Shown one piece after another: positions 1 to 64,000 of a stretch of 64,000 nt of DNA. The DNA is from Daphnia carinata (taxonomy: Eukaryota > Arthropoda > Branchiopoda > Diplostraca > Daphniidae): contig NC_081335.1 of NCBI RefSeq assembly GCF_022539665.2, positions 7,130,001 to 7,194,000 of the forward strand, written 5' to 3'. Positions within the stretch are counted from its first letter, which is position 1. Each line of letters starts with the position of its first letter. Position numbers and translations under genes: made by a program. The notes under the pieces are model-generated. The model saw only the letters and a program-made list of their open reading frames with translations, searched no databases and was not told where the DNA came from.

Positions 1-3000
1 AACGATAAGAGATGCGGAGGCAATATTATGCAGGCCACCCCAACCTCATTAAGTTTCACAGCAACCCCAACGGGAGAGGGTGCGTGGTATGCCATTAAAG
101 AATATCGCGTCCTAAATTGCCTTGCAGAAGAGATAACATTAAGACAGGAAACCCCTGAAAGCCCAATTGAAAGCCCTTTTGGATATTTAAATGCTACCCA
201 ACAAGACGGCCAAATCATTCAAAATCATAATACAATAGTATGGGGAGATAAATCTAGTAATGTTTCCAATTCCCAAATAATCCTTAAAGGTATCGGATAT
301 CTAGAATTGACCCAAACCACAGAAATCGTAAATACCAGTAGACTCTTAGATACCAGTAGACAAATTGAAATATCATTCTTTAACACCCCTGATAATAATA
401 ATAAAGAACTAGCTCAACCCAGCTTTAAAGTAGTCGGCATCCCCCTAACCTTTTTGATATTCCCCGCCGAAACAACAAGAAAGTTATACAAAATACATAA
501 AAACACCCTACCCTCCTGTAAAAATCAAACCAATATCGACTCATGGTCATGCAATGAGTTTGCAGAACCGAGGAATAGTAAAACGAAAAGATCCATAAAG
601 CAAGAAGTCGAATTCCTTTTAAACGATCCACTCGAAGAAGCTGAATTGGGAAAACGACTCTACAGCATTTCTTATGCTTGGGGATGGATTCGTTTAGGCC
701 ATCCAAAAATAACAAAGATAGAAGAAAACGGCGTAATACGCAAACAAGATTCAATCGTTTACATCAAGATAATGTACACCCAAAAACAAGTGACCACCCA
801 TAACCAATTCGACATAGACGAAAAATTACCTTATGGAACAGACTTCGAATACCTAATGGACCACACCTTACGAATCCGAAGAACCACCACGTGTCTAACG
901 ACATCGGAGATAAACACGATCATTACGGGACAGTGCGGTGAACGGACATCGCGCTGGCTATTCGATACAAAAAACCACCAGCTAATATCAATGGAAAAAC
1001 ACCTATGCATCACACTACGAGACGAGGACGAAGGAACCCAACGCTCCTTAATCCTGCAAAAATGCAGCAGACCTGACGATATGGACGACAACCAGCAATG
1101 GGTATTTGAAACACTGAATTCAAACCCAGAAGTATTAGAGAACTTCCCAGAAACATCCATCGACGAGCTGGAAGAAATAAGACTAGAACAGAGAAGAGCA
1201 GTAGCGACAACCATTAATTCGCCGATTTTTGGAAACTTAATTAAATTCAACCACGGACATGGAAACATCATATGGGATATGATCAGCTGGGGACTACTTA
1301 AAAGCGGAAGACCACCAAATGAAAAATGTGTAACATACAACGGAACTAACACAATGATGACGCTGGAAGAATGCGACCGAGACTGGATCAAATGCCAAAG
1401 AAGCCTACAAAAATTGCTAACTAGCAATGACCCACTAGTACAAACTCAAACAACAGTCGCAAACTGCAGTAGGACATTGGAACGAGGTCAAGCGTTCGAA
1501 TATTCAGCGGATTTCACAATCAGACCTTTCAATACCAACAACTGTATCAAGGCTAATACAACGATGTTAGTCTTACAGGAATGTTCAAGTACTAGCTCAG
1601 TATGGGGAACATTCGAACACACAGGACAATTTATGGCAACGGATAGAACGGGATCACACACCTGCCTCAGACAGAAAATGTCTGACACTGAAAATAGGAA
1701 AGTTAAGCCTAGGACATTGCCACGAAAGGAGCAAGAAACAACACTTCAGCTTCGAGTATAAAAATCCTCACCAAATAAAAACCTTGCCAGCATCAGCTAT
1801 CATTGCTTTATATACGCAACAACCGTTCGACGGGAAAACTGTACCACGAATCCCACCGTTAAACAAACATGAAAATATCAACTCAGTTTTTAGAAGTGAA
1901 ACGGAAGAACCCCCTACAACAACAGCAAAATCAGTTGGCACATCAACCGCCAAACCGACTACGACGACAACGCATCGTCCTATTACAACGAAAACTACAA
2001 CGACACTTAAACATACAACGACTAGTAAAGCTGTGCCTACAACGACGACGAAACCAACAACAACGACAAAGCCATCCACAACGACAAGGCTAACAACAAC
2101 GACATCAAGGTCCACATCCACCACGACAAAACCAACTGCAAAGACAACCTTACCGACGGCAAAACCTACATCGCCTTCAATAACCACACGAATGGTTACC
2201 GCAGCGACATTCAGCATCACTATCGCAAAAAATGCTAATCCACGACCAGTAGAGGAAATCCCAGAAACAATTCCCACCTCAACGATCCCCACAACCAAAA
2301 TCACAAATACACCGACTACAGAAAACACAAAACGCAGCCCCAACACCACCGAATTGGAATACCCGACACCAAGTGAAAGCGACACGACGACAACCCAAAA
2401 GCCAAGAAGCGGAATAACAAAAAGAGAAAAGGAAATGACAAACGATTCATCATCACTACGCCCTAAGGAAGATACCAAAACGGAATTATTGGTGTCCACG
2501 AATGACCTAAACGATCGGCTGAAGTACGAAATAAGTAAAATGCACGAGCAATATAAAATAAACATAGAGACGGAACACGAAAATAAATTGGCCAAAGAAA
2601 TCAGAGACGTATACTGCCAATTAACAAAGATGAAAAGAACACAAGCAATTATATTGGCCCAAACGAATGGCCTGCTAGCAGCAGCTGCCATAGGCCTACC
2701 TACATGTTCAAGACTTTATGGTTTTGGGCAAGCCATGACGCTACAACAATGTGAGCAAAAACGAATTCTACTATCGGCGAAAGAAACGAAATGCGGATTC
2801 CAACCGTCCTTCAAGTATGGAAAAATGAATTGCACAATTGGAACAGATGGGTGGTCTATTCACCCATATTCTGATTGTTTCTGGAAAACGCAACTAGTGA
2901 ACATCAATGGATACCCGCATTCATGGGAACATAACGACACCAACGGTGATTGGGTAAAACAAGACGCAACAATCCACACACCAAATCTTGATCTAATCGC

Positions 3001-3535
3001 GGAATTTGACGAACTTCATCTAAACAATTTCGATTATACACTTAAAAGTCACCCAGCCCATAACGCAATGGAGATGGAACAATTAAACATACTGAACGAT
3101 TTAGTCGGAAAACTGCAAGAAGGAGAAGCACGATCACTATCGGACATTGTAGTATCAGAAGCGCAAGAAAATAAAATTGGAAACATGTTCTCTTGGTTCG
3201 ACACGTTAAAAATCCTAGGTCTAACATCAATTGGGTTTATACTATTCATAATATGCCTGCGAGTATTTATCGCATGCAACCCATGCCCAAGATTACTAAA
3301 GAAAATCAATTCAAGAAAAGTAACCGCGGAAAAAATGACAACACAGCTAAACGCACCATCATCACCACCCGCACCAGAAAAAGAAAATATTTACTCAGCC
3401 GAGGAATCTGGTTGGGAAAAAGGCAGACAAAAAACCTGCACAGGTAACCATACGACATGCTCATATGTCGTTGGGCATGGTATGGTGTGGGAAGACTTGT
3501 GCAAATGCACAGGGAGCTTGGACACAGGGATTTAA
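1..3535 (+). pseudogene. Envelope gene of LTR retrotransposon A (5' end outside window, frameshifted)
   Basis: The frame is open from base 1, so the gene starts left of the window. It predicts a membrane glycoprotein. In order I see a basic furin-like site (KTKR then S, bases 580-594); a Cys/Trp module resembling ricin-B lectin repeats (about 880-1110); a second such module (about 1535-1700); a Thr/Lys-rich mucin-like stretch (about 1910-2200); a helical Cys-containing ectodomain (about 2500-3130); one membrane helix (about 3205-3270); and a tail with paired cysteines (about 3430-3510). The frame switches once near 1650-1680: the upstream frame ends at 1761 and the downstream frame runs on to 3535, so this copy is broken. 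It is homologous throughout to the env at 34715-39324. By retrovirus and errantivirus analogy it would mediate budding and entry, but I could not assign it to a known fusion-protein class. Confidence 0.8.
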
Positions 3536-3548
3536 AAAAAAAAAAAAA

Positions 3549-3619
<71 letters not shown>

Positions 3620-3625
3620 AAATAA

Positions 3626-3664
<39 letters not shown>
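3533..3664. repeat. Poly-A tract merging with the env stop codon
   Basis: About 130 bases of nearly pure A with a few T interruptions, beginning inside the env stop codon. It lies between env and the ankyrin ORF. The matching interval in element B (39540-39850) is A-rich but not a pure tract. Antisense Phe-rich ORFs here are artefacts. Confidence 0.9.
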
Positions 3665-3667
<3 letters not shown>

Positions 3668-3910
3668 ATAATAAGTGAAAAACACAAGGCATTAAAAGAA
3701 AGTAGTATATTACATATATCAAAGTAAAAATACAAACACAGCAAGTCAAACAGTAATAGACAACAACAATAAATAAAGCTTATAGTAGGATAGTTCTGCT
3801 CTAATAGACACCTAATATGATACCCCATTTAAAAGATAACCCAAATAAAAGGCCGAGCTAATGATGAAAAGCCGACAAACCAAATGGGTACTATAAAAGA
3901 TGATGTACAC

Positions 3911-3925
3911 TAACACTAACTTCAG
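3911..3925 (+). promoter_or_regulatory. Putative 3' splice site for the ankyrin ORF (element A)
   Basis: Two CTAAC-like branch motifs directly precede TTCAG, with AG at 3924-3925. The distance from the AG to the ATG at 3998 is 72 bases, identical to the spacing at 39944-39945 in element B. The rest of 3665-3997 is AT-rich leader without another ORF I can support. Confidence 0.5.
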
Positions 3926-3997
3926 TTTGGAAACAAATCTTAACAAGAGTCAACAGACACTTCAAACAACTCCTGACTTTCTATTCCTAAAACCAAG

Positions 3998-5533
3998 ATG
4001 TCGTCTACAATCAACAACGAGCGGGATCCAATTAAACAGGAACGCCCGTGCTGGGTTGAAGATCTAGTAAACGACTGGATAGGAACCGATGAAACTCAAC
4101 AAGCCATAAAAATCGAGAAAGGTCCGACGTCTGACATAGGGCCTGAATCGTGCACCGAAGTAGAAATCGCCAAACATGAAATAGAGGAAAGTGGTGACGA
4201 TGACCCAAATTGGCTAAGAAAAATGATTGAGCAGATCAAGAAGGACGGAGATATCGCGGACAGCGACACAACGACAGTAGAACTGCCAGACTTGCACCGC
4301 AATCGGGACGAGAAACAGTCAAATTGCAATCACAGTAAAGGTGAACCGCCACAAGAAAACACAAGTGAAGGTGAAGAATCCATTAGTAGCGAATACGACG
4401 ATGGACACTACACCACGTCAATGGAAGACAGTAGCAGCGACAACGACGACGTGTATCATACGACCGGAAGCTTTGAAAGTACTTCAAACGCTGGGCCGTA
4501 CGAATATGAAAACGAAGAAAGTGTGTTTAACAGTGACGACGATCGGAGTAAGATGGGACACAGAGGTGATTACTACGACACACCCGCAAGCAACGAAGAA
4601 GGAGGACTAAACCACGCCCAAAAAGAGCACATCACTCGCAGTTGCCGTAACTGCATGCTAAAGACCTTCCCTCCTTTAGTGGCCGGCGATGCAGCCAATC
4701 AACGCATCGAGAGGCTAGCCACCATAGCAGCCGAACGAGGACAGTTCGTCTTCGAAATAATCAACGCCCCCCGAGAAACGCTTAGAAAATTTCAGAAAGG
4801 AAAAGAAGAGGAGGGAAGAGCAACAGGGAGGAGCGTGGGAAGCTTGTTGGATACGAAATTCCCAAACGAAAGAACCATGCTCCACGAAAGTGTAAATAAG
4901 AAAAGATACGACGTCACGGAACTATTATTGACTTTCGGCGCAAACATCGACATCACAGAAAAGGGTGAAACAATAGCTCACCGAGCCGCCGCAGACAACA
5001 ACGAACACTTACTCAGAACCCTGTCATTCCACAGGTGTCAGTTTAGCGAATGGAACTGTCTAGGGGAAACTCCCCTAATGGTGGCCATCGCATTAAAAAA
5101 CGAAGAAAGCATCGGTTTTCTGTGGATAACTCCACTGATAAAACAGTTAAGTCGCGATGGAGAAACGATCCTACACTATGCAGCGAGATTCAACAGCAAG
5201 AAAGAATATGTCAACAGTGCATGCATGCACGGTGTAAACGTCAACCAGAAATCTCTGACGCGCCGTGAAACGGCCCTTATTGCAGCCGTACGATATGGGA
5301 ACCCCGAGATAGTTGAAGTGCTGTTAAGGAACGGCGCAAGATATGACGAACCAGACTATCTTGGAAATTATGCCACGGATTACATCGGCGAGAGAGAAGA
5401 AATAGCTAAAGTATTCCTTAACAGAAATATAAAACCGAGAAGAAAAGGCCAGAAAACGCTGATAATTCATTACGACCGAGAAAGGAGCTGCAAGAGGAGG
5501 AGAGGAGCCGGTTCACCATCGGAAGAAGATTAA
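3998..5533 (+). CDS. Ankyrin-repeat accessory protein of LTR retrotransposon A
   Basis: A 511-residue intact ORF after env and before the 3' LTR. Residues 1 to about 205 are acidic and Ser/Thr-rich, with Asp/Glu runs. A short Cys motif (SCRNCMLKT) lies at about residue 215. From about residue 290 come roughly six ankyrin repeats with recognisable TLLH, GETPLM, GETILHYAA and ETALIAA cores, then a basic C-terminus. The order matches the ORF at 40018-41307, with divergent N-termini but the same Cys motif and repeat number. An acidic N-terminus plus six ankyrin repeats resembles IkB proteins. Viral ankyrin proteins such as polydnavirus vankyrins are known to inhibit NF-kB-type immune signalling, but that role here is inference. 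The ATG at 3998 is chosen because it is the first after the splice-like site at 3925. Capture of a host gene is the likely origin. Confidence 0.88.
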   Translation: MSSTINNERDPIKQERPCWVEDLVNDWIGTDETQQAIKIEKGPTSDIGPESCTEVEIAKHEIEESGDDDPNWLRKMIEQIKKDGDIADSDTTTVELPDLHRNRDEKQSNCNHSKGEPPQENTSEGEESISSEYDDGHYTTSMEDSSSDNDDVYHTTGSFESTSNAGPYEYENEESVFNSDDDRSKMGHRGDYYDTPASNEEGGLNHAQKEHITRSCRNCMLKTFPPLVAGDAANQRIERLATIAAERGQFVFEIINAPRETLRKFQKGKEEEGRATGRSVGSLLDTKFPNERTMLHESVNKKRYDVTELLLTFGANIDITEKGETIAHRAAADNNEHLLRTLSFHRCQFSEWNCLGETPLMVAIALKNEESIGFLWITPLIKQLSRDGETILHYAARFNSKKEYVNSACMHGVNVNQKSLTRRETALIAAVRYGNPEIVEVLLRNGARYDEPDYLGNYATDYIGEREEIAKVFLNRNIKPRRKGQKTLIIHYDRERSCKRRRGAGSPSEED

Positions 5534-5776
5534 CTACAAGAATCGCCGCACCCACCAAGTAGAACCCAGAGTACAATATTTTGATTAAAATAAATACATC
5601 CTAGATATCTTGGAACGTAGATTTAGCCTCAAAGAAAAAATGTAACCCAAGAAAGCTTATTCGTATAAACAATGTTGAAGTGTGTAATTCCATTTGTACA
5701 CGCCTAGGGCATAAGTAATATCTAGTGTGTAGCATGGAGTTGGAGGACCAATTCTTATCGATAAAGGGGGGTGGAA
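5534..5776 (+). other. 3' untranslated region and polypurine tract of element A
   Basis: No ORF. A stretch beginning near 5739 (TGGAGGACCAATT and following) matches the sequence just before the 3' LTR of element B. The polypurine tract AAAGGGGGGTGGAA occupies 5763-5776 and abuts the LTR start, where it would prime plus-strand DNA synthesis. Confidence 0.7.
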
Positions 5777-6334
5777 TGTAATGAGTCAATATACACTTTC
5801 ATGTATACTTGACGGTAGCCTATGCTATCCTTGACGTAGGTGTGACGCGTAGTGTACACACTACGTCACCACCTATCGAATATGAGCCGCTCCGCATTGG
5901 TGGATAAAATGAATGCTTCTTTATTGTGTTTGTAATTCCACAGAGTTCGAAATATATACTTTTGTGTTCTGTAATGAGTCAATATACACTTTCATGTATA
6001 CTTGACGGTAGCCTATGCTATCCTTGACGTAGGTGTGACGCGTAGTGTACACACTACGTCACCACCTATCGAATATGAGCCGCTCTGAGTATGTTTAGCG
6101 CAGCGCCTCCATGACACGGAGTTGGGTATGGCGCGTGGTATACAGCCATCGCGCCATGACCTTGTCACGCCCCCGCCGTCTAAGCGTGATGCTAATTATC
6201 ACCATGACGTGCGCTGCTGTAGCCCCTTACTGCTATATAAACCCCTGTTTCTTAATCATTCATCGGAGTTGCCTTTGCTCTCTCACTGTGTGCACTTGTA
6301 CTGGGGTATAATAAACGGTTATGAGAACCTTACA
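5777..6334 (+). repeat. 3' LTR of element A with an internal duplication
   Basis: Begins TGTAAT right after the polypurine tract and ends CTTACA, the same style of end as element B's LTR. The first 116 bases (5777-5892) are repeated exactly at 5970-6085, separated by 77 unrelated bases. Each copy holds an imperfect hairpin around CGTAGTGTACACACTACG. A TATA-like TATATAA lies at 6234-6240 and AATAAA at 6310-6315. The 5' LTR is outside the window, so it is not certain whether the duplication belongs to the family's LTR or only to this copy. Confidence 0.7.
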
Positions 6335-6989
6335 GTTCTATCTCTTAACTAAGATACATTATCAATAAATATCATTTTCAGTTGGATTTACTGCTATTAT
6401 TTCAAATATTCATATAAATAATTAGTACACGAACGGGTCATTTGTTTTTACTTTTTGCTAAATATGTGTCTTAATTTAGGTGTTATTTTAACCATTTTCG
6501 GAGAACTTTTACCAATGTCAGGGAACTTCCCCGAAATTTTATTTTAGGTGATATTTCCACCGAATTGGCAGAGTCTGACTTAGGTGCGAATTTCACCGAA
6601 ATTCGAGGCTATTTTTAACAGGGTAATTTTTTAACACCTAGATTGAAGTAATAGAGGCAAAACCAATTGATTATTTGTTTCGCTTCTTATGCTATTTCGA
6701 AAAGACAATTCATGTCAATAAAGTGGGTCTTCTACTATTGAAAATAACCTACTTTATTTGCCCAACTGGCTTAGATTGGTTAGTTGAGCTCTTCTTTCTC
6801 CCAATAATTTCTAATGGCTATGCATAGCTCGTTTGCTATTTGCATTTGGCAAATCGACTTGATATTCTATCGTGGTGGAATACTAGCTATTTTTAAGCGT
6901 AGTAAGCAATTTGCATTTTCCTGAAAATATCTAGGCTTATATTTTAATTCGTAAATTGTTGCAACAAAAGGTATAACTCATCTTCCAAA

Positions 6990-7462
6990 TCTTCCATTAC
7001 AAGCTTATTGATTTGAAAGCCATTGCAAAGGACAATAACCAAATAATTTACTGTCTAATTTTTTCAAAGGCAGTTTGTTCATCAGTATCCCAAAAAAGGT
7101 TTTCTGATAACCCTTAAATACAAAAAAAGAGTTAATGGGTTTAGAAATAGATCCAGATTGTTTAATAAATTTTGTTTATATTTTCGTCAAATGAGGATGG
7201 TGTTTTAAATTTTACTTTTTTGTGCAGTTTTTCTAGACCGGATAAAATACCGTCGGTCGAGATAACATGACCGAGATAATTGACAGAACGTTTAATGAAT
7301 TATTTTTTTTAAGCTTTAATTTTAATTTTGCGTTTTTCAACAAATCAAAGACTCGCATACCGCGTAAAATGATCTTCAAAAGTATCTGAAAAGATCGTCC
7401 ACCTATTTAAATCAACTAATGCTTTACGTCTTAAAACGTCATTCAGTACATAATTCATTAGT
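6990..7462 (-). pseudogene. Decayed Gypsy reverse transcriptase, C-terminal half
   Basis: Reading the minus strand away from 7462 gives reverse-transcriptase sequence with stops and frameshifts: the region after the TFQR motif, a degraded YLDD region, IIFSDTFEDH-like sequence, a KNAKLKLK stretch, a GHVIS-like block and a TDEQTAFEKIR-like block near the RNase H connection. It is the continuation of the segment at 11975-12400; the transposon at 7472-11965 split them. From 6335 to about 6990 I see only AT-rich sequence, possibly more of the same remnant. Confidence 0.6.
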
Positions 7463-7471
7463 GTTGAAAAG
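7463..7471. repeat. 9-base target-site duplication, left copy
   Basis: GTTGAAAAG directly precedes the inverted terminus at 7472 and is repeated exactly at 11966-11974. Confidence 0.85.
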
Positions 7472-8061
7472 GGTAGCCGGAGAAATAGGACCTGGAGAAA
7501 TAGGACCCGGAGATTTAGGACCTACAAATAGGACCTGGAGAAATAGGACCTGGAGAAATAGGACCCAATCTTCAAACATTTTTTGAAGGGTCCTACTTCT
7601 CCCTATTGAGGGTCCTATTTCTCCAGCCTTGAGGTCCTATTTCTCCATCTTAAAAAAATTAAATGTGTAATGGGCTTAATATTCCGATATGTTGAAAAAA
7701 AAACCGAACGGCTTATATTGGTTTCTGCACTTCAAACACCGTTATCAATATGACGCCTTTTCACTGCATTATAACTTTTTTTAAAAAATTTACATTCATA
7801 ATATTTTTGCAGGATTATATGCTTTTTCTATTGCTTTTTAGAGCTCATTTAATAGAAAAGTAATTTTGTTTATACAGTATTTGGATTTTCGCATTTCACA
7901 TTTTCTTACTGGTGTTTTCAGGCCTACCATCACCCGCCCTTTACTAGTGTCGCTATTCACTTTTTTTTTCTTCGTGCCTCAATGAGGATTCTTGGGAGGG
8001 CACATAAGTACCTCTTAATACACAGATAACTAAGAAAATTATTATATAAAAATAATTTAAG
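7472..8061 (+). repeat. Left terminal inverted repeat of element F
   Basis: Starts GGTAGCCGGAGAAATAGGAC and contains repeated 14-base units GGAGAAATAGGACC, then a turn and the same units in inverse orientation. Similarity to the reverse complement of 11400-11965 continues to about 8061 with many mismatches and small gaps. Confidence 0.8.
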
Positions 8062-9029
8062 AAACGTTAATTTCATAGTAAAACACTGTTTGCCCTTGCG
8101 CAAAATATTGTTTTTTACGATATATATGGCAACGGTTACTACAAGCAGACGACTGTTTCAAGCGAAGTGTCAACATCCTACAATTCTATGAATCGTTGAA
8201 GTTGCTTATTGTAAGCGGTGTTTGTTTGACAGGTAAGTGGCTAGTTTCAGTAAAATTAAAAATTTTCTATTACCTAGGTTTGGCAGTTTTGGTACATTTC
8301 AAATTCATGTTGGCATTAGCACCACAGAAGAAAAAAATTTACTTGGAAGGAAAGGTATTTAAAGTGTAGACATAATTTTATTAGTTGCAGTTGGAAATTT
8401 GACACACATTACTAATCCAAAATGTTTCTTAGGTGGTTACTTTCAAGGAGAATCATGAAACTAGAGCATGATTTACCATGAACCATTTGGGAACCAACTT
8501 GTTAGCTGCCTTATAGCTATCATCCTTCTGGTAATCTAGATTTTCACAGATTTTTTGTTCGTGAAATTTATGTAATCATTTTTCTTATCGTTCAGATGAA
8601 ATAACAGCATTACAGCTGTTAGTTACGTCAAGACATTAATCTGAAGATGCAAGTACTGAGCTTTAACGGATTTCAATTTACAGAAGCAAGACATCCAATT
8701 CTGTTGTTGAGGAGAAAACCAACTACACACCCAGCTATGAATGGACACATGTGTGTAATTGAATCTAAATTAATTTTATTTTTATGGTTTAAAGGCTTTT
8801 CGTTCTAATCTTCCTGCTAGATAGTATCTGAGAGCCATTCTTTAATTATCATTTCACTTAGATGCATTTTCAACTAGTAAATACATTAATTTATTATCGT
8901 CTTAGGTAGCAAACCGAAATCGGTATCATCGCTGAGCAGTGCCCAAGAAAATGTCCAGGAGCACGTAACACTATTCCTTATTATTGATTTCCATGATATC
9001 AATATTGGATATGGATCACGGGATCTCAT
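8062..9029. other. Unassigned interior of element F
   Basis: AT-rich sequence without a supported ORF. A possible splice donor (ACAG then GTAAGT, near 8231) suggests it may hold more intron and exon pieces of captured host sequence, but I recognise no protein. Confidence 0.4.
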
Positions 9030-10330
9030 GTTGAAGGCGAGGGGGAGGAGAACACCCAATCCGTTAGAAAGCTGAAAAAAGAAATGACCGTCGAAGAAAG
9101 GCACTTAATCCGTGCCCAAAAGTATAGGATACATAAACATTTTTACGTTTTGCGTTTAATTATTTAGAGTTACTTGTGTGTGAAAAGGCTACAACTCATC
9201 GAATCGGACTTTTATAAGCATGCCAGCATTAATGAAACGGCGCGGACGCTAGATCTTGATCTCGATGTCGTTGTCGTTGATCAAATTTTCAACTTTTGGG
9301 TTCTTAAACGAAAGGTGTGTGCTCCCAAATTCATGTGTCTCTACTACAAGCAATCAATTTTCTTTTCTAAAATTTCCAGTCCAACCGAGACAGACCATTG
9401 CTACCGCCCAAAACCACTGAAACGGAAAGATTAAGTCAGCAACAACAGCAAGATATGGAACGTATGAAATTGTTTGTACAGCTACGACAAGACCTAGAGA
9501 GGGTATGAACATACTTCTCATTAACTTTATTATTTTATCTCGTTAAATGCAGAGTTGTCAGTAAAAACTGTTCTTCGCTGTAGGTTCGAAATTTGTGTTA
9601 CATGGTCAGCCGAAGAGAGAAATTATCACGATCGTATTTTCGATTGCGAGAACAAACCTTCCACAAGCAACAGCGATTTTGTCTCTGTCTGATCTACAAA
9701 AAACTATCACCCCAGCAGAACTGACGCCAATCATGGCTCCAATGTCTATGACCTTGTATATTTACGTGAGGAAACGATCCAAAAAGAAGGCTTTGAACAA
9801 GTCATTCAACTCATAGCAGGCGTACAGTCGAACATCCCCGCAATGAAAAAGGTTTGGCTTTTCCGTAATTATCGATGACAAGGAAACAGTTCTCAATCTG
9901 TGTGCGTTGAATTTATTTGGTTGCAGGATAAAAATGGAATCGTTGGTCGTCCCAATCATTTAAAGGAAGACAACCCATACAAACGCACGTACATGAATGG
10001 GGGCGAAAGTCGTTGATTCCGCTCGCTATCTTCCATCAGTGCCGAATCGGCTGCCTCTGATACTGAAACAAACAGTAGATGGAAGAGACCGGTATTTCAA
10101 ATCATCTTCCTGTTCGAGTTTCTACGCCGATCACAATTTCCCATTTTTTATTCTTTCCGTCCAGGTGAGAACACCTTCGCAAACATCAATTACCTCGGTC
10201 GACAGCGATTTCGATGTAGCCATTACACAGCTTGGTTCCAAAAAAGCCAGTTCGAAAACTAGTGATAGAGCTGGCAAGTTCATTTACACCGACAGTGAAG
10301 AAGAAGCGGGACCTTTTAGGCTTTTGATGT
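9030..10330 (+). pseudogene. Captured fragment of a Jade/rhinoceros family gene with introns
   Basis: Exons 9030-9121, 9188-9314, 9380-9502 and 9584-9721 join in one frame through short GT-AG introns (66, 65 and 81 bases); a TGA follows at 9722. The product matches the conserved block after the PHD fingers of Jade proteins: MTVEER, an FYKHA helix, a DLDLDVV then NFWVLKRK motif, NRDRPLLPPK, FVQLRQDLERV and RNLCYMVSRREKL. Jade proteins are scaffold subunits of HBO1 histone acetyltransferase complexes; this block helps contact the enzyme. Further pieces (NPYKRTY, ESAASDTET, TDSEEE) follow to about 10320 but include a TGA near 10015. PHD fingers are absent, so the fragment cannot be a full Jade protein. 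Possible products are a truncated protein or silencing RNA. Confidence 0.8.
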
Positions 10331-10439
10331 TACCTGCTAAATTTTTGTTTAATTGTTTGTATTTTGTAAAAATAAATGTAAATCAATTACCAAAAATTTA
10401 TGGTTTTATTTTAATTTAAACAAATTTTCTTGCGTCCTT

Positions 10440-10720
10440 TGGCTGCCGCGATCCGGACATTCCGCGGATGTTCCAATACGTACGTTCACTGAACGTACGG
10501 ATTTGCCATCCTGCAGACGTCCAACTAAGGACGTCCGTAGTACTCCCAAATAAGGACGTTACCAGGACTTCCAATTAATTACGTCCGTAGGACGTCCTCC
10601 AGTGGACGTCCCTAAAACCGGACATTAGGACATCCTGGTGACGTACATCTGCCGTCAGAATAGGACGTCCCGATCGGCCAGCCAGGACGTAGATGGGATG
10701 TCCCTGGGACGGACAAAGGT
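10440..10720. repeat. Cluster of GGACGTCC-type palindromes
   Basis: About 280 bases rich in variants of GGACGTCC and CGTACG, with a hairpin around CGTACGTTCACTGAACGTACG near 10480-10500. Units are irregular. It may be a degenerate MITE or an inverted-motif array inside element F. Confidence 0.55.
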
Positions 10721-10997
10721 TAGTAGGGTATGTATGTGCTATAATCTTTTTGTTTAAGGAAGGCAAGCCAGCATATGCCATCCAATTTCAGGGGAAAAGC
10801 AGGACTCTGATAAAATGAAAACTCAACTTAAACGGAAGTTAGATAAGTTGGAGAAGAAGAAACTAAACAAACAAAGGAAAAATAACAGATGCCAAGGTAA
10901 ACTTTGATTTCGACAAAAAAAATAGACCTTCAACTAATTTTACTTTTCTGTATTTTAACAGATAAAAGAATACTAAGCGCAATAGGTTAAAAAAAAT

Positions 10998-11222
10998 GTG
11001 GAATTGATTGCGAGCTTGATAAACCAATTAGGAAAGAGAATAAAATCAACATCACAAACGAGAAAGAAGTTGGTTGAACGCATCGAAGAACAAGAAAAGA
11101 GAAAGGAACAACAACAGAAAAGGGATAAATCAACATTAAGAAAACGAAAAATGAAAGGAAAGCATAAACTGAATAAACTAGCGAAAAAAAAAAAAACTTA
11201 TCGTATGAATTGCCGATATTGA
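10998..11222 (+). CDS. Lysine/glutamate-rich short ORF, possibly a captured exon
   Basis: Predicts 74 residues, highly charged and probably helical (runs such as EEQEKRKEQQQKRDK). A plausible intron lies just upstream (donor near 10894, acceptor near 10961), and the sequence before it (10815-10893) encodes similar lysine-rich peptide, so this may be a second captured gene piece. Low-complexity composition prevents identification. Confidence 0.25.
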   Translation: MELIASLINQLGKRIKSTSQTRKKLVERIEEQEKRKEQQQKRDKSTLRKRKMKGKHKLNKLAKKKKTYRMNCRY

Positions 11223-11399
11223 CATGGATGAGCTGCCTCGTGTTCCATTATTTACAAGCCGTGCCATGATAGTTTTGTATAACAATACACTGGCATGCCT
11301 TCCATGATCCGAGCGGAACTCATTATTTTCGTTCTTGCCACGTAGGTCTCTATTTATGGTTTTGCGGCATATATTTTTTTTATTAAAAAATGTGCTTGT

Positions 11400-11965
11400 C
11401 TTAAATAATATATATATAATTTTTTTATTATTTATCAGTGTATTAAGGAGTACTTAGGGGAAAGCATACCCCTCGTCTCCGGGAATTCGCATGGAATAAG
11501 GATATCAGCCAGGGGGGAGGGCGATACTAGGACTGGAAACGCCACTAACGAAAGGTCAAGGGCAAAAAATCAAACACTGTGTAAAAATAAGCATAACTTT
11601 TATACATGAGCTGTGTAAAGCAATAGATAATGCGTGTAATCGTGCAAAAAAAATACAAATATGAATTCAAACAAAAAAGTTATGATGGACTGATTACACG
11701 AGCAATTGATAATGTGGTTTGGAGTGCGGAAAACTACATAAGCCGTCCGGTTCTTCCTTTATAACAACGGGCTTTAGGGCTATTTCCCAAGGAGAAATAG
11801 GACCATTACTATGGAGAAATAGGACCCTTATGAGGGAGAAATAGGACCCTTCAAAATATGATTGATGATTGGGTCCTAATTCTCCGGGTCCTATTTCTCC
11901 AGGTCCTATTTTGGGGTCCTAAATCTCCGGGTCCTATTTCTCCAGGTCCTATTTCTCCGGCAATC
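11400..11965 (-). repeat. Right terminal inverted repeat of element F
   Basis: Reverse complement of 7472-8061, ending ...TTTCTCCGGCAATC. A further copy in this same orientation lies at 54990-55533. Confidence 0.8.
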
Positions 11966-11974
11966 GTTGAAAAG
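11966..11974. repeat. 9-base target-site duplication, right copy
   Basis: GTTGAAAAG, identical to 7463-7471. Confidence 0.85.
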
Positions 11975-12400
11975 TGGTTGAAGCATTACACAAACCAGAT
12001 GCCATACGCATGAATTCATAGAGATTGTTTTCTATTACAAACGTCGTTTTTTCAATAGATGGATTATCAACTTGAATTCACCAGTAACCAAAGAAGAGAG
12101 TGAAATTTTTTTCGGATAATTCATCTAACGTTTCATCTATTGTAATGAATCGTTTTCCGTAAAACCATTCGGTTGGCAACACAAAATATCACATCTTCAA
12201 TTTTTTTCTCTACGGGGTGGTGCCCCTGGAGAATGAGAAAATTGCATTGCATATGTTTCGAGCATTTCTTTTACTTTGTCGTCTAGTAATTTCCTTCTAT
12301 TATTGCTGGTAACTTTGTATTGGTGTTGCCGAATAGGGCATCCTTATTGTATATCAACTGTATGATTTATAACGATTGTATTTTTTAATTCTGAAATTTT
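11975..12400 (-). pseudogene. Decayed Gypsy reverse transcriptase, N-terminal half
   Basis: The minus strand encodes, with stops, a Gypsy-type reverse transcriptase: H-T-V region, R-region, LLDDKVKEML, SHSPGAPP, TLDELSE, a GYW-IQV block, KTTFVIENN-YEFMRM and GLCNASTTFQR. Reading stops at the element F insertion and resumes at 7462. The gene must be much older than the F insertion because it was already heavily decayed on both sides. Confidence 0.65.
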
Positions 12401-13929
12401 GCAGGTGAACAAGCCGTGAAAATCATTTGATAATTAAAAGAGTAATTTAAACTCCGAGTCAAAATGGAAATTAAAATGGGCCAAAATTTTGTATTATGCT
12501 GTCTTCTAGTTTTTTTACGATTTTTTTCTATTATTGGTCTTTCGAAATAATTTTCTCTATTAAACGAATTATCTCGATTACGCCTAACTAAAATTTTTGC
12601 ATAATTTAACGAATGATTTTGTGGCCATGATATATACGTTCCACCTCCCTATACTTTTCCAATGAATTTCTGTATATAAATTTCTAGTGGCAAATTTTCT
12701 ACTGTGGTAAATATAAATGTTGTATGAGGGGGGGTGGCATACAGAATTAACGTTTCATTTGCGCTGCAATTACTAGCGAGGTGTAAAAAAATAGCGTCAT
12801 CGTTTTGATCGTCGTAGCTACAATGTTGGTTACCCTAGAGATAGCTGGGCTCTGGCCTGCCTTTCTTGGCTTCTTCAGCAAGCAGAAATCAGTGTTTCTG
12901 GATTGCACCAGTACGAAACGGTCACCTTGGGTTTTTGTTGATATCTAAATCCTGGCATTCATTAAGGTAGGGATACGTATGGGTTTGCATGAGTTTTGAT
13001 GGGACCCGCCAAAGCCTTAAAATTTGACGTGCTCAAGATATGAAACCGCAGGTTTGTCGTTTAGCTTCAAAGAACTAAACCATTAAAATTAACTTGTGCT
13101 GGAAAATAATGGAGTGAAAAACTATATTATTCAGCATCAATAAATATTCAAAACAAACAAAGGTATCTTCTTGAAAAATTTATAAACCATGTTTAAGTTT
13201 AAAAAGTCAGATAGCTCGTTCACTGCTTTACTAAAATGATTTTTTCCCTACTACATACTTGTTTCGTTGGCGTGGCTTTCTGGTTGCTTGGTTCGCCCGT
13301 ATGAACGATAGCAACCGTTTTTAACAGCTGGGCAATGACGTAGGCTAAATCTGCCCTAGCAGTAAGGCAAACTTACTCCCGTACATCTTGAGAATCATCT
13401 ACAGGTCGGTCACCTGTTGCACCGTCTTGTTCGTTGTCTTCTTCCAGATCAACGCAGGAGTGTTTTAGGAGCTCCCTTCATGAAAATAAGACTCATGCGT
13501 TTAAATAATGGGAAAAATAAATCGATTTCATCTTACCAGCTAAAAATTGCCTATGGACTAACGTATTGCTCCTCCATGCTACGTAACTGAACATGTAATT
13601 TCATGGTAACTTTATAAATTACCCACGATGTTGTTCTTACTAATGTCCTAATGACATATTGGATTTCAGAAATTTGGATGTTGTACAAACATAAATTTGA
13701 ATCGCTTCATGACCTTTATGTGGTGAAAAAAAAAACACTAGTGGATTTGGTAACGACATTAGAGCTGTATTCAACATTTTCATCTAATAAACCATATTCG
13801 TATGGAACGACCTGTGAAAGCATAAATATGTGGCAGGGAAATACTCATTTTCAAACGAGGAGATGTGATGAAACAACACTCAATTATCCAGTCATGGAGC
13901 TTGGAGGACAAGGGAATTTTCATGATTAA
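12401..13929. other. No gene recognised
   Basis: AT-rich sequence. An ORF at 13651-13929 (92 codons) has no recognisable motif and no supporting context. Part of the left end may be the 5' continuation of the decayed pol gene. Confidence 0.5.
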
Positions 13930-14578
13930 TAGTACTTCGATGGCTCAGGGTAATAGCGGGGAGTAGCGTACGTTGTTTTTTTTACTAAGCTGGAGCCTCT
14001 GTGTAGTCACTGGGAGCGGCGTAAGTGGTAGTGTAGTAACTGAGAGCGGCGTAAATGGTAGTGTAGTAGCTTGGAGCTGAGTAGTATTTCATTGCCTCGG
14101 TGTAGTATCTGGGAGTAGCATATGTTGTTGGGTAGTGTTGCACTTCAGTGTAATAGCTTGGTATAGCATGCGGTAGGGTGTAGTACTCGGGTGCCTTTCT
14201 AGTGCAGTATTGAGGAGCATCAGTGTAGTAAGCTGGAGCTGCGTAAGTGGTTGTATAGTACTCAGCTTTCTTTTCGTAATACTCCGCGGCTGCAGTAGTT
14301 TAATATTCCACGGCTTTTGTGGTGTAGTATTGAGGAGCCTTAGTATAGTAAGCCGGAGCTGCATATCTCGTGGTGTAATATTCGGGCGCCTTTATAGTGT
14401 AGTAAAAGGGGGCTGCATACGTCGTGATGTCGTGTTGGAGAGCCTTAGTGGTGTAGTACTCGGTGGCATTGGTGGTGTAGTAGCTAGGCGGACATATGTC
14501 GTGGTGTAGTAAGGCGCCGGAGTAGTGTAGTATTCAGAAGAAGACGATCCCATGGGTCCACCGACGACACGTCTAAAT
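13930..14578 (-). pseudogene. Tyrosine-rich repeat protein pseudogene
   Basis: The minus strand encodes tandem imperfect units of the type KAPEYYTT and YAAPAYYT, about 20 in all, starting with a possible exon (GGPMGSSSSEYYTT) after a plausible acceptor near 14578. One frameshift near 14490 and an in-frame TAA near 14300 break it, and it ends at a TAG near 13995. Secreted proteins with such YYTT repeats are, as I recall, common in Daphnia genomes, so this is a clue to the organism. The repeat design resembles cuticular or extracellular-matrix proteins. I found no signal-peptide exon. Confidence 0.65.
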
Positions 14579-15746
14579 TACAGGTAATGACGTAGCAGCC
14601 AATATTCTTGCCCCGCCTTTTAGCAATTCCTCCTTCCCATCAATTTCGATAAATAAAACTGTAATTCAAAAGACGAAGAAAAAAGATTGGCTAGATTCTT
14701 TAAAATACTCAATGATTTTTTTAAGTAAATGCATTGCATGTGCACTTTCTCAAGAATATCAAATTTCTTGGTTCCTAAAATAGCAAATACCATCCATAAC
14801 TAAGAAAAGGAACACACACTAAATAAATGTATAAAAATGAAAACCTAAGGCTATCGTTAATAACCTACCTCAAATCCTAAGCAATTTCAAACCTTCTACA
14901 ACTGATAGTGCTCAAGTAACTTGTTCATCTTCCGGTGACATGCAACACATGCACAGGCTAGAAAGTCAGTTGCTCAGCTATTCTTTAACTTAAGTTGAAT
15001 CTAGAAATGCGAAAGAGGAATGATGAACCACAGCCCCTAACACTGTTGTTTACAACCCGTATTATATGAAGCTACAAGGAAAAACATTTTAAATGATTAA
15101 TAAAATGCAAAAAACCTTTTACTGTTGGAGGTAGAGAGGCAGGTAAACGAGAGAACCACAACTCATAAATCGTTTTCCTAGTGAACAGGTTCCATATAAA
15201 ATTCGAAGCAATGTGCTATTTGTTTTTTCTTCAATTACTGGCAAAATAAAATTATGCCAATTCCTATATACATATGAGCTGAACTAAAAAAAACAAATTT
15301 AGCTTCAGTCTAGAGCAAAGTAATCCTAAACAACAAAAACTTACCTTGTTTTCATAAATCGCAGCGTTTTTACTTAAGCAGTAGTCTAGCAATGGCTGCC
15401 GAATGGAATGTTTACATCGTTATGAGAGTTGCCAAATGAAAAAGTTGACACAAATTATTTTAAGAAGCAAAATAAAATACAAGTTTAAATCACGTTAAAA
15501 TTTTAACGTCATGAATATCTAATTTTTAACATCTAATAACACATAGATATTGTTACATGAGAAACATGTTTTCGCGATAAATAGACTTGTGTTTAGGGAA
15601 TGAAGAAAGCTGGTAGTGCTGAATACTTCTGTGCATTCCAGTTCAGACCACCAGTGTGCATTCCAGTTCAGAGGACTAACCATCGCAATTAGTGCTCCAG
15701 CTAGTGTTTGTGGATAACAGGTTTGTTAATAGAATGTTAAACTTAC
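14579..15746. other. No gene recognised
   Basis: AT-rich. A 16-base direct repeat (GTGCATTCCAGTTCAG) occurs twice near 15630-15672. Nothing else stands out. Confidence 0.5.
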
Positions 15747-16133
15747 CAATGACCATAATGAATTATGATTTTGTCTGATCCAGACCTTTACTTTCTCTGG
15801 CTTATTCCGCCTTCGTTCTGTCGAAGAATTTGTTGCCATCGGCACCTGTTTTGCCTTACATTTGCTGCTCTCACCAAACATTTTTTCGCTAATTTTCTGC
15901 GGTCCCGAGCTATCTTGCCGTTTTTCCGTTGCCTGCAATTTGAGTTTATTTGTGGATCCCCAAAAGGTAACTAGAATTTTTTTATTTAGTGCTGGACTAG
16001 CTGGACATAGGAGATCGGGCTTGATACGGCGGCACCGTTTCAAGTGACCGACACTATTAGTTAAGCGTAAGGGCATTGTTGCTACACCTCGTGTGATCAG
16101 TTGTTTGACCCAATGCAAGGTCTTAAATTGCAT
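15747..16133 (-). CDS. Hypothetical exon, unknown product
   Basis: An open minus-strand frame ending at a good splice donor (GTAAGT, reverse complement of 15741-15746). The peptide is Lys/Ser/Gln-rich and has no domain I recognise. It could be an unannotated exon or chance. The Lys-rich composition and the clean donor are the only support. Confidence 0.25.
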
Positions 16134-16355
16134 TAATGATTAAGTTTTCATGGGAAACAGGGCTAAAGTTTTTAAGCTTTGTTGACATTAAGTTTTTTTT
16201 TATAACAACGAAAAATATAGAAATTCTTATCCTAAGTAAAAAGTATTTTTCCGTCCTCAACAGTCGTGTTGGTATTTTTCTATTGCAGAACTAGCTGCAG
16301 GAACTTCCACGGATTGTGGTGATTCGCCTCTATTTCATTCAAGATTATTTCGAGA

Positions 16356-18491
16356 ATGCAAAGGGTTAGTCGTAGTGGGAAATCACAAGCAAAGAAGAGA
16401 TAAATTCGGCGTGAAGTGGAACGTAACGTCGAACAATTGAATTTTTTTCAGTTTCATCGTCAACCGTCAAATAGTAGTAGTTCTGAATCTGAAGAAGATC
16501 AGGTCTGTTTTAGCCACGTCCCTTTAATTGAATCTGAGACAGCTAATAACGTTTTGTTATGCGAGTCTCACGATGACGTGCCCTTGTTTTCTGTTGAGCA
16601 TATTGGCGACGATAATGTTATCGTTGTCCAAAGTGACTGTGGTTTCACAGATTCTTTTGTCGATTTTGATGTAATTGATGACGAATTGGTAGTTAGTGAA
16701 GAACAGCCCCTACAAACGTTTAAAGATAAGTTGTCGTCGTGGGGCATTGATTGTGGGATTCCCCATGTGCATGTAAACAAGCTTTTGGCAGTTATAAAAA
16801 CACATCATTGCCATTATGATCTCCCTTCCGATGCTCCTACATTACTTAAAACGCCCAGGAAAGTTAGAGTTATTCCTATGCATCCTGGCGAATATTTTCA
16901 TTTTGATTTACAGAACGGTCTCAATGGTTTGATAAAAAATAGTTGTCTTCCGTCAATTCACACTGCCATTGAAATTGAAATGCTAATCAACGTTGATGGT
17001 TTGCCCATCTTTAGTAGCAGCACCTCCAAACAGTTATGGGTAATTCTGGGTATGATTTGGGGGATTTCTGGTTTGGAAAAAGTACCATTCGTCATTGGAA
17101 TATATTATGATCTTGAGAAGCCCGTAGTGGGTCCTAATACATTTTTGCGAGCTTTTGTAGACGACGCGAAGGGTCTTTTAAGCACCGGATTTACTCACTA
17201 TGATCGATTTTTCCCAATTAAGGCCCTAATTTTTGTTTGTGACTCTCCTGCCCGCGCTTTTGTTTCTGGAGTGAAGTATCACTCTGGAAAAAGCAGTTGC
17301 TCTAAATGTAGGACAACAGGCCTAACTGCGTTTAAGCCCAGTGAAGTTAGAAAACTAGTCCGCCCAAAGGGTCGCGTCGTTTTCCCATGTTGAACAGCTC
17401 CACTTAGGAACAATGATTCTTTTCGACAAAGAGACGACCCAGATCATCACAATTACTTTTCAATTGTCGAGGAGTTGGTGTCAGTCGATATGGTGTACGA
17501 TTTTCCCGTCGATCCTATGCATTTGGTCCATGAGGGAGCCACTAAAAAGTTAATAATGACATTGATTGAGGACAGCGACTATAAAATCAGTCCTTTTAAT
17601 GTTAGCAGGATTAATGAAGAAATGACAGTTCTTTCGAAATTTACTCCTCGTGATTTTGCCAGAAGAGCTAGAAAATTTATTTCGCGAATGAAGGCTACAG
17701 AATGGGCTCAGGCAATCGGCTACACAGCTCCTGTTGTGTTTTGAAACAGATTATCAGTTGAACGTTACGCTAATTTGTTATCGCTGCATGTTGCCATTAA
17801 GGTTCTAACATCTCGAAGATTTTGTTACATTTACAACGGTTATGCGAAAGACCTGTTGAAAGTTTTTGTGCAGAATTCGAGTCTTTTATATGGCAATGCT
17901 TTTGTCACGTTTAACATCCACAACCTTATTCATTTAGCAGACGATGTAATGCGTTTTGGCCCTATATATTCATTTTCTGCTTACGCTTTTGAAAATTTTC
18001 TCGGTATTATTAAGCGCTTGTTACGCAAAAGTGAGAAACCACTGGAACGAATTGTAAAACGATTATTTGAAATTCAAACGAGTTTTCTTACATTGCATTC
18101 TGCTGAAAAAACTGGTGCCGTTATGAAACTCCCGCATAAAGGTGGCATCTTGTTACCTGGCCTTAGTTTAACAACTCCCGAATTCCGTCTTTTAGAGTTC
18201 AATCAATTTTTTCTCAATCTCGAATGCGGTAATAATTGTGTCATGCTGTTTGACAAAACTATAGTTAAAGTAAAAAACTTTGTTTCGCTTTATGGAAGAC
18301 CGCTTCTTATTGGGAGGAAATATGTCGATTTGCACAACCTTTATCCAGCTCCATTTGATTCAACTATGTTTGACATTTTTAAATGCAAAATGTCCTCTGA
18401 TTTAGGCTGTTGGCCAGTTGACGAATGTATGTTTGTGATGCCAATAACTGCTACTAACGCATTTGCTGTTTTCCCAATTGAAAACTTATAG
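16356..18491 (+). pseudogene. CACTA-like transposase (Transposase_21-like) with three in-frame stops
   Basis: A single frame runs from the ATG at 16356 to the TAG at 18489-18491, interrupted only by TAA at 16401, TGA at 17391 and TGA at 17742. After an acidic N-terminus it shows the layout of tnp2-type transposases: a DG block (VDGLPIFSSS...), a long spacer with EKPVVG...FLRAFVDD, a CDSPARAF block followed by CSKCRTTG, and DPMHLVHEG. These Asp-containing blocks are the probable catalytic sites. A C-terminal NIHNLIHLADDV...FGP and FENFLG block follows. Both TGA codons could come from CGA by C-to-T change. The enzyme would cut and paste the element; this copy is dead. The next gene, 18556-20467, is probably its partner. 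Confidence 0.65.
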
Positions 18492-18555
18492 ACATATACG
18501 GTTTAAACAAATTTCTTATTCATTTTTTTTGTGTATGTACAGCTACTTACTGAAA

Positions 18556-20467
18556 ATGACTACTAATCGCGGCAGGGCAAAGCCTTTAAATACTGATCAT
18601 CCTATACGAATCGGAACGAGAAAGCGGGTTGCTAAAGTATTGGGCGATTTCGTGGATGCTTCCTTTAGCGAGTCGGAACCTCTTTCTTTGCATAAAATTC
18701 CATTACCACCAAATGTAATAAAAAATACCCGTTGCCATCAAAGTAGGGGACAACCACCGAAATCCGTGAAAAACTCAAATGAAGCTCAAACCTTACAGGA
18801 ATTGTGTAGTACTGGTAAGTGTTGTTTTTCAGATCATTTTCTTATTTTATTACATTTGTTTTTCTAGGCCCAAAATACGGTAATGCTAGTAGCCCGGTGT
18901 TTCGCCGCACTCAGCAAACGAGCCAAGATACCGCACTGTGGTCTTTTTCTGATGATGGCCATGGTACTCTGAGTGATGAAGAATCCTTAACTATAGGTCC
19001 ACGGGCAATACAACATCACGAGACAAGTAAAGAATCTACAATTCATTACCACCAGAGAGAAACAGACAGTGAACCAGAACTCATGACACTTCAAGCACCA
19101 GAAAATCAATTGGGCTTGAACCATACCCATCAGCAATCGATTCAAAAGGGCAATTATGTAAGAGAGCCGGACGGGCTATCGGATATACTACGTAGTTTAT
19201 CTTCCAGGGAAATTTCACGTCTCCAATTGAACCCAAGCATTGGCCGTATTAGTGAGCCCTATCAACAACAAAATATCATGCCAGGCCCATCTTCTGTTGC
19301 AAAATCCCATCAACCATTGAATGTAAATGGTGGCCATGCATTTCATCCTAGTGAATAGTTTATTGAACCCGGTCCGTCTTCCAGAGAGATAGCTTGTCAA
19401 CAACCAAATAAAAATCGACGCCATATGAGTCAGCATTATCAGCAGCAGGAATGAATTCAGGTAAACAATTCCATCAGAATGGTGTTTGCACTTTACAACA
19501 CCAGCACATTCTATTTGGTACTTCTGTCGGTAATAGTCTCCACCAACTAACGACTCCAAATATCATTGATTCAACAGATATGAACGCAATTCGTACTGAG
19601 CCATGCAGCGGGAAAAAAACGATCGCAACTAAATCAGACTCCGTCTCACAGTGCATCAGAACTGTCGTCAACGAAAGCAGCAAATGGTCACCAGTCACTG
19701 CAGCAATCGAGCAATCTTAATGAAATTCCAAACGCAGGTAAATTTTTATAACATAAAAACTTAAGCAACGTCATCGTTTAATTTTTGTTTTTCACATTTC
19801 AGTGTTTCAGGACTACGTGAAAAGAAATATTGAATTCTTGAAAATCTATTTTCGAGAAATGACTGCAAAAATAGACGACCTGCTGGCTTCTAGGCCAAAA
19901 CCTTGCGTATGCACTATGCAAAGAATGGAAGAAAATGAGGAACAATTTACTTTGCCTATGGACTCTTTCGGTGCCATAGAGGAGATGGAAAAAAACCCTG
20001 AGCGACCAAAAAACTCGGCAGCAAATGGTAATGGAACAAAATTATCATTCTTCTTTTAAAATTCCCTCCACAGTTCACCTAAAACATTTGTGTTTCTATT
20101 CAGGTTCTAATTTTGCTCCAAATGGGTGGGGTGAACCTCCAAAAAACAGTATATTCCATAATGGAAAAGCTGTTTACTTGCGAAATTGGAATGCAATATA
20201 CATGGACGTGAAAATCCACAAAGGAGTTCGAGAAAGAAAAATTTTCTAATTTGACAAATATTTACGCTGCAATTTGTGGTAGGTGGTTGCATATTCATTT
20301 ATTAAGTTCTTACTCTATAAGGAAATTAATTGTTGCTTTTTGTAGGTGCCGTTCTCACAAACAAAGACCTTTCCGGTGATGAAAAAACCTCAGTAAAGAT
20401 ACAGTTTCAAGTAACTGAATGGCTTCGTCATTGCCAGCAAAATTTCTATAAAAGATCAAGCTTTTGA
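18556..20467 (+). pseudogene. Second gene of the CACTA-like element, multi-exon, broken
   Basis: Starts 64 bases after the transposase. Exon 1 (18556-18814) and exon 2 (from 18868) join in frame across a 53-base intron. Exon 2 meets a TAG at 19356 and later TGA. Further exons follow: about 19803-20026, 20104-20278 (frame slip in an A-run near 20240) and about 20344-20467. The middle part is Ser/Gln/Pro-rich with two PGPSS-type repeats. The last exons (LPMDSFGAIEEME, NIYAAICGAVLTNKDL, WLRHC) resemble the DUF4806 domain often seen beside such transposases; that assignment is tentative. A basic N-terminus (GRAKP, RKRV) suggests a nucleic-acid-binding role. Confidence 0.5.
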
Positions 20468-20880
20468 ATTTGAATAAAACCATTTCAAATATTCTATTGT
20501 TCTTTTATATTCATTTTTTATTTTAATTACATTTAAATGAATGGTTCTATTCTATATGCTAATACCATGGGAGGTTATTGGTACACCCTGAGGATGATGC
20601 AAGAAGGACTGAGGAGCCTGTCAAGCAGCTATCAGGTAACCAGGTACCAGCTACCAGGTACAGCTACCAGCCAGGAGGACTGAGGAGCCTGTCAGGCAGC
20701 TATCAGGCAACCAGGTACAGCTACCAGGTAACCAAAAAGAAGGTTGTAAGAGGAATCGAGGACGGTTATCGGAAAGACTGGGGAGGATAGCAGGATGCTC
20801 TGAGGAGGTACCTAGGAGCCAGTTGTGCCGTGTGGGGTGTGCTACGCACAATGATTTGCATTCGGCAATAATAGGGTATA
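20440..20880 (+). repeat. Left arm of a long foldback
   Basis: Includes the last coding bases and 3' untranslated region of the preceding gene. It is repeated in inverse orientation at 21840-22165. This arm also contains a local tandem duplication (about 20625-20730, AGCTACCAGGTA-type units) absent from the other arm. Confidence 0.75.
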
Positions 20881-21119
20881 GGATCCCGTAAATAAATAGG
20901 GCAAATCAACGTTGTGGGCTTAATAATCGGTCAAAACGAAACAAATTGTGTGGAACAGTTAATAACACTATTAGCATGTGCTAATACTTACATTGGTGCC
21001 AGACCGTACGGAAATAAACCTAATAAGCGATTAAGCCGAAAAAAATTGTGTGGACCACTTAAAAACACTTAAGCATGCGACATCGTACAGGCTAGGAACT
21101 TTGTAAGTGATTTCCGTCG

Positions 21120-21460
21120 AAGAGTAGGCTACTAGGTAGTAAACTTGATTAAGATACTCTTCGACAAACCAACCTAGGGTTCAATCCCCGGGTCCAGTAC
21201 TCGGTGCCTTGAACTAAGGCGATCATGGAAACATGATTGGGCGGAATGCAGTCACGAAAAACTCTGGGTGGTCTGGATGGCCGTCTGCTGTTCCCTATCG
21301 CCGGGGGTGGTAGATGGACGTTCGGGTTGATCGGGATGATAGTCACACAGTTAAACCGACTAAAACAAAGCTTACGGTGACTAGCGGAGTGCCTAGGAGA
21401 TAATCCAGCTGGATCAGTGGTTCCAGTGGCCCCGCAGAGCCGCAACTTTACCGGTTTTTT
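21120..21460 (+). mobile_element. Possible tRNA-derived SINE-like segment
   Basis: Contains GGTTCAATCCC, an exact RNA polymerase III B-box, at about 21179, and ends in a T-run at about 21455. A convincing A-box is not visible, so a tRNA-like origin is only suggested. It lies in the spacer between the foldback arms. Confidence 0.25.
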
Positions 21461-21839
21461 TTATTTTCTTTCGATTCAAGTAGTTCTTATAAATATAAAT
21501 TTCGAAAATTGTAACTAATAAAAAAACGTATGTACAGTAGTTATAAGATGGGATATAATTATGAATGGTAGTTTTCTTTTACTAGTCCAATATCCAAATG
21601 TTTGTTTTTTTGGGGGAATTTTCTTATATTGGAAGGCAAAAAACGACCCATGGGTTGCAACAATACTCATTTCAGGGTTTGGAGGCAAAGTCTGTTTGTG
21701 GCCCTCAAATGCTAGGATTTCACAAATTTCCTACAATTAGGGTACATGCCATATAGGGAAAAATGGAAAACATCCTGCTCGTGTTAGGAAAGGCTTCAGT
21801 ATGGGTTTTTCGTCTTTAGATTACATTGCAAACCTATTT

Positions 21840-22165
21840 TCCAATCCCACACCTCCCGTCTGGCTCCTAAGTACATCTGCAGAACCTCTTACTATCCTCC
21901 CCAGTCTTCCCTATAACCGTCCTCGATTCCTCTTAGAACCTTCTTTTTGGTTACCTAGCAGCTGCCTGACAGGCTCTTCAGTCCCTCTTGCATCATCCTC
22001 AGGTAGTACCAATAACCTCCCATGGTATTAGCATATAGGATAGAACTAATACAGAACCAATTATAGAACCAAGCATTTAAATGTAATTAGATTTAAAAAT
22101 AAATATTAAAGGACAATAGAATATTTGAAATGGTTTATTAACATTCAAAAGCTTGATCTTTTATT
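21840..22165 (-). repeat. Right arm of the long foldback
   Basis: Reverse complement of 20440-20880 with substitutions and without the local duplication. It carries a reversed copy of the end of the second CACTA-element gene. It may be an oppositely oriented copy of the element's 3' end. Confidence 0.75.
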
Positions 22166-22171
22166 GGAATT

Positions 22172-22530
22172 GGCGATGAAATAGGACTGACTTTTAAAAT
22201 ATTTTAGGTAAGTCCTATTTAACCAAGGCATTAGTCCTATTCCTATTTAGAGATAGACAATATAGTGGGTAAAAAACGTCGGCCTACATGCATTTTCCTT
22301 TTTAAAATACCGATGGTGTTTACTCATTACTTAAATGGTTCACAAAACCTTTTTTTCTTATGCTTTTTTAATTAAAATTACAGGAGAACATGAACTATAT
22401 TGTATTTAATAGAGTTCATTTAACAAAATACTATTAGAGCAAAATCAGAAACATTTATTACTTATATTGCACTTTATAGTGGTCATAACAAACTTTTCCA
22501 ATTTCATAAATTTTTTACTATTTCATACTA
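22172..22530. repeat. Dispersed repeat of the AAATAGGACT family, copy 1
   Basis: Opens with AAATAGGACTGACTTTTAAAA and an inverted AGTCCTATTT partner. Homologous to 57240-57766, both to its first part and, in reverse, to its second part. Confidence 0.6.
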
Positions 22531-23269
22531 CTATCGTTACATAATTCTAAATTTCTAATTTTTGATTCTAATTTGAAATGGTAAACCCCAAAATTTACAT
22601 TATCTAACAATTCTACTTGAGCCAAATGTTTTTGTGATACTTTAAAACTCACGAGTCTTACTTTCATGGAGGGATCTCCTAAAGCACTCTTGAGCATATC
22701 ACCAACAATTTCTTGAATTGAAAATATTGGCATGTTTCTCCAAAATTTTCCAGCCTCTTGTGGCCCTCCTCAGTACATCTCAACTGTATGATTGATGCGT
22801 TGGGGAGGCTAAGAGCCTTTTAGGAGGTTCCCAGGAAGGAGATGTGCCGTGTGGGATCCTTATTGATTTTTTCAAAAATTTGGTTGTTGTTGTTTGTTGT
22901 TTAAAACAATTTGTCGCTCAGATAACACCAAGAAAAAAGGCATAATGCAAATCGGCTTTAGAGATGGACGACCTTCTTTGCCTCTTCCGCCTTGTATAGG
23001 CTATTACTAAGTAAAATTCACATAATATACAAAATAAGACAATCCTTTATCAGTATTCCCAGTTCCGCTGTTAGACTTCAGCTTGTTTAATGGAAACAGG
23101 GTAATATGGTACGTATATAATACGTATATGACGAATAATGCAAACAGCAGGGTAAGTGGAATAATGTTGTTTCTCATTTTATCTTCTTATGAGCAAAAAG
23201 ATTATTAAAAATGGATGCTGCTTATCAGAGGTAGACTGAAGCCAGTCTAAATACATTTTTAAAAAGTCC
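22531..23269. other. No gene recognised
   Basis: AT-rich. Bases 22750-22860 resemble the GGAGG/GTGCCGTGTGGG part of the foldback arm, so this is probably decayed transposon. Confidence 0.4.
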
Positions 23270-23660
23270 TGTAACAAAGGGGTAGGTGTGTCGGGCTCTA
23301 TTAAACGAAGGGGTAAGGCGGATATTTAATACGAAGGGGTAGGCGTGACGGACTGTTTTAACCGAAGGAGTAGGTGTGTCGGGGTGTATTAACAGCAGGG
23401 GGTAGGTATGTCGATCAATTTCCTGCGAAGGAGTAGGAATGTCGGACTGCATTAATCGAAAGGGTAGGTATGTCGGACTGCATTAATCGAAAGGGTAGGT
23501 ATGTCGAACTGTATTAATCAAAGAGGTAGGTGTGTCGGACTGTATTATTCGAAGGGGTAGATATGTCGAACTGTATTAATCGGAGAAGTAGACATGTCGA
23601 TCAGTGTTCAGTGAAGGGGTAGGATTGCCGGTCTCAGTTAAACAAATGGGTAGATAAAAC
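23270..23660 (+). repeat. 31-base minisatellite
   Basis: About a dozen imperfect head-to-tail units of the type AAGGGGTAGGTATGTCGGACTGTATTAATCG. Two adjacent units near 23450-23500 are nearly identical. Degenerate units continue to about 23800. Confidence 0.85.
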
Positions 23661-23800
23661 GGCTTTTTAATAATAAATTACTAACGGGGTAGTTGTGATG
23701 GAAGTATTTTCAGTTTGATGGGAAATCTAACGGAAGATGATTTCCGCTTTCTGTAAGGGTAGGTCTGTCGAGGTAGGTCTGTCGTTTTTTTTGGTTATGT

Positions 23801-24950
23801 CTGTCGAAACCTTTAGGTGCTTATGACGGGGGGTATCCCGTTACAGCAGATATATGATCCAGATTCCAAGATGATGGTTCCTTTGTCCGATATTGAATGG
23901 CAGGCAGGAATTCTTTTGCTGCTACGGAAAAAGTTTCACATTCCTTAAAAGCCCTCTGGATCGGCGAAATCATACATCACCAATTTGTCAACAACCTGAG
24001 CCCTGCTCGCGCCCTTTGTTGTTCTCAAGCCGTAATGTATGTCTGTTATGTAACAGCAATTTTTTTCTGCTAACGTCAGTACAATACAGTGTTCGTCTCG
24101 ATCAGTAAAACTTACAGCTACTGTTGTTCTGGAATTACAAGAAAGTAAAACAAAGTTATCAACAATAGGTTCTCTTTCGCGAAAACACCCTCTTACTCAT
24201 TTCATAATCAGAACATGATGTTGCAAACTAAGCACGTATCAAGCGAATTCAAACTTAACGAATGAAACGAACGACGAGATAGAGCAGGAAAAACGATCTT
24301 TTGAACCCAAGCCAAAAACGGGACAACTCGAGAAAAAATGGCGACACGACAAGTCGAAAGCCGAAATGCGTCTGAGCGATTGTACACGTCATCAATTAAT
24401 GCGTGGCTATAAAAAACATAAGACTTAGGAATTGCGGAACAATAGACTGCTAAATTAAAGTAAAGGAAGGGAAATTGGGGAGCGCGCGAAGCCCGATCTG
24501 AGTTGCCATGGCAACTCGGTAACACATGACTATCACCACAAGCAGCAAAAGTCATTCAGGTTTATAATTATTTAACAACTTCAATTATATTTAACGCTTA
24601 TCATATTTGTCTACACACATATTGTACAGAAAAGCTTAACTCCATATTCAGTACATCGGTCACCAACACAGACTCGTTTAAGCAGGTGTTCAAAAACCAG
24701 AGAGCGAGGACGTGTTTACGAGGCGTAAGCCTGAAACACTGTGGAAAAAAAATTCCCCACTATAATGCCTAAGGAAATTAAACTAAACGAGAACGACCCG
24801 TCCTATCACTGGATAACGGAGGAAAATTTTGGACAAATTCTGGGCGAAGTTTTTTAAGTAGGGTACATTATTCTCTTCCTTCAGTCCCTTCACCAGTTTT
24901 TCTCCATTCGTCAGGTATATGATAGTATATTATACATAGCTTTACCTTAG
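23801..24950. other. No gene recognised; contains one X-box
   Basis: Mixed sequence without a supported ORF. The only notable site is the RFX-type palindrome at 24502-24515, listed separately. Confidence 0.45.
24502..24515. promoter_or_regulatory. Perfect palindromic X-box (RFX-type site)
   Basis: GTTGCCATGGCAAC, within an 18-base perfect palindrome GAGTTGCCATGGCAACTC. This fits the consensus bound by RFX factors, which drive ciliary genes in animals. No coding exon is evident nearby, so function is unproven. Confidence 0.35.
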
Positions 24951-24951
24951 G

Positions 24952-26290
24952 TAGCAAAAGAGATCAAACAGGCGTCTATTCAGACGTTTGGGAGGGTAAA
25001 TTTTTTACGTATAATCCTTTGTTTGTAGAAAAGAAAGGCCAAGTTCTTGGTTTTCAAGCTGATATGGATGATGTGAAACTAGCAAACCCATTGGTAAGCA
25101 AAAAAGGGAAACATAAAGTTTCAAAATTTTACTGAATTCTCTTAAATGTTCCGCCCATATCAAGGTCATCTTTAAAAAATATTCAGTTACTTGGGATGGT
25201 AAGCTCAGATTTGCTGAGATGGAGGGGGATTAGTTCTTTTATACCACCATTTGTAGCTGATATGAAATTGCCATATAACGGTGTCGATCTTATTGTAAGG
25301 AACGAGACGCGGAAGGGGTTCGGCCTTTTAGTTAATTTTGCTAGCGATATGCCGGCATCTAACTTCATTGGTGGTTCTAAGGAAGGCGTTGGTTTTGCCC
25401 ACCTTCCTTGCAGGGTCTGCATGATTAACAAGGCTGACTTAGATAAGATGCACACCTCCGTAGATTGCGTTATAAGGGAAAAACATTCTCATTGTATGCA
25501 AGTAGAACTAATCAAAGATGTAAATCAGCCGCAAACTACACAAGACGCATTGCCAGTAAAATATGGGAATAATAGAGAAAGTTGCCTTGCAATGTTCGAC
25601 TACTTTTATCCAACAGTGTTTTGTTCAAGACTTGATGCATTTTGTTTATGAGGGCATTTTAAATCTGGTAGTTTCCTTACTTTTACAAAACCTGATCTCA
25701 GACACAACCATTTTACTTGATTTAGATGAGGTAAACAACAAAATTGCTACTTTAGAAAGTAACGGAGAGTTCACTGTTCCACCCCTCTTATGGAAAAATG
25801 AAATTACGAATTCCACGAAGTTATCATTTTCTTCTTCTGAGATGGCATCTGTTGGTATGTGTCTCTGAATCGTATTGGGTTACTACGTTTTTAGTGACAA
25901 TAACCCCTATTTTGCCAATTTTTTATTACTTTTGCAAAATATTTTCTGTTTAATATCGTACAATATTACTGAAAGCGACCTAAAAGTTCTTGAGTATAAC
26001 ATCCACATTCATAACAACAACCACGTAATCCTTTATTCAAAAACAAATGGTTTGTCCTTATTCCCAAAACTGCATACCTTGATCCATTTTCCAGAACAAA
26101 TTCGAAACTTTGGACCTCATCGATATGGTTGGTGTTTTCGTTATGAATCGAAAGATGCTCCCTTTAAGAGAGTTATGCGACGAGATTGCAATTATAATAA
26201 TGTACCATGGTCTCTGCTCTTTTCATCAAAAGCTATTTGGGTTGCAGATTCGAAGTGACGTCGAAGGAGATTTTTTTTAATGTACAACGA
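24952..26290 (+). pseudogene. Decayed transposase of the ANPL-SKKGKHK type
   Basis: Pieces in several frames follow the order of a transposase widespread in animals: YSDVWEG, DMDDVKLANPL then SKKGKHK, a GG-KEGVGF-LPCRVC zinc-like block, a DLMHFV-EG block and LFPKLHTLIHFPEQI-FGP then RYESKDAPFKR-RRDCNYNNVPWSL. Frameshifts lie near 25600 and 25870 among others. It is related in layout to the transposase at 16356 and the remnant at 43373. The continuation after 26290 is cut by the MITE at 26314. I do not assign a superfamily. Confidence 0.5.
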
Positions 26291-26313
26291 TTTCAAAGTT
26301 ATTTCGATGACAG

Positions 26314-26749
26314 CAGACTTGCCACGATCGCGATCAAAAATTGATCGCCGATCCGATCTTCGATCAAAAAATGATCGCCGATCCGATCTTTTGAGAAAGA
26401 TCGGAGATCGGATCGGCGATCCCAAAAAAATGATCGCGATCCGATCTTTTTGAGCGATCAAACTTTTCGCCATCTAGCTGTCGATTTTGCAGCCACATGG
26501 TACTCTTTCACTACTATTTTTGCGAATGCCAATTGAGGGAAACTGTTTAGTGTTCACCCTCAATGGCCGTCAGTGACTGTCGCTGTGACAGCCAATGCTA
26601 AATTCGTTAAATAGTGTAAATTTTGAGCGCTAGATGTCGTACAAAAAGATCGGTAAAAATGATCGGCCGATCTTGATCGGCGATCCGATCAAACTCAAAA
26701 GATCGAATCGGAGATCGAGATCGGAAAATTGATCGGCGCGGCAAGTCTG
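26314..26749. mobile_element. hAT-type MITE with GATC-rich interior
   Basis: 436 bases with inverted ends CAGACTTGCCACG and CAGACTTGCCGCG and a perfect 8-base TSD, GATGACAG, at 26306-26313 and 26750-26757. Eight-base TSDs and CAG-type ends point to hAT elements. The interior is two inverse clusters of GATCGG/CCGATC motifs (26325-26470 and 26645-26735). No coding capacity. Confidence 0.85.
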
Positions 26750-26757
26750 GATGACAG

Positions 26758-27769
26758 ATAGCCTTCCAGTTGAGGTATAGTTTTCCCGATGGTCACAAGT
26801 ACTATGCAATTACACTCCTCTTATACATTTTTTAAAGATTCGTTCTCTACAGAAAATTAAAAATATGTGGACACATTTTTTTAGTGGAGTCCGTTTTTTT
26901 ACATAAGCTACCCACGTCCCTCGATTTAGCTTGTTTTTTTTAGGCCGACTGAAATAATAGCTTCAGATGATAAAATTTACTTGGTTATGGAAAACATGGA
27001 AACTATATCACTTAATGTGGATTATTTCTCGTTTAATGTACTTCCTACATAAATGTATACTGTAATAAGTCCAACGTCTTTAGAATTTCAAGTTCCCCTT
27101 CATTTATTTTGTTATAACAACAGTTTACATGTCATCCCTGATTACCATCAATGCTGTAAAATATCTGTCTAAGATAAGGAAAAATACCAAATGAAAAGTT
27201 AGATTTTGAAGTAGGATCTGTGAAATCATACAACACCTTGAGAAAAATCTCATAGCCAGGTTGAAGAATCCTGACGCAGTAACACAGGGTAAGATAAGCA
27301 AAATTTTCTTTGTTACTTCGCCGTAAATCTTTTGGTACTACCAACCGACCCCCATTTTAGTTGATATACTTACCTTTACGATGGTATATAGTTTCGTAGA
27401 TATTTCATCTGGTAACTCGTATACCAACGTGGTACAACTTGTCTACCATTACCCTACACCAGTATCGTAGATGTAAGCCTACCCCATTTGGCACTAACCG
27501 CCGGGGGAGAGTGTTTTATTTCATGATTGGTAGAACACCTTTTACCATATTGGTAGGCAATCATAGCTAAAACGCAACTTCTCAAGATTTTGTTGTCCTT
27601 GGAATTTTATTCCATGGGTAGCAGTGCAGTTCAGTCAAATTGGATGACCGTTCGAAAGCAGCCAAATATTTCACGTGTGTGTTTTGTGTCGAACGTGTTT
27701 ATGGACTATAATCAAACTTCACCCATCATATTAGATATGTGTACGGCAAAAAACTAACAATGCAGCATA
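26758..27769. other. No gene recognised
   Basis: The first 100 bases may continue the decayed transposase upstream of the MITE. The remainder is AT-rich without motifs I can name. Confidence 0.4.
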
Positions 27770-27773
27770 ATAT

Positions 27774-27823
27774 TGTTACGGCATCGTCGTCTAACTGACG
27801 ATATCAACGAATAGCTTCCGTAT
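27774..27823 (+). repeat. 5' LTR of element C, first 50 bases
   Basis: Starts TGTTACGGCATCG. The LTR resumes at 41824 after element B. The 4-base GTAT at 27820-27823 is duplicated at 41820-41823 by the B insertion. Confidence 0.8.
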
Positions 27824-28029
27824 TGTAACAAGCCCAAAGGCTATCCAAAGACAGCCACACCCTTTACATCCCTCAAGCGTTACACAAGTGAAAGTGAACG
27901 TATCCCCGCCCATTTTACCTTCATTTTGTGTGTTTGTTAGTAGTATAAATACAGCATGTTTGTACCTTGTAAAATCGGAATTGTTTCGGCAAATCCACTG
28001 TAATACACGAGGTATAAGGGAACTTTACA
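27824..28029 (+). repeat. 5' LTR of element B
   Basis: 206 bases, TGTAACAAGCCC...GAACTTTACA. A TATA-like TATAAAT lies at about 27944-27950. Matches 41614-41819 with about three differences. Confidence 0.92.
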
Positions 28030-28031
28030 AT

Positions 28032-28049
28032 TGGAGGTCCCAACGAGAC
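28032..28049 (+). promoter_or_regulatory. Primer-binding site of element B
   Basis: TGGAGGTCCCAACGAGAC begins two bases after the LTR, the usual position for tRNA priming of minus-strand synthesis. I do not name the tRNA. Confidence 0.65.
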
Positions 28050-28160
28050 TCACACTTGTTGTCCAGTACAAAGTTTCTTACCCGTACCTTATTTCAGTGA
28101 TTGTGCTCTACACTTCCCCGACGAGTCTCCAACAACTCTACCAGACCAAGGAACACCATC

Positions 28161-28170
28161 AAAGGTAAGC
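28161..28170 (+). promoter_or_regulatory. Putative splice donor in the leader of element B
   Basis: AAAG|GTAAGC with GT at 28165-28166, eight bases before the gag ATG at 28173. Splicing here would remove the gag start and let env or the ankyrin ORF be the first ORF on the mRNA. Confidence 0.55.
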
Positions 28171-28172
28171 GA

Positions 28173-30893
28173 ATGCCGCTTGATCATATTGTACCAGAGA
28201 CTACTCGTAAAGAGAATACCTTGTATACAAACATTGTCGACGAATTATCCCCACCGTTGTACCCTATACTTCCCGAATCAGACACAACCAACCAAAACCC
28301 CAAGAGAGAAAAATTTTTAGACCACTGGAAAACTTTTGTGGACTTAGAATTTGAACAAGAGGTAGAACCAAACAAAACCTATCAGACTACCACGACAAAA
28401 GCAAAAATCCAACAAATAGAGTCCAAGAAACAAGAAGTTATTAAAGAGACCCACAACGCATTACAATTATATTCATATACGTTGTTAGAACCATCATTGC
28501 AAGTACCAAGTGGTATAACAGCAGAAACTATTACAAACACCACAAAGACACTTAAAGATTACGTAGAATCCCTTGGTGGCAACACCGAAAACCTTGACAG
28601 TTTATTGCAGCAAATTAGCATTGTACATGGTAAAGAAAAAGAATTCCTATTAGGTATCAGCCGTATTTTACAAAGAGAAGTAGTACTTGCGCAGATAACA
28701 GAGAAAAAATATTCGTCTGACCTCAATTTTGAGCTACAGAGCTTACGAAAACAGCTAGATAGCAACAAGAAAAAGGCAAAGAGTTCCAAATACACATTAA
28801 GTAGCTCCCTTGAACAACTCCAAGAAAGTAACGAAACACTAAAAAACTCGCTTGAGAAATCTGCCAATCGAATCAGCGAATTAGAAACAAGCCTTGAAAG
28901 TGCCACAGCAACAGAAAACCAACTACAAAACCTTTTACGAAAAAAAGAAGACAATATCATAGCTGTTGAGAGAGAAGGCCAAGAAATAATTAGCAAACTT
29001 GAAAGTGAAAGAAAACAACTGGTTACGAAGTTAGAAACCACCGAGCAACAGATAAAAGCAGCTTTAGAGACAAACAACCACCTTCAGACAGAAGCAAAAG
29101 AAACACAAGAGATCCTTGAAAAAACCTTAGCAGAAAAAGCCGGCTTACGAAGAAGTCTGATAGATATTACTACAAAGAATAAAAATCTTGAAACATAATT
29201 ACAAAAAACCAACATACAGATAGGAGACCAGGAAGAAAAGATTAAGTATCTGAAAAACAGAATAAAAGAATATAGAAAGCAACATTCGCTGAAACCGAAG
29301 ACTTAAACAACTCCAACGAACCGGGAGAGATAACAAAATGAGTGAGTGAGATAAACGACCTAACCTCAATAACAGAAGGAGACAAATCCCTTCACTTCGA
29401 GTTAGAAACTGAATAATTCGAAAAACTACAGCAACTCAACAACGAGCTACAAAACCAAATCGAGATCCAAAACGACAACCTTCTTCAACTAGAACGAAAG
29501 TACCAAACTCTCAAAAACAAAATCAAAATGGGACTTTCACACAAAGAAACTTCAAGAATTGCCCGCGACACAACAGATACCGATAGCCTCGATACATCCA
29601 CAACCCAACCAATTGTAAAAGCATTAGGAGAATTATTTTCAAGAGAAAAAAAAAGTCAATTCCAATCTTCAAAGGGAAAAGTACTGATAAATTAATAACA
29701 GAATGGCTGAAGGACGCCGAACATGTAGCACGCAACAACGACTGGGACGACAACCAAAAAATACGATTCTTCTCTGACAGACTAAAAGGCGACGCCCTAG
29801 AATGGCATGGAAACTACGTAGAAGAGCAAGGTGACGAGTTAAGTTATGACGAATGGAAAACTGCCATTATTGCAAGATTCCAGGATGCATACGACTTAGC
29901 AGCAAAAGAAAAAAGTTATCCACACTAAAACAAAAACCTGAAGAAAAATGCAAAGCCTTTATCTCAAGAATCAACAGTCTCTACGAGTCCATTGAAGGCA
30001 AAGAAGAAAAATCTGACCCAAACCAGACCATCGTTGAAGGTCGACTCATAAACACAGTCAAAAGAATGAGAGATTATACCAAAATCAAAATTCTGATGCA
30101 AGGCATCTTACCAAAGCTAAGAGCCGAACTTTATTTCAGAATGCCCGAAGACCCCGAAGATTTTGATCAGTTATGTAAACAAATAATAATATCCGAAGGC
30201 ATCCTATATAGCAAGGAAAATGCAGAAAAGAAAGAAATAAACGCGGTAATCGCAGGGATAACGCATCACGAGAAACAACAAGATAACGAACTTTCACAAC
30301 AAAAGACAGAAATCGAATTCCTAAAACAAAAAATACGTGAACTGGAAAATACTAATAAAAACCGTGAATTGTCACAGGATACCGATATAACCATAGCAGC
30401 CACAGATCAATACGAGCAAAGATCTTCGCGATCAAGTGATCGTTACTCCAGACCACAAAATCCGCGAGTCCGATTTCACGAGAGACCGAATAGCAGAGGC
30501 TCCAGTAGTGACCGAAACTTCAATCGAAGCAGAGATAACAGCCCATACCGCACCAACTATACTTCACCAAGAAGAGAAGGTACCTCCACGTGATATATGC
30601 AATCAAATTACCCAACTTACCAGCAAACACCCCAGAGACCCCCGTACAACAACAGACCGATACACTACAATCGACCGAACTTTCAACCACATAACAATCA
30701 ACAGGTGTATCATCAAAACCCAGCCTATACTCATCAATACCCACAGCCACGACAAAATCAACCAAACACCCCTGACAACCTAGGAAATAGAATTCTTGTC
30801 TGCCACAAGTGCAATAAAAGAGGACACATTGGGCGAGAATGTTGGACGGATATGGCACGTATCAACAACCCGAACCACCGTCCAATGCAGTAA
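28173..30893 (+). pseudogene. gag of element B with a long coiled-coil N-terminus
   Basis: The ATG at 28173 is chosen because an in-frame upstream extension has no ATG and lies before the splice donor. Residues 1 to about 340 (to the TAA at 29196) are largely predicted coiled coil, unusual for Gypsy gag. After a damaged stretch (29199-29640), the capsid region follows (EWLKDAEHVARNN, KIRFFSDRLKGDALEWHG, RFQDAYDLAAKEK, then CKAFISRINSLYESIE). There is a one-base loss in an A-run near 29910 and an in-frame TGA at 30591. A zinc knuckle CHKCNKRGHIGREC (CX2CX4HX4C) lies near 30800-30842. The product would build the particle and bind RNA. The last 55 bases overlap pol in another frame, consistent with programmed frameshifting. 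Confidence 0.85.
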
Positions 30894-33800
30894 ACACAAT
30901 ATCCCTACCAAACAACCCTCCAACACAAAATTTAGAAATAGCGATACCCAAACTAATACGTATACCCATTAGAATTTTTGGAAAAGAAATTAAGGCTTTA
31001 TTAGACACAGGAGCAGCAGCCAGTTTAGTTCCAGACAACATATTTCTTAATCTAAAGGAGTATGAAGAACTGAAACATGTTAAAGACTCCCCTTCGCCAA
31101 TATTTAGAACGGTGTCAGGAGAAATACTAAAATAAAAAGGGAAATATGGATTTTCAATCACCATTAACACCAATCACGTCATTAAGCATGATTTCTTTAT
31201 TATGGAAAACTTGAACGAAACTTGCATATAAGGATTAGACTTCTTATCTAGCAACAATGTAAAAATTAATACTAAAAACAGGCAGATCAATTACGATCAT
31301 TCCGGAAAAGAACATAGCTTTGGTAAAAACACACTCCCAGTATACAGCATAACTTTTGGCAAGGCAGGTATTAATATTCCACTCCTCCCAGACCGTTGGT
31401 CAGATAGTAACTACAACAACGATCTGACAGAAGCAGATTATCGCAGCCTAGAATCTTTCTCCCAATCAGAAATTAACAAAAAATCAAAACGAATTGGACA
31501 AACCCAAGAAAGTGAAGCGAGTAACATCTCCGACGAGATACAAATTAAAATTGTAAACCTATTGAAAAAACACGAAACCCTATTTGCAGAAAGAGAATCA
31601 GATTTGGGTCTAGCAACTGATGTAAAGCACTCCATTAACATAGGATACAATGCCCCAATTACACAACGATTGCGCAGAACACCAGAAGCATTAAAACTAA
31701 TTGTCAAAACAAAAATAGATGTAATGATAAGTAACAATATTATTAGAGAAAGTCACAGCCCATTTGCAGCAGCAATTGTAATGGTTCCCAAAAAAGATGG
31801 AGAGATGCGTATGTGTGTTGACTATAGGGCACTTAACAAAATAACCGTAAAGGACAAATACCCATTACCAAGAATTGACGACACCATTGATGCATTGAGC
31901 GGATCAGTTTATTTCTCAACATTGGACTTACTAAGTGGCTACTGGCAGATCGAGATAGAAGAAAGCGACAAACACAAAACCGCCTTCATCTGTGAACTTG
32001 GACAATACGAATTTAATAGAATGCCATTTGGACTAACAAATGCACCAAGCACTTTTCAACGAGCAATGAATAACATATTGAAATCAGTATTGTTCAGGTT
32101 CGCATTGGTTTATCTGGATGACATCATAGTGTTCAGTAATAATATTGCTGAACATGTGAAACATCTAGAAGCAGTGTTTAAGCTTCTTACAGACGCAAGA
32201 CTAAAGTTAAAAAGAAAGAAATGCGAATTTTTCAAAGAAAAGTTAGATTATTTAGGATATATGTTTCGAAAAAAGGAATAACACCGAGTACAAAAAAGTT
32301 AGAAGCGATCATCACATACCCAGCTCCCAAAGACGTGAAAGAATTGAGCTCATTTTTAGGTTTGGCTAGCTATTACAGAAAATTCATCAGGGCTTTTGCT
32401 GATAAAGCCCACCCACTGACAGCGCTAACGAGAAAATCAGCCGAGTGGAAATGGGGAGAGGAACAAAGGGACGCCTTTGATTGTATCAAGAACTGTCTCA
32501 TAACTAGACCTATCCTAGGGTATCCAGATTTCACGCGCGAATTTATCATCTACACAGATGCTTCAGGATACGGTATAGGAGCAGTCTGGCTCAGATGCAG
32601 ACTCTACCTCAATCAGCGGATTCAGCGGAGTCCAACGTACAGGAACCCCGTGAATCAGACGGCGCGGAAGTCGTCATAGCGTATAGCTCTAAACATCTGA
32701 ACGACCGCGAAGCCAAGTGGTCAACCACAGAGAAAGAGGCTTACGCAATCATCCACGCAATTGACGTGTTTAGGACATATCTATACGGACGCAGATTCAC
32801 CGTATTTACAGACCATAGACCTTTAGAATGGTTAATGGGCAAGACAGAACCCGCAGAAAGATTAGCTAGATGGGCACTAAAAATACAAGGATTCAACATC
32901 GTCATTGGGTACCGGCCTGGGAAGTCGCACCAAAATGCTGACACCCTAAGCCGTATTCCCATAGTGCCAATAGCACGAGTAGAAACAAGGGCAATGGAAA
33001 GAGGAACTGTCATAAGAGAGCTTGAAAATATTCGAAAAGAAAGTGAAAGTTTAAAAGAAAAGCTAAGGATCGAAAGATTAAGGAAACAAGAACAGCTGGA
33101 GAAAGAAAACGAAAGTATTCAAAAAGAAAGCGAAAGTTTTGAGAGGGAAAGTCTTCAAAAGAAGAGCGTAAGTTTTGAAAGAGAAATTGGAAGTGAAAGT
33201 AAAAGGTCTTGGAGAGAAGACAGATGGATAGAACTACAGCAAGCAGATAAATATTGTCAAAAACTAATGATGAAAATACAAGAAGATAGCCAGAAAAATA
33301 GAAATAAAAGATTCTCAAGCAGCTTTATAATCAATGAAAAAGGTCTATTAACAGATAGACAAGGAAAATTAGTAGTCCCTGTACCGTTAATCAGCGGAAT
33401 TTTACGAGCAAATCATGATCACATGATGGCAGGACATTTAGGAATCGAAAAAACAGTAGCCAGACTTCGCGAGCAATACTTCTTCCCACACATGCGACAA
33501 AACGTAACAGAACACATCAAAAATTGCCTTAAATGCGCAAAACGCAAGGCTGTGGGAGGAAGTAAAGCCCCATTGCAACCTATGCCCCCAGCCAAAAGGG
33601 TGTGGGAAAAACTTGCGATGGATATTGTGGGCCCCGTTCAAGAAAGCGCAAAGGGACATAAGTATATTTTAGTCCTATCAGATTACGCCAGTCGTTTCGT
33701 TTTTACAGTACCAATGAGAGACCAGACTGCCCAAACAATTGCTACAATCTTGGTTAATGATATTTATACAAAATATGGATCCCCCGAAGTCGTCCTAACA

Positions 33801-34691
33801 GATCAAGGGACTAACTTCCTGTCGAGCTTAATCCAAGATATTTGCAAATTGTTTAAAATCAGACAAATCAGAACAACAGCATACCACCCCTGAACAGACG
33901 GATTAGTAGAACGATTTAACAGAACCCTATGTGACATGCTAGCTTGCTACGTAACGGACGAACCAGAAAATTGGGACAAATATCTACCATTTGTCACCTT
34001 TGCCTACAACACAGCGAAGCAATCAACACTGCAGCAAAACCCATTCTTTCTATTCTTCGGGAGACAACCGGTGCTCCAAAACGACATCAAAATAGATAGA
34101 CGGTACGAAACATACGAAGACACCAGTGTAATGTACTCACATCAATGGAAGAAGGCTCAGCAACTAGCGAAGGAACACCTATTTCGGGCACAGACAAAAC
34201 AAAAAAGATATTACGACAAAGGAACAAAAGCAATCAAATACAACATCGGTGACTTTGTGCTACTGAAAGCTCCACCAACTGCCGGAAAATTCATCAACAG
34301 ATGGAATGGACAATTTAAAATCATCAGAAATTTCTCAGATCTCACTTACGAGATTGAGAACGCAGACAATGCAAGACTAAAATCGATAGTACACGTCAAC
34401 CGCCTAAAACTCTACGTCCCGGTAAACCAAGGAACAGAAAGATCATCTTGTGCGTCACACCAACCAAGAAATGAAACTGTACGACGAGGACCAGGAAGGC
34501 CAAGGAAAAACTGCTGTAACAACGAAAGAAGGCCTGTCCCTAGAACGCGTATACGTCAAACAGCAGAGGAGGAGAATTGTATTATCATCGCACCAAATAT
34601 CCCCGGTCCCATACCAGATAATCCTGCACGCACTAGAATGACGAATTCACGATACAACTTACGGCAACGCTACGAAGTATCGAGATTCTAA
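30839..34691 (+). pseudogene. pol of element B: protease, RT, RNase H, integrase
   Basis: Protease has LLDTGAAASLV near 31005. Reverse transcriptase (about 31560-32280) has KKDGEMRMCVDYRALNK and the catalytic YLDD near 32110-32125. RNase H begins YTDASGYGIGAV near 32550. Integrase shows an H-H-C-C zinc region (NCLKCAKRK), catalytic blocks MDIVGP, LTDQGTNF and GLVERFN, and a GPY/F-like module (WNGQFKIIR). Breaks: TAA at 31133, TAA near 31229, frame changes near 32265 and 32587, and TGA at 33891 within the integrase core. Between RNase H and the integrase zinc region is a Lys/Glu/Ser-rich segment (33010-33220) not typical of Gypsy pol. The enzymes would copy RNA to DNA and integrate it; this copy cannot. 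Confidence 0.9.
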
Positions 34692-34700
34692 ACGTCCAAA

Positions 34701-34714
34701 TTTTCTTTTCGCAG
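34701..34714 (+). promoter_or_regulatory. Putative 3' splice site for env (element B)
   Basis: A pyrimidine tract TTTTCTTTTCGCAG ends with AG at 34713-34714, and the env ATG is the very next triplet (34715). Gypsy-type errantiviruses are known to make env from spliced RNA. Confidence 0.65.
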
Positions 34715-37700
34715 ATGGAACTGATACTATTACTCATCCAATTACTCACCATCATTCCATCCACATATCCCATCTATTCAACCGTATGCGACTGCAAGAA
34801 CGTAAAGACCGGAGGAATTTTAGATATAGAGGGACCATATTAATGCAACAACAAAGAATCAGATACAGCTCACATACCCAAAATACCCACGTTGTACACT
34901 TTAAAAACGACACAGAAACCAGCAGCTTCTTGGAAAGGCTGGACCTGCAAGCAATGGATAAAAACAAAGAAAATAACTGGATCATTTTGGATCGGATCTT
35001 TCGACACAATATATTCACAAGAAACTAAATTAATTACCCCACTGGAATGCTGGAGAATGGTAAACGACAAGAAGTGTGGCGATAACAACATGCAGACCGG
35101 ACCAGCAGGACTAAGTTTCACAGCTACCCCAACAGGCGAAGGGCAATGGTATGCCATAAAACAATACCATACCCTCAACTGTATTGCAGAACGAATCACG
35201 CTACGACAAGAAAAGCCAGACGACCCAATTGAAAGCCCGTTCGGACCTCTGAACACCACACAACAAGAAGGACACTTCATCCAGAATCAGAATACAATTG
35301 TGTGGGGCGATAGAAAAACAAACAATTCGTACACGCAAACGTTGTTTAAAGGAAACGGATACCTAGAACTTCCAAGGATGCCAGAACACGAAAACACCAG
35401 CCGTCTCTACGACACCAATCGACAGATCGAGATTTCATTCCTCAACAAACCAGATCGGGATATAACACCACAAGGATACAAAGTTGTGGGCATACCGCTC
35501 ACATACCTAATCTTTCCAACCGAAACTACGAGAAAACTGTACGAGATGTTCAAAACAACTATACATACATGTCTACAGAATGCTCACCTAGATACATCGG
35601 TGTGCAAAGACTACAGGGAACTCCAGTTAACCAAACGGAAACGATCCATTCAACAGGAAGTTACATTCTTGCTCAACACTCCTCTTAAAGACTCAGGAAA
35701 ACGTCTTTACAGCATTTCGTACGCCTGGGGACCAATAAGAATGGGATATCCACAATCAGTCAGAATCGGGGAGAAAGACCGATTCGTAAACTACAACGCA
35801 ACGATATACAGTACATGCCGAAAGTTTCCGGACAGCCGAGAGCGGCTTATGGAAAAACCGGTTTTTCTTTTAACTCTTAAAAATATACTAATCATCGGAC
35901 ATAGTTGTTTCGTAGACTTATCTACTTTTTAAATCGCAGCGGAAAATATTCAAGGTCGCTACGGCGGCAGCAGAAGCCGCTATAGATATATAGAAATATA
36001 AAAAATATTTTCCGCTCCGATTTTTTATGTAGAGGAATAGGAAAATCGGCAACTATGCGGGATGGGAAGATAGCGCAAATTTCCTTGGAATAAAAATTTG
36101 CCGTTTTTAACTCAAAATTAGAGTGATTCTGCATATGGCATGATATGCAAAATCCCATATTAGATTATAGTTTAAATGATGCTTTTTTTTAAGCCCAAAA
36201 AACTCCCTCGTAGCCCCATTTATCGTCGCGTACATGAGAGCCAAAGTTGCCCCATTTACTATTGGCCCTCTCGACTGTCCGGAAACTTTTGCCAGCTATT
36301 TTAAACGGCCTTTCCCGTGAAAGAAAAATTCACAAAAAATCACGTATAAAACTAATCTTAAGGAACAACTTCATTTTCAGAATCATCTATGTCCGATGAT
36401 TAGTATATTTTTAAGAGTTAAAAGAAAAACTGGTTTTTCCATAAGCCGCTCTCGGCTGTCCGGAAACCTTCGGCAGGTACTGTACATAGTATACAAACCC
36501 GAAGAAAGCAACCAGTTGACCTCACACTTTCGTCTCAAGAACGATGATCCACTTCTACAAGGATCAGAATTTGAATACATCGTTGACCAAACAATCCGAG
36601 TACAGAACGGCGATAGATGTATTACAGAAGGAGAAGCAAACAAAATGATCGTAGGACAATGTTCAGAATATTCTACAAGATGGATCCTAGATCAACAAAA
36701 TTATCAATTAATTTCACAAGAATCAAACCTCTGTATTACACTCGGATCCCAGCAAACAATAATACTAACAGAGTGCAGAGAGGACAAGAACAGCGTAACA
36801 CAAAAATGGATCTTCGAAACTATAAATACCAATCCAGACATCCTAGAAAATTTCCAGGACACAACGTTGGCAGAAATGCAGGAAATTCAACAAGAACAAC
36901 GAAAGGCAATCACAACTACGATTAATTCACCACTATTCGGAGGAATTTTAAAAACTAATCACGATAGCGGAAATATAATCTGGGACATGATTGCCTGGGG
37001 ACTATTGAAGAATGGAAAAGCACCGAATGAAAAATGTCTAACACACCACGGAGTAAACAAACAAATGACGTTGGAAGAATGTGACAAACAGTGGCCACGA
37101 TGTCAAGAAGAACTAAGAAAATTTGTAAGCAGCAATGATCCACTAGTGCAAACACAAACAACGGTAGCCAACTGTAGCAAAGCGACGGAAAGAGGACAAG
37201 CTTTTGAATACACATCTGATTTTACAATCAGACCTTTCAATACAAACACATGTATCAAAGCCAATACGACAATATTAGTGCTCCAGGAATGCGCAAAAAC
37301 CAGCTCAATTTGGGGCACATTCGAACACACAGGACAGCTCATGGCAACAGATAGAACAGGGTTACATTCACCCTCATCAGACAGAAAGTGTCTAACACAG
37401 AGAGTAGGACGAGTGAGCCTGGGGCATTGTCACGGCTCCAGCCAAAAACCACATTTCAGCTTCGAATATCGGAACCCCCACCAGCCAAAAACGCTTTCAG
37501 CGACAGTCATCATTGCACTACACACTCAACACCCATTGGACGGGAAAAACCTCCCATACATTCCACCACTGATGCAAAGAGAAGTGAACAACCAATCAGA
37601 AAGGAATGAAACATCGGCCCCGCCCCTGCCACGCCCACAACAGAAAAATCCACAACGACAAGCGCGACGACGACTACGAAGCCAACAATAAAAACAACAT

Positions 37701-39324
37701 TGGGAACAACGACAAAAACAACGGTAAAAACTACGACTACAATTAGGCCAATTATAACCACAGCAACAAACAAAATCACAACAACGCATAAAATTACAAC
37801 TAAGCCAAGTATGACGTCAACTTCAACAAAACCCTCAGCAACTACAAAACCGACGATCACGTCAACAAGCACTAAACCGACCACTACAACTAGGCCTACG
37901 AAACTGTAAAAATATCTTCGACTTCAGAAAAAAGTACGACGACAGTAAAAGAGAGTTCGACGACCCCACAACCGTCAACACAGACAGCCAGGATGACCCA
38001 ATTAGCTACAGCAGAAACAACGACTACAACAGAAGAAAAACAGGTTCAGGCCATAGAAGAAGACAATATTGAAAATTTACCGCCAGCAGAGTCCCTGTTA
38101 ATGGACCAGAAAACAGAAGAATCATCAAATACTGAAAATATAGAAAGCGGTCTCCCCAAAAACATCGAGGAATTCAACGAAAAGATTAAATACGAAATAA
38201 GCAAAATGCACGACCAATACAAAATCAGTATTGAAACAGAACACGAGAACAAGCTCGCAAAAGAAATTCGAGATGTGTATTGTCAACTATCGGCCATCAA
38301 AAGAACACAAGCTGTCATCTTAGCACAAACAAATGGAATTTTGGCCGCAGCAGCAGTAGGTTTACCAATCTGCACGAGACTACAAGGCTTCGGTCAAGCA
38401 ATGACACTTCAACGATGCGAAGCCAAGAGAATATTTATATCAGCAAATGAGACAAAATGTGGATTTAAACCGTTCTTTACTTACGAAGGAAAAAACTGTA
38501 CGATCGGAATAGATGGATGGTCAATTCACCCATTTTCCGATTGTTTTTGCAAAACACCGTTAGTGAACTTGAATGGAAATCCACACACCTGGGAACACAA
38601 CTCTACAACAGGAGATTGGATACGACAGAAACCTATCATCCACATGCCTAATCTAGACCTCATTACGGAATTTGAAGAACTCCACCTTAGTGATTTCGAT
38701 TTCTCGCTGAAAAGTCATCCAGCACACGAGATAATGGAAATGGAGCAATTAAACATCCTAAATGACCTAGTTGGCAGAATGCAAGAAGGAAATTCCAATT
38801 CTGTTGGAGATATAGTGATGTCAGAAGAACAAGATAATCAAATAGGCCACATGTATTCATGGTTCGACAAATTGAAAATAATAGGCCTTTCAGCGATTGG
38901 ATTTGTGTTATTCTTCATATGTTTAAGAATCTTTATCATTTGCAACCCCATCTCAAAAATTAAAAAACATATCCGCCGAAAGTTTACAAGCCGATACGAT
39001 GATGGCGTAGAGGAAGACCACGAACTTGCATCAATGATACCGGCACGAGAAACGAATTATCATTCAGAAATAGCCATCGAACAACCGTTCATAAGAACAC
39101 CTGCCCCTACACAATTGACAATGGAAAGACAAAGTCAAGTGCGCCCTCCACGACCAAGCGCACCAAACTCGTTATTCTACCCATCAATCAAAGAAGCCGG
39201 CACACCCAAAAGATGCACAAGAAAACACACAACATGTACTTATGTCTTTGGGTACGGCATGGTTTGGGAAGACCTATGTCGTTGCATGTCAGAAATAGAC
39301 AGTAGTAATTCAGCCAGAAAGTAA
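34715..39324 (+). pseudogene. env of element B, split by a MITE
   Basis: Begins MELILLLIQLLTIIPS, a signal peptide. TAA at 34841 stops it after 42 codons; the same frame then stays open to the MITE at 35809. A furin-like site (KRKR then S) is at 35633-35647. After the MITE (36483 on) come two Cys/Trp lectin-like modules (about 36610-36815 and 37250-37440). Frame changes lie near 37630 and 37910 around the Thr-rich stretch, then the C-terminal ectodomain (about 38150-38850), one membrane helix (about 38870-38945) and a tail with C-HTTC-YV-G-GMVWEDLC-C, shared with element A. The product would be a surface glycoprotein; this copy has at least four lesions. The class of fusion protein is unresolved. 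Confidence 0.88.
35809..36482. mobile_element. Tc1/mariner-type MITE inside env of element B
   Basis: 674 bases starting CAGTAC with TA duplicated at 35807-35808 and 36483-36484. Terminal inverted repeats are 96 bases (35809-35904 and 36387-36482) with three mismatches. No transposase. TA duplication and CAGT ends fit Tc1/mariner/pogo elements. Insertion occurred within the env codons, and the flanks are in the same frame once the element and one TA are discounted. Confidence 0.9.
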
Positions 39325-40017
39325 AAGTCCCAAGGTCATTGAAATTAAAAGTAGCCACTAAACATAGCCCTTGACAAATTTAATTAATAACAGAATAAAT
39401 TAGCAGCCCCCAGTAAATAACGCACTTATCAGCATTTTCAACCAATTAAGTTGATTCTTAATTTCTTTAAATATATATATCCCGTACTCGTAACTTTAGA
39501 GTAAAACAAAAAGGAGAAGCAAACTCAAATAACAATTTTGTATTCCCAACTAACATTAACTAAAAATTCAAAAAAAAACAAAAACAAAAACAGAAAACAT
39601 TAAACCTTTATGATAGACAAAGCAAACATAATTACAAACCCAAATAACATTTTTATTCTCGACTAAAAACAAAATCAAAAGTCAATAACAAAATCACCGG
39701 AGAAACAAACAGAACAACAGATGCAGCAGTGTAATGTAACAGAGAACGACAGCAACTAACTCACAAAGATAAATAAAAAGCACAAGAACCCCTATAAGAA
39801 AAAGACAATGACTAAAAAAAAAGGAAAATAGAAAGTTCAAAATCAAACGGTACCTGTTTTCAAACTAAGAAGAGGGGAACAAGAATTTATGAAAAACTCT
39901 GAAAAAGAAAGATTTTCCAAAATACAATAACTAACCTCTTCCCAGTGTCTCAACGACATAACTCCGACAAAGTTCCACAAAGCAAAGTGTCATCACAAAT
40001 AAACCATTCCTCTCAAA
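39325..40017 (+). other. Leader between env and ankyrin ORF in element B
   Basis: AT- and A-rich, no ORF. A CTAAC branch-like motif followed by CTCTTCCCAG gives a 3' splice site with AG at 39944-39945, exactly 72 bases before the ATG at 40018, as in element A. Confidence 0.6.
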
Positions 40018-41307
40018 ATGGCAAACAACAACACCAATCAGGATAACGCAATGGACGTAATCATCATCCCACAGGACCAAAAGGAACACGAGTTAATAAT
40101 CATTAGTGATACTGAAAGTGAGAATATCCAGCAAGAGTACAGAGAAAAAGAAAGTGCGAAAAGTGCGGATGTAAACAGGCAAATAGTGAAAAACGTAGAA
40201 TGGAACGGAATCAAAACCGAAAAGAACGATTTTTCCGAACTAGAGAGAAAAAGGAAAGAAAGCAGTGAATCAAGTGACGACGACACCGAGGAGTTAAATG
40301 CATATAGTGAAATAGAACCCGATATGGAAAGTACCCACAGTGCCGAATTTATATTGGAAAATAACAGTGACACCGACCTCCAATATGACCCGCCCCACAA
40401 TGCCGAATTTATATTGGAAAATAAGAGTAACACCGACCTCCGATGTGAATCGCCCCAAAAACGGAGCAGGCCGAATGACCAACAGAGGGAAACGGAATCA
40501 TGCAAGAACTGTCGGATGAAGACAATAGCACCCATACCAACAGAACGAGCAGAAATAATCAATCTGAAAAGGCAAGCTACGATAGACTTAGAAAACGGAA
40601 CACTTTCGTTATCAATGATGGAAGCCCCGATGCAGGTAATAAGAAGATGCATTCAAAACGAGTTCGAAATGCAACATGGTTGGCCAAGACCAAAGAGAGC
40701 AACATTTCTCAATAAAAGATTCGAAAACGAGCAGACACTACTTCACACAAGCGTACGAAGATGTAGGTATGACATTACCGATCTTTTACTATCCTTCGGA
40801 GCAGACCCAGAGATACTCTATCACGAAAAAACAATTGGCCACATCGCAGCAGCCGAAAATGATCTACTGTTAATAAGAATCTTGAAACATAACAATTGCG
40901 AATTTACAGCTCGCAGCTATAACGGAGAAACCCCCTTAATGTTGGCGATTTCACACAAAAACGAAGAATGTGCGAAATTGATTTGGACACCGACTAACAT
41001 CAACATTACAACACCAGGCAACTTAACCATTTTACATTATCTAGCCGAATATGGCCTAGAAGACCTGGCAACACTAGTGTGCACAAAAAGACTTATCAAC
41101 ATCGATCAACAAGATGACTCAGGTGAAACTGCCTTACATAGAGCCGGCAGTTTCAATCAACTCAACATGATTGAGCTATTACTGCTACACGGAGCAGACA
41201 CCGGAGTAAAAAACACCAATGGAAACACAGCTGAAGCACATACACGCAGTAATGGAGCGCGAGCCATTTTCCAAAGGGAGAAACAAAACATAACAGTAAT
41301 CGCCTGA
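40018..41307 (+). CDS. Ankyrin-repeat accessory protein of LTR retrotransposon B
   Basis: A 429-residue intact ORF downstream of a broken env. The N-terminal 150 residues are acidic and Ser-rich, with an internal duplication (two HNAEFILEN/HSAEFILEN units, near 40340 and 40400). SCKNCRMKT lies near residue 161, matching SCRNCMLKT in element A. Around residue 240 ankyrin repeats begin: TLLHTSV, TIGHIAAAEN, GETPLMLAISH, LTILHYLAEYG, GETALHRAGSFN and a final degenerate unit. Element A's version is 82 residues longer, mostly in the acidic part. Probable location is host cytoplasm or nucleus, since there is no signal peptide or membrane helix. IkB-like interference with Toll/NF-kB signalling is a hypothesis; scaffold or regulator roles are equally open. 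Confidence 0.88.
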   Translation: MANNNTNQDNAMDVIIIPQDQKEHELIIISDTESENIQQEYREKESAKSADVNRQIVKNVEWNGIKTEKNDFSELERKRKESSESSDDDTEELNAYSEIEPDMESTHSAEFILENNSDTDLQYDPPHNAEFILENKSNTDLRCESPQKRSRPNDQQRETESCKNCRMKTIAPIPTERAEIINLKRQATIDLENGTLSLSMMEAPMQVIRRCIQNEFEMQHGWPRPKRATFLNKRFENEQTLLHTSVRRCRYDITDLLLSFGADPEILYHEKTIGHIAAAENDLLLIRILKHNNCEFTARSYNGETPLMLAISHKNEECAKLIWTPTNINITTPGNLTILHYLAEYGLEDLATLVCTKRLINIDQQDDSGETALHRAGSFNQLNMIELLLLHGADTGVKNTNGNTAEAHTRSNGARAIFQREKQNITVIA

Positions 41308-41613
41308 CTAAGACTGGAAGAAAAGGCTAACTTCAACAACGCCGCGAGGAAAACGAGAAGGCCATGACGAGAAAAGAAAATCCGCGAGAAAACCTGAAGA
41401 AAAACAAAAATAAAAAAAAAACGGTGAAGGAAAAGTTTTTTATTATTCTACCGTAGAAACAATTGTAGACGGTGATGGAAAACGAAAATGGGAGAATCAA
41501 TCCTTATAAATTTTAGGTGAAGGAACCAGTTTTTTATTATTCAACTGTAAACTGTAGCCGGTGACAGAATACATATTGGAGGACCAATTTTTCTCATCGA
41601 AGAGGGGAAGGAA
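41308..41613 (+). other. 3' untranslated region and polypurine tract of element B
   Basis: Contains two imperfect copies of GGTGAAGGAA...AGTTTTTTATTATTC (near 41425 and 41515). The polypurine tract GAAGAGGGGAAGGAA occupies 41599-41613, abutting the LTR. Confidence 0.75.
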
Positions 41614-41819
41614 TGTAACAAGCCCAAAGGCTATCCAAAGACAGCCACACCCTTTTCATCCCTCAAGCGTTTCACAAGTGAAAGTGAACGTATCCCCGCC
41701 CATTTTACCTTCATTTTGTGTGTTTGTTAGTAGTATAAATACAGCATGTTTGTACCTTGTAAAATCGGAATTGTTTCGGCAAATCCACTGTAATACACGA
41801 GGTATAAAGGAACTTTACA
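41614..41819 (+). repeat. 3' LTR of element B
   Basis: 206 bases, same ends as 27824-28029. TSD GTAT follows at 41820-41823. Confidence 0.92.
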
Positions 41820-41823
41820 GTAT

Positions 41824-42240
41824 CGAGGGAAAGAGAGAGAGGAATTGTTGAAGACTTAGGGGAATAGTTAGTCCATTGTAGTGTAGTGTGAAGACTGGAT
41901 GTCCCAAAGAAGACCTCAATCTTAAAGGTTAATACTATATTCTATTGTTATTCTTATTCTATTGTATTGTGTTAGTGTTCAGACTGTCCGGGTATTTATG
42001 TCGTTGGGACGGACGGTCTAGTGAATCATGTAGTGTTCTATTAGTGTACAGATCGTCCGGGTATTTATGTGGTATGTACGGACGATCTGGGTATTGTTTC
42101 TTGGTTGTACCTGTTCGTGGTACTGGAAACCAAGGTTGACACAGCAGGACGTTGGTCAAGACGTCCGATCATGCTCGCCATTTGTTCTTTAAACTTATAT
42201 TTTAAGTAATAAAGATGATCAATCGGACTGAAACGTAACA
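41824..42240 (+). repeat. 5' LTR of element C, remainder
   Basis: Continues from 27823 and ends GAAACGTAACA. The last 50 or so bases match 43315-43368. Repeated CCGGGTATTTATGT units occur near 41989 and 42058. Confidence 0.75.
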
Positions 42241-42241
42241 A

Positions 42242-42259
42242 TGGTGTCCGGAAGTGGGA
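42242..42259 (+). promoter_or_regulatory. Primer-binding site of element C
   Basis: TGGTGTCCGGAAGTGGGA starts one base after the LTR end. tRNA not assigned. Confidence 0.55.
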
Positions 42260-42413
42260 TCGGGTCTTTGAAGAGTCGTACTTATCCGACTACCCGAACT
42301 GAACAATTTCAGTCTAATTGATTGTCTTGTAGTTATTATCATCGTGCGTTTTCTCTTTCTCATTTTTTCTCTAGCTCTTCAGTTATTGTTATCACTCCTA
42401 TCTCCTTAAAAAA

Positions 42414-43280
42414 ATGACTACCGAAGAACAAATGAATATGTTAACAGAAATTGTGAGAACTCAACAGATTTTACAACAACAAATGAAAGATTAAAATCGT
42501 TTGCGCGAACAAAACGACAATCCATGTCTCTCAACGTACAGCGCGAAAAATGAAGATGTGCTCGATTTCATTGAAGTAGTTAACCGGGAAGCGGTGGCGG
42601 GACAATGGGATGACAATCGAAAACTTCGATTAGCAAAGGGAGCTTAACGAGGAATTGCTGCAGAGTGGCGCTGGCAAAATGAAACGGAAGTTCCTTCAGA
42701 TCGGAGTGGCTGGTCAACTACTCTATTCGCTGTTTTTCGGAAACGTTACAACTTTACTGAGTGGGAAAAACTAGTAACAGCACATGTCCAACAAAATGAT
42801 GAATCCGTTCCTCAGTATGCCCTGTCGAAGGCCAAACTTCGCCGTCATTGCCCTTACCCGATGACAAAAGCTGATTTCGTTCCGTATCTAATTCAGGGAA
42901 TTTTCTTCCAGCAATTTCGTGTTTTACTGTTACAAAACCCTCCAAACACAGTCATCGCTTTCATCCAGAATTATGGAGCCCTAGCAGCAAACGCAGTTCA
43001 CACTGCTGTAAAAGAGTCAGATGTAATCTCGTTAGGGATTCGTTTAGACGAACAAGTTCAAGAACTGACAGAACTGAAAATTCGGCTAAACAAAAATGCA
43101 AGAAGCTCACCCTATAAAACTTCCAATCAATAATATCGACGGCCTGGAAACATGCTCAATGGAGAGCGGCGGTGCTTTAAATGTAACAATACCGGCCATA
43201 TGCGCAATGAATGTCCTTTGAACGATGTTCAACGGTCGGGAAACGACAAAGCCGGACCCCTGGGCCAGGCCCGGCATTAA
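42414..43280 (+). pseudogene. gag of element C
   Basis: One frame from the ATG at 42414 to the TAA at 43278, broken by three in-frame TAA codons (near 42492, 42645 and 43131). It shows a Gypsy gag core (DFIEVVNREAVAGQWDD, RKRYNFTEWEKLV, QALSKAKL-type helices, LIQGIFFQQFRVLL) and a zinc knuckle CFKCNNTGHMRNEC near 43175-43215. All three stops could be CAA-to-TAA changes. No pol follows. Confidence 0.75.
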
Positions 43281-43314
43281 ATGCTTTTGAAGCCCCATCT
43301 AATTAACCTGTTAT

Positions 43315-43368
43315 TACTTATATTATAGTTTAAGTAATAAAGATGGTCAATCGGACTGAAACGTAACA
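43315..43368 (+). repeat. 3' LTR remnant of element C
   Basis: The last 54 bases of the LTR (ACTTATATTATAG...ACGTAACA), followed by the ATAT TSD. Loss of the rest removed pol. Confidence 0.75.
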
Positions 43369-43372
43369 ATAT

Positions 43373-44170
43373 AATATTACGTGCAGACAAGGTGGATGCA
43401 CTGCCAAGTGTAATTCTTTCGGCAGTTTTCTTTTGCAGCTTAGGCAGGGCTCAAGCATTCCCCAGAAGGACAGCGATGTAGCAGATGAAGCAAGTAACTC
43501 TGATGCCATCTATCAAGGCGCTATTTTTTATGAAAACCAAGTTCCGGCATCAACAAACTCATCGCCAGCAAATACTTATAATTTACTTCCTGTCGAGGAG
43601 ACTTTTTCCTGAGCCTTTCCTTCCTGAGGAAAGCGCTATTGAGCTTAGATAATGAACAATCAATTAGGAATAGCGTTGAAAGTATGATGCTGCGGCTTAA
43701 AGTGAAGCACCATGCAGCTCAAGTGGTATTAGACGCTATTGCTAATGAATTTCGGAATTTTTTACTGATGTACAATAAGGAAAATAGATTTGCGAACCTT
43801 GTGACCTTTAGGCTCCAAGTGTCACAGAAACGGCTCAATTTGCTCTTTTGTTTTTTCTGTTTTAAACCTTCCAAACGAGCAAAATTCAAAGCTGAGTAAT
43901 ATCTTCACATTTGCTGTTATTAAAACCATTGGGATGGAAAAGTTTGATGGTTACAACGCGGTCCTGAGCAGGTGTATGACTGAAATCAGGGAGCTCGAAT
44001 CTGATTAAGGTATGACCTTGGCCGTTTCTCATACAGAATCAAGGAAATTAAATATTCGTAGAACGCTATTCGGGTCCACCGGTGACACAAATGGACAGCA
44101 TGAGCAACTCGGATTTATGAGTCCATCTGCATCTTTTTTTTGCCATCTGTGCCACGTTTCAAGAAATTAA
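43373..44170 (+). pseudogene. Transposase-like remnant
   Basis: Fragments in different frames: a helix (NSVESMMLRLKVKHHAAQVVL), then TEIRELES, and a FGSTGDTN-LGFMSPSASFFCHLCHVSR block like the Cys-containing block of the transposase at 24952-26290. Multiple stops. It is probably a relative of that family. Confidence 0.4.
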
Positions 44171-44350
44171 ATACTGCATCACCCCACAAGTGCAAATTGC
44201 ATTTTTCGTTCCCGTAAGCAGCATGATGATGAGGTATTGAAAGCAGAGAAGTACGGCACACAAAAGCAATCTGGTTTGCGTGCTTCCTGTGTCTTTAATA
44301 CAAGCCGTTACTTCCACGTAACCGAAAACTTTGTCATGGTTGCCCTGCAT

Positions 44351-44779
44351 CACGCTTGCCGTTCCGCTTAAATTTTTAAGCGGGTTCGCCGCACCACTCA
44401 AAGACAATTGAGCGTGATTGGTGAACCGCTCAATTGGTAGTTAAGAGGTGCAGCGCTCAAAATTTGCCCTATCGCACATTTTGCCTTCTGCCCTCTGCTG
44501 TCTGCTATCTATACGATGGTTGCCTAGGGAACGATACTTACTTGTGCATGACTAGTAGTTTTTGAAAGCGTCGACTGCAAAAATGTTGTCAATTAGAAGA
44601 TAGTTATCAGTTCGACCGTTAGTGGCGCTGCTTTTCGTGGTGTGTGAGCGGGCACTCACCGCACATTTTTTGGGAGCGTAGCGGCAACCACGCTCAACTG
44701 CCGTTAAGCGGTTCGGCCGCTTAAAAATTTAAGCGGAGCGCAAATTCGCTCAAATTTTGTGCGCGCTCCGGCAAGCCTG
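44351..44779. mobile_element. Second hAT-type MITE
   Basis: 429 bases with ends CACGCTTGCCG and CAGGCTTGCCG, subterminal CCGCTTAAATTTTTAAGCGG palindromes on both sides, and an 8-base TSD, CCCTGCAT at 44343-44350 versus TCCTGCAT at 44780-44787 (one mismatch). Ends resemble those of the MITE at 26314. Confidence 0.75.
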
Positions 44780-44787
44780 TCCTGCAT

Positions 44788-45481
44788 GATATAGGGTAAT
44801 AGCCCGAATTGGGACACAAAGGCCAGTCTTCTGCTAATTGGGACAAAATATGTACGTATCTTCGCTTCACGAATCGTGTACCGATAGTGGTTCTATTGCG
44901 ACATCTTATAGGAGAATTATAAACTAAAAGGGGGGTTACGCAATTTTCCAAAGGGCAAATTATAAAACGTAACAATACTCGACAAAACGGTAATTGAAAT
45001 CTGTGCGTATTGCTTGCGGGCGAAAAACGTATACATTGTATTTCTTATTAGCTGACACCTAGACGACACAGGAAATATATATGGTGTTATGTATGTAAAA
45101 TAATATATGGATAAAATTGAAGAAACCCATTAACTAATCGTATCAAACAATAGAGAAAGTTAAGAACTACAAATTAAGTGCATTTCTGTCCCATTAAATA
45201 CTAGTTTTATGCCAATGTTAACAATAAGAAAAAAAACCATTCCTGCTAATTCCGGACAGCCGACGCTAATTTTGGACACAGATATTTTCGAAAAAAAAAA
45301 AATAAATAAAGTATTTTCAAGAATTTTACATCAATTGATGCCGAATTCAAAAATAAACCGATTGATGTGGGATATTTATACGTTTTTTGCATCCTTTTGA
45401 TAGAAATAGCAAAAAATACGTTGAGGAGTTTGGTATTTTTTGTTTCATCTTATTAGGTATTAAACAAAAATTTTTTAGGAA
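44788..45481. other. Decayed DNA-transposon-like flank of element E
   Basis: No ORF of note. Contains several CTAATT(C/G)GGACA-like motifs (near 44810, 44836 and 45246) that recur after element E (near 54008 and 54192), suggesting E inserted into one older transposon. The helix-turn-helix exon at 54374 may be part of it. Confidence 0.4.
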
Positions 45482-45882
45482 TGTCACCTACGGTGCTGCC
45501 CTCACGGGCAGGGCTGTAGGGGGCACGGGACTTCGCAGCTATTGTGTGCCATTTTTCAATTTTCTTTGTCTGTTTGTTTTGGGGGGTGGGGAGTCGTCTT
45601 TTTTGTTACACCCCAATACAGTTTTGGCAGTAATCATATAAGTTCCGACCCAGACAGTCGTCTAAACAAGTTGTCTAGCCGTTTTTGCGCAGTCTCATTT
45701 AAGTCTCAACTCAGTTTTTTTTGTCCCCTTCTGTCTCAATCAAGCGTTCGGTTTTTGTTGTCCCTCCTCTAAGTCTTGAAATACAGCGTTTCTTTTTGCA
45801 TCTCTCATCGTCATTTTCATTCGCTCTCATCATCATCTCTCATCTCTCTCTGTTGCAACTCTTTGCACGAGAGTCAGCAACA
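45482..45882 (+). repeat. 5' LTR of element E
   Basis: 401 bases, TGTCACCTACGG...GTCAGCAACA, pyrimidine-rich in its second half. Matches 53171-53989 outside the insertion there. Confidence 0.88.
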
Positions 45883-45884
45883 AA

Positions 45885-45901
45885 TGGTGCCGAAACCCGA
45901 G
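45885..45901 (+). promoter_or_regulatory. Primer-binding site of element E
   Basis: TGGTGCCGAAACCCGAG begins two bases after the LTR, in the standard position. tRNA not assigned. Confidence 0.65.
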
Positions 45902-46127
45902 ATTTACCGAACTCGTGCATTTTCCAGTCTCCGTCTGTAAAACCCTCGCTTGATTTGAAAATTGTCGGGTATTCTCCCTGTAACAATTTTGGCAGACGTC
46001 TAGCCAGACTGAAGGCACCCACCTGTCCACCACGCGTTTGCCATCTGACTTGAAGATGGTGTATCTACGTGAATCATCGACATCCGTTAAGTGTGACTCT
46101 ATCAGCCTAAAATAAAGTTTCTACGTC

Positions 46128-47574
46128 ATGGGTGAAGCCGTGCCCAAAGCCGAAAATATGGACATGGACGGCCAGAACCAAATGGTAGACGCATCGAAAC
46201 CTGAACGGCAGAAGAGTGAGAGGCCATTATTTCCCGAAAACGATCTCAAGAAGAAACGTGGGAATAGAAAAGCGGCCCACACGAAGTTAACGACACAACT
46301 CAGAAAGGCAGTGGAAAACCACAAGATGGGAGTCATCAGACTAAAGAAGCTGCAAGTATCAGCATGGTGTGACGAATTGATTCGTACATATGACGAAGTC
46401 AAAGCAATTCACAACCAATATACAGAAAGTATATCCGGTCTCACTGAGCAGCAACGTCAAGCATGTGACAAGTGGGAAGTAGACTTCAAAACTGATCACA
46501 TTGAAATTATCAAATTCGCAAGTCGCTACGCCACTTCCTCGAATCAATCCGTCAGCTCGATCGGGACATCAGCCTCGGACATCACATGCAGTACCACGTT
46601 ATCCGAAAAGAGACGTACCAACGTTAAACCAGCCAGCCTTCTCCGACAATCAACCCAAGGGGAGTTGGAGACAGAAGCACAGATGCTAAAGCTGGAATTG
46701 AAGTTGGAAACGGCAAGGTCTCAGATTGAAGCAAATACAACTTCCATCACAGAAACCATCAACAAGGCGTTAAGGAGCATGAGTGAACAGCTGAGTAAAC
46801 TCATTGATAGTTCAAGAGTCACGTCCCAAGACATAGCGACCAACAACACGCTAGTCAGAGAAGCACACCACACGTTAGACGGGTTAGATCAGAAAATTGA
46901 TACAGTCAAGGTGGAATTAAACGCCAAAATCGAAGACCTTCGAACGGAAGTAGACGTAATGAAAGTTCAACCGCGAACCATTCAAGATCAACTACCTCCC
47001 GAGCGATCACAAGGCTTACCAACTCGTCAAGACGTTTCCACCCTTTCACCCCTCCGAACGATGGAAGATGCAGTCCGACATCGTAGAAGATTGATCGCCG
47101 CCTATGCATCTCCACGAGACCCGCGGCGAGTTGCCATGGCCACGATGACGTCCAGTTGCGACCCTACAGATCACGACGAAGATGAGCGTTCTGAACGTTC
47201 ACATACCCACAGTCAAGCCAATCGACCCCACAGCAGCTGTTGCAGTCGTCTACAACCTCCGAACTTCGAGATCCAGCTATTTGACGGCAACCCGAAGAAT
47301 TACGCGCGATTCAAGGCCAAATTCCAGGCCTTGTATGAAGAGTAATCGGCCTTGTATCAAGAATTTCGCAAACCGTCTTCACGGAGCTGTAGCCACGCTC
47401 TCAAAATCGAAGTACACCCATGAGCTACAGCCCGTACCACGTTAATGGCCCTTGAAGCAAAACTGACGCCGTACTTCAAGGATAAGTGGAACGAAAAACG
47501 AAAAATGACAGGCGTAGAACTGAATGTTCTAGACCTAGACGACTTGGTAACGTTGAAATCCATGAGCAAACAAC
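46128..47574 (+). pseudogene. gag of element E
   Basis: ATG at 46128, frame open to the TAA at 47343. N-terminal charged helices (LRKAVENHKMGVIRLKKL), a central coiled coil (about 46680-46960), then FEIQLFDGNPKNYARFKAKF, the start of the DUF1759 gag domain of Pao elements. Most of that domain is missing: an imperfect short repeat (CGGCCTTGTAT near 47348) marks the break, and a later part resumes at 47445-47620 in the same frame. This suggests an internal deletion. The product would form the core particle. Confidence 0.75.
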
Positions 47575-48729
47575 ATGGAAAAAATGTATTCGAGTCTTTT
47601 ACCCACTTCGACGTCCAAAGGTGTAAAGTTCGACGAAAGGAAGCATGTCAAGAGACCCAGCTTCCCACACACGTCGACCATTGGACACGTATCGACGATG
47701 GAATGCTCGAGATCATCGGCGTCATCATCTTCAGCAACCATGCCTCCAAGGGGCCGATCAACATCGGGGAAGATGCAAGCCGAGAAGACGGAACGGTGGA
47801 AATGCTTTGTATGTAACAGCAGGAGCCATCACCTCTCACCCTGCACCGTCTTCATGTCTCTCACGCCCACAAAAAGGGCTGAGAAAGTATTCAAGTCCGG
47901 AAGTTGTTTGTTATATCCTACGGGAAAACACGAACGCAAGGAATGTCCCAGGGACGTCAGCTGTACTATTGCTGGATGTACTGGAACCCGACACCACACC
48001 TTGCTTCACGGATCCGAATTCATCCCATTGAGGAGGCTAGCGGATCAACCTGCCCCATCAGCGTCACCATCGACAGCTTTCCTTGGGACCTTGACCCATC
48101 TGGAAACAGTAAAACGACGCGTACATTTCAAGATTGTACCGGTTCGTGTTAGAGCTGGTGAAACATGGGTCGACATTTTCGGTTTCCTGGATACCGGAAG
48201 CGACACCACGCTGATTAGGAGCGACGTAGTAAAGAAGTTGGGACTCGTTGGGCCGTCTAAACGCATCAACGTTGTCTCGTATGACGGAGCCACGTCTAAC
48301 GTTATGGCTTCCGTAGTAAACTTCGCCTTAACGTCTCGTGATGGTCAAAGCCAGTTTGAAGTCAAGCACGCTTACGCCGTCGACAATTTGAAGGTGACGC
48401 CGAATACGCCGATCGACCATCGACAGTTGGAGTCATGGACGCATCTACGTGGTAGCTCCGTTCCGACCGTTCAAGAAGAGGACGTGACCGTGCTTATAGG
48501 AATCGACGTTGCAGATGCCCATGATCATGTAGCTTCCATCAAGCCGCCGGCTGGAACGACTGGGCCCGTCGCCTTCAAGACGCCGTTTGGTTGGTGTTTG
48601 GGTGGACAAACGGGCCTGCCACAAGACGGACGCCCGTTCATCGCTTATCTGGTCACCGTGGAACGTCCCGAAGACCTAAACGAGCTGGTGAAGAAGTTCT
48701 GGCAACTTGAGGCCAACGAAGTAGAATAG
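47575..48729 (+). pseudogene. Zinc-knuckle and protease region of element E
   Basis: The frame overlaps the end of the gag fragment. It has a CFVCNSRSHHLSPC knuckle, a second Cys/His group (KHERKECPRDVSC then CTGTRHHTLLH), and an aspartic protease with FLDTGSDTTLIRSDVV near 48180-48230, then the IGIDVADAHDHV region typical of Pao proteases. The frame ends in TAG at 48727; RT continues in a different frame from about 48770. Confidence 0.8.
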
Positions 48730-48823
48730 AACCACCCGTTCTATCTGAGGATGATCTACGTGGAAAACGCATCCTCGAATCTTCCGTAAAACCTATTGGT
48801 AACCAGTATCAAGTCGGCTTAAT

Positions 48824-50359
48824 GTGGAAGCCGACGACGTAAATCTCCCAAACAATCGGGTTTCTGCATTGAAGAGGCTCTACGCTCTCGAACGACGTTT
48901 TCATCGAGACGCTGAGTTTGCCCAAAGATACGATGCAGTGGTCAAGGAGTACATCGGTTTGAAACATGCCCGACTCCTCACGACTCAAGAAGCCCGGACG
49001 GAGACTAACAAGACGTGGTATCTACCACACCACGGGGTCGTGAGCCCATCCAGCTCAATGACCAAAGTTCGTGTTGTATTCGATGGAGCTGCTGAGTTTG
49101 GTGGCACATCGATAAACCAAAACCTGCTTCGGGGTTCTAACCTACTCGTTAGCTTGCTAGGTGTACTCATCCGCTTCCGCCGTAACCTCGTACCTGTCGG
49201 AGCAGACATCGAGAAAATGTTTCACCAAGTGAAAGTCCCCGAAGAAGACCAGGCAGCATTCCGATTTCTCTACCGGACGCCTGGGAGTATTTCAGCTCCT
49301 TTAACGTACCAGATGACCGTTCACGTATTTGGAGCAATATCATCGCCAACGAGCTGTATTTTTGCCCTCAACAGAACGGCCGATGATCACCGGAACCGGT
49401 TCCCAGACATAGCTGATAGTGTTCGACGGAATTTCTACGTTGACAATTATCTCAATTCTTTTGACTCTGAAAACGAGGTCATCAAACGGTCCCGCCAAAT
49501 GAAGTCTCTTCTCCAGTTAAGTGGTTTCAGTTTGACAAAATGGACGTCGTCATCGAGAACGGTGATAGCCGCGTTACGAGAGTTAGGCCTCGCGTCACCA
49601 ACCCTGGATCTGGACTTGGAGAAGCTCCCCGTCGAAAGAACCCTTGGAGTAATGTGGGACAGCGAACGAGATATGCTGACGTTCAAGATTCGGAAGCCGC
49701 AGAACAACGTGACCCTCACGAAGCGAGCCTTCCTAAGCATCATCTCTAGTGTCTATGACTCGCTGGGACTAGTCGCACCGGTTATCTTCATAATGAAGTC
49801 CTTACTCCAAGACATCTGGACAAACGAAAAACGGATTGGTTGGGACGACGTTTTGCCTGAAACACTGAGCCAACGTTTCTATTGTTGGTACGACCATCTG
49901 GAAAATTTGGAGTATCTGTCAGTTCCGAGATGCTTCCGTTTCAAACGAGGACGTTGGACTCAACAGCACCTCCACGTCTTCACGGATGCAAGCTCCAAAG
50001 GGTACGGAGCAGTGGCCTATTTCCGCACTGTATTCGAAGACCAGTCCATCAACGTGTCTTGCGTTATGTCGAAAACACACGTCACGCCGGTGAAAGATCT
50101 CACGGCTCCACGTCTAGAGCTACAAGCGGCAGTAGAAGGTCTCAACATCGCCCTCACCATTTGTCTTGAACTAGAAATCGACTTACGCCAAGTGAGGTTC
50201 CACTCGGACTCACAAACGGTGTTGCGGTGGATCCATTCCAAAACCTGTCGATTCGAAGTCTTCGTGAACAACCGCATCGGAAAAAATACTCCGGAACACA
50301 GGTCGTCGACAGTGGCGTCATGTTCCTGGAGACTCAAACCCAGCGGACCTCTGCAGTAG
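48824..50359 (+). pseudogene. Reverse transcriptase and RNase H of element E
   Basis: Pao-type RT: KVRVVFDGAAEFGGTSIN, LLVSLLGVLIRFR, DIEKMFHQVKVPEEDQAAFRFL and FYVDNYL. The last should read YVDD; the second Asp is Asn (AAT at 49445-49447), which would abolish polymerase activity. RNase H follows (FTDASSKGYGAVAYFR, APRLELQAAVEG, FHSDSQTVLRWI). The frame is lost near 50285; the WRHVPG-type block continues in another frame to about 50610. Confidence 0.85.
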
Positions 50360-50577
50360 GGGTATCGACCCAAAGGATGTCAACGAGTTGGTCTACTTCC
50401 ATCGAGGACCTTCGTTCCTGAACCTAGACCCCTCAGAATGGTATATCTGGGAAGAAATTACAGAGCCTGAAGAACGGGATATAAACGTGATCCGCGTCTT
50501 GGCAGTCAAAACGGAAGATGAAAACCACGCCATCGATCGGTGTGTCGGACGTTTTTCCAGCCTGTTGACTCCAACGA

Positions 50578-52088
50578 GTGATGGCTTGGAGTCTAAGATT
50601 TGCCAACAACGCTAGAGCAAGAGTACGTGAAGAAAAACCCATGGTCGGAGAGTTAACAGTAGAAGAAATGGTAACGCCGATGACAAAATGCATCATTCGT
50701 GCGCAGGAATTGGCCTTTACTGAAGAATTCTACGCCCTTCACAAGAATCTACAATTACCACTCAGATCGGAGCTTCGTACATTCATGCCTTTCTTGGATG
50801 AAGCCGGACAGCTGCGAATAGGCGGACGTATACTTCACGCGCCAATAGACTGTGCAGCCAAACACCCCATACTCCTACCAGCGACTCAGCTCTTAACAAG
50901 AAAGATAATATGGGATTATCACGTTAGAAGTATGCACGTCAAGACAGAGACATTGCTGACGGACCTCCGTTCTCGCTATTGGATACTTTCTGGACGTAAA
51001 GTGGTAAAATCCGTAATCAACAATTGCTGGCCTTGCAAGCGCACGTCGGCGAAGCCTAGCCCGCCGTTGATGGCTTCCCTTCCAGTACATCGTTTAACGT
51101 CTCATCTGCCCGCGTTCACGTACACAGGGATCGATTACTTTGGTCCCTTGACCGTACGAGTTGGTGGAAGGGGAAGAAGACATGAAAAACGTTGGGTAAG
51201 CCTATTCACGTGTTTGACGACACGAGCAGTTCACATGGAGGTAGCCAACGGACTTAGTATGGAGGAGTTTCTGCTATGTTTCTCTCGGTTTGTTAGCCTG
51301 CGTGGAAAACCGAAGGTCGTTTACAGCAACAACGGGACAAACTTTAATGCCGCCGAGCAGGAGTTACGGCAAGCCTTGGAAGAACTCGTCAGTAAACACG
51401 AAGAATTTCAGACGTTAATGGCTTGCCAACAAATAGAGTTGCACTTTTCTCCACCCTATAGACCCCACTTCGGTGGTGTTTGGGAAAGGATCGGTCAGTC
51501 CTGCATGCGGGCAATGAAAACCAGCATCGGTAATTGCCTAGTCACGGGCCAAGTGCTACGAACCGTAATCGCTGAAGTGGCAGCTTTGTTAAACGCCCGG
51601 CTGTTAACTCATCTGAGTATGGATCCAGAAGACCCGGATCGCTTAACGCCAAATCACTTTCTATACGGTGGAGCTCGGCCGTATTTGCCCCTACAGTTGG
51701 CCGACATGGAAGATATGAACGTAACCAACAAGCAGTTTCTGCAAGTCAAGCCATCCTTCAACACTTTTGGAACAGATGGCTACGTGAATATGTTCCATAC
51801 TTAACAGAAAGAAGGAAATGGCAAGAAAATAGTCCTAACGTCACCGTGGGAGATCTGGTGTTGATAATCGAACCGAATACCTTGCGTGGGTAGTGGCCAA
51901 TGGGAAGAGTGCTCGAAGTTATTCCCAGTACTACGGATAATGTTGTTCGAGTAGTAAAGGTTAGCAACCATGTATTCGACCGGTGGCCAAATTATGTATC
52001 ATGGTTGCGGCAAAAGAACAACAAGTTTACGCAAAGGAAGAAAAAACGGAATCTTCCACAGCGTAAACGTTCTATTTCAGTATTGTAA
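50578..52088 (+). pseudogene. Integrase of element E
   Basis: Pao integrase: LRIGGRILHAPID, HVKTETLLTDLRSRYWI, a Cys pair (NNCWPCKR), GIDYFGPL with the first catalytic Asp, then YSNNGTNF where the second catalytic Asp is Asn (AAC at 51328-51330), and HFGGVWERI with the catalytic Glu. The main frame ends with TAA at 51802. The C-terminal GDLVLIIEPNTLRG...WPMGRVLEV module (DUF5641-like) continues in another frame to about 52086 with an in-frame TAG near 51892. Inactive. Confidence 0.85.
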
Positions 52089-52414
52089 AAATGTAAACAC
52101 TGTTTCTAATGGAGCTACAATCAGTAGCTCCCCTTGTAAAACTCAAATTGTAAATGTAATAAGTAAAATCATGTAATGTCAACACACAAATGTAAACAAC
52201 GTAGGAAAATCGCAACTCAAACTCTGGTGGAGAAGTCACTAAGCTCAACGTCACCTATATTCAAGTTCAAATATAGGGCAAAGGGCAAAAGTCAGGTCGC
52301 TTGCTGTTTAGTACAAAAACTGTTTAGCCTACTATGCTAGCAGACAGCATTCAGTCGACCTAACTTCGTCATAGTGAACGTGCCCCCTGCGAACTCCTAC
52401 GTGCAACGTTAGAC

Positions 52415-53041
52415 ATGGCTGAAAATCCATTGCCATCCGCAGCATCCGTTAAAGAAAAACTGAGAGTGAGTCGGGAGCGGGAGGAAGAGTGCGCGGCCAA
52501 CCTCAAAGACACGATGGACAACATGTTGAGTGCCAAAAAGGAAATCGTCGACAAAGTGTACTCCTACCAACGGGCCATCCTAGACCTCTACAAGGAAATA
52601 GCAAAACTTGCCGAGGATCTAGTCGACGTCCACGGTCACTTCCGAGCCGAGCGAGAGACCCTGATGAGCAAATACATCGGGTCTCTTTTACGTAAAGCTC
52701 GGGAGACGGAGGCCGATGCTCGGCCACCCACGCCGGTCGCCACTCCAAGTCGTCCCACGTTCTTCGTCCCGCTACATACACCTAACATCCCGTGTTTTTT
52801 AAAATCACACGTGTCGGGACCGAACCCCTGCAAAAGGAAGATCACGGAGTGTGAGGAATTCATGCTCCTTACAAACCAGGATAGACTAGAACTTCTCTTT
52901 GCCCAGCGACGGTGTTTCGGTTGTTTGTTCCAACCTCCGTCGCCGGGCACACAAAGATTGCTGATTGCACCCATCCCCGACGTTGTACGTTGTGCAAAAC
53001 ACAAGATCACCATCAGATCTTGTGTGCACCGAAGAAGGTGA
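52415..53041 (+). CDS. Extra 3' ORF of element E: coiled coil plus Cys-rich region
   Basis: A 208-residue intact ORF between integrase and the 3' LTR. Residues 10-125 are a predicted coiled coil; residues 130-150 are Pro-rich; from about residue 150 come spaced Cys residues with the block ECEEFMLLTNQDRLELL then RRCFGCL. That block resembles the Cys/His region of Pao gag proteins. It may be a duplicated or captured gag C-terminus acting in trans, or a separate nucleic-acid-binding protein. It is intact although gag-pol is broken. No signal peptide or membrane helix, so it is not env. Bases 52090-52414 before it hold no ORF. Confidence 0.65.
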   Translation: MAENPLPSAASVKEKLRVSREREEECAANLKDTMDNMLSAKKEIVDKVYSYQRAILDLYKEIAKLAEDLVDVHGHFRAERETLMSKYIGSLLRKARETEADARPPTPVATPSRPTFFVPLHTPNIPCFLKSHVSGPNPCKRKITECEEFMLLTNQDRLELLFAQRRCFGCLFQPPSPGTQRLLIAPIPDVVRCAKHKITIRSCVHRRR

Positions 53042-53170
53042 CCAACAATCTTCCCACTCATTAAGGATGGCCCTTCATTGCAAGTGTTTCGTTGCCGAAT
53101 GAAGACTTCACATTTGTGTTTTTTTTTGTTGTTATGTTGTACGTGCACCTGTTGTCACGGTGGGTCCCGC

Positions 53171-53989
53171 TGTCATCTACGGTGCTGCCCTCGCGGGTAG
53201 GGCTCTAGGGGGCACGGGCCTACGCAGTTATTGTGTGTCATTTTTCAGTTTCCTTTGTCTGCTTGTTTTGGGGGGGGGGGGGTGGGGAGTCGTCTTTTTT
53301 GTTACACCCCAATTCAGTTTTGGCAGTATTCATATAAGTTCCGACCCAGACAGTCGTCTAAACAAGTTGTCTAGCCGTTTTTGCGCAGTCTCACTTAAGT
53401 CTCAACTCAGTTTTTTTTGTCCCCTCCTGTCTTAATCAAGCGTTCGGTTTTTGTTGTCCCTCCTCTAAGTCTCGAAATACAGCGTTTCTTTTTTCATCTC
53501 TTGTGAAGCTGGGTGGCAATGCTTCACTGTGATTTCGGTAACGGGTAGCGTTTCCAATTTATTGAGGCTTTGGCGAACCGTGGGTCGATAAAAATCAATT
53601 CGGTTCAAATAATAATAACAAAAAGGAACACAAGAGAAGGTCCTTTATTTACCATAGAAAATAGTAGAAAATTACAGATGAAAGTTAGTTCCGATGTTCT
53701 CGATAACCTGAAGAAGACTGCCATGTTTAATCTTAAAAACGGTCAGTTTTTATACTAGCGCGTACATACAGTTACATTACAACGTTTCTTAGTTAGAGGG
53801 GTTAACCAATAAATTCTTGGTATTCGGAGGGGTGAGCGCATGACTCACAGTTATCTAGAATTGTGTTTTAGTTCGGCGCCCCCTCCTGCTAATATTTCGA
53901 ATCTACATCTCTCATCGTCATTTTCATTTGCCCTCTTCATCATCTCTCATCTCTCTCTGTTGCAACTCTTTGCACGAGAGTCAGCAACA
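53171..53989 (+). repeat. 3' LTR of element E, interrupted
   Basis: TGTCATCTACGG...GTCAGCAACA. Contains an 11-base or longer G-run near 53270 and the solo LTR at 53502-53907. Without the insertion it is about 408 bases. Confidence 0.88.
53502..53907. mobile_element. Solo LTR inside the 3' LTR of element E
   Basis: 406 bases, TGTGAAGC...ATCTACA, with a perfect 5-base TSD TCTCT at 53497-53501 and 53908-53912. The uninterrupted site is seen in the 5' LTR. AATAAA occurs near 53808. Family unknown. Confidence 0.8.
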
Positions 53990-54373
53990 AGGAAACTGTT
54001 GTACCTTATTGGGACACAATTTTTTTTCTAGATTTTTCAGAAATTCCAGTGATTTTTCATCTTTTTTCATGGTCTTTTTACTTTTCGTAATAGAAATTTA
54101 CTTATAAATTATTATGTTTAAGTAAAAACATTTCTAAAACTGTTTTCCCCTTCCAGTCATAGTCCCATTTGTTTGTGCTTTACGTTAAAGCTCTAATTCG
54201 GGACATTGTTTGCGAATATCTATCCTTACGATCGTAAAGACTGAAGTTCAATCCTAGACAATGGTTAAATCTTAATAGTTTTTGATAAAAGGCTAGGAAA
54301 CTACCTAACCAGTAAACATATGCTGACGAAGAAAAAAATTTTTAAATGAGCTTTTCATTTTTCTGTTTCAAAG

Positions 54374-54490
54374 ATGGCTTACACTACAGAGGATCTTGAA
54401 AATGCGGTCGCAACCTACATATCCGCTGTCGGATCGTAACGAAGCGTAGCCAGCATGTTTGGCATTCCCAAATCCACATTCAGTCACAAG
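54374..54490 (+). pseudogene. Pipsqueak/pogo-type helix-turn-helix exon remnant
   Basis: MAYTTEDLENAVATYIS, a TAA, then RSVASMFGIPKSTFSHK and a GT splice donor. This is the pattern of the HTH_psq DNA-binding domain at the N-terminus of pogo/Tigger-like transposases and some transcription factors. Only this exon is visible. It may belong to the transposon into which element E inserted. 54491-54990 holds nothing I recognise. Confidence 0.55.
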
Positions 54491-54989
54491 GTATTTGTAA
54501 TTCATTTTCCAATGATATTCAGAAAAGTTAAATGCACTGACTAACGCAATTAAAAAATGAACTTTGTACAGAGGTGTATAGTTATGCCTGAATTTGACGG
54601 AAAATGGAATTGAACAACTGTCAAACGATAAGTTGCTATAAAATAAGAACATACCTTTGCAAATCATAATTGTTACCTGCTGTTGTAAATTAGGAGAATG
54701 GTTTTGTTTTATCACGGAATTGATTCTATAAAAATCTCTTTTGAGATAAGAATGGCATTTAAATGAATTCTGGTATATTGTTTCTCTTAGGATGCCAAGG
54801 AATTAAAAATGCGATAAAGAAATAAATGGTATTTGAATCAAAATTGAATTATAGTAGTCTTTTTCTTTTGTCCTTGCTTCAGACGATAGTTTGTGTAAGA
54901 TTGTAATATTATTCCTATATACATAATTCATCAAATATTAGTAATGCTGAACTAGACTTCATGATAACAAATCTCGTTCCTAGCACCCA

Positions 54990-55533
54990 CCAAAAACCCC
55001 ACGGAACTCATTCAATTTTCGTGCTTACCATGTAGGCCTAGTTCTTTCCTTAAGGACATTAGTAAAGGGAGGGTGATGGTAGGCCTGAAAACACCAGTAA
55101 GAAAATGTCAAATGCAAAAATCCAAATACTGTGTGAACAAAATTACTTTTCTATTAAATGAGCTCTAAAAAGCAATAGATAAAGCATATAATCATGCAAA
55201 AACATTACGAATACTAATTGAAAAACAAAAGTTATGATGGAGTGAAAACACGTCATATTGATAACGGTGTTTGAAGTGCAGAAACCAATATAACCCGTTC
55301 GGTTTTCTTCCTAAATATCGGACAAATAATGCTCGTTCGATGTTTGGCCTGTTTAAGCTGGAGAAATAGGACCAATACCAAGGAGATATAGGACCCTATG
55401 ATGGAGAAATAGGACCCTTCAAAAAATGTTTGAAGATTGGGTCCTATTTCTCCGGTTCCTATTTCTCCAGGTCCTATTTTGAGATCCTATTTCTCCAGGT
55501 CCTATTTCTCCAGGTCCTATTTCTCCGGCTACC
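54990..55533 (-). mobile_element. Lone terminal inverted repeat of the element F family
   Basis: Homologous to 11400-11965 in the same orientation and ends ...TTTCTCCGGCTACC, the exact complement of element F's left terminus GGTAGCCGG. No opposite end was found upstream, so this is a truncated or solo end. Confidence 0.75.
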
Positions 55534-57239
55534 GATCACGCCACATCCGGCGAGATGGGTCAGCGTTATATGAACGAGGCTGGCAATATACGAGAATGGT
55601 GTGAACGCATAGTGATCGGATCCCATCCTGCTGGACTTGGGCTACTCGATTGTATTGTGGGGAACTAGCCAATTTTACTTAGAGCAGTCTTGTTTGTACT
55701 GTTGAAGCTGACAGTAGTGTTAAAATATTTTTTTTACTTCTTCAGTTCTTCGAAAGTCTTTAGTCGACAGCGCGACATTATTTTCTTTTATTAATCGCCT
55801 TACCAAAAATTTTAAGGTTGCAATCATTAGCTTCGGGGGGGTTCGAAGCGGTTGGTCGGTCACCGAGTTAATCCAAGGCTTCGGCAAGCTTAAGGTTATG
55901 TACGGGTATGAATTCCAAAATTTTGCATATGGGGCCCATACTATTGAGTTATGATCTAAGAGTAGGGTAGGCACAATTGGAAGGCTTGGCAATTGAAACA
56001 AAAATTCTAGCATTTCAACTATGTCAGGGATTTAGTTCAAAAAATTTTGCTGTTTCACCGCCACCATTGTTTCGATGTTGTGATGATTGTTGCATTACAT
56101 GTCTTGTTTCAATTGCCACTTATCGCATGCGCGACCATTTTCCTGCAATTTGGCCACATCGTTCCAGCCATTCCAGAAATTGCCAAATACAGCCCTTAAA
56201 ATTTCCTACTTTAATAAATATCGTCTGCTTGTAGGCTTGTACACATTGTCAACATTTTTTAAAATTTTGTTTTACAACATTCTCAACGCTACGCTGCTTA
56301 AACTAATTAATTAGTAAAATGCAATTAATTTTATTAATAACAATTAGGATATATGTTTTTACATGTAATATATGCTATTATAAAATTTTTGTTCCCACCA
56401 CGCTCTCTCTCCTCTACTTGAGTGAAGTGCTGAATGGCCAAACTGCCTTATTATTTTAACCCATTATAGTAAAATTGTATCTATACTCTATAAAGCACCA
56501 AGCAAATTGGGGGAGGAGTTTTGTGTGTCCGTCACCCTGTGCATTAGCTGTGATTGGCTGGCGGGGGGGACTACCTGAAAAAGGGTTCAGAACTCCGCCT
56601 GCTGTATTGAATCCGTGGGATAGGGTTATGGAAGACTAAAATGTGGGTGGAAATGTGGATTTAGGCAATTTTTCTGTCCATTGAAAAATTTGAGCATAAA
56701 ACGGGTGGGCGCTACAGTAGGTAATCCGGCGGCTAGAGATAGCGGGTATGTAAAATAAGAAATTAAGAGGGCATGACGGGAAATACTGTGGGATGGAGGA
56801 CGGGCAGATGCAACGAGTGGATCGACTGCCAACTACTATAGACAGTTTTGCAGGCAGTCAGTGGGTCGGCGGGCAGATGCAAAACTGAGTGGCCAGGCAA
56901 TTACAGCGGGCATTTCTACGAGCTGGACTGGGACAACATGGTCTCACTACATATGTACTAAGTAGTACATAGTTGCAGATGCACTTTTTCTTATGGGCTA
57001 AACGCGCAAGGCGTTATTCAATTGTTTTTTGGTATGCTGTCTGCTTGTAATTTTTCCGCGCGGAGGGTGCGATAAAACATAGTTTTCCACGCGGAATGTG
57101 GAAAAAGACCCTTAAAATTGTAAATTAAATGAGAACCGTCGAAATAAATTTGTTTAACTTATCTTAGTTAATTTCTGCGATTTTCTATCTAAGACGGATA
57201 TTAAAATTCCCTAGCTGCAAACAAAATTTAAATACTTTC
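55534..57239. other. No gene recognised; possible Helitron-like sequence
   Basis: No supported ORF. TCTATACTCTATAAAGC at 56480 after an A resembles Helitron 5' ends, and GC-rich hairpins (CCGCGCGG near 57056) occur 580 bases later, but no CTRR terminus is convincing. Confidence 0.25.
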
Positions 57240-57766
57240 TACCTGAGAAATAGGACTGGGAGAAATAGGACTGACTTTTAAAAACTTTTAGGACAGTCCT
57301 ATTTCTCCATGGCATCAGTCCTATTTCTCCTCGGCATCAGTCCTATTTCTCCTTAGAAATAGTTCTATTTCATTTACCTTGTTCCAAGGGGAACGATGAG
57401 CCTCCAATCTGGTAGGCAATGTATTGCGTAAGAGCGCCGGCTTATATCCATTTCTCTTTTTCAAAAACCGATGGCGTTTACTCATTATTTAAATGGTTCA
57501 CAAATGTTTTATCTCTTATCCTATTTTAATTTTAATTGCTGGGGAACATGAATTATTTTGAATCTAATAGAGTTCATTTAATAAAATATTATTAGAGAAA
57601 ATTAGAATATGTAAGAGCTGTATATCACGAAAGATGTATGAAATAGTAAAACATTAGTTCAATTGGAAAAGTTGGTTATGACCACATAATGTGCGATATA
57701 AGTAATAAATATTTCTGTAGTATGTCTTATAGTGGTTTGTTAAATGAACTCTATTAAATACAATAT
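57240..57766. repeat. Dispersed repeat of the AAATAGGACT family, copy 2
   Basis: Opens with tandem GAGAAATAGGACT units and their inverse, then a 300-base region homologous to 22250-22480. Its end (57640-57766) matches the same region in reverse, so the repeat folds back. It stops at the LTR at 57767; the expected continuation is missing from the window. Confidence 0.65.
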
Positions 57767-58079
57767 TGTAACGCACAGCAGTCGTAGGGTTATGCAACCT
57801 ATAGAATTTATCTCGTGGTTAACTCCCGAGAGTTAGATAAACTAATGATTATTAAATGTCACAGGAAGGTTATCACCCAATTACTTAAATCCCTAGAACA
57901 GGAGAAAACGCTCAACGAAGGTATAAAAGAAGACCACTCGGCTGGATCGGGGTCCTTCGTCTTAGTTACTCTTACGTATCAAAGTTGTTTAAACCTTTGT
58001 TTCCCTTATTCCTAGTTATTCTGTAGTCAATTCTCTTTGATTTCCAAATAAACGGCTCTGACGTCAATCGTCCGTTACA
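57767..58079 (+). mobile_element. Solo LTR
   Basis: 313 bases with perfect 7-base inverted ends TGTAACG...CGTTACA and TSD ATAT at 57763-57766 and 58080-58083. AATAAA lies near 58047. It interrupts the repeat at 57240-57766. No internal element sequence. Confidence 0.75.
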
Positions 58080-58083
58080 ATAT

Positions 58084-58465
58084 TGTCGCGAGGGGAAATA
58101 GTGACGTGATTGTCATTTCTGAAAAGACGTGACAACCAACGTTTGAATGGCGTACAATGCAGCTTCCCTTGAAAAGGATGCTGCAACACGCCAATAAGTA
58201 GTAAAAGATAGTTATCCCAAGAATTCATGTAACCCTAGAGATGGGGCGTATATTCTTCACGAAGGGTATAAAAACCCCTACATTTTTAGCCCTAAGTTAG
58301 TTCTTGTCAGCTCTGAAGTTCTTAAGTTCCCTTCAAGTTCTCCTACAGTTCTCTTCACGTTCGAAGTTAAGTAGAAAAGTGGTTATTCTTTATGTTTGCT
58401 ATGTTTTGTATTTTCCCCTTTTAAATTCAATACAATTCATTAACAAAGTAAAGTCCAGTGTGACA
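58084..58465 (+). repeat. 5' LTR of element D
   Basis: 382 bases, TGTCGCGAGGGG...CAGTGTGACA. TATA-like GGGTATAAAAACCCC near 58264. Confidence 0.8.
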
Positions 58466-58467
58466 AT

Positions 58468-58485
58468 TGGTGGAGATGCAGCTCG
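58468..58485 (+). promoter_or_regulatory. Primer-binding site of element D
   Basis: TGGTGGAGATGCAGCTCG starts two bases after the LTR. tRNA not assigned. Confidence 0.55.
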
Positions 58486-58527
58486 TTACCCGTTGTTAAC
58501 GAATTAGTGCTGCTTTAAAGATAGTCG

Positions 58528-61500
58528 ATGCAGAAGAAGAATAGCTCACGTTTACCTAGTTGCCCCCGGGATCCAAGTAGACGATTGCACCCGCTTCGTG
58601 ACTTGCCCACCGCGCTGTCTGGTAACGAGACCACAGCGACTAACGAGGCACAAGATTCTGAAATTTCTACGTCAAGAGAAGATTTGGCGACCTCAGGTTC
58701 AGAGACGATTCGCCAGAGAGGGTTTGAAAATCCTGCAAGACAGTCAGAATCAAGTTCTGACTCCGAACAAGATTTAATAGAACCCACCCACCCGGTTGTT
58801 CCTCCGATAGGACAACACATTGTTGGACCTCCAAGACAATTGCAAGAAACAGTCATGGCGGCTGTGAGAAAGTTTATAAGTCCACCTATTTTTCGAGGTA
58901 GCCCAACGGAAGACGCTCGTCAATGGTTAGAGCGCTACGAGACTATCTCTACCCACAACGGTTGGGGCGATGCGGACAAAAGAAATAACTTTTGCATGTA
59001 CTTGGATGATGCCGCAAGAAATTGGTTCTTGTGTGCAAGAGTGCCAAACGACTGGCAAGATGTGGCAGCACAGCCGGCTGCCGGAGAAAATCAAGCAAGA
59101 CCTGCAGTTCCCGGTCTACGTACGGTATTTTTGAAAGAATTTCAGCCTAATTCTTATGGTCTTTTCCAAGAAACTAGACTAAGAAGTAGAACTCAAGGAG
59201 TGGATGAACCGACCACCAGATACTACTACGAAATTCTTAATCTATGCAGACTGGTCGACTCCAACATGTCGGAAGTCCACCGACTAGAGCATTTGTTTAG
59301 AGGCCTTCGACCAGCACTTTTTAGAAAAATCTATCCTCAGAAGCCACAAACGTGTGAAGAATTCTTAGAACTGGCAAAAGTCTATACGGAGACATCGATG
59401 ATGTCAGAAGCCAGAGGATGGAAGGATCCCATGGCGGAACCACAAAAGTCGTTTGAACAAGTTCCAAACCTTTCGGTGGTCTATCCGGATCAACAAGCGG
59501 ATCTTTTAAAGACAATGCGTGAAGTAATTCAAGAAACTTGTGAAAAGTTGTTTAAACAAGGCAGTCAAGAGCAACCGAAACCAAGAGGGCCGTTTAAACC
59601 TAAAGGACGCACGACAAGCGGTAAGCCACAGTGCTTTTACTGTAAAAAAGCAGGACACATTGCCCGAAACTGTTTCAGAAACCCTGAATCTGAGCAGTAT
59701 AGGGGCCCAGCGAAGGACGCTGGGACAGGCACAACTTCAAAAGAGAATCCATCTATAAACTCAATGGTTCAAGAGTTGGTGTTGCCAGAAGAAAACAAAA
59801 ATGGGCCAGAAGACTACATTTTGAATCTAAACCCTGCAAGATTAATTAAAGAAAAAGTGAAGTGCGGTAAAGAACCTGCAATAGCGTTGATTGATACAGG
59901 AGCTGCAGTGACAGTGATTTCTCCTGAATTATTGAAGAAAACAGAGTTCGTGGAAAAACCACAGAGTGGACCGAAAATTCGCCTTGTAAATGGCCATACT
60001 CTGTCCCCACAGAGTACAGCTGACATCGTAGTAACCCACAAGGGTAAAACTATCAAAGGAAACGCGATAGTCATGCCAATGTCGGGTTTTGAACTACTAC
60101 TAGGAAATGATTTCCTACAACAATTTCAAGCTATTCACATTGATTATGAATCCCAAGAATTGTCGTTTACGACAGGAAAGTCACCACTTGCTGAAATTTC
60201 GCTTATTCAAACAGAAGAAGTCAAAGAAAGTAAACTGGTTACAAGAGATTGTCAAGAGATACCAGCATACTCAATCAAGCAAGTTTCAACAACAGTTTCC
60301 AGCAAGATGGAAGGTTCCTGCATTGTGACACCCTCAGAGTCATTGCTAGCGACTAGTAGCCTATCCACTGGTCATGCATTGGTACAAAAAGATTTAGAAA
60401 AAATCCCTGTTGCTAACTTGTCTCCGAAAACAATTTGGTTAGAAAAAGGAGTTACGTTAGGGACGTTAGAAGAACATCCCGAAACAAAAGAAATAGAAAC
60501 AAGCCAAGAAATCCTAGCATTGGACACCTCATTTGAGGAACAAGATTTGAATCGAGATGAAAAGCAACTATTAGAAAACCTAGAAGGAAGAATTGGAACG
60601 GATCTAACAAAAGAAGATAAAGAAGAAACACAAAAAGTTCTTAAACAATTTATCCATTGCTTTGCACTAAATGAAGATGATTTGGGATACTGTGCAGTGG
60701 TCAAACATGACATTAATACTGGAACAGCTTCACCAATACATCAACTCCCTTACAAAAGTGCTTGGAAAGAGAGAGCTGTAGTCCAAAATCAAGTGGAAGG
60801 AATGTTACGTCGAGGAGTAATCGAACCGTCTGACAGTCCTTGGTCTTCCCCAGTGGTCCTGGTGAAGAAGAAAGACGGCACTTGGCGTTTTTGTGTGGAT
60901 TATCGCAAGCTCAATGCGGTAACAGTTAAAGATTCCTACCCCTTACCACGTATAGCCGATACACTGAGTCGGCTAGAAGGGGCTACGTTTTTCTTAAGCA
61001 TGGATTTGCAAGCTGGATACCATCAAGTTCCAGTGGTTAGCAGTGATAGACCGAAGACAGCCTTCATCACTGCAGATGGATTGTACCAATTTCGCACTCT
61101 TCCGTTTGGTCTAACTAATGCCCCAGGCACTTTTCAGAGAGCCATGGACATTATTTTGGCTGGACTCCGCTGGACAACATGTCTGATATACCTGGATGAC
61201 GTCATAATCTACTCAGCAACATTCCAACAACACTTGGAACGTCTTCGCTTAGTGCTGAGTTGCCTTGTGAAAGCTGGTTTGAAACTAAAGTGGTCAAAAT
61301 GCTCATTCTTGGAGCACACTCTAAAAGTGTTGGGACATGTGATTTCAAAAGATGGTATAGCACCAGATCCTGAAAAGCTCGAGGCAGTCTCGAACTTCCC
61401 ATCACCTAGTGAAGGCCATTCAACAGCAAACAAAGTTAAACGAGTGCAAAGTTTTTTGGGCCTATGTTCGTACTATCGACGTCACATCCAAGGTTTTGCT

Positions 61501-62067
61501 TCAATCGCTCGCCCACTCACGTCACTCACGAAGAAAGAAATTTCGTTTGTGTGGGGAGAAGATCAGGTAAACAGTTTCGTTGCCCTGAAAAAAGCGCTTA
61601 CATCATCTCCAGTTTTGGCCCATCCCAACTATGACTTGCCGATGGAAATTTTTCCTGACGCCTGTGGTTACGGGATAGGAGGTGTACTAGCCCAGCGCAT
61701 AGATGAAGCAGAACGTCCCATCGCATATGCCAGCCGTTTACTGACTAAATCGGAAGTGAACTATTCCATAACTGAAAAAGAGTGTCTTGCATTAGTGTGG
61801 TGTCTCTCCAAGTTTAGATGTTTTGTGTGGGGCTGTAAAGTGAAAGTCGTCACAGATCATCAAGCTCTATGTTGGTTGATGAGCAAAAAAGACCTAGCAG
61901 GTCGTTTAGCACGTTGGAGCTTATCGCTACAAGAATACGATATCACGATCGTATACCGCAGTGGAAAAACGCACGACAACGCAGATTGTCTTTCAAGAAA
62001 TCCACTACCAAAGACAGAGGAGCAAGAAGACGACCGCTGTGTCATCATAGGGGCACAACTGACTTAA
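58528..62067 (+). CDS. gag-pol polyprotein of element D (gag, protease, RT, RNase H)
   Basis: 1179 residues in one frame. Residues 1-110 Ser/Glu-rich; gag core about 110-300 (RKFISPPIFRGSPTEDARQW, LDDAARNWF, FLKEFQP, FRGLRPALFRKIYP); zinc knuckle CFYCKKAGHIARNC near 370; protease ALIDTGAAVTVIS near 453; RT about 730-930 with WRFCVDYRKLNAVTVKDSYP and catalytic YLDDVII near 888; RNase H from about 1040, where the first block reads FPDACGYGIGG rather than the usual TDAS. Gag and pol share one ORF, unlike element B. The ORF ends at TAA 62065, and integrase continues in the next frame, so a one-base shift between RNase H and integrase is probable. It is the best-preserved pol in the window. Confidence 0.92.
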   Translation: MQKKNSSRLPSCPRDPSRRLHPLRDLPTALSGNETTATNEAQDSEISTSREDLATSGSETIRQRGFENPARQSESSSDSEQDLIEPTHPVVPPIGQHIVGPPRQLQETVMAAVRKFISPPIFRGSPTEDARQWLERYETISTHNGWGDADKRNNFCMYLDDAARNWFLCARVPNDWQDVAAQPAAGENQARPAVPGLRTVFLKEFQPNSYGLFQETRLRSRTQGVDEPTTRYYYEILNLCRLVDSNMSEVHRLEHLFRGLRPALFRKIYPQKPQTCEEFLELAKVYTETSMMSEARGWKDPMAEPQKSFEQVPNLSVVYPDQQADLLKTMREVIQETCEKLFKQGSQEQPKPRGPFKPKGRTTSGKPQCFYCKKAGHIARNCFRNPESEQYRGPAKDAGTGTTSKENPSINSMVQELVLPEENKNGPEDYILNLNPARLIKEKVKCGKEPAIALIDTGAAVTVISPELLKKTEFVEKPQSGPKIRLVNGHTLSPQSTADIVVTHKGKTIKGNAIVMPMSGFELLLGNDFLQQFQAIHIDYESQELSFTTGKSPLAEISLIQTEEVKESKLVTRDCQEIPAYSIKQVSTTVSSKMEGSCIVTPSESLLATSSLSTGHALVQKDLEKIPVANLSPKTIWLEKGVTLGTLEEHPETKEIETSQEILALDTSFEEQDLNRDEKQLLENLEGRIGTDLTKEDKEETQKVLKQFIHCFALNEDDLGYCAVVKHDINTGTASPIHQLPYKSAWKERAVVQNQVEGMLRRGVIEPSDSPWSSPVVLVKKKDGTWRFCVDYRKLNAVTVKDSYPLPRIADTLSRLEGATFFLSMDLQAGYHQVPVVSSDRPKTAFITADGLYQFRTLPFGLTNAPGTFQRAMDIILAGLRWTTCLIYLDDVIIYSATFQQHLERLRLVLSCLVKAGLKLKWSKCSFLEHTLKVLGHVISKDGIAPDPEKLEAVSNFPSPSEGHSTANKVKRVQSFLGLCSYYRRHIQGFASIARPLTSLTKKEISFVWGEDQVNSFVALKKALTSSPVLAHPNYDLPMEIFPDACGYGIGGVLAQRIDEAERPIAYASRLLTKSEVNYSITEKECLALVWCLSKFRCFVWGCKVKVVTDHQALCWLMSKKDLAGRLARWSLSLQEYDITIVYRSGKTHDNADCLSRNPLPKTEEQEDDRCVIIGAQLT

Positions 62068-64000
62068 TGCATGGGGCATAACTGATGACCTAACACTCGC
62101 TGAAGAAGAAAACGAGTCCCTGGCAGACAAGCAAAAAGCCTGCAGTAATTGGAATCAGCTAATTCAAAAAATCCAAAGCGGAAAAGCAAGAGTAAAAAAT
62201 TTCGTGATGAGCAATGGAAAACTCTACAAAGAAACTATAAAGAATGGAAAGAGTTATAGAAGATTGTGCGTACCTGTCGAGTATCGTGAAAGAATCCTAT
62301 ACGCCTACCATGACGACATCGTTTCCGGTCACCTTGGAATCAGTCGCACTCTACAAAAAATTTATGATCGTTACTACTGGCCGAAGATGACACTGGACAT
62401 AATTCGTCATGTGCAGAGTTGCGTACACTGTCAGAGCAGAAAAGGAGTCCCAGACAAACCTCCAGGACTTCTACAATGCATTAAAGTGGAAAGACCGTTT
62501 CAAAAAGTAGGAATGGACCTCCTAGGGCCATTTCCGCTCTCCACAAAAGGAAACAGAATGATTATAGTGGCAGTAGATTACCTAACCAAATGGGTAGAGT
62601 TGAAAGCTATGCCCACTGGAAAGGCAGATGACGTGGCAGAGTTCTTCGTTCAACAAATCTTTCTGCGCCATGGGGCTCCAGAACAAATCATCACGGATCG
62701 GGGAAAGTGCTTCATCGCCGAGCTAACTCAAGCTGTCGTCAAGAAACTGCTCACCAACCACAAGACGACTTCCAGTTATCACCCCCAGGCAAATGGAGCA
62801 GTGGAGAGAATGAACCATACATTAGCCGCAATGTTGTCAATGTACGTCAGCAGTGATCAACGAGATTGGGATGAAACCTTGCAGTATGTGTGCTTCGCCT
62901 ACAACACGGCTAGACAAGAGTCTACTGGATACTCACCATTCTTCCTCCTCTACGGACGTGAACCCAGACTTCCTATTGATTTGGAGTTGGAAGCAGATCC
63001 AAACCCATTGCTGGAAGAAGAGGAAGCAACAATGGGATATGCAGATCGCCTAATGACTGACTTAGCAGCAGCTAGAGAAAAAGTGAAAATTAGAATGCAG
63101 CGTGTACAGCAAAAGCAAAAAGAAACTTACGATGCACGCCATAGGGAATTGTCATTCAAAGAAGGAGATTTAGTGTTGGTCTACAAGCCTGTGCGTAAAG
63201 TGGGAAAATCAGAAAAACTTCTTCATCGTTGGCTAGGACCATTCAAAGTGTTGAGACAAACCACACCAGTGAACTATGAAGTGATATCGGCAACGGGCCG
63301 AGGAAAAACAGATATCGTTCACGTAGTGCGAATGAAATCATTCCATGAAGCTGTGCCACGTCCTGGCATCACCGAAGAAGTCTCAGAGAAAGAAGATGAA
63401 AATCAACAGGAAAAAGAAACACAAGAGATACCTGCTTCAAGTCATCCACAAATTCAGGCTGATCCAGAAGAAACACTAGTAGAACAGAGCGGTGAATCAC
63501 CAGACATCGAAGAAAACGACGTGGTCACGCCCACTTCGGAAGTAAGTGCGCCAACGTCAATTAGAAGACCCACTCGTAGCAGAAGACCTCCAACCAGATA
63601 TTTAACTCTGTTGGTGCCGTTCCTCATTTTTCTGATTGGACCGCTGTCAAGCAATTCGTTAATTCTAAGGCAAAATGCAATATTCAAACAACAAACCGAT
63701 GTCGCGTTCAGTGAATCTTCATGGACCATCGTAACAGATCTTGACTTGGGAGCCGATACCTCCGATACAGCCGACACAGCGACTGCATACCTGAAGCAAA
63801 AGATACTTCAACAACAGGAAGTTGCAGAAAAGTGGAAGAATACAGGCTTACGATCACAGCAGATAGCAGCCAGAAGAATCACCAGCAGAACGCAGACAAT
63901 CCTGAAAGGAATGGAGAATGTAGCAGAACGATTGGCAAACACCAAAAAGGCTCTAAATTCTAACCAAAGAAACCGTCGAAGTCTCGTTGACGGTGGAGGA
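62063..64000 (+). CDS. Integrase continuous with start of F-type env, element D (3' partial)
   Basis: A frame open from 62063 to the window end with no stop. Integrase shows the zinc region (YHDDIVSGHLG...SCVHCQSRK), catalytic blocks GMDLLGPF, ITDRGKCF and GAVERMN, and the GPY/F motif HRWLGPFKVL. From about 63360 there is an acidic linker, then RRPTRSRRPPTRY, a hydrophobic signal-like helix (LTLLVPFLIFLIGPL, about 63605-63650), an ectodomain start and, at about 63970-63990, RNRRS followed by LVDGGG. That looks like a furin site and the start of a fusion peptide, as in baculovirus-F-like env proteins of errantiviruses. No ATG is obvious at the env start, so env may use splicing or proteolysis. 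Confidence 0.8.

What the first reader, a model, noticed from the sequence alone, without database searches (positions are those of the whole stretch)
3998..41307. A post-env ankyrin-repeat gene conserved in two divergent LTR retrotransposons
Seen: elements A and B each have an intact ORF (3998-5533 and 40018-41307) between env and the 3' LTR, with an acidic Ser-rich N-terminus, a shared SC-NC-MKT motif and about six ankyrin repeats. Gag, pol and env are broken in B, and env is broken in A, yet both of these ORFs are intact. Known: IkB proteins have an acidic regulatory N-terminus and six or seven ankyrin repeats, and polydnaviruses carry IkB-like ankyrin genes. Inference: a host ankyrin gene was captured by the ancestor and kept by selection, possibly to dampen NF-kB-type immunity or to act in germline spread.
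Basis: partly seen in the sequence, partly recalled or inferred. Interest (0 to 1): 0.88.

Follow-up and report, generated by a model that had tools for sequence, protein, structure and literature searches.

The report
Ankyrin accessory gene in Daphnia retroelements
Virus-like jumping elements in the water flea Daphnia carry an extra ankyrin-repeat gene behind their envelope gene, kept by natural selection on the elements themselves, most likely to bind a still unknown protein in the host cell.

Summary
The family fills at least 117 places there; 34 of 38 fetched copies have the env end upstream, and Daphnia magna gene models show the same env-ank order. Amino-acid change is strongly constrained (dN/dS 0.15-0.33 in four pairs, p 1e-4 to 1e-24). 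Shared variants are constrained while singletons are near neutral, as in env: selection acts on the replicating element, not on single insertions. 49 of 69 scored RT copies of this clade have ank downstream, against 0 of 12 of the sister clade, so gain in this clade is likely. The NF-kB idea is neither supported nor excluded: no DSGxxS degron (0 of 64), weak similarity to the host's Relish-type repeats, generic fold. I read it as a spliced accessory protein that binds a host factor by its helical-cap-plus-six-repeat domain; the target is unknown.

The parts
1..6334 (+). Element A, 3' part (the 5' LTR lies upstream at G000:C5:7122752, L039:2752-3116)
   Evidence: LTR pair 98.4% identical, target duplication GTTC read by eye
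28..1761 (+). A: env-type ORF, first part, with Ricin_B_lectin domain
   Evidence: Pfam PF00652 E 1.5e-13
1784..3535 (+). A: env-type ORF, second part (transmembrane end), in another frame
   Evidence: homologous to B 37993-39324
3910..3925 (+). A: splice-acceptor-like CTAACACTAACTTCAG before ank
   Evidence: sequence; inference, no transcript seen
3998..5533 (+). A: ankyrin gene (511 aa): mostly disordered acidic N-terminus (residues 1-224), SCRNCMLKT (215-223), helical cap (229-284), six ankyrin repeats (about 290-480), basic then acidic tail
5970..6334 (+). A: 3' LTR
27824..28029 (+). B: 5' LTR
   Evidence: 98.5% identical to 41614-41819, target duplication GTAT read by eye
28032..28048 (+). 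B: primer binding site, complementary to the 3' end of D. carinata tRNA-Thr(AGT) plus CCA; the same 17 bases in A at L039:3119
28164..28175 (+). B: GGTAAGCGAATG, splice-donor-like site whose GT lies 8 bases before the gag ATG; the same 12 bases in A at L039:3237
   Evidence: inference, no transcript seen
28173..30593 (+). B: gag region, broken frames
31562..34691 (+). B: pol (RT, RNase H, integrase), three open pieces
   Evidence: Pfam
36396..37691 (+). B: env-type ORF piece with Ricin_B_lectin domain
   Evidence: PF00652 E 7.7e-16
37993..39324 (+). B: env-type ORF piece, transmembrane end
39931..39945 (+). B: splice-acceptor-like CTAACCTCTTCCCAG, identical or similar in the eight other B-family copies aligned
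   Evidence: inference
40018..41307 (+). B: ankyrin gene (429 aa); SCKNCRMKT at 40498-40524
41614..41819 (+). B: 3' LTR

Best explanation
The ORFs are copies of one accessory gene of an env-carrying Ty3/gypsy lineage of Daphnia. SHOWN: a homologous gene in a fixed place (env - ank - 3' LTR) in many copies and, by gene models, in a second species, under purifying selection that acts through replication of the element. LIKELY: gained on the stem of this clade, since the sister clade has env but no ank. INFERRED: it is translated from a spliced mRNA that joins the donor just before the gag ATG to an acceptor upstream of ank. INFERRED: the product is a protein-binding adaptor. Its rigid part (helical cap plus six ankyrin repeats) grips a host protein; the disordered, acidic, Ser-rich N-terminus, which is also constrained, is a regulated or effector tail. 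The likeliest use is to disable or redirect a host factor that limits the element in the cells it enters. I put 'gene of the element, selected at element level' at about 0.93, 'host-directed' at about 0.55, and Rel/NF-kB as the target at about 0.12.
For: Family size: 87 scored matches to P0001 and 109 to P0002 (only the best candidates are scored), which merge to 117 distinct places, 24 A-type and 93 B-type, many of them pieces. Fixed place: env-TM end upstream on the same strand in 34 of 38 loci. D. magna gene models continue from env into ank (P0065, P0066, P0068, P0069). Selection: dN/dS 0.33, 0.15, 0.29, 0.23 in four pairs, p 1e-4 to 1e-24; N-terminus 0.21-0.38, cap 0.07-0.29, repeats 0.09-0.41 in seven pairs. 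Element-level selection: nonsynonymous:synonymous 13:6 for singletons and 49:78 for shared variants in 20 copies, Fisher p=0.023 (46 multi-state or multi-hit codons left out); env-TM 10:4 and 17:62 in 19 copies. Against a neutral share of 0.80 the singletons (p=0.16) and B's own branch, 12:5 (p=0.24), are not distinguishable from neutral, the shared variants are (p=3e-24). Gain: ank within 18 kb downstream of 49 of 69 RT copies of this clade, 0 of 12 of the sister clade; no ank match and no plus-strand frame of 100 aa or more between the env end and the LTR of the one sister copy read (L058). Host-facing: ank changes faster than its neighbours (A against B family: RT about 78%, env-TM 58%, lectin part 55%, ank 35%; carinata-B against magna: lectin part 71%, env-TM 56-61%, ank 41%). 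Fold.
Against: No transcript, protein or interaction evidence. Fast change also fits weak constraint: dN/dS of ank is about twice that of env-TM. dN/dS used only copies with open frames (32 of 47 fetched ank loci), which biases it down on young branches. Pieces of the gene are exchanged between copies, so one tree does not fit the whole gene, and shared variants include such exchanges. 20 of 69 RT copies of the clade have no ank in my lists, and that list scored 81 of 1388 candidates. Gain against loss in the sister clade is not settled by an outgroup RT tree.
Confidence: 0.55

Rival explanations
1. Element-internal regulator: the ank protein serves the element's own expression (RNA export, LTR activation, or assembly), as CERV does for Cer1 in C. 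elegans, rather than opposing the host.
For: Spliced-mRNA signals; acidic N-terminus and basic tails in several members; precedent CERV, abstract read (PMC10309623).
Against: The related sister clade has no ank; ank evolves faster than env and RT.
Confidence: 0.3
2. IkB/vankyrin mimic: the ankyrin domain binds Dorsal/Relish dimers and dampens Toll/Imd signalling.
For: Six repeats; no degron, as in vankyrins (PMC3757122 and PMC3359993, passages); D. carinata has Rel genes; Bcl-3 (1k1a) superposes on the model, TM 0.75 by target length.
Against: The fit is generic: designed ankyrins and ankyrin-2 rank alike; the repeat exons beside the host's Relish-type Rel match reach at most 42 bits with five family members; no IkB among the 60 PDB sequences shown.
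Confidence: 0.12
3. Host-domesticated gene: single copies are kept because the host uses them.
For: Intact frames beside broken gag, pol and env in A and B.
Against: 117 dispersed places; singletons and the B branch not distinguishable from neutral; B's close relatives L010 and L038 carry broken ank frames; intactness within chance.
Confidence: 0.03
4. Passive cargo without function.
For: The gene varies in length and tail, and the sister clade lacks it.
Against: dN/dS 0.15-0.33 with p down to 1e-24.
Confidence: 0.02

Closest known systems
Vankyrins / bracovirus Ank proteins (PMC3757122, PMC3359993; passages read)
   Same: Ankyrin genes in multi-copy families carried by insect-associated viruses, without the IkB degradation signal
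   Different: No IkB affinity shown here; this family adds a conserved helical cap, an acidic N-terminus and, in Daphnia, a CxxC motif; it is carried by a retroelement
Burro giant gypsy elements of planarians (PMC6431247, passages read)
   Same: Ankyrin repeats inside a gypsy-type element
   Different: There they lie within a giant ORF1 polyprotein; here a separate gene behind env
ORF3 genes of bdelloid rotifer LTR elements (PMC5408684, abstract read)
   Same: Extra genes captured downstream of pol by LTR elements
   Different: Those are esterase, exonuclease or env-like; ankyrin is not named in the abstract
CERV of Cer1 (PMC10309623) and sORF2 of MDG1 elements (PMC11952523), abstracts read
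   Same: Accessory proteins of LTR elements (CERV from a spliced mRNA)
   Different: Neither abstract describes an ankyrin protein; CERV works in RNA export and sORF2 in cell-to-cell transfer

Membership tests
Ty3/gypsy (Metaviridae)-type LTR element | RT - RNase H - integrase order with flanking LTRs | tested here: met
Ty3/gypsy (Metaviridae)-type LTR element | tRNA primer binding site next to the 5' LTR | tested here: met
   17 bases matching the tRNA-Thr(AGT) 3' end plus CCA, in A and B
Errantivirus | env derived from a baculovirus-type fusion protein | tested here: inconclusive
   no Pfam match for the transmembrane part, no PDB match for two B env pieces; RT not placed among named lineages
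IkB family | six ankyrin repeats | tested here: met
   A: six helix pairs, the last one short; B counted by eye as five full plus a capping one
IkB family | DSGxxS phosphodegron in the N-terminus (motif recalled) | tested here: not met
   0 of 64 family sequences, many near-identical and some partial
IkB family | closer to IkB/Relish repeats than to other ankyrins | tested here: inconclusive
   weak to the host's Relish-type exons; not among the PDB 60 shown; Bcl-3 at rank 41 by fold
IkB family | binds Rel dimers | not testable with these tools
   needs a binding assay
Polydnavirus vankyrins | IkB-like repeats without degradation signals, sequence kinship to vankyrins | not tested
   no vankyrin sequence was compared; only the missing degron is known
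Domesticated host gene | selection on a fixed copy | tested here: not met
   singletons 13:6 and B branch 12:5 nonsynonymous:synonymous, not distinguishable from neutral; tested on B and 20 B-type copies only

The most novel reading that the evidence does not exclude
Cladocerans host a lineage of retrovirus-like gypsy elements with a retrovirus-style extra gene: gag, pol, a lectin-bearing envelope, and a spliced ankyrin accessory gene that blocks a host defence during infection. Copies exchange pieces of this gene by recombination, and it occurs in at least two Daphnia species and, in a third form with its own C-terminal part, in unnamed environmental sequences.
Probability: 0.3. Interest if true: 0.8.

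Novelty: new variant of a known kind. Interest (0 to 1): 0.6.

Why it matters
Accessory genes are well known from vertebrate retroviruses and, as far as I recall, rarely described in invertebrate gypsy elements. An ankyrin gene kept by selection behind env suggests that these elements need to manage a host protein, and it gives a concrete handle for finding what host factor restrains retroelements in crustaceans. It also warns annotators: copies are listed in databases as Daphnia ankyrin genes (for example 'serine/threonine-protein phosphatase 6 regulatory ankyrin repeat subunit').

Tried and rejected
Rejected: the intactness argument; host domestication; passive cargo. Led nowhere: viral-contig scans with A1, P0073, P0001 and P0135: one weak ankyrin locus in the first, none in the others. 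Two B env pieces against the PDB: no match. A SUMO-interaction-like stretch (ELIIISDTESE in B; motif rules recalled) is in 5 of 13 members tested against 1.4 expected by shuffling, and the B rows share ancestry, so only a lead. The 50 VIA-align rows shown are nearly all designed ankyrins and no IkB is among them, which excludes nothing. Literature: no listing, abstract or passage that I saw describes a post-env ankyrin gene in Daphnia or other arthropod elements; the library holds open-licence papers only and most hits were seen as listings. The paper on D. pulex LTR elements has no 'ankyrin' in its text (PMC2996953, text search). Troyka (PMC12440569, passages) has no 'ankyrin' in its text and no env.
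Full report
Identity of the window. It is G000:C5:7130001-7194000 of a 108-Mb genome.

The observation. Both ORFs are present and homologous. Element B is complete from LTR to LTR: 27824-28029 and 41614-41819 (3 of 206 mismatched), target duplication GTAT, and a primer site of 17 bases equal to the complement of the 3' end of tRNA-Thr(AGT) plus CCA. Element A starts upstream of the window at G000:C5:7122752 (L039:2752) and ends at 6334, with duplication GTTC, 98.4% LTR identity and the same primer site. Both show RT, RNase H and integrase in the Ty3/gypsy order.

A gene of the family, not of two odd copies. P0001 has 87 and P0002 109 scored matches in the genome (only the best candidates are scored). 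Merged within 1.5 kb they are 117 places, 24 A-type and 93 B-type, many of them pieces. Of the 38 copies fetched with flanks, 34 have the env transmembrane end upstream on the same strand, mostly 0.4-0.8 kb away (1.35 kb in L033-L035, fused in L007); the four without it are L004, L031, L036 and L037. The ank frame is intact in 26 of the 38 (22 of 30 B-type, 4 of 8 A-type), an env-TM frame of at least 200 codons in 28 of the 38. In D. magna, database gene models run from the env part into the ankyrin part (P0065, P0066, P0068, P0069; P0080 joins lectin and ankyrin); they are models, not transcripts that I saw. A profile search adds unnamed environmental proteins (for example P0007, P0072, P0073, P0075, P0077) and then drops to generic ankyrins (120 of 257 hits listed). 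In a tree of 28 rows the family (24 rows) stands apart from four generic ankyrins at 100/100, and A-type carinata groups with magna P0064 at 99/97. If that join is right, the A/B split is older than the split of these two species, or the elements have moved between them; the program warns that P0064 and the A rows are long branches whose join may be false, that the generic rows differ in letter make-up, and seven forks are open.

When it was gained. Of 1388 RT candidates in the genome 81 were scored; 69 belong to the A/B clade (68-100% identity to A) and 12 to a sister clade (50-53%). Within 18 kb downstream on the same strand, 49 of the 69 and none of the 12 have an ank match. The sister copy read (L058) has integrase, an env-type ORF with a sub-threshold lectin match (E 4.9e-6, 27.2 bits against a cut-off of 29) and a transmembrane ORF 38% identical to B's, then the LTR, with no ank match and no plus-strand frame of 100 aa or more in that gap. 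Gain in the A/B clade is the simplest reading; loss in the sister is not excluded.

Selection. From 47 ank loci I used the 32 with open frames (15 broken or partial ones dropped; one of the 32, L049, lacks its start). Pairs from different branches give dN/dS 0.33 (L001-L006), 0.15 (L012-L018), 0.29 (L009-L036) and 0.23 (L051-L053), with p = 1.1e-4, 1e-24, 6.5e-14 and 5.7e-19 against neutrality. The highest value among the pairs printed is 0.60 for the young pair L051-L052, and pairs with dS under 0.02 pool to 0.54. The acidic N-terminus (0.21-0.38), the cap (0.07-0.29) and the repeats (0.09-0.41) are all constrained; the short tail mostly is not. A against B is saturated at silent sites and gives no ratio. 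Env-TM of the B-type pairs L012-L018, L009-L012 and L009-L018 has 0.08-0.13, so ank is constrained about half as tightly; the A-type pair L001-L006 gives 0.70 for env-TM, where L006 has a differing, broken env. In 20 young B-type copies, singletons are 13 nonsynonymous to 6 synonymous and shared variants 49 to 78 (Fisher p=0.023; 46 multi-state or multi-hit codons left out); env-TM shows the same pattern, 10:4 and 17:62 in 19 copies (p=0.0005; 23 codons left out). On B's own branch the count is 12:5. Singletons and the B branch are not distinguishable from a neutral share of 0.80 (p=0.16 and 0.24; small numbers), shared variants are (p=3e-24). This is the pattern of selection during replication of the element, then drift after insertion.

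Recombination. Silent divergence jumps along the gene: B's first half is close to the L012 and L018 families (dS about 0.1-0.6 in windows) and its second half far (above 1.2). L020 has no silent difference from L012 in the first two windows and is within 0.12 of L018 from the fourth on; L029 is near L012 until the last windows and then near L018. Copies exchange parts of this gene.

Structure and features. The A model has a mostly disordered N-terminus (residues 1-224, one doubtful helix at 72-84), a confident helical cap (229-284), six helix pairs (294-475) and a loose tail. An environmental member (P0073) has a like cap and six helix pairs plus a low-confidence helical C-terminus. Matches are generic: designed ankyrins, ankyrin-1/2, HIP14, RNase L, and Bcl-3 at rank 41; among viral models, ankyrins of poxviruses and giant viruses. 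No DSGxxS in 64 family sequences, many of them near-identical; 43 of the 64 have C.NC..[KR]T, and the 21 without it include the environmental ones other than the D. magna-like P0067, and several partial models. The genome has Rel-domain matches at two places; the ankyrin exons near the second, which I take for Relish, match five family members weakly (best 42 bits).

Expression. A and B share GGTAAGCGAATG, a donor-like site just before the gag ATG, although the leaders otherwise differ by eye. Acceptor-like sites precede ank in both (39931-39945; 3910-3925), and the B-type one recurs, identical or with small changes, in the B copies aligned. This is inference from sequence.

Mechanism and rivals. 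The evidence fixes what the gene is (an element gene under element-level selection) and leaves the partner open. Faster change of ank than of env and RT, its presence in one clade only, and a pure protein-binding architecture favour a host-directed adaptor; an internal regulator such as CERV is the main rival. NF-kB is a possible target without specific support.

Novelty. Extra genes in LTR elements are known (bdelloid ORF3, CERV, sORF2), and ankyrin repeats occur in the polyprotein of planarian Burro elements. A separate, selected ankyrin gene behind env in a Daphnia gypsy clade was in none of the listings, abstracts and passages that I saw (open-licence library only). I rate it a new variant of a known kind.

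Noticed in passing
window 28-1761, 36396-37691; L058 1537-3345: The env-type ORFs of A and B carry a Ricin_B_lectin (beta-trefoil) domain before the transmembrane part; the sister-clade copy has a sub-threshold match (E 4.9e-6), a signal-peptide-like start and an RQKR site (by eye). An unusual envelope make-up.
   Followed up: partly
window 5777-5969: Element A has a 116-bp LTR piece plus 77 bp identical to its 5' flank (related copies elsewhere on contig C5) just before the full 3' LTR; either a rearrangement or an assembly error.
   Followed up: partly
window 35801-36490: 111-nt inverted repeats (94%) enclose about 470 bp inside B's env region; probably a small insertion.
   Followed up: no
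window 45482-53990: Direct repeats of 225, 113 and 85 nt about 7.7-8.1 kb apart suggest a further LTR element.
   Followed up: no
window 58528-62067: An intact 1179-aa ORF with gag, protease, RT and RNase H domains.
   Followed up: no
G000:C9:8292306-8305615 and C1:6344679-6345017: The tRNA-Thr 3'-end motif recurs, mostly at steps of multiples of 325 bp; the C1 site holds tandem tRNA-Thr(AGT) genes.
   Followed up: partly
L009, L012, L018, L051; P0067: A stretch like a SUMO-interaction motif (ELIIISDTESE in B) in the N-terminus of four B-type proteins and one environmental, D. magna-like protein; 5 of 13 members against 1.4 expected.
   Followed up: partly
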